Assembly: GCA_963669155.1 (NCBI GenBank)
Contig: OZ022576.1
Span: 36,054,297 to 36,118,296 of the forward strand
DNA length: 64,000 nucleotides
Origin: Arbacia lixula
Taxonomy: Eukaryota; Echinodermata; Echinoidea; Arbacioida; Arbaciidae
Direction of reading: 5' to 3'
Shown in pieces: positions 1 through 64,000 of the stretch. A program made the position numbers and the translations under genes. Position 1 is the stretch's first letter; every line of letters begins with the position of its first letter. The notes under the pieces are model-generated. The model was not told the DNA's origin. It saw only the letters and a program-made list of their open reading frames with translations, and searched no databases.

Positions 1-1388
1 TCTCTCATTCTAATGATATGATTATCAGGAAAAACATACATTATTCAGACATACTTTTTTCTGGAACCAAAATAATACCTACCAACAAAAGACATTTTTA
101 GTATGTTGAATTAATCTTTTTTACTGGATAAAACCTGATACCCTTTATTTTGTATTTAAATAATGTGTTTATATGTTGTTACGAAGAGTTCCCTTCACCC
201 TTTTTGCTTTGTTTCATTTGCTTAATACATCATCACACTGCCCACATGAAATACATAGTGAGATTTGGTCCTTCCATTGACTTCCATGTTATCGGATGAA
301 TTGAAGTAAATCATTGTTCTCCTCGGAGAACGCCAACTAACCCTTTTATACCACTTCACTACCTCAGGACTCAGATCAGTCCTTTAACCTTCCAACCGTT
401 CGATATGTGTTGTGAACGGTGGGTGATAAAGAACTCATTGATAGCCATTCATCTCGAGTGACTTTTGTGTTGACAAGCGATACTTGCTGCGTATGCTGCT
501 TATCGGTACCTCACCATCCAAATTGGATTGTATCGCCATGACAATGTGTCCATGTTTAAATACTAATCCCTTCTCGACATATCTCAAAGACTGGATCGGA
601 TACTGGCCGATACTTCTGCAGCACGTGTCATCCACGTGACCCAAGCCTGACTTATTTAATAAAGGTTGTAGAATGGCAATTTCCAACGAACAACTGGGCA
701 GGATTCCACTTTAAAACGTGGAGTTCATGACATTCATGTCTGGAACAATACTAGGCAGACATTTCTTCAGAAGATGTGTGGGCATTGGATTAATATTACA
801 GGACATCGTAGTAAGCTGGTTTACTTCTCGCTTCTCGCCTCATCTTAGAGTTCGGTATATGGGGTTGAAAAGATTCACGAAGTGTGTCTCATATGATTAC
901 TTCTTGTCCGTTGAATGTATTCCACTTGCCATCTGGTCGGTAAGAAACATATTCAATAGAACAATTACGACATACTTTATCTATGTATAATGCCTATCCT
1001 TAAAAATGAGATTTAGTAAGAAGTAAGTTTAAACAATTACCAGTTGCCATTTTTTTTATTAATGATAAATACAATAGCTACGATGATGTTGAGGATTTTG
1101 ATAAAGATTGAAATGTGATTGATATGTAAATGATGGTAATGATATCAAATCGATGATATGTGTATTGACATTGTAAATTGTTATTGCATAATTACAATAT
1201 AAACACGTTTCTATCCCATACAAAACTTGACGAAGACAATGAAAAGTTTATTTTAATGACATGGTAGGGTCTTATTTCAGAAATCGCAATGGTGATTATA
1301 CACTTCTACACAATCTACAACTAAATAATTTAGGAGAGGAAGAGGAAGACAGGAAATAAGATGATGGGTACGAGACAAGATGGCATGC
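1..1388. other. Downstream flank of the plexin gene, no gene recognised
   Basis: AT-rich sequence after the plexin stop codon. One open frame on the minus strand (435-686) was examined; it resembles no family I know and joins to no plexin exon, so it is not called. Any plexin 3' UTR and polyadenylation site must lie here, but no unique signal could be picked among several AT-rich candidates. Confidence 0.5.
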
Positions 1389-1475
1389 TCATCTTACCAG
1401 CTCTTCGGCGAGTCCCGTAGTGAGATTGTAGAGCTGCAGCACCGTAGACTGTTGACTAAACTTTCCCTTATGCTC
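1389..1475 (-). CDS. Plexin exon 35 (C-terminal, with stop)
   Basis: Residues 1858-1885, the last helix of the GAP fold. The frame ends EELVR then TGA. The last codons read CTG GTA AGA TGA, so a splice donor (GTAAGA) overlaps the stop. No convincing further exon was found between 1 and 1388, so I treat TGA as the true end. The tail is shorter than in vertebrate plexins. Confidence 0.65.
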   Translation of the reverse strand, partial: EHKGKFSQQSTVLQLYNLTTGLAEELVR

Positions 1476-4400
1476 CTTCAGACAAAGCAAAGTTAAAATC
1501 ATACATGCATTTAAGTTAATGTGATCAATTTTGAGGAGTGACAATATTTACTCAGATCTTTGTTTTTATGGTACTAAAGAGGGGATTGATTAATTGTTTC
1601 GATAATAGAATTCCGCATTAGTCACGTATATAATATATCTTACTACATCAGGAATAGAATGAGAAAGAAACTAATAATATGAGCCTAATTCTGCAGCTAA
1701 TGATGTTTTCAGTCTTTAAATATTATCTCACACACAGTACTTAATTTACAACTACACAGATGAATTACAATGTTTTTCCAACTCATTGTTTATATGTGTT
1801 TATTGTATCGCTATATATTGTCATGTTATTGTGCTGATGGAGAGCAAATTTCCATGATTTTGGACTGAATAAAATACCTCGTATCTTGTATGATGACACA
1901 TTTTATAATTGATAAATTGCATCATGTAGATTTAAATAACCAAACATAAACACAATTGTGGATTTTTTTATCGTTTGATTCAAAATCTACAAATGAAATG
2001 AAAATAGTACGTTTAAGGCATGGAGACTACATTTTGCACTTTTCATAAAGTGAATATATTGATGTATTGCTATTTAAATACAGAATCTTTGAGCAGCAGG
2101 AATTCGTTCAAAAGAATCATGATTACAGCGTCCTTACGGTGTATATGTTTGCGTGCAATTTCATTGTTTTATTGTGACTATTCGCTTTCCTATTTCTTAC
2201 GCCTAATCTGCATAATGATGTCATCTAAATACAAAGAAGTATCGAAACAAAACGTCATTATCATAAACACCTGCGAGATCCTGGCGCATTCTCGCTCCAG
2301 CTTATCGGGGAAGCTCCGCGGACGACGAGTCATGTCCTGACAGTAGGTCTCTACCATGCGCACATGGAGCGGGAAATCCTGCAAGTATGGAAGATGCTCC
2401 GGGTCCTCGGTCTGGAGAATGAGAACCGATCGCACTCATGATTATTCGAGATTAATTTTGATTTTAGTTGGTGTATGGTGTGCTAAAACAATACCACCTG
2501 TTCGTTTGTGTGTTGGCTCCGGTCTTATACACTAGTAAACAAGATCAAAACCAGACATGGCTGAGAATAAAATGCGAATGTCGCTGCGCGATACATCATG
2601 GGACAAATTTTCCTTATATGCCGTATGGAAAATTCTATCAAGAGTGCATCCATAACCCATGAAACATAATATTATATAACATTATATTATGTGGATGTAT
2701 CATGCCTAAAGATGCTGAAGGTTCTATCTAGAGGTGTTATCTAGGCCCTTGAACTGCTGTGGCTATATAAAGACGTGGCTGTTGTGTCCTTTTAAACTTA
2801 CCTTTCCCGGTGTGACGTTCATTGTAGCGTGGTGCAGGGCGTCGGTGACGACGGCCAGACATTCATCAGCGGTAGAAGAACGAGGCATGTCGAAGAGAGA
2901 GGGTCCAACAGTAAGAAACGTGGTCCAAAACTCCGCCATGCTATAGATTGCATGTCGATATGAAAAAAATGTGGTAATGAGTAACTACCCTTGTGAATGT
3001 ACATTATACAATATAAGATCATTACAAATTCAATAGTATTTAAAGTGTTAAAATAAGCGGTTGAATATATAAAAATCTGATTTATCCTACCAGTTTCGCT
3101 TCCAGATTTCAGCCGCCTCAGTCACCGAGCCATCGGGGTACTCTGTCGCAAGGTCGTCTAGTGTGTCGAATAGGTGTTTGATCGGGTATGGTGTGCGATG
3201 GGCCATATTGAACATGACATCCATAACGCCCTCAAGGTAAGGACCGATGAACACCTGTTCATAGGGTGCAGACGAGAAAGAGAGAGAGAGAGGGAGAGAG
3301 AGAGAGAGAGGGAGGGAGAGAGAGGGAGAGTGATTTATGGTGAGAAGTTTCACACAATGCAAGTACCTATAAAGGATGAAATAACAATTGCTAGAACAAT
3401 TTTCTTAGTTGGTAAAGTGTATGGAACAGATGGACAGACCACTTTTTAGCAAATGGATTAGAAGTATCATCTCATCTTCTGGGTAATATTCATGCTCATA
3501 ATCATGGCTCATGTAAAAGCCATCGCTGAAATACGCGGTCAATAAAACGGCGGTTATACTGGGTCGATTCCAGTGCGGGGAAGTTGCCATTGTCATTGTT
3601 GACACTCCTTTGAAAAACAGCAATCTTGTTGATATTTCTACATCATATACATATGCGTATTAAACAGGTTGCTCTTCGCTTAGTTCCTTGCCTTCGTCTG
3701 GAGCATGTGAGGAATGGTGAGGTTCCTGTCTGCGTGGGCACGCATCTGCCGGATGTTTTCCGGGGCTCTGTTGCTCTGAGCGGGGTCCGCGTTCGTCACC
3801 TAACGCAGTCAAGTTTGTGATCAGGATGAAACGTCGAGGAATACAAATAGATCAGCGGTACTTGAACTTAGTCGATACATACATCAATATGCTTTCTCTT
3901 AACGACTCTCAGTAGGTATCGCATAGAACGAAGTGTCAGAAATATTAATGTTTGTCAGCTTGAAAAGCTTCAGAGTCGCAAGAATAGATGGAGTCATACA
4001 CATGTATAATCTAATAGGATGGTATAACCAATCATCCCTTCCTCGTGTCCTGTATGTGATGCTGAAATCCTGACGGCTATTAATAAATCATTGTTTAAAG
4101 GATCCATCGATTAAAGGCCTACCGTACCAGAATTGCATGTGTTTATCTCAGAAAACAGACATGGAAAATACAAAATGTGCTTCATGAATAATACTCATGC
4201 AAACATGTATGACAAGTCGCCTATACGTTTATAAGTGTAGCTGGAAATTTGTTTCGCTACATATTCTAAAAAAATGTAAGTTTGAATCTTTATTTTGACC
4301 GAATAGCTCTCGATGATTGACATAACGAGTTTTGTTACAAACTAAAACAACCTGTAACCATGACAACATCAATAACGGCACAAAGAGAGAGATGTGTGTA

Positions 4401-6037
4401 CCTTCAGGTGGATGAAACCGGCCTCCTCATTCAAGACGCCTACTTCGGATGAACCAGCGGTGGTCTCTTCCATACTAGTGTCAAGTTGTAAGGTCGTGTC
4501 TACAATGGTATCCATATGAACGAATCACATCAAAATCAGGGTATGTCTTTAAGCCAGTTTCTACAATGATAGTGGTAGGAAAGACTCACATCGTCGGAAT
4601 AACTATAACCCGTATTCTGAACAGCTCTTTAACGCAAACAGCGTATTCAACTGTATGGGACGCCAAATACAACATGAGATATTATCATTGATTCAATCTC
4701 ATTGATTTTGTACTCGGAATCACTATGGTTATTTAGTTTGGAGATTTTGGAGAATCACCCACTGTTGTGATTCTATGAAGGCAATAAATAATTAAGGTAA
4801 GTTAAATCATTTGACTACCCCGTACTCCACGCGCCTCGATGGCGCACAAAGGATTTATACGCACATCTGAGACTTTGTACCCCGCTCTAAAATAAAACTT
4901 AAGGTACGCCATACGCCGAGGAAAGAACACCAACACGCCCCGAGATAGCGAGGCTACGATTTCGAGCCCAGTGATATCTTTTTTTTTTAGAATCGGTGGA
5001 TAGTGTGATCTTGGCATTGAATATATTTGGTACAAACACAGATTTGTTGGTGGCGCTTCGACGCTAGGCAATTGGTAGCCATCTCCACTGCAAGATTGCT
5101 TGGGTAGTATGGCAACTCGACATCCGTAGTGAATCTGAAAGTGGAAGCGACACCACAATGCAACACATGTGATGAGAAAACGTTTTTTGGAAACATTACC
5201 ATTATTACGTTTATATGAAATTTTAAGGTTAATTTAATTTCAAAGCACACATTCCAGAATGAGGACTTCATTTTGACACCAAAGTCGTGATTTCATGCTA
5301 TAAACTAACCACACCCATTCATGTATATGGATGTTTCTGTTACGTAAGCTTCTGCATTATTGGATACACCTGCAGTGGGGATCTAGAGGAATTCTAAGGA
5401 TTCTTAAATGCTGTGTATCTAATATTACAATAGTTGTTATATACATGTTCTACTAGCTTAATCGAACAAACTTCCCAATAATACAACAAAAATAAACAAT
5501 TTGGATCTTGGGAATCAACTTTAATCCTTTCCTCCTTTCACCCCATAAGTGAGTCAAATGTCCTAAAGGAATACAACCATATGGTTTCACCGAGAGTTCT
5601 AGTATTTTCCAAATAATAATCACCGATTATTATCCTGCTTAGGGAGCATCATTGTGGATTACGTATCTTACAGGAGGACATTGGAAGCCATGAGGTTTGA
5701 ACCTAGGACCTCATGTCCTCGCGTTCTAAACCACCAAACCACGAGACCTCCAATATATTACGCTAAATGAAATGTATACAGGAAACAGGTTCACTGTTTA
5801 GTGAGATGAACACGCACTGACCCTGTAGCTTTGAAGAGTATTCAAACGTGTAGGCCCTTGACCCATGGTGTTCTCATTGACCGCCTGCAGACGGATGCCC
5901 TTCCCGCCATCCTGATGCCACACTGTATGGATTCATTCATTAGATAAGGCAGGCTTATAAATGCGCATTCTTACACACTGCTACTACACACGTACACACA
6001 CACGTACACACACACACTCACGCACACACACACATAT

Positions 6038-6072
<35 letters not shown>

Positions 6073-9000
6073 TATAATTATATGAATGAAAACATTTAAC
6101 AAACTCAATCAAACGCTTGGATCTGAGGCAATTTTTCGTTTCATTTACCTTTACCTGCGATTCAAACGTCTTACTGAATGTGCTTTGATTAATTTTGCAT
6201 TTATATTTTCATAACGAAGACTTTTTAAATTTAATTTCTTTCTATATAAATATAGCGGACACCGCAACTGAAAATTGTGATTATGGGAGATGTAATGTAA
6301 TCATATTCTAGTTAGCTGATCTTATTCTACACAATTTTCTCAAACCATTAATGAACTACCCTCAGAAATTCATGTAAGTGGACAACGCAACTGAGAATTG
6401 TGATTAGGAGAGAGAATTCGTAGTTTAGTTAGCTAATGGTATTGTACAAAACATTCAACACAAAGCTGATTCGTTTTATAGTTTGACACGATGATAAAGT
6501 GCAATGTCACGTGATTTACCCAAGTCTAGCCCATCGGGGTCACGTGGGAGGAGACTGAAGCCTTTCTGCCAGAGTGAGTCCAAGATCTTTTGCTTTGCCT
6601 GCTCAACACTGTCAACGTCTAGAACTTTGACTTCATGGTAGACCTTGTTGTCATCGTCAACGACGAACAGAGTCTACATCAAGAGGCAACATACAGCAAG
6701 CCATATGAGGTGTCAGCAACATTCAGCAAGCGACACAATTGTTTTTTACAACATACACCATGCTAAAAATGCTACTCAGAGTAACATACACCTTGGTTGA
6801 ACGGTTGAGGAGTATGAGTATGAGATTAAAACACAACATCGTCGTCATGACATACGTTATGTTTGCTGCAAATTTGATAGTACTCACCTTAATTCTTAAA
6901 AGTGTAACATATGTTGTGTTGTGACAATAACAAATTTATGAGATCAATAACGTTTTATCAGCCTTGATTCAAGTTATAATGTAACATACGATCTCTCTAA
7001 ACGTAAAGTCACAAGCCAGAAGTTGGTGGTAGTTGAGAGTGTAGTAAGCTTCGCCGGTGATGGCGTCTATTGGGCCTCGCTCGCACTGGGTCTTCATTGC
7101 TTGGTACAGCATGTACAGTGGATGCATGGCGTAGCGCTGTGGGATGATGCAAAGATGAAGCAGGAATATAATCTTCCAAGAGGAAACATTTCTTGGTGAT
7201 TACCGTAAGATTGTGAAATACTTCTGGGAAGTATTGGTTATATGCACAAGTAATATACAAGGAATAAAGAAAGAGCCATCCATTTCTTGATAATGTGTAC
7301 TTTCTTTGGCAGAAAGCACCAACAGGTGGACTCGTCACTCATGACTTGCTCAGATGCCATTGGTATATATATAAGGGCATGGTTAAACCCGATCAACCCC
7401 GATATATCGCAAGGAAATGTTTGCCATTCGTATTCATCCGACATATTCTACATTGTATCATGAGTACGTCTAATCTCTAATCTACTTTAATCAACAGTAA
7501 GTCATTGCTACTGCCATTGGAAAGTTTCAGGAGATCTGAAATCATACAGATTTGCTCACTGGAACAATCCCGTGTCTATGTCTGCCAACCTCTGGACAAC
7601 ATGTCACATTGTATTTACCTGGATAAAGCTGTACATCATCAGAGACGTCCAGCACGCACGGAGACAGTCCGCTATGGAGTTTGATCTGATAGAAGATGGA
7701 AACCAACGCATTTTCGTGTTTAAAGATAAGTTCATTGTTATATATGTATTACGTTACTTGTCATACTATACATGCAAAAGTGGTCCATTCATCAAAATGC
7801 CAAAATCCTGCTTGTATGTCGTGTCAATATCTCGAAAGTTATGGGGAATACAATACATGGATGTTCTAAAGAAAAGTATTTGCCGTTACATTATGCTTGT
7901 GCTGCTGACTAGCAGCACACTGACTATAACCACCCACCCTCGTTGCAATAAAGCCTACACCTCCTTAGCTCCTCCCCCCATCTTCCTGGCCGTAGCACCC
8001 CTCTCTAGAAAGCAATAACTTCCCACGCGTAGCAACACGCCCCCCCCCCCCCTACACAAGCACACACATACACACACGCGCCTGTGGAACCCTTGGCGGA
8101 AGCACATATTGCGCTGAAATAGTGATAACAATTTTCTTGTAATCAAAGTACGTACTGGCAAAATAGGTCGCCATATTTGCCTCGTCGATCGGAAGCTGAT
8201 GACACTGTAGTCCGCAGCAAAGCTGTTACCACCCTGCAGAAATAACATAAGGTAATAATATGTGAAATCCTAATGATGAGATTTCTAGTAAGAGGACTCT
8301 CAAAGTAACCTTGCCTTAATAATATGTTAATAGTAAGGTTTTGAAAATTTGTTAAACCAAATGAAAATCTGAGAGAAAAAAACAATGAACAAAAATTATT
8401 ATAAGAACCAAGATCCTTACCTGTAATGTAACATAATGTAAAATTTACTCTTATCACCTCATCATCAATTTTTCAAGGACTAATATGCCACAAGACGTAT
8501 TCCATGGAAATCAAGAATGTGTTATTTTTTTTCAACTTACTCGGTAAAAAGAAGAGTGTTGCTCCCACTCATGAATGTGACAGCTAGGAGAGATGCTATG
8601 CGCCGCCTAAAGAATACGTGAAAGGAAGACCATGAGCTACGGAACCAACTATTGCAACAATTTTTCGGATTGTCGCATCAGTATAATGAATCCCGAAAAT
8701 AATGAAATAAGTTCACTTTACAACAGAGCCGGATAGCGTACAGATATCTAGATATCATTTTACGTTTTTCTATCAACTCAGTCATCATGTATAAAACGTA
8801 CGTTTGTAAATCTCATCTGGAAAAACTGGCACTTTAATAATCAGTGTTTATTCATCTTATCCGGAACGGCGTTATCAGCATAACACATGAAACACCGATC
8901 TCATTTTAAGTGTTTGTAGCGATTATTCAGAGAACTGCCCGCATGTATTAGGGCAGCTGTTTGCTATTTTCGCGCGTAACATTCTTTTCCCGCGACTTAC

Positions 9001-12000
9001 ACATTTTGCACACGATTTGCATTCCGCAATCAACGCGCGCCGACGCGTATTCCACCAGTATCGGTCGCCAATCAGAGGAAGTTATGTCACCCCGTGACTT
9101 GGCTCGGCCAATCACCAACGTCATCGCCATGCTGCCGAGTCGGCTAGATTTTTCCTCCAACTTTTCTTGGATTTACTCTTGGAAATACATTATCGTCGAG
9201 TCTTCCTTACTTCTCGTGTCGCCCTTGCTACTCGCAGTCAACCTACGCAGACGTTATTTTCTACCTCGCTAAGTCAGCGATCTCTGGGACTTTACCTGGA
9301 CTTATACTTTCTCCACGCGATGCTGCGAGAATAAGCATCTACTTCGTTGTACATATTACGCCGGGACGTGCAATATCTGAACATTCTCAGCTACGCGAGA
9401 GCACGCACCGCGAGACTGACGAGCCGCTGCTACCGCGACTACGGGAGCAGCCCTGGCCTGCACGGGCTCGGTGAGTAGGACTTGTGTCCTGTGACAATAT
9501 CAATTCCTACATGTTCAAACACGCTTTCCTGAGATATCATGTCACTGCTATGCTGATGACACACAGCTTTATGTATCATTCAGTCCCACTGAGCATGCTC
9601 AAGAGCATGCTGTATCAATTCTAGAAACATGTATTGACTATGACTATGTACGTAAATGGAGGCTAAACTTTATCAATGAGATTTGAAATGATGAGGACCT
9701 GTTCAGTGGTGCTAAGCCAATAGTTACATGTAAAATCGGAGGCAGGAATCTAAAGTGTATAATTTCTTAAAACCTAGAAACAAACGCATCATATTTGATA
9801 ACACAAGCGATGTGAAACGTCTGGGTTGTGTCATTTCGTCGTTGGCTCATTGTTTAATCGCTAGCCACACAGACTCCTGAAATCCTTAATGATATTTTAT
9901 TTTTCTACCTTTGTTTCTCCTGATTCGGCATCTTATCATCAAGTTCTTTGATGAAATCCAACACAAACTCTTTCTTCTTCAGGAGATCGGTAAAGGACGT
10001 GATGGAATTGTCTATGGCAACATACTGTACGAAAGAAAGGAATAACAAAAATAAGGTGACAAAGGAATTAGTCATTGCTACTAGTCATTGGATACGCAGC
10101 TATGGATCAAAACGCAAGACATGTAACTTTTGCAGGTAGAGGCGAAATATGTCCTTTTGGTACGCTTGTCGTACTATACATAGATCAGAATAAAAGTCAG
10201 GATTCATAACGTCTCAGTTTTGATCTAACCATGATTTCTTCGATATTTGGGGGGCCTTACAAGATGAACCACCAAAGAACCTGTAATAATAAAAATCGTT
10301 TTAAGATGTCACGAACGTAACATTTTAGAAAACAAATTGAGAAATATTCTCCCTCTCTGATACTATTTACACGCACCTGCATATTATGAATTATGATAAT
10401 GATGTCAAGTAAAATCTTCATCAAATATTTATAGGGCCTGAACTCATTTCCTTGTACCAATTTGTCAGTTACGTCATGTACATGTTGAATCAGGTTGCAC
10501 TGCGAATAGATGAATAATTAATGTAATTACCCCATTCCCCTACCACTGATTTCAACCTTTGTCTATGTGGAGGATTGATTCAAGCGCCGATATTTTTGTA
10601 CTTAAAGTTTCACAACTTTTCAGCTATTGTTGTCACTGGTCAGAAGTCCCTTGAACTGATGACGTCACAATCTTATCTGACAATTGTGGGAACCATACTT
10701 ACACGCTTATCCATGTATCCTGCTTTGAAATGTATATGTAACTGAAGATATACACTGTATTATGCTTGCTACTTATGAAATGAATGAGTTTGTTACGTCT
10801 GGGTCAGATGTGTCTGGATGAACATCAAGGCCTCGGAAGAGCATCATTGTGACGTAATTGACGTAGTCTCTGGCGGGAACGCCGTGCTTCTTGATCCTTT
10901 CATGATGTACAGACATCTTTTCCCTGGCCTCACGCAAGTCCTTCTTGGTGTTCGCCACTAGTTGATGCAGGAAGGGGAGGGGGGAGGGGGGGGGGGGGGT
11001 GACAGACCAGTTAATGTTAATATATCAAGCGGACTTTCTCTCTCAGAACATATTTGGAAGTCACGTCCCTCATAATGATGCCTATAATGATGATTTCCTT
11101 GGTGGTTTCTTATTGATGCACTAAACACTGCGCATGCTTTACTTTCTTGAATTTGAAGCGGTATAGATTGATTAAGGAGATTATGGTTTCGCTCATAATA
11201 TTAGCATCTAACGTTCCTAATAATGATGTGTATACAACTTCCCACTGTGATACAAATACAGATTATACAGTTGAAATGGGAGGGGGGGGGGGGGGTGACA
11301 TACCGCTATAGTTAAACATATTAAGGGGACGATGACCGCGCTCAATGCTTTTATGACCAGTAATTTTCCTAATAATGATACGTATATCCAGGAACATTCC
11401 TCAATTTTTAAAATAAACACATTCTATACAATCTGCACTACCTTCTCGTTTTCGATCGTCGATTCTCCGTACTGTCATTCTAACTTCTTCTTTGGCTGCC
11501 CGTGCGGTCATGCTATATTTCCTTTGCTTCCATAGTAGTAACAATGCGAGACAGACCACAAACACTATGGCCAAACCTGTTACTGGCAGGACAATAGCAA
11601 GTAAGTTCACGTTGTCTTTTGCATCGCTCATATATCCAGGACGAAACCTCAAATTGCCGTGGTAAATCTGTTAGGTGGATACGGAACATCTAATTAATGT
11701 TAGTTAACACGTAGAGAGGATAATGATAATGACAACGATAATTTTCAACACAACGTCACTTTGTTAGGTATTTGGGATAACCATTTCTGTTATACAAAAC
11801 ATGTACAGAAATTATTTCATGTCAATTCAACGAAATAAATGTTTATGCTTACAGAGAGTGATTAACAACAAAGTGTAAATTACATCGGTTATGTCCAATT
11901 GATGATTGAGATATTCATATAAAATAATGATAAAAAGCGATTTTTAACTGATAATCTAAAGAAAAATTTGCATATAACTGCTCTTGTAATCTTCGCCAGA

Positions 12001-13483
12001 CCTTCATTTATGTATCCACTATTTTCGTCGAAACCAACACGAACACAGCTCCATTTCACAAGGATTGAACACTTTTATTTAATTATGAGGACTATACTCA
12101 AACATGTTGGGATTGAACTCTTTACAAGCGATATCAGTACGCAAGTTTCCGTAGACGGATAAGGGAATTGTCAAGATATTACCACAACTTCAGGAAGATT
12201 CTTCGTTGGACCTTCCCCCAGGGTGCCATTTGAATCTCCTGGACCTGGAAGTTGCTCAGGGAGCTGACACCGTAGTCGTGAGTGTTCGAGAATCAATGGC
12301 AGACACTCGCTGTCAGGGCCGATCAAGATGCGGATATCATCTCGGTTGATGTCACCCGAGGTCAGGTTGCTGCCCTAAAAGGTCATAGAACAGCAAGAAC
12401 TTATCGAGTTGCCTTGATCTACATAGATGGCCCCCTCATTAAACTAAAAGAACTCTGGGTTAATGTGCCCCCGAAGACAATAATAATAATTTAGCTCTAA
12501 TCATGCACAAGCAGCGCCCTCATTTTATATTCAAACGGACTGTAAGGATATTAACACCCATTATTGTTGAATATTGTGTATTTCCTAGTGTTTTACCAAT
12601 GACACACGTGTGTAAATCTGTTTGTACGAGGAGTTATGTCGCTCACCGCAGATTGCCTCTTTCGTATATCCCTAATAATCCCTAATAACCAATAAAAACG
12701 TAATTGCTATATATTCAATTTATGTTTTTCTTTTTTCTGAAAATTTTGAAATGATTACTTTGAGCTCAAGAATTGCGTTGTCCGGAAAGGTCTTGATGTG
12801 GTTTGGTTCACTGAAGGAGTAGTAGACAGGATCAGGGTAGTACGACATCACTCCAAGATCAAGAACGTAGGAGTTTAGATCGAGAGAGAGGTCAGCCTGC
12901 TGGGCATCCGCGGCTCTCTTTCTCCGAGACGCTGACGGGGAAGGGGAAGCTGGGGAAGGGCAGGCGAGTGACCTATCATTTTCGACGTCACACATCTGGG
13001 AGTACAACGAAAAGGATGTTGTTCAACACGGGATGGCATCACCTCCGTATGGGAATACACGACACATCAAAATAACGTGAACTTAAACAGGTACAATAAT
13101 CACGAGTGTGCTTAAACACAAACGCCTGAACCTTTTTTCTTAATCCTAGCTGGTAAAACACATTCAACACGTACCGTCATGTTCAGCTTTAATACTATTC
13201 ATCGTGTTTCCTACATATCTGACCGCAGTGTGACTTGTGTGTACTTAAGGTAGTATATAAGGTATTTGTTAACGTTGAATACGATATTTTCCCTCCTCAC
13301 TGCATTTAAACATACCTCGGTAGAACTGGCTCCAGTCGACTTTGAAGAAGCCACAATCCTGGCGTGTTGAATCAGGCTGAAGCCACTTCCGATCACTCCA
13401 ATGCGAATTCCTCCCCTTCGACGAACCGATAACAGACAGTAGACGGTAGGATATTAATATCAGCAAAGTTATGAGCACATACG

Positions 13484-13526
<43 letters not shown>

Positions 13527-16500
13527 CAGGTTTACTCGCGGGCATGTCCCTCATCATGACATATAAGTATGTGCGGCGTGAAAAAGAACACCAGGTTTGT
13601 AATTTCACTTTGAGGTAAACTAAATGATCATTGTGCTGATTGCCTTAGCTTCCTCGTCTGACCTATGGTCAGTATCAAAATATCATCAAAACGTCTAACC
13701 AGGTTTGGTGTATTCAAATACACAGACACTTTTAATGTACATAAAGCAGACTTGTTACTTACGCCTCGATGGACTGTGAGCGGTCAACGCTTTCAACTTG
13801 TGGATTGGGCATGTATTCAAAGGAACCCTGGGATATCCTCAAAGCCGTGTCAAAGGTCATTGTAAGGTGGTGAGTACTCGTGTCACTCTGCGATATACCT
13901 GTGGTTGTGCAGCTGGCTTCATTTTCAGCAACTGTTCTACAAATTAACAATTAATTCAGTACGTTACAATATCACTGGAAAACTACATCACGACATGTTC
14001 TCAAAATATGCATAAGCCTTCTATACTTTTGCATGGAATTGAAGCACACGTCTACACACTACCGAGACACATCGTAAAATACATCTCACCACACACTGTC
14101 ACGAAACATGAAACAGGATTTCGTTAACATTGTAGCAGACTAATGTAAGGATACAAGCACAAGATTACTGACTCACAGGTCTACGCACGAGTAGTCTCCA
14201 AATGCAGCCGTAATGTCCCTTCCTGTTGCAAGGAACTCTCCTTTAATGGTCACCCTGGTTCCCCCTGCTGCTAGCCCCACCATGGGACTAAAACCAGCTA
14301 TCCCGGGGTCCTGCAAACACGGACATCAATATCTGCAGTATCTATTTTTTTAATACCAACCGAAATTTAAGTTGCGCCTCAGATTTGGCTGAGTGCGCTA
14401 TCTGGCTGTCTTCCAAAGCTAAACAAAGACAAAAAACAGCTGGGGAAAAAATCGCAAACAAAAATTGTGAGTGTCGTGCTTAGAATACGACTGAACAGTT
14501 GATTAGGCCCTCTGGCGCCATTGGTAGTCCTTAAGAAAATGTGACGTCAGGTGGCGGTTAGTAGTTTTTCGGAGAAGCTTGCTCTTCCAGTTTAGAAATA
14601 TCACTGGTCACGTGCAATGCGTGCAATGCTCTTAACCATATAATACAACATGGTCATAAGATTATCAAAGTTCAAATAACATCACGTAATAAAATGCAGT
14701 CGGATTATGCTTAGATTGTATAGGTACATAGTATATATGACAGCTTGTAACACTTCGACACAAATACAGCCAGGTCTATCATGTTAAAAATCGTGTAAAT
14801 ACAAAGGTACACAAAATGTGTGAATTCGTAATGCTTTGATAACTCCTAATCTTAATTATACAGGCTGCATTTACCTTCACTCTGCTGTAGGTATGTCGTA
14901 CAATCTTAGTACACACATTCTGCAACCATTTATACGTTCATACAATTACATCCAGCATGTCCAGTGATTACATAACTGCGATAGAGGGAATCACTGTAAG
15001 GCCGATTGATGTTAAAATACATTATCCTATGTCCGGGTGCAACTAGAAGTTTGTCCTTGGTGTTGAACAACAAGATATTTCAAGTGAATGAAGTTATGAA
15101 GTAATTATATAATATGACCGTGCATTTCATTAAATACTGCATGATACAGTAATATCTTTGCGGTTGGGGTTAGTAGAAGAAATCAGAAGAAATCTTAAAG
15201 ACATCTTAAAGACACGTACCCTGTACATGAAGCTCTGGTCACTGATTGCTGTGCGGAGTTTAGTGTTATGATTCACAGATATGATGATCTTTCCTGACGT
15301 CACGCTCTCTGAGTCGGTTGTTATACAGCTAACACTAAACAAGAGATAACAGATAAGTATATTTATATCATTGTGTCCACGGCGCTAGTTTCTGTTTGCT
15401 TCTATATGTTCCTTTTGTTTTGAAAGAGACTTTTACACATACACACATACATGTACGTACATGTATATATTATAAAGAAAAATATGGGAGGTTGCGATGG
15501 CGCTGAAAAAGAAGATGAAAGTGCATATGAAACACCAAAGCAGAGTCGAATTCTCAACGTTAGGTATATCACCAATTAGCTTATGACGTTAATAATCTAT
15601 GGGGAGTTTCCAGAAAGAACAGTCATTGTCTATTCAGCTCCTGTTACAAACAGGTAACTCGTTATTTCGTATTTCGTTTTAGCAATTTAGTACGCCTTTT
15701 TATTTCCGTGCTTTATTTGGACAAAGATACTCATACTTATGATATACACGTATAACTTTAGAAAAGTCACCAAGAAAGAGTATGACTAATAGTTGGTAAT
15801 CTTAAATTGACATACGACGTAGAGACAAAATAATAAATATACATGTAAATGTATAAAGCACTATGCACCGTCACTCTCGTAACACTTTTCTGAATCATAA
15901 CTGAAAATGACGGCTATCTGCCAGACTCGTTTAAAGTTGACTGACATGACTCGCTTCCTTACCTCTCACCAGGCCTGTAATAGGCCGCCATCCCGTTCAG
16001 ATCACAGATATAGTCTGCCACGGACACCGCTATGATGTCAGCAAAGCGCACCCCTAAGTCTGTCCCTATGATCTCCAGTCTCGTCTCTCCCTCCACGGGG
16101 CCAGACTGGGGGAAGAACTGTGGGAGAGAAACACGCAGGGTGTGAGTGGGATACTAGATACAACGTACAGGAATGGGGTATAAAATCTGGTGGATCACCG
16201 CAGACGACACGATCCCATCAATTGTTACGACTCTGCGAATGACTGAATCGCTGGACCCGTTCTTTGGATTTTTGTAAGAAATTGGCCTCACATTTCCAGT
16301 CGTTGGTCTTTAGCATGTTTACGGCTCCAGAGTCGTGGGAAATTGCGTTGGTCTTTACGGAATCGAGTGATGTTTCGTATCTGTAAAGTTTTTACTTCAT
16401 TTATGTCTTCTCTCATGTGCTAAATATTAATTCGTCTGTGGTGTATACGATGCACCACACATTGAAACAAAAAAGACCTTTAGGCCTGGCTTTGTGTTTT

Positions 16501-19500
16501 TATGTTCATAACTTTATCATTTGTTGTTGCAAACAAACATTTGATTTACTCCTCGAAACGCTAAGCATAATAGAATAGTTAATAAATACCACATCATGCA
16601 CTGGTGTGTTCAATCATTGGTCCCCTCACCATTGTCGCATATAAATTACTTTTCTCTACAGCCTAGAGCCAATAAATGTTGACAAAATACATGCATGATT
16701 TATTTTTCTCTTACATCACTAATCACTGGTCCGTTGCAAAGTTGCGTCTGATTCTGCCACAGGAAAGTATTTGTCTGGCAGACGTCACTCTGGAAGACGT
16801 TACAGTCTGTCTCACACCAGCCACACTGTAGCATCGGTGGAGTCGCATCTGGAGACAGACAACGACTACAACTGCCGCTGTTTACTGAGCACTTGTATAG
16901 AGTCACTGCCAGGGGCAAGATATAAATGATTAAATTCTTCATCTGAAATGAAACTCAAATGCTATTAGGATTTGTAGATCAGTTTCTCACACAGTTTGCT
17001 CCAATTTGAATAAATAATTTATTAAGTCACTTGTCCTTTTCATCGACATATGAACGTGGTGATATGTACAGTTTATGGAAAAGCTGAGTGTAGGCTAGTT
17101 TGCACCTGAAAAAAAAAGAATGCGAGGAATCATTCGTACCATGCGTTTCCACCATGTCATCGATGCCATTACCATTCCAACTAACAGACACACTCACGTT
17201 GTTACGGAGAATATCTTCTTCATAGTTGTACTGAAATGTAAAAGATGGGAAAAGGACAGTTTGGTGAGGTCAAAATCGATATTCGTACGGAACATTTGCT
17301 CCTTAAATTTTCAAAAATCCCCATTGCTGAAACTACTGAAATATGTATATAGTCATGATAAGGTATATATTTTTATGAAAATGCTAGCAGATGTTTATTG
17401 GTCCCGTTCCCCGTTCAGGTGTTCTGCCAGCACTTATTAAATTGATCACAGCTTCTCTTTATGTTTGATTCACCAGCGACAGAAAATTATGTACGACGTC
17501 CTCTGCTCCTGCATAGAGGATACAATCGTTATTCTAGATGTACCACCAGCGACCAGTCTGCCATAGTACATACTCCTCGTAAGTTCTTTACCAATCTCTC
17601 CGGACAAACAACATAGGTGGCGCTGTAATCGACGCTCTGTACTGCAACGTCATTCCCTTCCACGTGGATGATGCACTCGTAGGATTGTACCTGGACAAAT
17701 AGGACCAGGACACGAAGCAGCAAAAAATGTATTACTAGATAAGTAATAGATTCAAATATCATTTTTTTTTATTTCATGAGTAAAGTACTATTATTCACAC
17801 GAAAATCTAAACGAATGGATGTTGAAATGTGTGCGAACATAGTATGCGTCACTAAACTAGTTTTAAAATATGTTTTTCAAATACATTTGTTTGATTTGTT
17901 TGAGTTTGATACGATTGAAAGATATCACAATGAAATAATAAATCAAAATTATATATCATGTGTTTCTTATATAAAGCCTCGTTTTACATACCCTTGCCTG
18001 ATCTGTAGGTAGGTTCTTTGCCAGTACGGTGTAGCCTGATGGAACATTGACTGGTAAAAGAAACTCCTCGGCAGTCCCCAGAAGCTGTGGACAGAACCCT
18101 TGGCCTCTATTCCCTGAACCGATCGGACTCTTCAGTAACATACAGAGCACATTTTGCATCAGTATATTTTCCTCATAGCTAACATAATGTGTATGTGTGG
18201 ACATAAAACAATACATGTAATTCAAACAAAAAAACAAATCTGTAGGGATTATTGTTCTCTTTGCATTACCTTTAATATGTTATATTCGCATGCTTTAAAT
18301 CTTTGGTACTATACGTGATCATGTAAATAGGTATGTTTTGCGGGTTAGAATGTAGGGAAATTCATCTGAAACTTATACTTTCTTTGCATACTGTATATGT
18401 ACTGTCTGATTGCTATCCTGCCAGTTCATGAGCTTGGGCAAACTTACGTTATCTCCTATCACGATGGGTTCTCCTGCCTGACATGCACTGTTGCCATGGG
18501 TACAACTGTTGTCATAGACACACCAATCACAAGGCCACTGACTCGTCACACATGAGGAGCACCTAGAAATGCATCGTATACAAAGAGTGAATGCTCCTTG
18601 CACGTGCGCATCTTCAGTTAACTCGTTTGTACATATCTTTTCCTGTAATACACATTGCCTCGGTGAATTATACTACATCTTACAACACAAGGCTAATGTA
18701 GTAGTTCTGATCAGTCATCGACACCACATCAGCTATTTCCTCCCATCAGGACCAAATGTATTTTTAATGCAAATGATAGCGTGTACTTCGAGGGACCTGA
18801 CAAGTACCTGATATATCTACGTAAGAAGATGTCCTGCCATGTAATCATGTTTTAAAATTATGAAAATATAACCAGCTTTAATGTTTAATGTAAAAACAAC
18901 AACATACGACTGGATGAGTCCGCAGTCGAAGAAGGTGACTTGGGTGCTGACAAAGCTGACATCAGTTTCGGTTGCAATGATGGAAAGGACTACAGTGACA
19001 GAGCTGGCTGCAGGGCAAAAACGAGAAAAATCACATAAATTTATGTTAAAAAATGAAAGGAAAATAGCATGGTAGCATCTCACTTTATAGCTGTATTGCA
19101 CCACTGGGGTAAATTCGTGTTGAAATTCAATACTCTGACCTATAAAGACACGCTGCGCGCGATATTAATTATTATTTAGCCAGGTTTCATTGACGTGTGT
19201 TGGGCTATTGGCCACTGTATACCCTCGAAGTTTTCAGCTTCGATGACAAAATAGTAAACATTTCATAACAAATATGCAGTGATTGCTAGATAAGTTCGAA
19301 AGCTTGTAATCTTAACTTTGGTAGCCTAAATGTTTAATACTCAATCATGCATCAGTCTTGGGCCTTCACGAGGCCAAATGAGTTCAGATCTCAACTTCCT
19401 TAACAAGCACGCAAAACACAGGTTCCGTCTTATCGACCTCTTCTACTTTGTATTTGACGACTAACCGCCTTGTGGTATGGATGGCAGGTTGATTGTGGGG

Positions 19501-22500
19501 GGAGTCAGGCACATGACGTCATCATTGTTAGTGGTTGCAGACACGGTGTAGGAATCGAAGGCACATCGGTACTGGTTGCTACCACTAAGAGACGGAAGCT
19601 GTTGTACTGTGATGGTAATCTGTGAGGATAGGAATATGAGTCAAATCAATTATATTTGCACGTATCTCAGATGCTACATGCATCATCTGTGTAACATGGA
19701 CACCGTCCCTCTCCCATTACATCGGTACTATACGAAACCACTAAGAAACAAACTTCTGCCAATATTGGTCACATACTTTTGCTTAATAAATTACTCGTGC
19801 TGAGCTGCGCACTCACTCATAAACACAATAACCGCTTAAAAGCTTTTATCTATTAGTGAAGCACGGTCTGGGAAAGGAGTTTTTAGAATCGATGTACCTG
19901 CCTCGCATTTTGAAAGGAATTCTAAATGCGTTTCTTATTTATAAAAGGCAAACGCCACATTTTAGTGCCATATTCAAGCAAATGTATGAAAAAGTTGTCT
20001 GTAAGTTCCCGAAATTTATAGTGGACGCAATGGAATGTTTACATAATTCCTATTTACACTCTATGCAATTGCATACAATGTCAAACCCTTTAAAAACGTA
20101 GGCAGAGTTCACACATTTAAGCACTAACTTGCTGTTCGGTTTCCCGATATGGTATCTCGTTTCCTGGTTGAATATCGGAGATGCCGACACACTGCAAGGC
20201 GTTGTAGGGCAGCCAACGGGTAGACTCACTGGCTAGAGGACACTCCTCATATCGAGTACACCTTGGGTAGGAGGAAAGGAAGAATCAAGGATATGGAGTC
20301 GGCGTGAACTCTTCCAACGTTCAAGAGAAATCGGCAGTATATACATAACTGATTTATCAATCGACAGTTATCATAATAAGGTTATCATTAACATGAGAGT
20401 AATGTTCCATTACATCACTTATGAAAATAATGTGGTCCGAATTAGGGTGCAAATGTCCTTTCATCAGCAATTTAAAACAGGTTTACCAAAAGTTTGTGGG
20501 AAGAACTGATGCCGGATTTTAGATCGGTATGGCACTGCATGGATTGGGACGACACCGTCAACGCGATTGATTTCAATTTCACTAACTTTCTAGTAATGAT
20601 AATCGTTAACAGGAAACTAAAGTTTGAAAAGGTCTACCTTGCTTCTAGTGTACACCAGCCACAGTATGGATCCCCGTCATTCCCGCCATTACCACCTATA
20701 CACGCATCACACGTCTGGTACTGACCACAGTTTACCAAGGATAACTTTAGCACCTGAGAGAGAGGGAAAGAATTGGTGTTCAGAAATTGTAAAGACGAGC
20801 CAATACGAAGATGTTGTTCCCAGGTTAATCATTCTTTGTCATTGTTTAAAAAAAAATCGTCTAGGCCTTTAATCCTCTTAAATTCAGAGGCAGCATCTTC
20901 TTGCACATTGCTCCGCCTGGTATAGGATCCAGATAATCAAATATGAATCATGTAACAAAGGAAAAACTTTTGCGATATAAAATCTTTTAAAAAACTGACA
21001 CGACGCACACACGATGTTGATCATCAAAGGTTGCAGGCTCACATACCTGTGAACCGCTGTCAGCACTTGTTGCAAGGGTGAGTTCTTCATTTTCTTCATC
21101 GAGGAAGATGTCGCGTAGAACAGACCCTCCTCCGAGGGGGACCGTTTCATACTCAGATGCAAACGTTGCATTTATGATATGAATCTAAGAGAAAGAAATA
21201 AAAGAAAATAAAGCCTTTCAAGGGAGAAAAGCTAAGGTTGTCTTGTTAAAAAAAACCAAGTTGGTTTAACTAATTGGAGATATAATCAGGGAAATAGATC
21301 CGGTAATCCGGTAACTTTAAAATGAAAGCGACACAAAAAGCCACATCACCATAAAAAGACCGATACACTCTCCAATCCATTGGGTGCTGCACAAGGTAGG
21401 CCTAACTGAGAAGCACATAATCATTAGGACGAATAAGTACACAACATTACGTGACTTCTTACCGTGATTACAAAAGTGTCTGCAATAACAGTCAACTGTA
21501 TTTTATTGAGTATGAGCAATACCCTTGTCGACAGGAGTATTACATTGCGTGTCACAACAATGTTGTGTTTGTCTATTTAGTGTGACTGTGACACCTTAAC
21601 CACTGACGTTTACTTTTTGGAATCAGATGAAGGTATTGTACTGTCTTATTTGAACATTTGTTCATAAGATGTTTTGTTTCATATTGATAACATTATTACT
21701 AACAATGCTTTTATCCAAATGTGTCTATGAAAATGCATATGTTTATATTTTACTTTGTGAAGATCACCATCCTGTGTTCCGATTACAGCCACCGTGTGTT
21801 CCCTGTCTTGTGTAGTGATGATGGAGGTTACCATGGTAGCAGGGAGGGTGAGGAGGGGAGTTCCCTGAACAGGTGCCACACCAGCAGCGTACTTATACAA
21901 AAATGAGAAATCCCCACCGAAATCAACAAAGGCTGTACACAGATAGTCATCATCTGGTGGTTGGAAGCCATGCCAGGCCTGAATTGAAATACAATAAACA
22001 CGATTGAGTGATTAGCAACGCCTGCCCCACCTTCACCGCATGTTGCCTGCACTGAGCGGTAATGATGGAGGTTACAAAATTAAAGCAGGCAGTGATTTAT
22101 TACCTCATTAAAATGATGAAGTTTATCATTTATGTTGTGTAAGTATCAGGAAGGAAAAGGAATACTGAACAAAGTTGCCACCTTCATCCAGGAGAGTTGT
22201 ACACTGGTAAGAATAAAAGGATTAGTCACTACTCCCAGATGCCGGCTATAGAACAAAGGAAACATAAACAAATATCAGCTTATTTCATGGTCTGTTCCAC
22301 CTAAACGAAGAGTTACAACTTGTTATTTCAAAAGTCTGTTATTCCGATGGTTCGATTGTCCGAAAATGGAATAGGGTTCTTTAATCCAGAAATTAAATAG
22401 GGTTCATTAATCCGAAAAAAAGAATCTCTAATTCGAAATAAAAATGGTTTGTTAGTCCGAAAAATCAGTACACCTTATTTTACTTTCAGACATTGAGGCA

Positions 22501-24704
22501 TTTATTACTGTGATAATGTACAACATCCCTATACAGGGCAGTATTGAGTCTGGCAGAATTGAAGCATTTTTTTTCTAAGTTTCGGATAGACGTGCCGTAC
22601 TTCATAGTCGGAGTAACGAATCTAATTTTATTTCAGATTTCCGAATTCTATTTCATTTCAGATTAACGAACCGTATTTCATATTTCGGATAAACGGTTTT
22701 TTTTCTCGAAAATAACGAATCCTTTACCATTCCGGATCAATGAACCCCATTTAATTTTCGGATGAAGAAAATCTTTCGGAATAATGAGCCTTAGGAATAA
22801 TTAAACTTCGGGTTTCTAAGCCCTCAGCTATACTGAATGTGTGTGTTTGAAACAAGGAATATCACCAAAATCAAAGACATACAATATGCAATCAAAACAA
22901 AGAGGGATGGGAAGACTATGAGAGGGGAGTATATGAGCATGTGTGTGTGTGACAGGAAGAACAATCGCATCATTCTCATGAAATAGAGAATAATATAAAT
23001 GATAATATTATTACAAAATTATTAAAGGAAGGTAGTTTATAGTGGGAAGACACACATTTTTAAAATGAATTTTGGCCGCAATTATCTTCATCTTACGATA
23101 ATAATGTGTATGTACCTTTTCATAGTGGAATGATGTTTATCGATACCATCATCATAAGTAATAAATAATTTCTATATTGATCAGACCCCGAACATTAGCA
23201 GCATCATTGCACATTGAATAATTTGGTACTGATTCCCTTTGTCAGTTAAGAAAGAGAGAAAAGGACAACAAACGAATAACAGCATACCCGCCCATGCAGA
23301 ACCACGTTTGATATAATGTTTGTTGGTGGAAACGATATTCAATAGTAACTGTAGTAGTTACCGGGCATGTACTTCTATCTAGATAGTCGATTGGTACCCC
23401 AAAGCCTATGATGCAGCCGAGAACGGCTGTCTGAAAGCTTTGCTGGATGTCACATATCTTATAGAGACACAGAACAATGCTAAACTAAGACACAAACAGA
23501 ACCTACGTAAATCCTGAAAATATCACAACGCCCATTCAGGTAGTCAATTGGTCCATCAGAGTTGTCCCCGTCTCTGATGCAGCGGAGCACGGCTGTTTGG
23601 AAGCTTTGCTGGATGTCACTCATCTTATAGAGAAACATAATGATGCCAAACTAAAACATAAATAGAACCTAAGTAAATACTTACAATATCACAACGCCCA
23701 TACAGGTAGTCGATTGGTACTCCAGAGTTGTCCCCGTATCTAATGCAGCCGAGCACGGCTGTTTGAAAGCTTTGCTGGATGTCACTCATCTTATAGAGAC
23801 ACAGAGCAGACTCTGCCGGAGATGTCTCGTCTCCAAACACAGTGTACAGGACGCCATCGGTATTGTTGATTCCCAATGAGTCAGCTAGCTGAGATCCTGC
23901 TGGACCAATGTGAGCTGCCTGGATCACGGTGTGATTCCCGCATTGGAGTTTTATCTCCGTGTAGGATGCAAAATTATGATCCAGTGAATTAGGGCATAAC
24001 CGACTTATGTATACTGCACTGTTTCTGTTGATGAAATAGTAGAGAAAATCCATAAAGAACACCACTTTGATGATTACTTGTTCAGGTATCCATCCATATA
24101 TACCCTGAATGAATCGTAATTGTGAAACGTCACGTTTCGATACAACCACATGATCTTTACCATCCCCTGTAAACAAGTACAGCGAATTGTTCAGCATACC
24201 GGTGGAAAGATCGGCACCCGGAACCACCACTCCTACAGTAAGTGCATCTCCTGTGGCAACAACGCGGTGACTCTCACTGTCATCGTAACGTGTTACATTA
24301 GCCGAGATATCCTCCAAGCTCCTCGTCTCACAAAAGCCGTCACAACCCCCACACGTGATGATTCTATTCAGAGGTGCGGGAGCAACAACGAGAAGCTTGT
24401 TATCATTGAAGTTGTTTTCATAATCCCATGTGGTGCACGATGTTAGAGTCACAGTCTGTTTGAGAGCCAGGTCCGAGCTGAGCTGATAGAGTCTTTCCCG
24501 AGCTCCGATGTACACATCTCCTGTGACGTTATTGATGGCGAGGTGGTTGAAGGGCAGGGAGGGATCGGGACTGGTGAAGGAGGACACCAGGTATGAGGAG
24601 AGGGGAGCAGACTCCGTCAGGTGAACCAAATTGAGGATAGTGGCAGTGAGCACCAAGATTGATAAGGCCATCTTGACTGCTAAGTAGGCCGCCCGGTGTG
24701 TCAT
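1389..24704 (-). CDS. Plexin (semaphorin receptor), complete, 35 coding exons
   Basis: Single-pass semaphorin receptor of about 1885 residues, assembled by hand from 35 exons whose phases all match (5658 nt including stop). Order: signal peptide (about 12-33), Sema (about 36-460), PSI1 (462-544), PSI2 (629-690), PSI3 (806-869), four IPT domains (870-1236), membrane segment (about 1257-1281), then the cytoplasmic region: juxtamembrane helix, split GAP, and an inserted Rho-GTPase-binding domain near 1524-1640. Length and order fit the plexin family. An RRKR site at 1117-1120 recalls the convertase-cleaved plexin-B class, but class assignment is uncertain. The three GAP arginines are replaced (residues 1451-1452 and 1767), so Rap-GAP activity is doubtful. 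Intron 31 starts with GC instead of GT. Introns hold a LINE remnant (8935-9850), a tRNA-like element (5686-5760), a degenerate repeat (22325-22810) and duplicated exon copies (23362-23650); the others show nothing recognisable. The start chosen is the first Met of the signal-peptide exon; the Met 11 codons downstream is also possible. Confidence 0.88.
2271..2411 (-). CDS. Plexin exon 34 (GAP C-terminal part)
   Basis: Residues 1811-1857, phase 0-0. Contains HVRMVETYCQDM, matching the family pattern around YKSWVERYYRDI. The acceptor follows a pyrimidine run (CATTCTCCAG). Confidence 0.8.
2802..2940 (-). CDS. Plexin exon 33 (GAP; third arginine position)
   Basis: Residues 1764-1810. Starts RNCMAEFWTTFL, aligned with the family block NCLPLRFWVN. 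The catalytic Arg before Phe-Trp is Glu here (residue 1767) and the block is one residue shorter. Confidence 0.82.
3091..3254 (-). CDS. Plexin exon 32 (GAP)
   Basis: Residues 1710-1764. Matches the family segment with the pattern AIKYMFDFLDEQA (here PIKHLFDTLDDLA) and ends in EIWKRNC, equivalent to HTWKSNC. Confidence 0.85.
3692..3799 (-). CDS. Plexin exon 31 with a GC splice donor
   Basis: Residues 1674-1709, phase 0-0. The only frame-preserving end that joins to exon 32 with family-like sequence (MLQTK followed by VFIGPYLEGV) is AAG followed by GCAAGG, a match to the GC-AG donor consensus. Confidence 0.75.
4402..4499 (-). CDS. Plexin exon 30 (between Rho-binding and GAP parts)
   Basis: Residues 1641-1673, ending EAGFIHLK, equivalent to the family motif TKLWHLVK that resumes the GAP domain after the Rho-binding insert. 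Confidence 0.78.
5038..5134 (-). CDS. Plexin exon 29 (end of Rho-binding domain)
   Basis: Residues 1609-1641. Begins HYGCRVAILPKQ, which aligns with VTDGSLVALVPKQ of the family. The 97-nt length supplies exactly the phase change needed between exons 28 and 30. The donor (GTTTGT) is weak. Confidence 0.7.
5686..5760 (-). repeat. tRNA-like element (degenerate tRNA or tRNA-derived SINE head)
   Basis: On the minus strand there is an A-box-like stretch (TGGTTTGGTGG) and, about 30 nt later, a good B box (GGTTCAAACC). The ends TTGGAGG and CTTCCAA can pair as a 7-bp acceptor-like stem with one wobble. The anticodon arm is not canonical, so a functional tRNA is unlikely. It lies in plexin intron 28, same strand. 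Confidence 0.45.
5822..5922 (-). CDS. Plexin exon 28 (Rho-binding domain)
   Basis: Residues 1575-1608. Family pattern DLEWRQGR...LNSLAHYQV appears as VWHQDGGKGIRL...LNTLQSYR. Confidence 0.82.
5995..6069. repeat. (CA)n/(TA)n microsatellite
   Basis: Imperfect CA repeats passing into about 15 TA units, in plexin intron 28. Confidence 0.9.
6520..6673 (-). CDS. Plexin exon 27 (Rho-GTPase-binding domain core)
   Basis: Residues 1524-1575. Pattern VKVLDVDSVEQAKQKILD matches the ubiquitin-like Rho-binding insert (VKVLNCDSITQAKDKLLD) found only in plexins. Confidence 0.88.
6990..7136 (-). CDS. Plexin exon 26 (GAP first half)
   Basis: Residues 1475-1523, phase 0-0. Contains GPIDAITGEAYYTL, almost the exact plexin signature GPIDAITGEARYSL. 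The strongest single match in the cytoplasmic part. Confidence 0.92.
7619..7685 (-). CDS. Plexin exon 25 (GAP; after the missing arginine pair)
   Basis: Residues 1452-1474. SNSIADCLRACW aligns with TESVAEKMLTNW; in active plexins two arginines precede this block, here Cys-Gln. The upstream intron sequence has no other AG close enough to serve as acceptor. Confidence 0.77.
8041..8052. repeat. Poly-C tract
   Basis: Twelve consecutive C, inside plexin intron 24. Confidence 0.9.
8156..8233 (-). CDS. Plexin exon 24 (GAP)
   Basis: Residues 1426-1452. Helix VVTALLRTTVSSASD then GDLFC; the last codon is split with exon 25 and encodes Gln. Confidence 0.75.
8541..8606 (-). CDS. Plexin exon 23 (GAP)
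   Basis: Residues 1404-1426. RRIASLLAVTFMSG corresponds to the family stretch RGTVASLTMVALQS. Good acceptor (TTCTTTAG) and donor (GTAAGT). Confidence 0.8.
8935..9850 (+). mobile_element. Decayed non-LTR retrotransposon (LINE) fragment
   Basis: At 9531-9686 the plus strand encodes CHCYADDTQLYVSFS followed by a DYVRKWRLNF-type segment. This is the reverse-transcriptase YADD active-site region of CR1/L2/jockey-type LINEs. The frame ends in a stop at 9684-9686 and is scrambled beyond it. The GC-rich 8935-9480 sequence may belong to the same insertion but was not identified. It lies antisense in plexin intron 22. Confidence 0.65.
9909..10024 (-). CDS. Plexin exon 22 (GAP)
   Basis: Residues 1366-1404. 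SFTDLLKKKEFVLDFIKELD matches the family pattern LFGQLLHSRAFVLTFIHTLE. Confidence 0.88.
10797..10957 (-). CDS. Plexin exon 21 (juxtamembrane helix to GAP start)
   Basis: Residues 1312-1365. Charged helix, then GVPARDYVNYVTMMLFRG, the plexin motif IPFLDYRTYAVRVLFPG that opens the GAP domain. Confidence 0.88.
10978..11000. repeat. Poly-G tract
   Basis: G run broken by a single A, directly upstream of exon 21 in the gene's orientation; a similar G run is at 11281-11295. Confidence 0.85.
11442..11667 (-). CDS. Plexin exon 20 (transmembrane exon)
   Basis: Residues 1237-1312. After a short ectodomain stalk comes a hydrophobic run (VNLLAIVLPVTGLAIVFVV and onward), then the stop-transfer signal WKQRKYS and a basic juxtamembrane region. 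Confidence 0.9.
12183..12374 (-). CDS. Plexin exon 19 (IPT4)
   Basis: Residues 1173-1236, phase 0-0. GSNLTSGDINRDDIRILIG then RLRCQLPEQ, typical IPT spacing, with N-glycosylation sequons. Confidence 0.82.
12759..12995 (-). CDS. Plexin exon 18 (IPT3 end and RRKR site)
   Basis: Residues 1094-1172. A Ser/Pro-rich stretch leads into RRKRAAD (Arg 1117 to Arg 1120), a furin-type site in an exposed loop. Then YYPDPVYYSF, the family motif joining IPT3 to IPT4. Confidence 0.84.
13316..13415 (-). CDS. Plexin exon 17 (IPT3 start)
   Basis: Residues 1060-1093. GGIRIGVIGSGFSLIQHARIV is the characteristic start of an IPT domain. Confidence 0.8.
13488..13523. repeat. (CA)n microsatellite
   Basis: About 17 CA units in plexin intron 16. 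Confidence 0.9.
13763..13936 (-). CDS. Plexin exon 16 (IPT2 end)
   Basis: Residues 1002-1060. Ends FEYMPNPQVESVDRSQS, the IPT-to-IPT boundary motif (YxxxPxV). Confidence 0.82.
14177..14310 (-). CDS. Plexin exon 15 (IPT2 start)
   Basis: Residues 958-1002. FSPMVGLAAGGTRVTIKGEF matches the family signature (SPxxGPxxGGTxVTIxG). Confidence 0.88.
15220..15328 (-). CDS. Plexin exon 14 (IPT1 end)
   Basis: Residues 921-957. Completes IPT1 and ends SDQSFMYR, which continues into IPT2. Confidence 0.8.
15963..16117 (-). CDS. Plexin exon 13 (IPT1 start)
   Basis: Residues 870-921. PQSGPVEGETRLEIIGTDLG is the IPT opening pattern. Confidence 0.85.
16715..16905 (-). CDS. Plexin exon 12 (PSI3)
   Basis: Residues 806-869. 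Cysteine pattern CSRC...QCGWCETDC...C of a PSI domain, preceded by LYKCSVNSG. Confidence 0.87.
17140..17230 (-). CDS. Plexin exon 11
   Basis: Residues 776-806, beta-rich segment between PSI2 and PSI3 (YNYEEDILRNNVSVSVSW). Confidence 0.78.
17574..17690 (-). CDS. Plexin exon 10
   Basis: Residues 737-775, phase 0-0; SYECIIHVEGNDVAV, the conserved segment between PSI2 and PSI3. Confidence 0.8.
17992..18129 (-). CDS. Plexin exon 9
   Basis: Residues 691-736. The body (FCPQLLGTAEEFLLPVNVPS) fits the family. The acceptor is the least certain in the gene: AAG after a modest pyrimidine tract is the site that keeps phase. Confidence 0.65.
18379..18562 (-). CDS. Plexin exon 8 (PSI2)
   Basis: Residues 629-690. 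CSSCVTSQWPCDWCVYDNSC then NSACQAGE, the PSI cysteine array. Confidence 0.88.
18908..19007 (-). CDS. Plexin exon 7
   Basis: Residues 596-629; FVSTQVTFFDCGLIQS leads into the first Cys pair of PSI2. Confidence 0.82.
19466..19619 (-). CDS. Plexin exon 6
   Basis: Residues 545-596, after PSI1; ITITVQQLPSLSG then YRCAF and VMCLTPP, a family-typical inter-PSI segment with paired cysteines. Confidence 0.85.
20129..20261 (-). CDS. Plexin exon 5 (PSI1 end)
   Basis: Residues 500-544. Begins with the Cys completing GWCTLEARC across the intron. The acceptor is AAG. Confidence 0.82.
20638..20753 (-). CDS. Plexin exon 4 (PSI1 start)
   Basis: Residues 462-500. CGQYQTCDACIGGNGGNDGD then YCGWC, PSI consensus with a slightly expanded Gly/Asn loop. 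Confidence 0.87.
21047..21184 (-). CDS. Plexin exon 3 (last Sema blade)
   Basis: Residues 416-461, phase 0-0. LGGGSVLRDIFLDEENEELTL matches the final Sema blade before PSI1. Confidence 0.85.
21754..21978 (-). CDS. Plexin exon 2 (Sema)
   Basis: Residues 341-415, phase 0-0. TSIITTQDREHTVAVIGTQD matches the plexin Sema pattern [20 protein letters not shown]. Confidence 0.87.
22325..22810. repeat. Degenerate dispersed repeat of TCCGAAA-type units in both orientations
   Basis: Units of about 20-35 bp built on AATCCGAAAA ... GGTTC in the first half, and the complement TTTCGGAT ... GAACC in the second, around a non-repeated centre. The whole can fold back on itself. It lies in plexin intron 1. Confidence 0.6.
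23362..23484 (-). other. Third tandem copy of the Sema exon 1 tail (possible alternative exon)
   Basis: Copy of the end of plexin exon 1 (core DIQQSFQTAVLGCI). It is flanked by TCTTAG on its 5' side and by CCG followed by GTAACT on its 3' side. It is open in the gene's frame, 123 nt, phase 0-0, but shorter in the second half than the original. Use in mRNA is not shown. Confidence 0.5.
23507..23650 (-). other. Second tandem copy of the Sema exon 1 tail (possible alternative exon)
   Basis: Core LYKMSDIQQSFQTAVLRCI, 144 nt, phase 0-0, between a TTTTAG acceptor and TAC followed by GTAGGT. The GTAAGT donor at the end of exon 1 reads TTCAGG at the corresponding place here, so if used the copy must end slightly further on. 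It could be a cassette exon or a non-functional duplicate. Confidence 0.5.
23685..24704 (-). CDS. Plexin exon 1 (signal peptide and most of Sema)
   Basis: Residues 1-340. Hydrophobic leader (MALSILVLTATILNLVHL, after an 11-residue N-tail). Then FTSPDPSLPFNHLAINN and YIGARERLYQLSS, the plexin Sema opening, and TCGGCDGFCETR. One very large first Sema exon is usual for plexin genes. Strong donor GTAAGT. Confidence 0.9.
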
Positions 24705-27700
24705 CCTATTGGGTGTTATAACTTGGATGTTGAAATCTGTGTGCGTAATGAAAAACGAATACTCTTTGATTTAAAGGTAGTAATTTCATTTCATACTTTC
24801 CGAATGTTGTCAACTTTATGAAGGTAGAGTATTTAGTTGAAACGTTTAACTCATAATAGTTACATGTAATGTTCTTGTGCATTAGCGATGTTTATTGAGT
24901 ATAAATTAGTGGTTCCTTTCGATGAACAATGATCTTTAAACATAGGAATATTTGTATATTTTAAGGTAAGAAAGTGAAGTTGTTAAGAGGTGAACATCAT
25001 GACATGAATTTCAACGACTTCACGATTTTCAGATGATTTTTCTCCTGGTTTTCTGAAATCAAAGAAGAATGGGACCTATGGTATCGGCAAACGGCACTCC
25101 ATTGACCATTGACCACTACCGTACTACTCCGTACTTTCAACGGTAATCCTTACACTATGTTAGTTATCAAACTTGATTATAGTCACTAAACTACCGTGTC
25201 CTTCTTGTGGTTAGCGTGTGTTTAATCTCATATCGACCCCCTTCTCCACCCACCCACCCTCACTCCCTTCCCTCTCCTTTATCTTCAATATATCAATTTC
25301 TTCTTGGTTCTATCAATGAAATTATTCATCAAAGTATTTATGTATGTTTGGATTGATACGTCATTAGGCCTATTGACGTTATGTATAAACAATGTGAACA
25401 AATTCAATGTATGAAATATAATCTCTTACATTGCTCACTGTTGTTGTTTGTTTAAATGCACGATATCATTAAAAAGGTCCAGACTACAAATCTAACTACT
25501 TTGGACCCCTCCACTTTCTCAAGCCACGTATTATAATGTTATCATTTCATCGTATGGTGAAGTTTACATGATTTATGTTTTACAATTTTTGTAAGTAACG
25601 TAAGCAAGTAATGCAATTAAAAACATGTGAAATATAAAACTTCATACGCGCCTCTACCAAGCCATTACCATGGTTGATTCCAGCCATAACAATGAATTCC
25701 AGTCATAACAATAGATAACAATATATAACGAGATGTGATCAACAACAGTCTCCAAAAAGCACAACTGTATCTTTTCCGGATTCAATCAGTAATAAACACT
25801 TTATGACTGTATTGACTGTATTGACTGTCCCAGCGCTTGTGCTCTGGGAATCATAAGGATCGAATTCACACCTTAATATACATTCAGCTTATATAAAAGA
25901 TTGCTTCTCAGAGCACCATAGCTTGGCCTTGATTTTTCATTGATTATTCATTGGTATGTTATAAATAGCTTTTTACAGCCTATGTTTTATTTATACTAAA
26001 CTAGTATCACAATGGCAAACGGGAACGACATGTAATGTACTGAACACAATACCACGGCAAGAACATAACTGAATATAATTGTTTTCGTGCTAGAATAAGG
26101 ACTAGTCTAAGATTTCATAAGTGGTTCGCCTTATGAGGTCTTTTTTGTCTTATATGATTTAGCTGTATAGTGTTTGATTTTGTCACACACATAACGTTCC
26201 GTTCTCCTTTGTGATATGTAATCTCAATTTATATGGGACCTGCAGCTCTACAAGCTTGCTTCTACGCAGGTCCCATCATATTTCTCACTTCAATCAATAC
26301 TGTTGTTATAAGATTGACCACATTGTTTAAGTTTGATTATAATATGTTTGTTATCCATGTGTATTGAGAAATATGAAAATAAATTGAATTGAAACTTGAA
26401 ACTCAACGAAATAGCAAGCTTTTGCATTCCCCACCAGCCTAGGAGGCGTCTGCTGTCACGATTTTGAAAAGCATCGATTTAGGGGAAAACATTAGGGGAA
26501 AATGACCAGACCTGGTCTGGAGTGCTCTGACTTGATGAAGACCAATTGATGAGCATTGATGTGATTCAACCCTCAGTTTCAGTTGGGTGCAAACGAATCT
26601 AATAGAAAATAGCCAGAACCGGTCTGGATCACTCTAGCTGACGAATGTTGACAGGTTTGTATCCGTTGACGTGACTCAATCGTCAGTCTCAGTTCAGAGT
26701 AAAACATGTTATAAAAACGGCCAGAAGCGGCCCGGAACGCTATGACATAATGTAGACCTGTGTACATCTGTTAAAGAAACTTTACCGTCAGTCAGTTTCA
26801 GTTGAGGGCAAAGCATATCAGAACACGACCAGAAGCAGTCTGCAGCGCTCTGAACTTATACGCACTTAGATGACGGTAACAACATATTATAAAACGGCCA
26901 GAAACAGTCCGGAATGCTCTAACATATTATAGACCTGTTAATAACCGTCGATGTGACACCTCACACTCTAAGAAATAGTTGGTAGCCAGTTATTTAACGA
27001 GAAGGCAATTAGCATTTAAGGACACGCTATGCACCTTTCTTGCCATAGCTATGCGAGGGGATTGGGATTATGTCATATCAAGATAATTAGATATTCATTC
27101 TTTATGCGCCATTAATGCATTTTTCTACAAGTTATTCACACGAATTCCAATGAGCAGAAATCTGTCTAGCTCAAAAAGGGAAAAACCACGTCAACGAGAG
27201 ATGACGTTCTATGGAGAATATGCCGATAATACATTGTATTTTTTTTTTTTACATTATAACTATGCAATAATCGACGATAACCGCCTGAAAACTGACGTGA
27301 TACTTACACATATAATGTTTCCTCCTCTCTACTAAATCCAAACGAAATAAGACGGATATTTTGATGAAATACCAACGACATTAGTATAGATACAAAACAC
27401 TGTAACCATACCCCGGGAACAGCATGTTTAGAAATGTACACAACAATGGCGGTCGATGAGATTGAGAAAGCAGAGGTGGGTGTGTTCCCGTTCCATTCGG
27501 GCCTGAACATTGAGTTTCAGAAACTCAACAAAGACCATTTCCCTTTCAGCAAAACTGCCAACTCACCGCGTCTACTTGTTTAACACGACAGAGCACATCA
27601 GAAACTACAAAACAATATGTTTTGAATGAATGTTTTACTTCCACTCATTGATTCCATACGCAGATAAACCACCACAATGAATAGTTCCAACTGAGACCAG

Positions 27701-27950
27701 AGGTTCCAGAGGTGTGTATGTCATGCATGTGAGCGGCTGCAAGCTGTGAACTATGTGTGTGTGTGTGTCTTTCTGCCCTCCTCCTTGTTCCACATGTTCC
27801 ATATACTAGTTCGACCCGCAAAATATTCCACAGGAATTGGAAATTAAATATTTCAGAAAAAAATTCTCACACATGAATGACCTTCATCACATATAACCTG
27901 TATTAAACCTATCCCATCCTACAGTTTAACCCTAAGAAGCTTTAGTTTTG
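24705..27950. other. Intergenic, between divergent plexin and ITIH-like genes
   Basis: AT-rich; must contain the plexin promoter and 5' UTR but no TATA or initiator could be singled out. Apart from the repeat at 26460-26965 nothing is recognised. Confidence 0.5.
26460..26965. repeat. Degenerate minisatellite, about four units of 110-130 bp
   Basis: Each unit carries a block like GGCCAGAAGCGGTCTGGAACGC followed by a GACCTGT block and a CGTCAGTTTCAGTT block. Unit boundaries drift by indels. Confidence 0.65.
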
Positions 27951-27964
27951 AAATCCCACCCTCT

Positions 27965-28260
27965 CCACCTATGAAACTATCAAAGAGAGAGAGAGTGAGA
28001 GAAAGAGAGTGAGAGAGAGAGAGAGAGAGAAAATGAAGGGGAAAAAGAGGTGGAGAAGGAGAGAGGGAGCGAATGAGGGGGTAAAAGATAGATAAAGAGA
28101 GAGGAAGCGAATGAGGGAAAGAGAGATCAATTATGAGGAAGAGGGGAATAGTAGAACGATGAAGTGAAAAATAGAGAGAGAAAGAAATAGAGAGAGAGAG
28201 AGAGGGGAGAGAGAGAAAGATATGGAGAGAGAAGAGAAACAATGACAAAGAGAAAGAGCC
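27965..28260. repeat. GA-rich simple repeat tract
   Basis: Imperfect (GA)n/(GGA)n. Open frames across it are translations of the repeat. Confidence 0.9.
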
Positions 28261-29039
28261 TGGAAGTCAAAATAATAGCAATGAAGTATTTTTATTTTTC
28301 CCCCAAGGTCATCGGTCTTTGTTGTGATTTGATAATGTGATTTATAAAAAAAAATATACCAGCAAAGAATGAGACAGTACGTGCTCTCCTGTTCATTGTA
28401 AATCACTGGAATTGGCTCGAACGAGAGATACAGAGACAGATGTAGAGATAGAGAAAAAAGGGCGTATCAATACTCTAGCTAAACAAACATGAGGGTTCAT
28501 TCAATGTTTTCACTATCACAATTCGGGCCACGATTTGCATCATGGCGCGTATAAAGTCAAAAAGTTTACACCATTGCTTCTTCCTACAGCACCCAAATAT
28601 ATTAATAAAGGTACTTTTACAGTGTAACGTACAACAAACTGGATTTGCCCATATATGCGGACCTCCACCGCTTTTACCAAGGAGGATTTATACAATGAAC
28701 AGTTTCTAACAACCTTTCATTTCACATTTCAAAACGTTATTTCCTTTATCACGATTGTCGTCGATGAAAATAAACCCAGGCCCCGCCACAAGGACCACAT
28801 GCTCGTAACATGAAGCAATTGGTGTGAACATTGATGCACTGGTTAGACATGTTAGACGCTGCGAGCTCAGACATATCTGCACTACTTCCTTATTGGTTTA
28901 ATATTTGAGTAGTAATTCATTGCCACCTAGATCATAATCATGGCTCAAAGTATTATTGACTGACTGAGAGGAAATTCCTTGGGACAATTTTTTCCACTGA
29001 ATAGGTACGGTATCATTAAAACATTGTATACATGCATTT

Positions 29040-29074
<35 letters not shown>

Positions 29075-29820
29075 TATGGAGAGAAAAGAGAAACAATGAC
29101 AAAGAGAAAGAGCCTGGAAGTCAAAACAATAGCAATAAAGTATTTTTTATTTTCCCCCGAAGCCATCGGTCTTTGTTATGATTTGATAATGTGATTTATA
29201 AAAAAAAAAATACCAACAAAGAGTGAGACAGGACGTGCTCTCCTGTTCATTGTAAATCACTGGAATTGGCTCGAACGAGAGATACAGAGACAGATGTAGA
29301 GACAGAGAAAAAAGGCGTATCAATACTATAGCGAAACAAGCATGAAAGTTCATTCGATGTTTTCACTATCACAATTGGGGCCACGATTTGCATCATGGCG
29401 CGTATAAAATAATAATAAAAAAAGTTTACACCATTGCTTCTTCCTACAGCACCCAAGTATATTGATAAAGGTACTTTATAATGTAACGTAGAAAATAGTG
29501 GATTTGCCCATATATGCGGACCCCCTCCGCTTTTACAAAGCAGGATTTATCAATGAACAGTTTCTAACAAGCTTTTATTTCACACTTCAAAACGCGATTT
29601 CCTTTATCACGATTGTCTTCGATGAAAATAAACCCAGGCCCCGCCACAAAGCACCACATGCTCGTAATATGGAGCTATTGGTGCGAACATTGATGCACTG
29701 GTTAGACATGTTAGACGCTGCGAGCTCAGACATATCGGCACTACCTCCTTATTGGTTTAATATATGAGTAGTAATTCATTGCCACCTTGATCAAACTCAA
29801 GGCTCAAAGTATTATGGACT
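28221..29820. repeat. Tandem duplication of about 0.75 kb, period about 853 bp
   Basis: The stretch from about 28221 to 28965 recurs at about 29074 to 29820 with scattered substitutions and small indels. Both begin just after a GA tract. An open frame in the second copy (29498-29767) is interrupted in the first and is not called a gene. Confidence 0.8.
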
Positions 29821-30368
29821 GTTGAACTTTAGTTAGTTAAGGCGAAAATCGTGTGGGGAAATTCCATCATGATGACTGTACATGATCATTGGATGGTCAT
29901 TGCCTGCAGCGAGATGTTTATCTGGGACTACTAGTTTAGAATGTCACACACGATGGGGTGACCATCGCCGTAGAGAAATGAAAAGCAACGTAAACTGACC
30001 ACGTTGCCAAGGTAGCCATATGGGCGGAGCTGTGGTAGCCATGGTGATATACCGGAAGCCAGGACTCTGTTTCAGCTGACCTAGAAAGGTAACGCCGACA
30101 GACCCAGAAGAAAATGTTGGGCATAATACCCAAATTTAAAAAAAAAAAATACCACGATAACTGCATATTTTAGTGAAAGGGTGCCATCAGACACCCACAA
30201 TAATGAACAAAAGTACACGTAAATCGATAATAGCTGAACAGAACTCAAGTCAAATCAAGCTAAAGGCTTCGCACTGTAAAAGTACAGCTTCACATGACAC
30301 AACTTATAGCAGAGTAGCTCGCAAGTAACGTCAGATTAAGAATTTTAAAAATCGTCATTGCGTTATCC

Positions 30369-31160
30369 TTTAAAGGGAATATACTGTAGGCTTCAGTACT
30401 GGGAAGACCAAAAAAGCCTTTAAAGGTCCCCTGACATCAAAATATATGTTGACTTCTGCTGGTGTATAATGGTATGGATATTACAAAATCACTTACTGTG
30501 TAATGAAAATATATTTCATATATTTTTAAATATTTTTTCTACATTTTCCTCAATACTGCTAAGCCCCGCCTCCAAAAATTTCTTCCAGCTCAAGATTCCC
30601 ACGGTGACATCATCAAAGGTAGAAATGAGCAGTACAATAGACACAACTTATGCACATACCTAGCTATTGCAATGAATACCTCCACCTGCTCACAAGCATG
30701 ACAAGAGCATCACATGTCTGTACACAATACCATCTAACAGCCTTTCATATGGGAATAATTGTTTGTTATGTCACAAATTTGCAAAATGTGCCAACGAAGA
30801 AGCAAGAAGTTTGCTTTATATATCAAACATGTGATGCTATTTAAGCAATTGCAGGTATTTATTGCAATGAATAGCTATGTGCATAACTTTGTCCATTGTT
30901 CAGTTTATTTCTACATTTGATGATGTCACCGTGGGAATCTTGAGCTGGATGAAATTTTTGGAGGCGGGGCTTAGCAGTACTGAGGAAAAATGTAAAAAAA
31001 TTATTTAAGAATATATGAAATATATTTTTATTCCAAACTAAGTGATTTTGTAGTATACATGCTATTATACACCAGCAGAAGTCGATATATATTTTGATGT
31101 CAGTGGACCTTTAAAAGGTGATTGTAAGCAATCTTCTTGCTAATGGTTTTGATTTTTTAA
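30369..31160. mobile_element. Nested foldback elements: one TTAA-flanked element inserted in another
   Basis: Outer: 30370-30423 and 31111-31158 are the left part and an inner part of the same family as 52724-53086 (ATACTG...AGTACTGGGAAGACC..., then GGTGATTGTAAGCAATCTTC). Inner: 30424-31110, about 687 bp, with long inverted repeats starting AGGTCCCCTGACATC and ending GATGTCAGTGGACCT, bounded by TTAA on both sides. No transposase is encoded. Confidence 0.75.
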
Positions 31161-32055
31161 CGTCACGTGATAGGTGCTCTCCCATACTGCCTCATTAGAA
31201 ATACAGTACATTGTTCAAAACACCTATTTTGATTTTTTACGAGGCAGCGGTCATGAAAGATCAAAGAAAGTCTATCCGAGCCCAGTCTATCCATGATAGG
31301 TTCATAAAATCTTTCCCTAAGTATGCCCGGCGGGGCGTAATTATCGACCGCTAGTGCAGGTGCGGAGCCGAGAAAAACGAATATTGCAAACACGAAAAAT
31401 ATGCTTCAAAACTTTCGTAATTTTCATATTTCTACCAAACATTTTTTCATGGAAATTTGCCAACATGTAGAAGAAATGTCAAGAAAAAATGTACGGCATT
31501 TTTTTTTTCATGAATTGTTTATGCTTTTTCACATCATGCGCGACTTCCAAGAATTTAGAAATGCTGAGTTATGGCTGATTTGACCGAAGCCCATCACATT
31601 ATAAGCTTCATTTTTTTTCGTAACGGTGAAACTAACGTTGCGTACAAAACATATTATTGAACGTTTTCATGACACCAATTGAAAATTGACTTCAGGAATT
31701 GCATAGACTATTTTCTCTTCCTGCAAGGACTGTTAACTCCTTGTGTGTCATATTTGTTTCTCGCCATTAATGGACATCAATGGATCCAGTTGACCATCAC
31801 TTTATCTGGGACATGGAGAGTTAAGAGGAAATACACACAATTATACATATGTCAGTGTGAAATAAAAACGCAAAGACACAATAAAATTAGAATGTTGGTT
31901 CTAGGGTTTTGACCTTAACACGCTCATTGCTTTAACAACACGCTCCGAATATAGAAGAGAGACAATAGGACGCCCACCTTCTACACCCACTCCACCTATC
32001 TTTCTCCCCTTCACTCCCCCTTCTCTTTCTCTCTCTCCCTTTCTCTCTCTCTCGT

Positions 32056-32089
<34 letters not shown>

Positions 32090-32121
32090 TCCCTTTCTCT
32101 CTATATTTCTCTCTCTCTCTT

Positions 32122-32152
<31 letters not shown>

Positions 32153-33366
32153 TTCTCTCTCTCTTCCTCTCTCTCTCTCTCTCTCTCCCTCTCTCTGTCC
32201 CCCTCTCTTCGTATTTCGTCCATCGGAGCAAACGACTACCACATCACATTTGGTGTGCAAGGATACTGTGATGACAACTGCGGAATCCAAACGCACGTTT
32301 ATACTATTTTTTTCATGTCGCGTCAGTGAGTAAAATATCGCATTCAACAATTCCGTTGTCTCGTCCAAAGGAGTTTGATCTCCCTTTATGACAAATTTAA
32401 TTTTCAATGGTAGGCCATTTGTTTCACGATCTTGAATAGCTCAAATATTTGAAATCGCTATTTAATGCAAGGAATAACATTTGGTGTGATGAAATTGAAA
32501 ATTTTCCATGTTTTCATGATTGAAAGACAGGATATTCCATTTTAAAAAGTCATGAAACTCAACAGGAATCAGCAATATACCCTAACAATAACGTTTTTGA
32601 AATGTTGTATTCATAGCTTCAAAAACATTTTCAGAATTAAAAAACTATCCTTGTTTATAGTTGAACCGCAGCGAGCGTAGTCTATATTCATAATCGCACT
32701 GTCCCTCCCAGCGCACGATGCGAGCAATACTCCCATTGAGAGCATGCACCGCGGAGCTGGCAGATGCGGACCATGGCGCAAAGCGGTCTCCGATCTCAAG
32801 GCTATAGAGACCTATCACCTCTTCAAAATCTACTGATCGCCGTAATTGCAATGAAAGTCAGTTTCCATTTCTATTATTTGACGGAAGTTCTAATACAATA
32901 TTTGTTTTTGTATTCCTGCAAAAGGGACACGCTGTCTTTAAATTCCATCCACCGCCATTACCGCTGTAAAATCAAGCCGAGCTACAACCTTCTCCCTTTT
33001 CCCCGAAGAACCACTGACTCCCCCGGAAAACCACTGACTCCTTCACAATATCTAAACACCATACGATAATTGACAGACTGAAAGTCAAGTTCAAACTGTC
33101 AAAGAAAACAACACATCGGTTTTGTTCACTTGCCTTCTTCTATTGTTCTCCATTGCAATGAAAGAAACAACTCTTTACATCTACTGTGAATGGCATCCTT
33201 ATTGTGTTACCGGAACGAATTCCGCGGATTGTTTATCTTCAGTGTCCCAATCCAGCAACGGATAGTTCTGTCAAACTTGAAGCACGAACAGTCACGCTCT
33301 CCCGAAACTGGACCCTCGGGGCTCCATCTAAACGACTGCTTAAAAGGAGTCAGATAAGACAAGAAG
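31160..33366. other. Intergenic region upstream of the ITIH-like gene
   Basis: Contains a CT/GA-rich tract (about 31990-32215) and a GC-richer patch (32655-32830) about 0.5 kb before the start codon that could be regulatory. TTAAAAGG just before the ATG (about 33340) is a weak TATA-like candidate. No gene recognised. Confidence 0.4.
31990..32215. repeat. CT-rich (GA on minus) simple repeat tract
   Basis: Mostly CTCT with TTTCTC variants; minus-strand frames through it are Arg/Glu runs and not genes. Confidence 0.9.
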
Positions 33367-33534
33367 ATGGAGTCTTCCACTAGAAGTCTCTGGTTTAAAT
33401 TGTGCGTGATTTGGGTCGCCTGCTTGTTCTTTTATTCGAGCGGAATTGAAGCCTCGTCAAAGCGCGGTCTGTCTCGGAGACAAGATAGATGGGTGGCGAT
33501 AGCTGAACATCAGCGGAAACGACCCATGACTTCG
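33367..33534 (+). CDS. ITIH-like exon 1 (signal peptide, propeptide)
   Basis: Residues 1-56. Leader core LCVIWVACLFFYSSGIEA, then basic SSKRGLSRRQDR and EHQRKR. The ATG is the first in frame with the leader; donor GTAAAT. Confidence 0.8.
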
Positions 33535-34337
33535 GTAAATATATTTCATCTATTTCTCCGGTTTGGTAGGAAACTGTTCAAAGTCTATTTCTAAATATAT
33601 AAATACTATACTATACTATTACTCATTCTGGATACAAGGATTTCGCACACTTGTTTATAAGAGTATGTAAATGCAAAGTTATTGTGTTGCTGGTATGTTT
33701 GTTGATTTTAGGAAGAATTATGTAATATGATAAATGCAGCGTAACGGTAGCATAGATACACATAGGTCTGCACGATCAACAAGTAAATCAAATAAATCAG
33801 TTATTATACATGAAGTTTGTCTCGCTATGATAACTTTCTTTTATTTGCTTACCTTGTGGCTTGGTTCTCATTACAAACTTCGAAGTTTGTCTGTTCACAC
33901 CTCCATCAGTTCTCCATAAAATGTTCTATTATGTCTCCTCCTCCTCTTCTTCTCGTACGTCCTCAGTCATGTCATGGTCGACATTCTATTTTGTTCATGA
34001 ACCGCATATATAAGATATTTTTTATATTAACACATATTTGGAAATATGCTCTCCACCCAGGAGTATAATAGTAGGAGGTGGACGATTATGTAAATGATCT
34101 TGGCCCAGCGCTGATATTGTGCTGGGGTGGAGATGGTGCACATATATCTGCGTGATATGTTCTTGTATCCAGCGACCAAGGCTCTTCTTGTAGCATCCAC
34201 CTAATTTAATCTCCGGACTACGATTGGAAAGACCCTCTACACCATATAAATATATATAGAAGGGTTTCATTTGACTTAATTCATTATCAGTGCAGTATAC
34301 AATAACGTAATGAAAGAAATATAAACGTCGTCAATAA

Positions 34338-34385
<48 letters not shown>

Positions 34386-35580
34386 CAAAATCGTAGTCAC
34401 GTAGTGAAGCCTACATCATGCATTTACCTGAACAATTCTTCATACATTATTCATATAACATTAATGTACTTGGTTTATAAGAAGAAATACAACATATGTA
34501 TTGTATTTTTATATAATTTTGAACACATGCTCTTACATTATTTGATGCAATGGTATTACACTGCATTGCTTTATACAGAACAGCAGTAAAACATGGTAAA
34601 TAGGGGCGCGATTTGAACTACTTAAGTTGACTGGAAGGCTACTTTGGTCCTAGGAATGGCAAAGAACTACGTCAAGTTGTATGAAAAAAAAATACGGTTA
34701 AGAATGTGATCGGTAGGACTCTTCAAATGAAATATGTCTTAATCAGTACAATAAAGAAAACTATAACACCCGAAATAGCTGAGAATGAACAATAATGGGT
34801 CGTGAGCAATTCTTTGTAATCAGGTGATAGATTTAACACGCAAGAAACCTCGAAATGTTGCACCCCCTGCAACTCGGAGATATGATAGTCGCCAGGCATA
34901 TAAATCCCATATATAACACTTTCTCAAGCACATGCTTCTGTAAGAATAAACTACAACCAGGCTCGCTTGCTAACGCATGTGCACATGGTTCACGGTGTAT
35001 ACGTGGTAGTCTTTCAAATTCAGACCCACCGGTGGAAAGAAAGGTTTGTGCCTGAAAATGGGAGACGTTAATTTGTGGCGGGTGTTTAGGTGGGTGGCTC
35101 AATAGAGCCGGTGTGTTATTCTTGCCACCCTCGCCAAACGATAGCCGACAAGTCAAAAGCCCTGGTTGCCACGACCGGTCTAAAAATGGTCCAGCGGAAT
35201 CTAGAAGAGTCTAGTGGAGCGGGGCGAGAACAAAGCCCGACACCCCCATCGCCCCGACCGGCATGCCCGGGGGCGTGGGAAGGAGCAAACCACTCGCCGC
35301 CAGCCCAAAGACGATCTGTCACCGCCACCCCACCAGCAAAGACACAAGTTCAATGTCAGCCACTAGTAGATGGTCGTTGAGGATTTCAAAATACACGCAA
35401 CACTGTAGAAATATGCCACAAATATAATGTCTACCGCCATTTATATGAAATAACACAGGCCTAAGGTTATAATGGCGATGACACATATTATATGACACAA
35501 ACATTTTAAAAATAATTGACATGTGGATGTATTTGTTGTTGTTGTGTTGTTATTATTTTGGGTGAGGGGTGTGTTTGTTT

Positions 35581-35614
<34 letters not shown>

Positions 35615-38600
35615 CAGTCTGTTTGTGTGTGTGGAGGGGCGGGGGCAGGTATCACATTCATAATTTTGTTTTGATATAACATAATCATGAAAATATATAA
35701 TGACATACTACTTACGTTCTATCTTATCAACACAAGGAAACATTTCCATTGTTAGGATAACCATCATATTAATCCCTACACAACTTCCACTTGGCATACT
35801 CTCCGGAATTGAAGTGTTGTCATAGAGGTGTGAGGTTGAAAAGATTGTGAAATAGGGGTGAAATACTCTACTTAACATCTAACGAAGCATAGCTGCTGTA
35901 CTGGTCTCGCCTCCGTTAGTACAATCGCTCGGATTATCGGAAGCCATTCGGATAAATATTTATACTGACGGAGATTAAGTAAATCTGATCAATGTCAAGT
36001 CAAGTAAACTGAAAGAATTGCATAAGATGCAGCATGTGGAGCAAATATTTTTTGAGTAAGACGTTGAAAGAAGATCGTGATCCAACGTGAGTGAGAAACA
36101 GTAGTGTTCATTAATGTTTGATGGAACACTCTGGCAATATGTCCCCAAAAGACATACCTTTAAAAATCTCCCACATGTACTGAATCTGAAGCAGATTTAA
36201 TCGTGAGTCATCCATTTGGTAAAAACAAAACAAAAATCAACAATTACCAATGTGATGATGTGCACGTTTAAGGTGTAATATAAACACAACAAAAATGTAA
36301 GTCCCCCCTAAGGAAAATAAGATAACTTTTGATCAAAGAGTTTTTAGGCAAAATCATTTGGCAGGATTGTTTCTTAACTTATTGACTAACTTATGCGTGA
36401 AAATCACATTAATCTAAATAGTTATGCATGAGTGGGCAAATTTTAAAGGCAAAAAATGTTACTTTTCAAAAGTCACAAGGGTAATTTTTGGATTCTGTCA
36501 TGTGAATTTTTGATTAATTCCATTTCTGGAGCATAATTTATGTAATTTCATTGTTCATCATCCATCTATCGATGCAATTAGACCTATCCAGATACTTAAC
36601 CCATTGTTCTGGTTGAGTGAGCATCGTTTAACAAATACTCATCCCTCTTGAGTTTAAAACTTTAAAAAAAAATTGTTCTGGTTGAGTGAGCATCGTTTAA
36701 CAAATACTCATCCCTCTTGAGTTTAAAACTTTTAAAACCCATTTATTTTGGTGAAAAAATAAAACTCTGGATATTTTGACAAAGATGTAACATGGCATGT
36801 TATGTAAACATAAGAAGTCAAAAGAAGCCAAAATATATTTTTAAAACGGCATAAACAATTACGCTTGTGACTTTTGAAAAGTGAAATTTTTGCCTTTAAA
36901 ATTTTCCCACTCATGCATGACTGATTGGATTAATGTGATTTTCACACAGAAGTTAGTCAATAAGTTAAGGAACAATCCTGCTAAAATATTTTGCCTAAAA
37001 CCTTTTCGATAAAAATTTATGCTTTTTTCCTTGGGGGGGGGGGGGGGAGACTTACTTTTTTGTTGTGTTTAGATGCGGTTTTAATGTAAATGTTTATTTT
37101 ATATTTGCTATGATCATGGAGAACATGCCAGCAAGATGGTTTGAGTTTCTTTTGTCTTATTCCCTGCCGATTTCCATTATGATTGGAATGACCCTTGTTG
37201 TTGTTTACCTTTGTTGAAGTTTGTTTTATACCAGAGGTACTTACAAGCCTCGTACCGTACGTTAGGTCTTGATCCTCTCTTTGACTATCTCAAGGCATAA
37301 CATCATGTTTATTGTGATTGAAAGGCTTTTCGTTTGCTCCCCGCCCTAACCATCATCTGCTGCCGCCATGCAGCCATTTTACTCCATATTTCAGTAAGAC
37401 TACACTACTTATCCGATCATTCGTGTGTTTTTTTTTTCTATACAGCGTGATTTGTTGCATCGATTCAAGAGGCAAAACCTGCAAGTGGTAAGTCGAGCAG
37501 ACAAACTTTAAACCACCCCTCTACCTAGTATGTCTAATACAATTTTGAAGCAAAGAAAAATAGCACCTTTTTTGATAATTATTGTCCAATAACCACGTTT
37601 CGGGGAGACCCACTACCATGACTACCGAATATGCCAAATTCTCTTTAAAGCTCTCAAAATCTACGAGAACCGACTAATGCCGGTGACGACATGTTAATAA
37701 CCTTCTTTATCCGGTTCATGTTTCGGTCACTAAGACACTCAGACAATAACACAAATGACTTTCTATGGGAAATAAAAACGAATGAACTAGCTTATAGAAA
37801 TGTCTGCAATGTCACTGTGAACTTGAGGATCAGCATAGACACAAAAGTCAGAGTCGATCAGCCTACTACGAAGTTCACCAAAACCACATGTGCACCCTTC
37901 CTCCCACAACACACAATGGGCTTCGAAGCAATCAATAGCCATGAATGACAGTGGTTTAAGGAAAAAAATCACTTCAATTCAATCATGTTTTATATTTTTT
38001 CTCTCAAAAGCCACACAAACGTATACATAACAAAAGAAAAATGTGTGGGAACGAAACATCAAAGTAATTGTTTGTCGGTGTATCGTTTGAATGTGAGTGT
38101 ATAAACCTGTTTGTTCATGTGAATAATAACAACACGCAGATTAGTCCAAGGGCCTAACGGTACAGACCCAGCCAGGTTCCCTTAACTCTTTAAAGGCCAG
38201 ACAAACTCCTACCCTATAGGTTATGTGTGTATTGTAAGATGAATGATTGACACAGACATGACGGAAGAAATGAAATCACGAAGAGGAACGAATGGAAATA
38301 AAGAGAAAAACAAAGAAGGGGTAGTTATCACATGAAAATATTATTAGGTGGTAAAAAAAGAGACTCTACAAACCTGTTGATTTTTTTAAAAATACATAAT
38401 CGGTCAATTAAATGGTGTAATAAAAAAGAGAAGCGAGAAAAAAAGTTAGAACTCGAGTTAAAAGAAAACGACACCCCCCCACTAACCCTACCCCCCCCCC
38501 CCTGCTACCCCCCCCCCCCCTATTCCTTCCTTCCTTCCTTCCTCATCGCACTTGCCCAGACCCCCGTGCCTCCGGAGATCGTCCGGTTCCACGTCGAGAC

Positions 38601-41600
38601 CCGCATCGCGGTCCGGTTCGCCAGCACCGTCATCCGTGCCTACATCCGCAACCCGGCCGCAGTCGCCCAGAATGCCTCCTTCGACTTGCTTCTACCACTC
38701 AAGTCTTACATCTCCGACTTCCACATGTGAGCTTCAGATCCATATCTAAATATGCTATATCATGTCGGTTGAGTGACACATTGCACAGTCCACATCTTAT
38801 AAACCCGAAATTTGAATTACTTCAATGAATTTGATTCATGCGTCATGGAGATGAAGTGATTTATCACAAAGAAGCAAGATTAATTAATGAACCCCGATGT
38901 ATTGTTAATGCATGATTCATCAAAAAAGTGATACACGACATATCTGTCGCCAAAATGCATAAAACTTCATGACATGAATTTCCAAACTTCCTTATCAGTA
39001 AATTTGCAATTTTGGCAGAAAGCGCGTGTGAGCGTGCTATATGATTTTCATGAATTTTACATCTGAATAATGTTCCTCCAAAAAACAAATAGAGAGAGAG
39101 ATAGCAAGGTACGAATTTTTGGTTGATATAACCATATATAAGTAGATACAAACGTCATTCAACTTCTAGTAATTGTTAATACATATTATGCATTTATGTG
39201 CCTCTTTACTTGTTATTAGGAACGTCGATGGGGTGCGATACCAGGGCTACGCTATCGATCGATGTTTGGTGAGCGATTTATCGCAACCGTCTGGTGTGTC
39301 TATCTCCAGCATCGAAAAGCTGGAATACACGACTGGGTGCGTCCACTTTTCACTCTTTTCTGTCTAATCTTGATTTGAGTGCATCTGCCGTTTTTTGATT
39401 TGAGTAATATGCACATGTCTATCTATTTATCCATTTTTTATTTGAGTAATATGCACATATTTATCTATCTATCAAATTTTGTTTTGAATAATATGCACGT
39501 ATCTATCTATTATATATATTTTGATTTGAGTAATATGCACATATCTATTGGGCGGTCTTTTGGCGTGTATAACAGGAGTTACCCCTTTGTGTTCAAGACA
39601 AACTGCTGCTCTATGGGATTAGTGTAAAAAATATAAACATGTGGTATGTAAAGATTCAATCCCTGTAAATGATTGTTGAAGTAAAATGTTCTGTGTTGAC
39701 AGCTGAGAGTGTTATCATTTGATATATCGGGTATGCCAAGTGTAATATCAAACCTCAAAGATCTTCATAAAATAGAAGTTAAATTTAGATGAAAAGATCT
39801 TATCACCACGTTTATACATAATTGTCTCATTATTTTTTATTTTTTATTTGTGTTGTGGAGCGGATTTTATGATGGTACTGATGAGAATATCATTGGAATA
39901 ATGAAACAAACTAGATGTTGATATTGCTGGTATTTAGTTATCAACATCATTGGTATGTGAAAATCATTTTTATCTCGTATAACGAAAAAAAACATTTTTA
40001 CAGGCAAAAGTCAATCCACCCTGTATTAAGTAAAACTTAACATGTTTCTTCATTTCCAAAACGCAGAGGGCAGCAAACTAGAAACCTGTTCACCGTGTCT
40101 GTGGACGTGATCCCTCGAGGTAGCGTGCAAATCATGATCCAATACCAGGAGCTCCTAGAGCGACAGGGAGGCTGGTACACGCAGCGCATCAGCGTCAGGC
40201 CTGGCCAGGTAACCAGGGTAACAGCGGGGAAATAGGATGATAACTAGGAGGAGATATGCTCAAATTACCACAATAGTATTTTATTTGTATTTGTATCTAT
40301 CAACGACAATATGGCATTTTTTGAGACATATTGCACTGCTCTCCCTAAACTTCGATCAACGCTAATGCTCTTATGAGATGAAATGCATATTGTTAAGACG
40401 TAGAAAGAACAAATATCAGACGGTTAAGTTTATATTTCTTTACTCTCCTCTCTTTTTGTTACTCTTTCACGTTCTATGTCTCTCTCCGTCTCTCTTTCTC
40501 CGTCTATCTCTCTCTCCAAACCCCTTTCCTCCTCATTAAATCCTCACCAAATCTCAATCTCTTCCTTCTCGACCTCTCTCTCCAAAGAGTGTGTATGATT
40601 ACCGGATCTTCGCAGCCGTTACGGAACCTCAGGGTATCGTTCGATCGGAGTCTGGTATCGACACACGCTCCTACACCGAGTCTCTCTCGTCCATGCACTC
40701 CAACAGCATGGAAGGCCTCGCCCGGTCAAGTAAGTCAAAATAACTAGGTCTCCTCTTCCTTATCATTTCATTAGTGTAGCCCATTTCCACGTCTCCTTAA
40801 ATCATATGTACATTCCGAGAAAAACTAGGTGAAAAGGTATCGATCCCACATGAGAGAATAATGTAGAAATTATTGGCAATTTGTGTGTAATTTGTTCATG
40901 GTTTGCCAATTAACCATGAAATCTAAACAGATATACCCACCATGAACAATTAGTGGACTGAATGATACCTAATCGGGCATATACGTATACAAGGTGCAGT
41001 GACACTTACCGTATGACATTTAACTCAACCCACTATGTTTAAAAGTTTGTATAGGTGAAAATAATTGCTGGCATAAACGTTTGCATCGTGCGAAGTTCAT
41101 GAATCTCATATTGAGAACTAAGGATTCTCTACAATGTTTATGAAGTGAACACGTGGACTAACCCCCCCCCCCCCCCCCTCTTTCTAAAGCTGCGAGCAGT
41201 ACGAGAGGCAAGGTCTACGACCTGGGAAGCCAGCTGCGATCGATCGGGACGACGAAGCGTCAGATCGACTACCGTCCGAACCGGCGGCAGCAGGAGGACT
41301 ACTCGAACCGGAACAGCCAGTCCGGCATCTACGGCGACTTCATCATCAGATACGACATCGCACATCCAGCCGGGGTCGGAGAAGTTCAGGTGGGGACACG
41401 TTCATCTTTAGCCAAGGTTGTCATGCTTTGAGTTTGATCAGGTCTCACACTCTTGGACAAGGGAGTAGTCTGGACACTGGCCGATGACAAACAGATTCGC
41501 CAAAAGGCCATTTACGAGAGGGAGCTTAAATCGAAACTTCGATAATATCTTTTCAGAATACCACCCAAGGTATCATGTCAACACTAATTTTTCTCAACCG

Positions 41601-43189
41601 TCACATGGTACCTGTCTACTGGGTAGGAAATAGTCCTGCTAGGTTCTGGATTAGGTTCTAACAATGTATTTGGATGTTTGGCTAAATGCAGTGTAATAAT
41701 CGATTGCTTTGGCCGGTATGCCTGCAGGCAAGATTGGCAATCAGTATTTAATTTGAGGGGACTTGTAAGAAGAAGGTTCCTGGTTGAATTCATCAAATTG
41801 TTAGGCATGGGAAGTGTAACCAACAAATAATTGATTAATAGTAGATTTGTGGTGTGATATACCAGACGACTGTTCTCCTGACTACTCTTCAGGTCTGTAT
41901 GTACATGTCTCAAGAAAAACCGACATTATGGAACTACAATAGGAGCCAGGGCAGAGGAGTCAGTATCCGGTATTCTCTAGGGGAACTATGTAATTGTGCT
42001 TCATAATCATCTTCATCCCGTCCTTTCGACCAATGCTTGATTGACAGACTGAGGGCCCAAACTTCATCCATCGATTCGCGCCCATCAACTTCGGGGTCGT
42101 CAACAAGCAAGTGGTGTTCGTCCTCGACTTCAGCGCCTCCATGTACGGCAACAAGATCCGGCAGACCAAAGAAGCGATGTACACCATTCTTGACGAGATG
42201 GGTGAAAGGGATCGCTTTAATATCTTGCCCTTCTCTGATGACGTCTACAGAGACTGGCGGCCGGGCAGGATGCTGGATGCGAACCCGTATAACGTTCGTG
42301 ATGCCAAGAACTACATCAGGCACTTCAATATACAGAGAGGTGATATTGCAACTCTAAGACTAAGATTTATAATAGCGCAATTTGATATAACGTATAAACA
42401 TACAAGAGCGATTCTGCATGCATATAATATCGTTTTCAAGATTTGTGGTCATTTGGCAAGAATGATGTACAAACACATACAGCACTAAGAATGAACACTG
42501 CAATGAAAAATGTCAGAGTATGATACAATGACAAGAACTACATTATTCAATTGGTTAAGGACAGCGTGATGTATTCTATAGTATATGTTAGAAGGTTTCA
42601 TACGATCATGTATCACTTGAAAGAAGTTTTTAGTCTTTTTTTTTATTTTTGCCGACGTCGTTTTCATCGTCTCGGCGCCAATAAGAAGAACGCTCCATTT
42701 TATTTTCAGTGATGTATACGTTTTGACTAGAAGTACATTACTTCTCCTGTCACCTCGATTGTTATCGGAACCTTATTTGCAGTTTCTTAATGTTTCATGT
42801 CATAGTCACTTGTGATAACGAATTCATCGTGTTGCCTCTTCTCCCCCCCCCCCCTCATCCCCTCAGGCACCAACCTGAACGACGCCCTGATCGAAGGCCT
42901 GAACCTACTGGAGACGACGGGGTCAATGAACTCGACGTTCGAGAACCCCATGGTGTGCATCCTCTTCGTGCTGACTGACGGCAAGCCCTCGGAGGGAGTG
43001 ACCAGCATGTCGGCCATCGAGCGCAACGTCCGTAACGCGAACAATGACCGGTGCTCGCTGGTCACGCTCGGCTTCGGCAAGCTCGTCAACTACAACTTCC
43101 TCGTCAGGCTGGCACTGCAGAACCGGGGCATGGCCAGGAGGATCTACGAGGACTCGTCGGCGGCTGGGCAACTCCGCGGTGAGAGAATG

Positions 43190-43266
<77 letters not shown>

Positions 43267-46200
43267 TAGAGGGGAGAGAATGAGGGGGAGAGGGAAAGAA
43301 AGAGAGAGTTCAGCAAAGGAAGAAAGGAGGGGAGGCAACAGAAACAATAATAGAAAAAGATAGAGAGGGAAGAAAGGAGTAGAATAGACAAATAAAGGAT
43401 TAGAGAGGGAATAAAGAAGGGGAAGGTAAGGGAGGAGGAGGGAGTACGTACGGAAATTCTATAACGTACCATTAGTTCATCAAAATATTCGCTGAACTGA
43501 CAAAAACAAACCTTCCCCAATTCTGACTATCCCGTATATCTTCAGGGGTTTACAACGAGGTCGCCACGCCTCTACTGTTCAACATCGTCGTGGAGTATCT
43601 CAACAACGCGGTTGACCGGAACACCGTCTCCACCACGACCTTCCCGAACTACTTCAACGGGTCGGAACTGGCTGTAACCGGTCAACTGTCCTCCGAAGAT
43701 CTCCGATACTTGCCGATCAAGATCACGGCTGTCGGAGCCAATGGCGTGGTTACATTCCAGGAGGACGTCGATCTAAGGGTAAGCGCCTAACTGGAGCTTT
43801 AACAATAACATCCGCAATTGTACATCATAAAGAAAATACATGTAATATCAATTGGTATGGGGGTTGCCAATGGATTTGAGTCAAAGTTGCGTTCATTTGC
43901 CCGCCCGATTATAACAAAAGAAGTGTTTTAATGTATTACAAGCTTGTTCCTTTCTCTTTTTACTAACGTGAACGTTTTTGCGTACCAAACCAAAATTGTT
44001 TTTTTTTAAAGGTAGAACATTAAAGATATTAATGGGACAGTATGAGTGAACTTTAACCTGAGAGTGTGGTTGTTCTAGTCATGCTCAGATAGTCCATTAA
44101 TGTTCCTCCAAATAACATCGTCGAATTCGGTAGTGACAAAATGGTCTTACATCGAGCGAGAAATGCAAACCAAATTATGTTGTGTTAATGCATGATTATT
44201 GCAACGTGCAACATGACGTTGTGTGTGTCACGCTCACACATCCCCGCATGCGCAAGGAATGAAAAGAAAAATGTACAGCTATTAAACTATAATTAACTTT
44301 CCTTTCTGTCCTTCTTTTCAAATAAAGAATACAAGACTGTCCATGCTTCAGGTGAGTATATAAACGGCAAAGCAATCAGGCGTTTCGTTCGGAATATATT
44401 GATATTATCGTAGAAATCAGTATAGTGCTAGTGCTAGTACATGTAAATATGAAAGATGCACAAAGTAATCTATGGTGTAGCCATTTTTGATTATTCTTTT
44501 AAGCTGTATAAGGATAAGAGATAATAAATGGTTAACATGTTATTATTTGGAATCGCAAAATTCTAACAACCTATCTCGATATCCTAACATCTCATAAAGT
44601 GTGTGTAAGACCAGTAGCGTCAATGATTCCTGTACATTGTAAATAGGGATACCGCAAGTGAGCATGTGGAATATTGATGGAATACTAGTAGTATACATGT
44701 TTATATCTTTCACATATTTTCGTCAACCCACCAGAATCCGGCCGCTCTTAACGATGACACTATACCGCAGAACTTCGTGGAGCGGACGTACGTCTTTATG
44801 ACTCTCCGTGAGCTGTTTGACCGATACCGCCTGGCAGACAACCCCATGGAGAAGCGGGTGATCGCCGACCGCGCCCGGGACCTCTCCCGGCGGTACAACC
44901 TCCTCACGCCGCTCATGAACATGGTGCTTTCTCAGGACGCGGGTCGAGCCGTGGTCAATAGCGACGGTGTCACGGTGACGAGGATCACGGAGGCGCGACC
45001 GCCCGGGTTTGAGTGGACCATGGTTGGGCCGTCGTACGGGAGGACGGGCGAGGTTGCGGCCGGGATCGGAGGGGCGAGCTGTGCACCCCCGCCTAGGCGA
45101 CCGACGACGACGCCAGTACCTCCCCCAACCCGAACGAGAACGACTACAACCCAGGCACCTACCACAACGACGCAGAGAACTACGACCACCACTCAGTGGC
45201 CTGGTGAACCATCTCATCGACGCCTGGTATATTGATTTATTATTCGCGATACTGACATCACACTATTAATTGATCAAAATGTATCAACAGAAACAAATGT
45301 ACCATCAAACTTTTATTTAGTCGAAATATACCAACCTTAGAATATGTCCGGCAATCTTTCAATCTTTCCGGCAAGGAGATGGCGATAAACATGACATGAC
45401 TCATGTGTCACTACTAAGTTTACAAGTTTTACGACCAGATAGCTTTAATTTCACACATCAAGCATTTGTGAAGTGTGACCTATGTTCTTGAATGACCTAG
45501 TAAATACACATTGTACAGACTATCCAGTTTTATAATCATATTATCCACTCTAGACATCACATTTAAATTGAAATAGAATAAAAACCACATGACTATCTCC
45601 TATCAGGACAACCCGGTGGTGCTGAGGCGTTACAACGTAGAGTCTGACACGACGGAGCGCTACGCTCGCACCACGGTCCTGGCCGAGTACGAGAATATCG
45701 ATGACCGCAATCACCCAGTCGAATTCAGCCAGCAGATTCCTAGCGGAGCCTACATCTCAAACTTTTACGTGTGCGTTGGTATTCTGCAACCTAAACATGC
45801 TTAACTTTATGCATTCTCCCATGGAGTAGCAATTGATCTGAAAACAAGGGTCAATTCAAATGCTATCCAGTCATTTGAACTTCCATTGACACGCCTTGAT
45901 TTGAACATTGAAATGAAAAGACTAATTTGAATTGAACGAACTAATATATTGATAATGACGTTAAATGCTTAAACCATCGGGTTTTTTTTTTAACAAAGGC
46001 CAGCATGATCACATACGCATTAATGAGACCAAAAGGCCGTTAAACATAATCTCATGTGGACTTTAACAAGTACTTGTTTATTTCCTCGGTGCAGTGACGT
46101 TGATGGGGAACGGTATCGTGGCATTGTGCAGAATATTCGCGACGGTCGATGGCAGAACGTGTTCGCTACCAGCACCAGTGGACAGGTGCTAGCTATGCTG

Positions 46201-49200
46201 GCTCGAAGGTAAGGGGCGCTCTTACCGAGTCGTTTGCTCTTGCTTACTATGGTTGGTCTTGCATCGAGTAACATACTGCATTGTACAGTCGTTTTTTCAA
46301 ACGTAAATATGTTGATGTGCAAAATGAAATACAACTTTCTAGCAATTAATTTTCGAACAATTCCAAATCAGGAGTTAACGTGATAGTACCATCAGGTGAC
46401 CATAGCAAACCTAATTTTGTTCGCGATTTCTTTATTTTAACTTCAGCTGAAAATAATATGCAAAACACAGACATATGATTTATTTGAATGATAAACTATT
46501 ATCTGAGTCACATTCGACGTGTGTACATGGTCCAGTGTATACTACTTGTCTTCTTGTAGAGACCCGACGAAAGACGCGTTCGTCATGCGCGTACCGGATG
46601 TGCGCCCCAACTCACCTGTAACCTTCGTGCTGACCTATGACGAACTGCTGAAGAGAGTGCGTGGGCAGTACGAGCAGAGAATCAACATCTCGCCCCAACA
46701 GGTAGAGGTCCGAGTGATACTCGGCACATTGCACATGATATAAAGAGTTTAAAATGTTCAGTTATGATATCTATTGCTCCATGTCACATCATTTCCAGAC
46801 TAAATGTTCTCAGGCAACCCCCCCCCCCACCTCCCCTCATTGATTCAAAAGCTCTACGATCAGAGCTGAGATATAATCATTCGATGTGGGGAAAAAGAAT
46901 TGGGCCGAGTATGGCACAGCTCCCCATTTCATTTCACTACTAAAGGAATAGGTGTCTTCAATTTTTGTCGCTTCTGTTTTTCATTTGTAGTAATGACGAA
47001 CTAATGAAACAGTAAAACGTTTCATTGAAAGAAATCGTAATGCCCTTGAAAAGACATACAATAGTTCGATTATAATAATCGTCTAACAACAAACATACAA
47101 CTGTAACACACTTTTATCTATTGTTTCGACCATGTCGTTGACAAAATTCCAATCATTGCGATTTTCCCGTGTAGGTGTAATTATCATGGACACTACGAAT
47201 AATCGCTGTATATTGAGGACACAATGAATATCAAATATTCAGTAGTTGTAAAGGTATTCCAGCGTAGTCACGAAATTCACGTTTTCTTCGATCACGTCGG
47301 CGGGTAGCTGGTAGACGACTTCAGCATCGACGTGCAGTTGACAGAGCCTCAGCGGATCCAGGAGATGTCTGCGGAGTACGAGGGTGTGACACCCCGCGGA
47401 CGGCAGACCGTCAACTTGGCGACGGGCATCACCCGCGAGAGCTCGACACGCTCTCGGTTCCGATTCTTTCCGACCATCTACGACCAGTCGTATTACTCAG
47501 ATAAGGGCATTAATGGCGACGTCGTGATCAAGTATGACGTGCAGCACACACCCGCGGGAAGCCACACCCAGGTTTGGGAGTTTGCTTGCTTGGATTGAGT
47601 GGGATTTTAACTATAAGCTTGATCAACTCGTTAGCCTTATCAAGGTTACGCTCTTAAAACTGTACCCAGCGAATAATCAATTCTTCTTTTCAAACAATGC
47701 TTTAATCAAAGCTTATTTTTTTAGAATATAGGCCAATTGCTTAATTGAAAGAAATCAAAACTACTATTCGGAAACGATTTTTAAGTTTTTAACTTTCAGA
47801 AGAAACGCATCTCTAACATGCAGCGTACATGAAAGAAGCATGTATATATTGCACTCAGTGAAAGATATTTTTTGTTGTTTACATGAGTATTTCGATACTT
47901 GTAATGGAACAACATTAAATATGTTCAACAATGATGAATTTTTAATAAAGTGTATTAATGTTTCTCCGCGAGATTTAAAGTTTATGAAGCTATCATCATA
48001 CGATGGCCAATCGAATTTAACATCATTTCTCTTAAACACTATCTTCGAGACCGAAATCACTTCGCTGTTTAAGTGACATTCATAAAAATGGTAAAACACT
48101 ATCCATGATCCTCCGTTGCACTTTAATTTAATGACTGCCTGTAATTATCATGACTGCACAAAATTTATCTAATAAATTAGTTAAACATGTACAGTATGCA
48201 ATATATATTTAAACCCACATTCTTGTTGATACTTGTAGGTTGTCGATTGTGTTTACACTGTCAAATATAAATCATTATAATAAGTCATGGCGTACGTCTC
48301 TCAACCTCACAATTCGCATAATACCAGGTACAAGACAACTACTTCGTTCACTTCTTTTCACCGAGCGAGCTGAGTGCGCTCAACAAGCAGATCGTCTTCG
48401 TGATCGACGTCAGCGCCTCGATGTACGGCCCGAAGCTGAGCCAGACGAAAGAGGCCCTCAAGACTATGCTGGATAATCTTAACCCGAGAGACTTCTTCAA
48501 CATTATCACGTTCTCTGACGGGGTGCGTTACTGGAAGGGCAACAGCCGCCTGGCTCCGGCCAATGCGCGCTACATCATGGAAGCCAAGGCGTTCGTTGAT
48601 AGCCTGCAAGACGACTCGGGTAATATAACACACACGACTATCTTGTAGTTTCATGATTTTCGTCCTCTCTCCTGACGTATTACTCTTCCTCGCCTTGATC
48701 TTGTTTTTTTTTTCTTGTTTTTTTCCCGGTTAGCTCTAGCATCGTGTTCGATCGCACTGCTGTCATCATGTTAACTAAAGCGTTTGTTCAGTTCCATACG
48801 GCTCCTTTATTTCTAACGATCCAATCGTGCCTACATTATCCGCTCTTTTGTATCATATTGAGCTGTCAAGCGCCAAATACATGTGGCTATAATTCGCCCT
48901 CAAATCATCTCTTTAAATTCAAATATGATTTTTACTTTTTTTTTGTATGATTCAGTATTTGTCAGTTTTAGATCATTTTAGATACACGGTGTTATCTTCT
49001 CTCTCCCTCTCTCAGAGACCAACCTGAACGAAGCCATCCTGCGTGCCGACGAGCTCCTGGATAGCGAGGCGGTCTACAACCGCCCGGACGACGACTTCCT
49101 CAGCATGATCATCCTCCTAACCGACGGCATCCCCTCAGTGGGCGTCACTGACCCCCAGGAGATCCTCGACAACGCCCGTGAAGCCATCGCAGGCGAGCAC

Positions 49201-52200
49201 GCCCTCTACACACTGGGATTCGGCCGCCTCGCCGACTTCGACTTGCTAGTCAAGCTGGCCTACGAGAACGACGGCATCGCGAGGATGATCTACGAGGACG
49301 CGAGCGCCGCAGACCAGCTGCGGGATTTTTATCTGGAGCTTTATCGCCCTCTACTGTTCGATGTGTCCATGGAGTGAGTACAGTTTATGTGCTGGGTATC
49401 GTTTGCTGTAAAGTGCCTCTCTTCCATGTTAGGTATGATAGTGGTCTGTGAAGAGCGCCCACTTTCCGAAATTGTATTTCTCTTTTACAAAAAAGGGTCG
49501 AAACTTATGCACGAGGTACATGCCTACAACCGTTTCAATTTAAAATCCTGATCGTCTTTGAAAACAACAATAAATCATTGTGCCCACGATTTGGGTTAGA
49601 TGTAAATAATGGAAAATTATTAAATCACTGACGGCATACCAATTATTACGTCCCATTAGTGTCCACTAATCCTTGCCGATCATGACTCAAAATAATATAT
49701 TCGTTGAAATGAACAAAAACAAATCCAACTCCAGTAATGGTGACAAATCAGTTCTCTCAAAAATCACCCTTTGCCATATGTGTCATTGTAAGATATTACA
49801 CACAGATCCCATTAACAAGCAGTTTATCTAGAACACAGAGGATTAAGAATCACAGTCGAAGAGAATAACCACCTCTGAGTGTTGATTGCAGCTACCCTGG
49901 CGACGTAGCCAACCCGGAGACCCTGACGGAGCGGAGATTCCCGGTGTACTTCGACGGGTCTGAGCTGGTGGTGGCAGGCCGGCTGTACGATAACCCTCCA
50001 TCAGACATCCTGAGGGGTGTCATCGACTCCACTTCTACGGACGGAGAGTCGCAGAAGAGGTGGAACGCAGACATACGAGTGAGCGATAAGGACACTGTGG
50101 CGGTTAACATTATTCAATCTTTAGAGGTTCTCTTTCAGAGGTCCTTGATTCAAGCGATGAAAGGGAATGGAGTTTGAATCAAGTTAGCTCTGAGTCGTGT
50201 TCTTGTTTTCAGATATTCCTTGTCTATTCGAATGTCTTTCATTGAATGATTAGATATTAATAAGTGTAAACTATATTTTCCAGAAAATAATTGGTTACAT
50301 TGTAATTATTAAGATAAGTTATTATCTCGCTCCAACAACATGCAGAAAATCTCTTCTTCTTTTTTAAGTAAGACTAAATTGCTTTATAATGTGAATCCAG
50401 CGGACTTCACCGGAGTTGTCGTATCGGCGCACCGTACCGAACGTGGTGCAGAAGATCTGGGTCATGAGACGCCTGGAAGATTTGATTCGGCAGTACGGCC
50501 AGAGTACGGATCCGAACCAGCGCAACGCCATTGCAGAACGAATCATCACGCTGGCCAGACAGCACAACCTGGTCACACCACTGACCCCTCTAGCCCTGAC
50601 AGATCCCAGGACCGGAGAAGTGCTGGACGGAGGAGACATGGAAGGACTCCCGCTTCCAGGTTACAGCATGGCGAACAGTCCCAGGGATCTCCTCAGGGAA
50701 TCGATAGGTAACATTGACGAGGTTGATTGTTACGGTTGCTTGTCGGTGATACCAATGTAACTTGTTTGTTTGTTTGGTCTATTTTAACCAATCCTATTAA
50801 AAAAAAAATCAACATTTGACAATTTTTTACTTTATATTTTATTCATTTCTATACGATGATAAGCATGGAATTTATCTGTTGTGTTCATGAAAACATACAT
50901 ACGTCCATAAGATCGAGTAGCAGACTTTACTTCTCATGATTTTTTTTTATATGTTATACTTATATTAACAACCAGAGTCCTGGAACACAGCAATTTAGTA
51001 TTGGGTATGTCGCTGTTTATCGATTTCGGGCCACCTTCGTATCAACGAAACATCCCTTAGGTCAATCAATAAATCGTTATGTCAGATGTTCTGATTTGTA
51101 AAGATCCTTCAGCTTTTAATTTGTCTATATTCCTGCTAAAGGTTCCGTTGGTCCTTCCACCGCCCCAGTCAGGCTGCAAGATGCTCCTCTGGCAATGGAG
51201 AATGATGTGAGTCGGAAGGCTACACTGAAGTTTAAATTTCTATATCCGTATAGTCAAGTATAAGTAATATTTCTCATGTCTTATCATTGCTAAGTCATAT
51301 ACGGTTGATATGATTTTCCACGGTAGAAAATAAATGAAAGAAATACAGCATGACTAAACAAAATATTAAATTTCTTCCGAATGAAATGATTGGAATTTTA
51401 TCTGATTCCTTTCATTTGACTTGTAGTAACAGCTGCTGGGATGTTCTGCTACAAAATGATATTGTTCTTCCTCAGGCATAACTAGTATCCTTTCAATATA
51501 ATGCGTGTTAATCTGCTAAAAAAAACTTTTCGAAGACGTCTTTGAAGGTCTCGATCATTTTTCCCGATATTGGAATTTTGCCAATTTAAAGTTGCCTCTC
51601 GTTTTCCCCTTCATCATCAATAGTGATGAGAAGCTATTTTATGTTATCATCCTTGAGTTCCTTCTGCTTTCCTGGCGTAGGAGTACATCAACACCGTGCT
51701 CTTCGATGTCAGCTCCGTGATCGTCCTGAGATACGCCATCACGACCGTGGAGGTGGAGATGCAGAATGAGGGACGGAGGTCGGGATACGCCGTCTTCAAA
51801 CAGAAACTCCCAGAAGATGCCTTCATCTCAAATTTAACCATGTAAGTCATGGGACATGCTGTACATATGTTTCCAGCTATTGTAACTTTTGAGTATCTAC
51901 TATAGCAACAGCAGTAAAACTGAAACCTATTGGCTGTTACCATGGTAGTTCATTAACAGTTAATTACAATAATTGAAAAGATATCTGCAACATGCTCCAG
52001 AATATAGATTCTCTTTGGCATTAAGTCACTCAGAATCGCCACTTAATTACTTGAGAGAGTTTAGAATTCCACTCCGCGAAATGTGATAAATGCAGAGGTC
52101 CAAACTATGATGTATATTGTGCTACGTAACTTGGCTAGTGCATTTTTGTCGATAGCACTGTGAATGGACGTACTTACACGAGTGAGGTGAGCGACCCTCA

Positions 52201-55200
52201 GGACTCGGCTGGGAGGGGTCTGGGAGACTTGGAGATCGGCCGCAGTGGAGGCATCCTGTCACCGCTGTAAGTTTCCTTAATTCTAACCTCTTCAATGTTG
52301 CCTAGATATGTCATATAAGATACTCAATTCATTTGTTCTCGCTTTATGTACGATCTATAAAAAAATTACAAGAATAAACAGACATATCGATTTAAAAAAT
52401 ATGCTTTACAGTTATTCATGAACTATAATTCAATGAATATCCGCTGATATAAGTGAGCTTCAAAAATCTTGGATCTAGCTTCGATATGTTAATCATGCAA
52501 AGAATGTTAGCAGATATAAATGTTCGTGCTTTTCTACGCAAAAGGGGTGATCTTGAGAACAACCTGCTCGTCATAGCGGTTCCCGTTGAACCAGGAGAGA
52601 GGGCGCACTTTACGCTGACGTACGAAATGATGCTTCCAAGACGGCTGGGACTTTATGAACAGAAAATTGGTGTATTCCCAGAACAGGTTTGTGATAAAAA
52701 TCTTAAGCCATTCTAGCGTTTAACGGGCATATACTGTACTGGGAAGACAAAAGGCCTTCAAATGGTGATCGTGAGCAAACTTTTTACCAATGGTTCTAAA
52801 TTCATGTTTGTCCATTTTAGAACCTTGCTGAATTTTATTTGCCCTCAAATGATCCACATGTGGAGAGATTAGTGATTTAATCACAGATCCTCCAAATGTT
52901 CGGCCCGAACAATTTGAGGATTTGTGATTTAATTACTAATTTTTCCAAATGTGGATCATATGAGGGCAAATAACCTTCAGTGAGGCTCTAAAATGAACAA
53001 AACATAAATTTAAGACCATTGGCAAGAAGATTGCTCACGATCACCATTTAAAAGCTTTTTTGTCTTTCCAGTACAGTATATGCCCTTTAACGACAGTTGA
53101 AAATATAATTTACTTGTAGTAGTCCTATGAGATGGTCCTGTATCATTTTATAGAATTTAGAATTGCCGTCAAAATAAAATTAAAGGAGAATAACTGTAAT
53201 GTTATCATATAAAGTGGCTCATATAGAAATCAAATTCACCCACGTTACTGTTAACGTCGAGTTACTGTTTGAGATAATATACACTATATCAATCCACTCC
53301 TTTAGAAAGCTTACAATATCATAATTAGTTTGTTATCGTCTGAAGGTGGTTGATGTGATGAGGCTGAACACGGTGGTCATCGAACCGCAGGGCATTGCCC
53401 GTCTCGACGCCTCCCTCCTCGACCAGACCGACCCGTCATCGCCGATTCCGCTGACCGGTAACATCCACCGTCGCGGCAACAATCGCAGGGAGGTTCACTA
53501 CTCGCCTCGAGCACGTGAGCAGATGGGCATCTCGTCCAATGGGATCATGGCAGACTACATCGTGCAGTATGACGTCACGCACGACGAAGGTGCTGGCAGT
53601 ATTGAGGTGTGTCTCACTCGTTAGAGCGATATGGAGGGTTAGCCTACTCATTAGTATGACTGGCTTATATGGTTTATTTATGATAACTTTGCTCTTCCAT
53701 GGATATGTTCTATTAGTACTTTCTCCTGTTTCACCAATAAATGCCTTTGAGGGTTCGTACACTGCTGTGGGATATCGTTTGTTAATGTATTTAAGACATT
53801 TGATGTTGTTCTCCTGTAATTTAGCTGATACAATAAAATATATGATCCATAGGCCTATACTACCCTTTTTTTTTATTAAAGGAGCAGTAAGTAACAAATC
53901 TCTCAAATTTGAGTTATTTATGTTTTTTTTTTTTTAGATTTGCTTGCTTCCTACGAACGAACAAATATCTGGCAAAAAAATATTAATCTTGCCATAACAT
54001 GTATATTTCATATACATTCTTTCAGAGAACAATTAAGAGATCACTTTAGAGAACAATACAGAGAATAAATGTAAATACCAGCCAATCGATTCTGTGCATT
54101 AAAAAAAAACAATGCTTGATCCACGCCGCAGGTACTGAACGACTACTTCGTCCAGTACTTTTCTCCATCCGGCCTCTCCGTGCTCCGCAAGAACGTCGTC
54201 TTCGTCATCGACATCAGCGGCTCGATGTCGGGTACGAAGCTGTCTCAGGTCAAGGACGCCCTTTCGACTATCCTAGACGACATGCCCGAGACGGATAAGT
54301 TTAATATCTTGCCCTTCTCAGATGACGTCCACTTCCTGGATAGTTCCGGGATGCTTTACTCTACCAGAGAGAATGTCCGGAGAGCCAAGCGGTTTGTCCA
54401 AGGGCTACAAGAGATGGATAGTAAGTCACAGGGAATGTAAATTTAAAAAGAGAATCATGACCCCCAGCAAAACGGTGGTAATGTGTTCCAATACTAACAT
54501 TGCTTCATCCTTAAACCATATGAACGGGTTAGGCCATTTCCTGACCTACTTTTATCTGACCTAGATTTTCTGACCTAGTTTTTTTGCCATTCACTCAGTA
54601 CGGCCTCTGTTATTGGCTACTGTGCTAATGAATATTCAAGACTATGGTATGGTTTGTCGAACATTCGCGCCGGCGCGCCCAAAGAGGCGGCCAGGAGGCG
54701 CAATTTTTTCGAACATTCGCGCAGGCGCGCCCAAAGAGGCGGCCAGGAGGCGCAATTTTTTTTTACACGCTAGCTCATAGACGCCAGAGCTTTTCACAGC
54801 TGAGAGAGAAATCCTTGCTCTCTGCAATCGGCCACAGCCTGCGAGAGCACGCTCATGCCGATATCAGCTGTTCCTTTGTACCATTGTATGTGGGTAATGA
54901 GTTGATATAAGGACACTAGAAAACCTATTACTGTGCACAAATGCCATGTTGTGATAAAAAGTTGAGTAAATAGATATGTGTTTGTGTTATAATTATTTCA
55001 TGTTTGCTAGGTTTTATTAGACTATTTATTATTTTTTTATCTGTCCCTCCCGACATGATGCTCTAAATCCCCTAGAACAAAATGGAATCTCCCGTCTCTT
55101 TTTCCCCAAATCTCGCTAGAGAAAAAAATATTGGAGTCATCGACTGTTTGATAGGGGTGCATAATAAATTTCTACCAAAAATATTCCTTATTCAATCATT

Positions 55201-58200
55201 CAATAACATTTTCATGAGATGATGTATTCTTCAATAATACAACAAGGATAAACAAATTCACTTTTGTCTTATTGTCCAACAAAAATCCAGTGTTTTTTAC
55301 ATTATATTTTCTTTCTGAAAGCACCGTCCCCTTTTTCTGTAGTGGAGCAGTCCGGCGCTGGCAATTCCCGCGTGGAATAGCGCGCCTCCAGCTCACCAGC
55401 TCCTGGCGATGGCCGCCTCTTTGGCCGGCGCGACGTTCGACAAGCCATACCATAGTCTTGAATATTCATTAGTACAGTAGCCAATAACAGAGGCCGTCTC
55501 ATGAAAACTGCCTCGTGTACAAAATGAATGGCAAAAAAAACTAGGTCAGAAAATCTAGGTCAGATAAAAGTAGGTCAGGAAATGGCCTAACCCCATATGA
55601 ACTCAATACCGTGCGAAACCCGGGGCGAAACCATTCCTATAATTTTAAAATGAACGTTGTTTTCTGTTAAATGTGTGCTTGGATTCAACTACTATTAAGT
55701 ACATATTGACTCTGCATAAAGAACCAGTATGAAAGAAAATCTTTCACTCATTATGAATCCTTACGGTAATCGTTACTTTTAGGGCAAGTCAGACAACTCC
55801 TCATAGATTCATACTGCTCAGCTAACGCGATGGCAATGGTGGAATATAATACAACACTCACGTGTTGCTTCCTCGACTTGAGTCCATATGAACACGTGGG
55901 TATTGCTAAACGTTCTCTGCAGATACCAACCTCCACAAGGCGATCATCTCCGGCGTCAAGATGCTCCGCAGTGAGAGCGAAACGCAGCGCGCCGACGAGG
56001 AGATCGTCTCCATGCTCATCGTCTTAACCGACGGAAACCCGAACCACGGTGAGATCGACAAGGCCATCATAGAGCGAAATGTCCACGAGGCAATCGGCGG
56101 GGACTTTTCGCTGTTCTGCATCGGCTTCGGCAGTGATGCGGACTACCCGTTTCTCATGCGTTTGTCGTTTCAGGTAAACTTGACTTGGCCGCCCCATTAT
56201 TAGCAATAACAACAATATAGATCCTTTAGCGCCATTAATAACATATTTTCATATGATTTGTTGACGGTTTAGGATCTATGAACAATCGTTTCTGTTTTCA
56301 ATTCTAGCTGTGCGAACGTTGTTATTAAAATTATTTTTAGTTAATTTGTGGAGGATGTGGAAATAGAAGACGATAATTTATGTTGGATTTGGCATTCATA
56401 CATGAGTTTTGATTCGTACAAACATTCAAATAATCTCAAATGATATAGACAAAATCTTAATTATGATAATCATGTTTCCTATATTCCTACCTCCCGCAGA
56501 ATCACGGCATCGCGCGACGTATTCCAGAACGTGCCGATGCCGGGGAGCTCCTGGAAAATTTCTATCACGAGGTGGCCACGCCCTTGCTGCGTGATATAGA
56601 GTTCCGCTACTCACGGGGTATCGAACCCAACTCACTGAGCGAGCGCTCCTTCTCCAACTACTTCAATGGGTCTGAGCTCGTGGTGGTCGGCAAGCTCCTG
56701 CCCAATCTACCTTACGATGCGCTCAACTCGTATGTGTACGCCAGGACAGCCAGTGATGATGTGACGCTGCGAGGGCGTGGGGATCTGCTGGTACGGATAA
56801 TGTGATAGGGCCTAGGCAAAATGCGATTTTTTGTTTAAATGTGGAAAGATTGTTTCAATCATATCGGGAACAAATCGTGCGATATAAAATATGCCACAAC
56901 AAAAGTAAGTAATGAACATGATGAAATTTGGGAGCATGCCAAGAGAGACGTGCTTGTTGACCGCACACGGGAAAGAACGCGAATTATACAACAATGTAAC
57001 ACAATAATTCCTCATTCTTTCTTGCATTCCGTGATATTTGTAGGTTCCATCTCTTGATCTTCTGGATGAGGACGTACCTCAGGATATCATTGAGAGAATC
57101 TGGGCCTATCATATCATCCAGACTCTGAAGAGACAACAATCTTTGAGCGAGCAAAGCCCGGAGTACAACATGATTGGAGACAGCGAGATTAAAGATAAAT
57201 CCGTTCAATACAGGTTCAAAATAATCAATGATATATTTAAAGACATCTAATCAATATGTGTCATCTACCAAATCTAAATTTGAATCGCCCATGAACATAA
57301 AACATGAACATATATATATGTAGGCACTTTTGACATTGTGCAAGGAACTAGACCACGTTCCGCACCAGACAAAAGCAGAATACTTGAAAAATTGTTTATA
57401 ATCAATAACCATAGTGACGATTCTTTTAAAAAGAATGATTTGTCAAGAGGATACCTATCTTTATCATATCTAAATTCATATCGTCGTGTGTATCCACTCC
57501 CTGAGATCGCGTCAGCATTACATAAACGCATTTTCAAACTTCTGAAAATGGCGTTATCGAAAAAGAAAAATATGTGTCATATTGTTAAAAAGACGATTCC
57601 TCCAGATATTTAGTTTACATGCTGAGTATTTATACAGTCAGAAATGTCTGATCACCTTGGAGATAAACATAACTGAATGTATTTGACTAACGATATCTTG
57701 GTCAGATTCTTCAACCCATCGACCGCCCTGTTGATTCGCCGAGAGGAGGGTGGTTCCGCCCAGGTCAGCCCATTCGCTATGAGAGTCATCAACTCGCCAC
57801 TCCCCAAGACTGCTCGGCTGTCTCTGTCCAAGAACCTCACCGTGGTGCCACCCGCCCCTTCCCCTATACCAACGCCTCTACCGGCAGGTGGGTCTCCTGC
57901 CTCAAGGGACCTGCATGGATTATTTTGATGTATACAGTTTGATGTTAGAGATAGATTATGAACAAATTATTTTACATATATCTTTGTATGGTTTTAGATA
58001 AAAAGATGAACGACCGCTGTGCAGAAAGAGAATTTCTATCTATGATATGAAATGTACACAGAGTATATGTCGGAAGAGATTGAACATTAGATATATGAAC
58101 ATAAATTATATGAGCATTTGGTGGCATTTGACATTACACGGTAAGCCAGATTGTTTATTGTAAGGTTTCTTTGATAACAAAAAATGCAGTTAAGACATGT

Positions 58201-60104
58201 TGCAAAAACACAATTCCTGTGCAGAAAGATAATTTATGTATTTTGTAAGTAAAGAGTGGTCGTGGGCTCAATCATTGTCAAGCCATTCATACTGGAAACT
58301 AAGAGAGGCTTAGTGTAAGTGGAATGACGCCCAAACGCAAAACATGTTGATGCATTTTGTCGATACTATAATTATTCCTGTTTATTTTTGTTATTTTCCA
58401 GGGTTTACTATCGCCGTGCCTAGAGTGGAAATCACTGTCTGTCTTGATGAGGACCCACAAAACCATGACGTCATGCGTCTCCTCGAGGACCAGGCCCAGG
58501 GTAAGAATGTTTCGTCAATGATTCGAGGACGTTTACAATATTTTTCACTTTTGACATACATTTTTTAATATATTCTGGTGACAAACATCTCCACTGCGTT
58601 GCATTTATAAATAAACTGCGTCTCTTTTGTAATACAATAATGCCAAGCTACTCTAAATTTAGATGAGGACCTGGAAATATTCAGATGGCTTTGTTATAGG
58701 TGTAGAGTTCTGATAGAGGTAGAAAAAGAATTCTCAAATGAACAAGTATGTGGTGCATGTTACATGACCAATGTTGTTATCTCTCGGGTACAGGTTTCCA
58801 TAAATCTGTTCTGCGAAATACTGTGCATCGAAATCTCAGTATGTCAGTAAGCGTATTATATAGAATCAATCATCAAGGTGAAATAGCGATACAAGACATT
58901 TGTTCATATGTAAAGCAATGACAATCGATACGTTTGTCTTCCAGGCATCTTCGTTAACGGGCGGATCGTAGGCGACACCGTACCCGATCGCTTCAGCGAA
59001 GCCGACCGCACTTTTATCGGCGAGATCCTCCTCATCCTCAACCGGCCGCAATCATCTAGTCATCGCGTCCGCTTCAGCTCCGCGGGCGTAGCCGTCGACT
59101 CAGGCCGCCCCGCCCGATGGGGCCTGCCCAACACGTATGCCTTCGGCTCGAATCGGCTAGAGGTCACTGCATCGAAGGCTATCGTCACCCTGTCGGACGG
59201 GACAGCCTTTGGGGTGACTATCGACAGACTCGGTGAGAACGTGAACGGAGTAAGACCAAACGCATTCACGTTCAATGTCCTCTACAACGCCGGCCTCTCC
59301 TCATCAGTCAATGGAATCATTGGTGAGGAAATAAGATATTAATAAGTTGTGGTCCATTCATGCATTTCTGCACAAGAGTAATATAGGTACATATAAAGAG
59401 CAAAAAGCAGCAGTTCGTCTGGTGCTCACAAGGGCTAAACGATGTAATGTTACAATTATACAAATGTAATTCTGTAACATTATGCAATTGTTGTTTTCAT
59501 CAAAAGTGCATCAGTGTTCTGTGTTTTTATTGCACTTCTTGCAGTTCAGTTAATGTTAGAAATGTTCTGAATTCCGTCATTCAGGTCACCTCAAACATTC
59601 GGTATTGAACTTATAACTTTGTATCTTCAGGCATGTTATGCACTAATTTTAAAATGAGCTATAACCATTTTAAAACATGTATAAATTTTAAATAGTTCAA
59701 GGAATTGGTGTGTGTAGTTGGAGAAGAACAAAATGAAAAAAATACATGTAAAAATTGACTGACTTTTTACAAAAAAAAAAAACAATCATGGGTCATTCAA
59801 CGTCTCCCTTTTCTCCCCTCATCTACCCGTGTTGCCTCTCTCCTCATTCGCTCCCTCAGGACGATTCCAGCACGCTAGAATGATGCTGGGCCAGCCCACT
59901 TCGCAGCTGTCAGCGGCGGTTGGAGACGGCTGCGGCCTGCCACTCTCCCGGAGTAGAGCAGTCAGCGTCTCGCTCACCTGGCGTACCAACGGCCTGATCG
60001 ACTCCTCCACCTGCGATGAGATGGGAGGCGATCTCCTCAGTAACAACCTCAATGGTCTCCAATACACGGACTATAGACGAGCCAGCCTGTATACCACTAG
60101 CTAA
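33367..60104 (+). CDS. ITIH-like protein with three tandem VIT-vWA modules
   Basis: Secreted protein of about 2267 residues assembled from 33 phase-consistent exons (6804 nt with stop). Order: signal peptide (1-30), basic propeptide with RKR and RFKR sites (to 70), then module 1 (VIT 71-212, vWA from about 348, tail to 777), module 2 (VIT 778-917, vWA from about 1027, tail to 1408), module 3 (VIT 1409-1546, vWA from about 1655, tail to 2027), and one ITI heavy-chain C-terminal domain (2028-2267). All three vWA domains keep the MIDAS metal site (Asp 353, 1032 and 1660 begin the DxSxS motifs). Family knowledge: ITIH proteins bind or modify hyaluronan matrix, with about 900 residues and one module. 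It is one gene: modules 2 and 3 lack a start and signal peptide, modules 1 and 2 lack a stop and C-terminal domain, and the joining exons are in phase. The Asp-Pro cleavage motif before the C-terminal domain is absent. Exons are markedly GC-richer than introns. Introns not listed separately show nothing recognisable. Confidence 0.88.
34340..34382. repeat. (TA)n microsatellite
   Basis: About 20 TA units in intron 1 of the ITIH-like gene. Confidence 0.95.
34830..35390. other. GC-rich patch in ITIH-like intron 1, unidentified
   Basis: Abrupt GC-rich stretch in AT-rich intron with short open frames on both strands (e.g. 35090-35380 plus). The composition suggests an inserted element or old exon; no motif is recognised. 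Confidence 0.35.
35583..35614. repeat. (GT)n microsatellite
   Basis: About 12 GT units in intron 1. Confidence 0.9.
36281..37071. mobile_element. Foldback (MITE-like) element in ITIH-like intron 1
   Basis: Ends TAAACACAACAAAAA...GTAAGTC and its complement, with arms of over 200 bp that pair imperfectly, around a centre holding a 73-bp direct duplication (about 36600-36735, GTTCTGGTTGAGTGAGCATC). A G run lies near the right end. No clear target duplication; no coding capacity. Confidence 0.7.
37446..37487 (+). CDS. ITIH-like exon 2 (propeptide, RFKR site)
   Basis: Residues 57-70: RDLLHRFKRQNLQV, phase 0-0, good acceptor (TATACAG) and donor (GTAAGT). RFKR followed by Gln fits a convertase site releasing the mature N-terminus just before VIT1. 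Confidence 0.75.
38474..38540. repeat. Poly-C runs and TTCC repeat before exon 3
   Basis: Three C runs, the last two about 10 long, then (TTCC)n, leading directly to the exon 3 acceptor and acting as its pyrimidine tract. Confidence 0.8.
38560..38726 (+). CDS. ITIH-like exon 3 (VIT1 start)
   Basis: Residues 71-126. VETRIAVRFASTVIRAYIRN then FDLLLPLKSYISDFHM, the VIT pattern of strand pairs ending in SDFxM. Confidence 0.9.
39220..39336 (+). CDS. ITIH-like exon 4 (VIT1 middle)
   Basis: Residues 126-165. NVDGVRYQGYAIDR matches the equivalent exons of modules 2 and 3. A shorter donor (GTGAGC at 39269) is also present but would break phase with exon 5; the end at 39336 keeps phase and gives the length expected from the other modules. 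Confidence 0.72.
39375..39555. repeat. Minisatellite, about four units of 45-52 bp
   Basis: Unit TTTTGATTTGAGTAATATGC followed by ACATATCTATCTAT, in intron 4. Confidence 0.85.
40067..40208 (+). CDS. ITIH-like exon 5 (VIT1 end)
   Basis: Residues 166-212. LFTVSVDVIPRGSVQIMIQY then EQ-like RISVRPGQ; 142 nt, the same length as its counterparts at 46560 and 52545. Confidence 0.87.
40588..40729 (+). CDS. ITIH-like exon 6 (VIT1-vWA1 linker, first part)
   Basis: Residues 213-260: SVYDYRIFAAVTEPQGIVR. In modules 2 and 3 this and the next exon are one exon. Confidence 0.82.
41162..41178. repeat. Poly-C pyrimidine tract before exon 7
   Basis: Seventeen consecutive C ending 11 bp before the exon 7 acceptor. 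Confidence 0.9.
41190..41389 (+). CDS. ITIH-like exon 7 (VIT1-vWA1 linker, second part)
   Basis: Residues 260-326. Ends GIYGDFIIRYDIAHPAGVGE, the conserved strand just before vWA (compare GDVVIKYDVQH and ADYIVQYDVTH in modules 2 and 3). Confidence 0.87.
42048..42339 (+). CDS. ITIH-like exon 8 (vWA1 first half, MIDAS)
   Basis: Residues 327-424. VVFVLDFSASMYGNKIRQTK carries the DxSxS metal motif (Asp 353), then DRFNILPFSDDV. 292 nt, identical in length to the module 2 exon. Confidence 0.92.
42843..42854. repeat. Poly-C tract before exon 9
   Basis: C run serving as the pyrimidine tract of the acceptor at 42866. Confidence 0.85.
42867..43178 (+). CDS. ITIH-like exon 9 (vWA1 second half)
   Basis: Residues 424-528. 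GTNLNDAL supplies the MIDAS Thr and FVLTDGKPSEG the second Asp; then CSLVTLGFGKLVNYNFL. The intron follows GQLR, unlike in modules 2 and 3. Confidence 0.9.
43190..43262. repeat. (TA)n-(GA)n microsatellite
   Basis: Directly after the exon 9 donor, continuing as GA-rich sequence to about 43445. Confidence 0.92.
43546..43778 (+). CDS. ITIH-like exon 10 (post-vWA1)
   Basis: Residues 528-605. VYNEVATPLLFNIVVEYL then FPNYFNGSELAVTGQL, the conserved ITIH segment after vWA. Confidence 0.9.
44328..44351 (+). CDS. ITIH-like exon 11 (24-nt microexon)
   Basis: Residues 606-613: NTRLSMLQ, phase 0-0, acceptor AAATAAAG, donor GTGAGT. Its inclusion is optional for frame, so it could be alternatively spliced or not an exon. 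Confidence 0.5.
44735..45226 (+). CDS. ITIH-like exon 12 (module 1 tail and Thr-rich linker)
   Basis: Residues 614-777. Helical region (LRELFDRYRLADNP, then AR-rich LSRRYNLLTPLMNMVL) typical of ITIH after vWA. It is followed by a Thr/Pro-rich, mucin-like linker (about residues 723-768) ending PSHRRL. The donor that keeps phase with exon 13 is GTATAT after CTG. Confidence 0.85.
45607..45770 (+). CDS. ITIH-like exon 13 (VIT2 start)
   Basis: Residues 778-832. TTVLAEYENIDDRNHPVEFS then PSGAYISNFYV; no signal peptide precedes it, so the module continues the same protein. Confidence 0.88.
46095..46208 (+). CDS. ITIH-like exon 14 (VIT2 middle)
   Basis: Residues 832-870. DVDGERYRGIVQNIRDGRWQ; three nt shorter than exon 4. 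Confidence 0.85.
46560..46701 (+). CDS. ITIH-like exon 15 (VIT2 end)
   Basis: Residues 870-917. FVMRVPDVRPNSPVTFVLTY then YEQRINISPQQ, the canonical VIT ending. Confidence 0.9.
47308..47571 (+). CDS. ITIH-like exon 16 (VIT2-vWA2 linker)
   Basis: Residues 918-1005 in a single exon. Acceptor GGGTAG lacks a long pyrimidine tract; starting at LVDDFSIDVQ keeps frame and similarity. Confidence 0.82.
48328..48619 (+). CDS. ITIH-like exon 17 (vWA2 first half, MIDAS)
   Basis: Residues 1006-1103. IVFVIDVSASMYGPKLSQTK with Asp 1032 in the DxSxS motif; DFFNIITFSDGV follows. Confidence 0.92.
49016..49373 (+). CDS. ITIH-like exon 18 (vWA2 second half)
   Basis: Residues 1103-1223. ETNLNEAIL, ILLTDGIPSVG, HALYTLGFGRLADFDLL, then DFYLELYRPLLFDVSM. 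The intron falls later than in modules 1 and 3. Confidence 0.9.
49892..50078 (+). CDS. ITIH-like exon 19 (post-vWA2)
   Basis: Residues 1223-1284. FPVYFDGSELVVAGRL is the same block as FPNYFNGSEL in module 1. Confidence 0.9.
50401..50707 (+). CDS. ITIH-like exon 20 (module 2 helical tail)
   Basis: Residues 1285-1387. QKIWVMRRLEDLIRQYGQST then AERIITLARQHNLVTPLTPL, the ITIH helical region. Confidence 0.87.
51142..51206 (+). CDS. ITIH-like exon 21 (module 2-3 linker)
   Basis: Residues 1387-1408, SVGPSTAPVRLQDAPLAMEND. A short linker without the Thr array of linker 1; 65 nt is what phase requires. Confidence 0.72.
51681..51841 (+). CDS. ITIH-like exon 22 (VIT3 start)
   Basis: Residues 1409-1462. 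ITTVEVEMQNEGRRSGYAVF then DAFISNLTI; three nt shorter than exon 13. Confidence 0.88.
52156..52266 (+). CDS. ITIH-like exon 23 (VIT3 middle)
   Basis: Residues 1462-1499. TVNGRTYTSEVSDPQ, then a Gly-rich stretch; GTAAGT donor. Confidence 0.83.
52545..52686 (+). CDS. ITIH-like exon 24 (VIT3 end)
   Basis: Residues 1499-1546. NLLVIAVPVEPGERAHFTLT then YEQKIGVFPEQ; 142 nt, as in modules 1 and 2. Confidence 0.86.
52724..53086. mobile_element. TTAA-flanked foldback (MITE-like) element
   Basis: About 363 bp with terminal inverted repeats GGGCATATACTGTACTGGGA and a second internal palindrome around TTTGCCCTCAAATGATCCAC. TTAA at both borders suggests a piggyBac-type target preference. Intron 24; related copies at 30370 (broken) and 62549. 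Confidence 0.8.
53346..53606 (+). CDS. ITIH-like exon 25 (VIT3-vWA3 linker)
   Basis: Residues 1547-1633. VVDVMRLNTVVIEPQGIARL then SNGIMADYIVQYDVTHDEG; one exon, three nt shorter than exon 16. Confidence 0.87.
54132..54420 (+). CDS. ITIH-like exon 26 (vWA3 first half, MIDAS)
   Basis: Residues 1634-1730. VVFVIDISGSMSGTKLSQVK with Asp 1660; DKFNILPFSDDV follows. Confidence 0.92.
54526..55593. mobile_element. Non-autonomous DNA transposon with long inverted repeats and 9-bp target duplication
   Basis: Inverted repeats of about 170 bp begin GGGTTAGGCCATTTCCTGAC and end with the complement. CATATGAAC flanks both sides (54517-54525, 55594-55602). A 9-bp duplication with long arms is typical of Mutator-like elements. 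The interior holds a GC-rich tandem duplication (about 54656-54765) but no transposase. It makes up most of intron 26. Confidence 0.82.
55923..56173 (+). CDS. ITIH-like exon 27 (vWA3 middle)
   Basis: Residues 1730-1813. NTNLHKAII, LIVLTDGNPNHG, FSLFCIGFGSDADYPFL; the intron comes earlier than in the other modules, after LSFQ. Confidence 0.9.
56500..56790 (+). CDS. ITIH-like exon 28 (vWA3 end and following block)
   Basis: Residues 1814-1910, phase 0-0. NHGIARRIPERADAGELL, FYHEVATPLLRDIEF, then FSNYFNGSELVVVGKL. Confidence 0.9.
57044..57213 (+). CDS. ITIH-like exon 29 (module 3 helical tail)
   Basis: Residues 1911-1967. DIIERIWAYHIIQTLKRQQS matches the vertebrate ITIH pattern ERLWAYLTIxQLL. 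The donor is GTTCAA, weak, but the join to exon 30 is clean. Confidence 0.8.
57706..57887 (+). CDS. ITIH-like exon 30
   Basis: Residues 1967-2028. FFNPSTALLIRREEGGSAQV, then a Pro-rich end (PPAPSPIPTPLPAG) just before the C-terminal domain. Confidence 0.82.
58402..58500 (+). CDS. ITIH-like exon 31 (C-terminal domain start; missing cleavage motif)
   Basis: Residues 2028-2061. GFTIAVPRVEITVCLDED aligns with the vertebrate DPHFIIHVP...LCFN block, but the Asp-Pro-His is Ala-Gly-Gly. Confidence 0.85.
58945..59322 (+). CDS. ITIH-like exon 32 (ITI heavy-chain C-terminal domain)
   Basis: Residues 2061-2187. GIFVNGRIVGD matches GFSVNGQLIGN; the beta-rich remainder follows. Confidence 0.88.
59860..60104 (+). 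CDS. ITIH-like exon 33 (C-terminus and stop)
   Basis: Residues 2187-2267. SVSLTWRTNGLIDSSTCDEM then GLQYTDYRRASLYTTS and TAA; YTDY matches the vertebrate ending GAYTDYIV. Confidence 0.88.
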
Positions 60105-62040
60105 AATTGTGTTGTGATGATAACTGATGTGTTATGTTATGTTAAAAGTGATATGCACAGCGAGAAGGTTTTCACAGAAACATTGCATATTAGTAAATAC
60201 GTGAACATAGATGCTTATGATGTCGAATGAATCTACGTTATCTTTTTAAAGTAAAGCACAACATCATAATTTTTTGGTTGCACTTTGCTATTAATACAGG
60301 TATATTGAGTAGTCAAATGTAGTCTTTACAGATGAGGAATTCAAAGTGATAGATATTTGTCTTTCTACAACTTAATTTAATTCCCAAAGGTTGTGCACAT
60401 CATTCGCCCCATATTGGGTGGAAAAAAGGTATTTCTTTCCCAAGGCAGAGGGTATTCTTTATCTATGTTGGAAAAACAACGCTTTTCGTTGAAAATGAAA
60501 ATAAAGGGATATATTCGTGGCGGTTGTCATCAGTATATCTGCCCCTCTCGATGATCTACCGATGATCTCTCTCCCTCATTTTAATTTTCATCTCGCACTC
60601 ACCCAGTCAAATACCACGAGCATTCCCTCCAACGGCTAGTGTATTTTCAAATCACCTTGACAGTCATGTTTTGCTGTCTGCCACTATTACTCGTCAGCAA
60701 ATGTTTTGTCCTCGCAAGTTCGTTGCACCCACGTACTACATACACTCTCTTTAGAAGCGGTGTCGAACAAGGGGGTGGAATCACAATGTGTTTTGTTTCG
60801 TGAACAAACAGTTACATCTTAATAAAATCATAAGAAAACAACAAAGTGTAGCATATTGGGTGAAAAGGACAATGTTGCTTTAAATTTGCATTCGTGTTTA
60901 CCAACATACAGGTGATATATTTTGGGGAACCGCACCATTCAAATACAGGTATCAACTCGTCTATAAATGTTTAATCTTAGATATCTTCAAGACGATCCGC
61001 GGTATTGCGTCCGTGCATAACATCACACCTAAATGAACTTCGAGCTCACGAACCTCGTATCAGCTAGGTTAGACCGTAATGAAGATAGTGAGTGAGAGTG
61101 AGAGATAATAATTGATCAATAAGTTGACCGGCAATTGACTTCTCGGTAATGTCGAGCCAGTTTTAACAGTGGTTTAGTATCCACACCAACCTTGATTATT
61201 CAAAGTAGCTGGAGGACACGAGTGTGATTGCTCGGTGGATGTATTAGTAACGGCTGAGGGCTATTCGCTGTAAGTATGCTATATTGTATAAGTTGTTTTG
61301 TGAAAGAAAACATGCGTTAAACGTTAATGATTTATGGTTGATTGTAGAATTTGCACTTCACTACATTTTAAGGTTGTGCTTTAGTTGCTAAATGTTTTTG
61401 TTGTCTTTGTAATCGTTCCAAAATGTGTTTTTGGTGTTTCCTAGCTTGAAATCATTAAGAGTGTGTAAATATTGCAATTGACATTTCATTCTTATATGAA
61501 TGTTAGACACGTTTGGCCTTTCTCCAAATGCGGTGTTGTTTGTACTAGACGATCTTCCTCGCATGTGTCTATTTATAAAATATGGTTGTTGTATGATTAT
61601 TTTTGAATTTACACATGATTTACCTGTATGTAGAATGATTGTAAATTTGATGTTCCTTTAATACTTATGTTTAATGCACATAGATTATGAGCGTTAAAGT
61701 TAGTGAAAGAAATAAAATATCGAATAACAGTAGACGTGATGTGCTGATCATTGAAATTGTGTGCTGTCTTGTTTGTGTCGCTTATATAGAGGTAAGTGTC
61801 TGATAACCTAAATCATCACTCATGATTTGGGTGTTTGAAAAGAAATGGTAGTAGTACTATGAAATACATCACATCACATCACGTCATGATTATACCATAC
61901 GTATTCAAAATGTTAATACTAATAATGACTTAAGGAGGGTAAAATCCTGATGATATAATGATGAATCAGATCGGAAAAATAAGAGAAACAAATGGGTGAA
62001 ATTTAAGAGGAAGCGGACTTATAATATGGGAGTTGTGAGT
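60105..62040. other. Intergenic, downstream of the ITIH-like gene
   Basis: AT-rich; the first few hundred bases should be the ITIH-like 3' UTR. AATAAAGG near 60500 and AATAAA near 60822 are possible polyadenylation signals. No gene or clear repeat seen. Confidence 0.45.
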
Positions 62041-62043
62041 TGT

Positions 62044-62166
62044 TATGACACGACGGTTTTCTTACCGCTTGCGCTATGATGCGACGGCTTTCTCGCCGCC
62101 TGCACTATATGACGCAACTGCTTTCTCGCCGTCTGCACTATGACGCGACGGCTTTCTCGCCGCAGC
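62044..62166. repeat. Minisatellite, four units of about 31 bp
   Basis: Unit ATGACGCGACGGCTTTCTCG followed by CCGCCTGCACT. GC-rich; the minus-strand open frame here is a translation of it. Confidence 0.85.
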
Positions 62167-62548
62167 AAAACCTGAAAAACCTTCGCCTAACAATGTGTGA
62201 ATGCTAAGGCGATTTCGCCATCCGCAAGAGGCGATCAAACGTATGAAAGGCGTCAGGAAAGGTGGTACATGTATTACTACAAGAGTAACCTGCAAACCAT
62301 GTCCGTACAAACGTTAAACGAAAAATACGCACCCGTATACGAACATCCGTACGAACCGTACCCTTGATAGTACTACATGTACATTGTATTTAAAATTTTG
62401 GAAGACCAAGAACAATAGCTGCTTCCTGTGATTAAAGGTGACAATATTATTTCTAACAGCAGCTCGCCGGATTGACCTTGACCTTGCTTCCGCCTCGACC
62501 GACCGACCACGAGTAGGAGATAAGACGACCACTGTCCAAATGTATTAA

Positions 62549-62843
62549 AGGGCATATACTGTACTGGGAAGGCAAAAAAGCCTTCAAAATGTAATTGTTA
62601 TCTATAGCAATCTTCTTGCCAATGGTCTTAAATTCATGTATTGTCTATTTTAGAAGCTTGCTGAAAGTTATTTGCCCTCAAATGATCTACATTTGGAGTA
62701 ATGAGTGATTAAATCTCAAATCCTCAAAATGTTCGGCCAGAATATTTTGAGGATTTAATCATTAATCATTAATTACTCCAAATGTAGATCATATTTTGAG
62801 GGCAAATAACTTTTTTTTTGCCTTCCCAGTACAGTATATGCCC
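62549..62843. mobile_element. TTAA-flanked foldback (MITE-like) element, second intact copy
   Basis: About 295 bp, same ends as the element at 52724 (AGGGCATATACTGTACTGGG) with TTAA on both sides. Shorter because one inner arm is deleted. Confidence 0.8.
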
Positions 62844-62934
62844 TTAAGGACCCTCCGCATCCTCGTGTAAACACTGAGTTCGAATGACGTCAAATGTGAA
62901 CGCATTAACAACTCGTTTCATGACTGCCCGCCGT

Positions 62935-62953
62935 CCCCCCCCCCCCCCCCCCT
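62935..62953. repeat. Poly-C tract
   Basis: Long C homopolymer in intergenic DNA; otherwise nothing recognisable up to about 63590. Confidence 0.85.
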
Positions 62954-63645
62954 CCCGGTCATTCTTGGGTTTTCTCAGAATATCCCAAATATCGGTCATA
63001 TACGACAATCCTTAATTTGACATTTGATTGAAAGGTGTCTTTCCGTGTCAAAGCATTTTCGTCACACAGCGGCCAATGTGTGAAATGAAGTAAAACACAA
63101 AATCAGTCAGGATTCAATTCGTTATCTAATGTTTAATTTACTTTGAAGGTGGTAAGCTCTTCATGTTTATTTGTTGCTGCCAGCGATTGTATTTTTGTGC
63201 CAGAGCGAAAGGGGGCTTGCTCAAGATGAAGCGCGTTAATTATGCATTTTGTTTTTATAGATGACACTATACAAATAGCGTGTGTAATGATGTTATAATG
63301 ACTGTACATGTTACCCTAGCCCTGACCCTGAACATGGAATGAATCCAAGCCTAACTAATAACAAATTTTGGGAAAACGCGAAAACATCCTGTTTTTAAGA
63401 TAAAGTGAGCTGTTAAACTATTTAAATCATTCCTTGCATCTTGAAAGGGAGGTCCATGTCCTAAGAAGTTTCCTTGTCTCAGCGAGAGGGACGCTTGTTG
63501 GCCCCAGCAAAATTCGAAGGGGCGGGGCAATTACCCCCTTCATTTAACCCCCATATCACTCACCCCACCCTAGTTTCGCCTGCCTTGATAAAGGTAATAA
63601 TAATAACAATACAAATATTATTATGCGCGTGAAAGTAAAAATTGA

Positions 63646-64000
63646 TTATGTGAGAAATAACTGATAATTATCAAACAGATGCGTCTTAAGTGTTGATTTG
63701 AATTGATCAAAGTCGGTCAATGATCTAATGCCTTGGGGGAGGTTATTCCATAATTTGGGTGCCGTATTTGCAAAAGCTCTATCACCGAATGTTTTAGATT
63801 TTACACAAATTTCAGAGAGAAGATTTCTTGATTGAGAACGAAGATTACGACTAGGCTGGTATCGTTTGATGAGCTCAGTAAGATAAAAAGGAACATTTCC
63901 ACATAGGCATTTGAATACAAGAGTGAGGATTTTAAACTGAACACTAGCCCTGATCGGAAGCCAGTGGAGACGACGTAGGATCGGAGTTATGCGTTCAAAT
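63646..64000 (-). mobile_element. LINE (CR1/L2-type) reverse-transcriptase ORF, 3' end, cut by the window edge
   Basis: Continuous minus-strand frame from the window edge to TAA at 63646-63648. It contains RITPILRRLHWLPIRASVQF, then CGNVPFYLTELI, FGDRAFANTAPKLWNNLP and FKSTLKTHLF. This is the conserved C-terminal segment after the reverse transcriptase of CR1/L2-like LINEs. The frame is intact over the visible 118 codons. A short ATT repeat follows (about 63592-63625), like the microsatellite tails of such elements. Confidence 0.82.

Follow-up and report, generated by a model that had tools for sequence, protein, structure and literature searches.

A heavy-chain-like gene of Arbacia lixula with three tandem VIT-vWA modules and a single ITI_HC_C domain

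Mammalian inter-alpha-inhibitor (ITIH) heavy chains stabilise matrices by becoming esterified to sugars, a process in which bikunin, TSG-6 and hyaluronan are involved. To our knowledge, the sugar-coupled heavy chains of the ITIH1-3 type carry one module per polypeptide. Their C-terminal Asp is made by cutting an Asp-Pro bond ahead of the ITI_HC_C domain, where the consensus reads DPHF. According to passages of PMC4661386, this Asp is ester-bonded to chondroitin sulfate and can, in mammals, be moved to hyaluronan. Human ITIH4 is described in part of PMC2268946 as being without the conserved cleavage site, which prevents a bond with bikunin, and excerpts of PMC10855846 state that it inhibits MASP-1 and MASP-2 after cleavage. 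Recombinant human ITIH1 (HC1) forms dimers via its MIDAS in the presence of Mg2+ or Mn2+, as related in sections of PMC7170535. In echinoderms, excerpts of the open-licence PMC literature name ITIH in the coelomic fluid and mesenchyme of sea cucumbers.

The DNA analysed here (the window) is a stretch of 64,000 nucleotides, and it carries an ITIH-like gene that resembles human ITIH1 in its VIT domain, its vWA domain with MIDAS, the C-terminal part, and an ITI_HC_C domain at the C end. Unlike ITIH1-3, which are esterified via a C-terminal Asp (passages of PMC4661386), it has three modules and is missing the Asp-Pro motif. Among solved structures, human ITIH4 is the one that each of the three modules matches best, and the heavy-chain cleavage site is absent there too (part of PMC2268946). 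It has one module, however, as opposed to the three of the window gene. The likeness to multi-vWA matrix proteins such as collagen VI lies in the multiple vWA domains in a string; collagen VI has no VIT domain or ITI_HC_C, and its architecture is a different one. Several vWA domains are arranged in it like beads on a string, according to excerpts of PMC3919171. In the portions of the open-licence PMC literature that came up, including PMC12119288, PMC9203982, PMC11925454, PMC10539598, PMC10381214 and PMC9630195, no description of a trimodular ITIH was found, and none of the papers among the matches listed for the whole words DPHFII or ITIH contains DPHFII. The trimodular architecture may already be present, unremarked, among predicted echinoderm proteins. 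Fold and chemistry are known; a variant heavy chain that is tripled and has lost the ester motif was not found in that literature.

A splice model was built independently of the original prediction. Strict thresholds skipped true exons, so they were loosened and the model was finished by hand. The gene runs on the plus strand from an ATG at 33367 to a TAA ending at 60104, and its 31 exons encode 2245 residues with no internal stops, the frame being kept at all 30 junctions. The features are collected in Table 1. Donors in the model have a median score of 2.05, against -3.4 across all 1525 GT dinucleotides, and acceptors a median of 1.5, against -2.5 across all 1454 AG. Two sites are weak: the donor at 57213, which follows exon 27 (55th percentile), and the exon 14 acceptor, located at 47308 (63rd percentile). 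The exon 10 donor, CTG/GTATAT, is only fair (88th percentile). For the join of exon 1 to exon 2, which spans 5 kb, the evidence consists of phase and splice score. The original prediction had given 33 exons, joined in phase, and about 2267 residues; the joining in phase was borne out, and the counts differ. Its reading of the locus as one gene with three complete VIT-vWA modules and one ITI_HC_C agrees with both the splice model and the Pfam matches, and gains further support from a second gene built to the same plan (see below). The single signal peptide that it had proposed is likewise consistent with the hydropathy profile, which peaks in exon 1.

Table 1. Features of the trimodular gene in the window, and of its paralogue where so stated
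Feature	Position	Strand	Remarks
Exon 1	33367..33534	+	Holds the start codon and a segment resembling a signal peptide, followed by a basic stretch; phase 0 out; donor TCG/GTAAATAT
Module 1 (aa 57-755, exons 2-10)	38560..45226	+	VIT, vWA, C-terminal part, Thr-rich spacer
vWA core of module 1 (exons 7-8)	42048..43178	+	MIDAS DFSAS ... TNL ... LTDG
Mucin-like spacer, rich in Thr and Pro, separating module 1 from module 2 (last part of exon 10)	45083..45226	+	About 47 residues
Module 2 (aa 756-1386, exons 11-19)	45607..51206	+	VIT, vWA, C-terminal part, short linker exon 19
vWA core of module 2 (exons 15-16)	48328..49373	+	MIDAS DVSAS ... TNL ... LTDG
Module 3 (aa 1387-2005, exons 20-28)	51681..57887	+	VIT, vWA, C-terminal part, Pro-rich tail
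vWA core of module 3 (exons 24-25)	54132..56173	+	MIDAS DISGS ... TNL ... LTDG
Exon 29, boundary exon	58402..58500	+	LPA/GFTIAVPR where the single-module ITIH has DPHF; without Asp-Pro
C-terminal region (aa 2006-2245, exons 29-31)	58402..60104	+	Sole ITI_HC_C domain; TAA 60102-60104
Candidate polyadenylation signal AATAAA	60500..60505	+	3' of the stop codon
Poly-Ser run and Thr-rich repeat in module 1 of the paralogue	C1:1591405-1591697 and 1596847-1597827		Poly-Ser; Thr-rich; absent or short in the window gene

Several candidate exons were dropped. Small exons at 35.0-37.7 kb appeared in loosened runs, but exons 1 and 2 join in phase without them, and a coding-score scan between these two exons gave just three overlapping weak segments over both strands (13.9-14.9). 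Two extra exons near 41.9 kb, produced by one setting, were also left out; exons 6 and 7 join in phase without them, and a counterpart is absent from the paralogue model. The 1.5-kb intron between exons 24 and 25 contains an inverted repeat of 60 bases (54526-55593), its arms 100% complementary and separated by 948 bases, with further inverted and direct repeats inside. By its sequence this element looks like a recently inserted non-autonomous DNA transposon. Elsewhere in the window (about 3093-24653, minus strand) there are fragments of what is probably a plexin gene, oriented head to head relative to the ITIH-like one. Two of seven peptides scanned from that region match Plexin_cytopl, one above the cut-off (38.3 bits, 7029-7148) and one below it (22.9 bits, 3093-3320), and one of the seven has a weak TIG match.

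Each module has one Pfam VIT domain (41.5, 50.5 and 46.2 bits for modules 1, 2 and 3; cut-off 26.5) and one VWA domain (61.9, 67.9 and 78.0 bits; cut-off 23.8). The ITI_HC_C domain occurs once, at the C end (41.8 bits, cut-off 27; profile positions 2-134 of 189). When searched with phmmer against solved structures, module 2 aligned to human ITIH4 over residues 37-600 (E 1.2e-104), and module 3 together with the C-terminal region over 39-598 (E 4e-97); the match of module 1 was broken into two parts, 35-203 and 208-595 (E 1.8e-90). The corresponding alignments to HC1 (6fpy) cover residues 39-600 for module 2 and 56-601 for module 3, and two stretches for module 1, the best of them 212-621. Since the modules align across ITIH4, the repeated unit is, by sequence, a whole heavy chain and not just VIT plus vWA: heavy-chain sequence beyond these two domains is indicated in all three modules by alignments extending to ITIH4 residue 595-600. 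The C-terminal region used alone gave no matches to solved structures up to E 1. In module 1 the exon linking VIT and vWA is divided in two and carries an insert.

The MIDAS is defined by the motif DxSxS, a Thr and an Asp. Judged by motif, these residues are intact in all seven modules found at three loci (three ITIH loci were found in the genome, see below). Over 19-residue windows (Kyte-Doolittle) the hydropathy maximum of the predicted protein lies at the N terminus, in exon 1 (1.64, window beginning at residue 9). The next peak, at residue 1391 (1.54), is formed by the opening strands of VIT in module 3, and the other modules have homologous strands at the start of theirs. The Thr-rich spacer after module 1, in which Thr makes up 17 of the last 40 residues of exon 10, is probably O-glycosylated. 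Module 3 also contains an RGD triplet, which stands at residue 1884 of the predicted protein and is encoded by exon 26 near 56780, but this is probably not functional, as the paralogue reads QGN at that place.

Whether the three modules belong to one message bears directly on this architecture. The locus could instead consist of three tandem ITIH genes, or of one locus with several transcripts, modules 1, 2 and 3 being separate messages. The homology of the modules and their head-to-tail order would fit a tandem duplication of this kind, and there is an AATAAA at 45577, just 5' of the first module 2 exon, while a stop is reached at the third codon past the exon 10 donor. The AATAAA is unremarkable in itself, since 38 A[AT]TAAA motifs occur within the gene, but together with the stop it makes a short, module-1-only isoform possible on sequence grounds. 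Against separate messages, the intron between modules 1 and 2 is only 380 bases long, which would be a tight fit for two UTRs and a promoter. Module 2 is connected to module 3 via a 65-base linker exon with flanking introns of 434 and 474 bases. A crude scan for a separate signal-peptide exon before module 2 or 3 found none; its single match, on the module 2 side, belongs to exon 10 and is in frame there. Immediately 5' of the module 2 exon the open frame has 10 residues, and there is none 5' of the module 3 exon. There is also one ITI_HC_C per three modules in both trimodular copies, and the paralogue joins module to module in phase, with 27 of 29 introns matched. Separate messages are therefore improbable, and a single gene is the reading followed below.

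In the 607-Mb assembly (590 contigs; the window lies on contig C1), ITI_HC_C was found at three loci, all on C1: in the window, at 1613377 (plus strand) and at 37219725 (minus strand), these being three matches among six candidates scored. At 1.61, 36.11 and 37.22 Mb, the loci thus share one contig, and two of them are 1.1 Mb apart. A genome search with module 3 gave at least 32 matches (40 candidates scored), all within the three ITIH loci, and part of module 1 of the paralogue gave 19, of which 18 were at these loci and the remaining one was a weak match on C22 (E 6.3e-4). VIT alone also matched C10, C16 and two further places on C1 (four of ten matches), presumably VWA5A-type genes. On C590, comparison of COX1 with one mammalian chain placed both AAA codons on Asn and six of nine ATA codons on Ile (the others on Leu and Val), while the three AGA codons fell on Ser, Ala and Lys, none being a stop. 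This is in good agreement with the echinoderm mitochondrial code (table 9; AAA = Asn, ATA = Ile, AGA = Ser), but the call is not final because flatworm codes share part of these reassignments.

The locus at C1:1.588-1.615 Mb is a paralogue with modules 1, 2 and 3 in the same order, a Thr-rich spacer after module 1, a single ITI_HC_C, and a boundary without DPHF. When the two genes are aligned globally with exon 1 left out, they share 1279 identical residues among 2143 aligned. The paralogue matches 27 of the 29 introns of the window gene in the same phase and within 3 columns, 26 of them at the same column. One exception is the intron between modules 1 and 2, which lies inside the unalignable Thr-rich spacer and is of phase 0 in both genes; the other is a module 2 intron that the window gene has in addition. 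The spacer of the paralogue is far longer (about 180 residues, compared with about 47), with a long Thr-rich (PTTTTM) repeat, and a poly-Ser run is found in the exon linking VIT and vWA in module 1. Its C end is shorter than that of the window gene, and among the candidates listed for its first exon is a putative signal peptide. Two of its introns, after C1:1594728 and C1:1599989, are of the GC-AG type, where the window gene has GT-AG.

This second locus also bears on the suspicion that the trimodular design is an assembly artefact or a chance joining of unrelated exons, in favour of which there is nothing beyond the reliance on one assembly. An independent copy of the architecture at the paralogous locus makes chance or mis-assembly very unlikely, and a repeated or collapsed assembly cannot create the modules, since those of the window gene are just 33-34% identical to each other. 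We consider an artefact the least credible of all the explanations weighed here. Rates of change between the two genes (NG86) give dN 0.36 and dS 2.00 for module 1 (dN/dS about 0.18), dN 0.27 and dS 1.77 for module 2 (about 0.15), and dN 0.28 and dS 1.56 for module 3 (about 0.18). These ratios are rough because dS is near saturation, but they suggest that both trimodular genes have been kept under purifying selection since the duplication. The C-terminal region is less conserved, with 39% identity as against 58-65% in the modules, and a dN of 0.65 (dS not computable) as against 0.27-0.36; it is changing about twice as fast.

The third ITIH locus (C1:37.218-37.230 Mb, minus strand) holds a single-module gene, 31-34% identical to the window modules, with MIDAS kept and an ITI_HC_C of 67.5 bits. 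It shares the family, the boundary exon phases (1 to 1), the MIDAS and ITI_HC_C with the trimodular genes, but differs by having one module and DPHF. The motif is retained in the sequence ADSDPHFMVRLP, and the boundary exon starts with ADSDPHFMVRLPQ. At the equivalent exon the paralogue has SPDIA/GPLSNLISIPE, without DPHF. Scanning for DPxF, DxHF, DPH and PHF near the boundary of both trimodular genes found no match with Asp-Pro, and none at the boundary itself; the matches were a DIHF at 58553 of the window and one DFHF in an intron of the paralogue.

The loss of DPHF in both trimodular genes argues against the classical sugar-linked route. If the product were a classical inter-alpha-inhibitor heavy chain, merely longer, it would be cut before ITI_HC_C and its C-terminal Asp joined to chondroitin sulfate. 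The domains are identical in kind to those of such chains, and ITI_HC_C is retained at the C end. However, the motif is replaced in both trimodular genes and kept in the single-module gene of the same genome, the DIHF and DFHF matches are without Asp-Pro and off the boundary, and the C-terminal region is changing roughly twice as fast as the modules, so that a classical chain is highly improbable. Transfer to hyaluronan is an unlikely role as well, because hyaluronan synthases have not been found in echinoderms according to the part of a review that deals with them (PMC10381214).

The history of the modules was examined with a tree (9 rows, 568 columns) in which human ITIH1, human ITIH4 and the single-module gene were placed alongside all six modules of the two trimodular genes. 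Modules of the window gene and the paralogue pair by position (M1 with M1, M2 with M2 and M3 with M3, each 100/100), and the triplication is therefore older than the gene duplication. That it is old also follows from the low identity of the window modules, which is 33-34% among themselves and 31-34% when they are compared with the single-module gene. The six trimodular modules are separated from the other three rows with a support of 86/91, which is suggestive of their grouping together. The branching order of modules 1, 2 and 3 is not settled by this tree: M2+M3 received 48/13, a grouping of M1 with M2 had an AU p of 0.486, and one that placed M3 with human ITIH and the single-module gene had an AU p of 0.47.

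The trimodular architecture is well supported, and from it we infer secretion, a single transcript, metal binding, self-association and a role in the matrix or coelomic fluid. The reading we favour, and which we hold to be about as likely as not, is that of one gene for a secreted chain with three tandem ITIH modules, a mucin-like spacer and one ITI_HC_C, which would act in cation-dependent multivalent adhesion without sugar coupling. The original prediction had suggested a multivalent, metal-dependent cross-linker; the metal sites it called for appear intact by motif in all three modules, and the role itself, by analogy with HC1, is a reasonable proposal. In such a scheme each vWA would bind a divalent metal at its MIDAS, and the metal-loaded domain would engage an acidic residue on a partner. 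The partner might itself be a heavy-chain module, or else a protein of the matrix or one of complement-like type. With three heads per chain and a flexible glycosylated spacer between heads, the protein could bind with avidity and cross-link its partners even with neither chondroitin nor hyaluronan attached, and sugar coupling would not be needed. The module would have been tripled first and the gene duplicated later. An intact MIDAS is no proof of MIDAS-driven adhesion, since HC1 can dispense with it in binding vitronectin, fibronectin and TGF-beta latency peptides, as passages of PMC7170535 report.

The chief rival to multivalent adhesion takes the protein for an inhibitor or a regulator of complement, comparable to ITIH4 or HC1: either a three-headed protease trap, in which a cut module would hold the protease non-covalently as in ITIH4, or a regulator binding C3 as HC1 does. 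Both trimodular genes resemble ITIH4 in being without the heavy-chain cleavage site, ITIH4 is the best-scoring solved chain for each of the three modules, and HC1 uses its MIDAS to bind C3 (sections of PMC7170535). On the other hand, the spacer is Thr-rich and probably O-glycosylated, with no obvious bait, and no bait region was identified in the protein. The ranking of ITIH4 may simply reflect its slow change (branch length 0.51, compared with 1.01 for ITIH1). We regard this rival as possible but doubtful. Returning to multivalent adhesion, we put forward, more tentatively than that reading itself, a specific course of events: in a group for which an absence of hyaluronan synthases is reported, the valency of the heavy chain may have moved from sugar-ester assembly, where one glycosaminoglycan bears several heavy chains, to gene-encoded concatenation of three MIDAS heads in a polypeptide with a mucin-like stalk, with the cleavage/transfer motif lost and ITI_HC_C left free to drift, the product being a sugar-independent, cation-set adhesive or cross-linker of the echinoderm matrix or coelomic fluid.

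The fold and chemistry known for the family are unchanged by this finding. The presence of tripled copies without the motif alongside a motif-bearing copy in one genome offers a natural comparison of the module with and without sugar coupling. As a candidate, the gene could also underlie matrix or clotting behaviour that responds to cations in echinoderms, where a heavy chain may gain valency by stringing modules together, as opposed to hanging on sugar chains as it does elsewhere.
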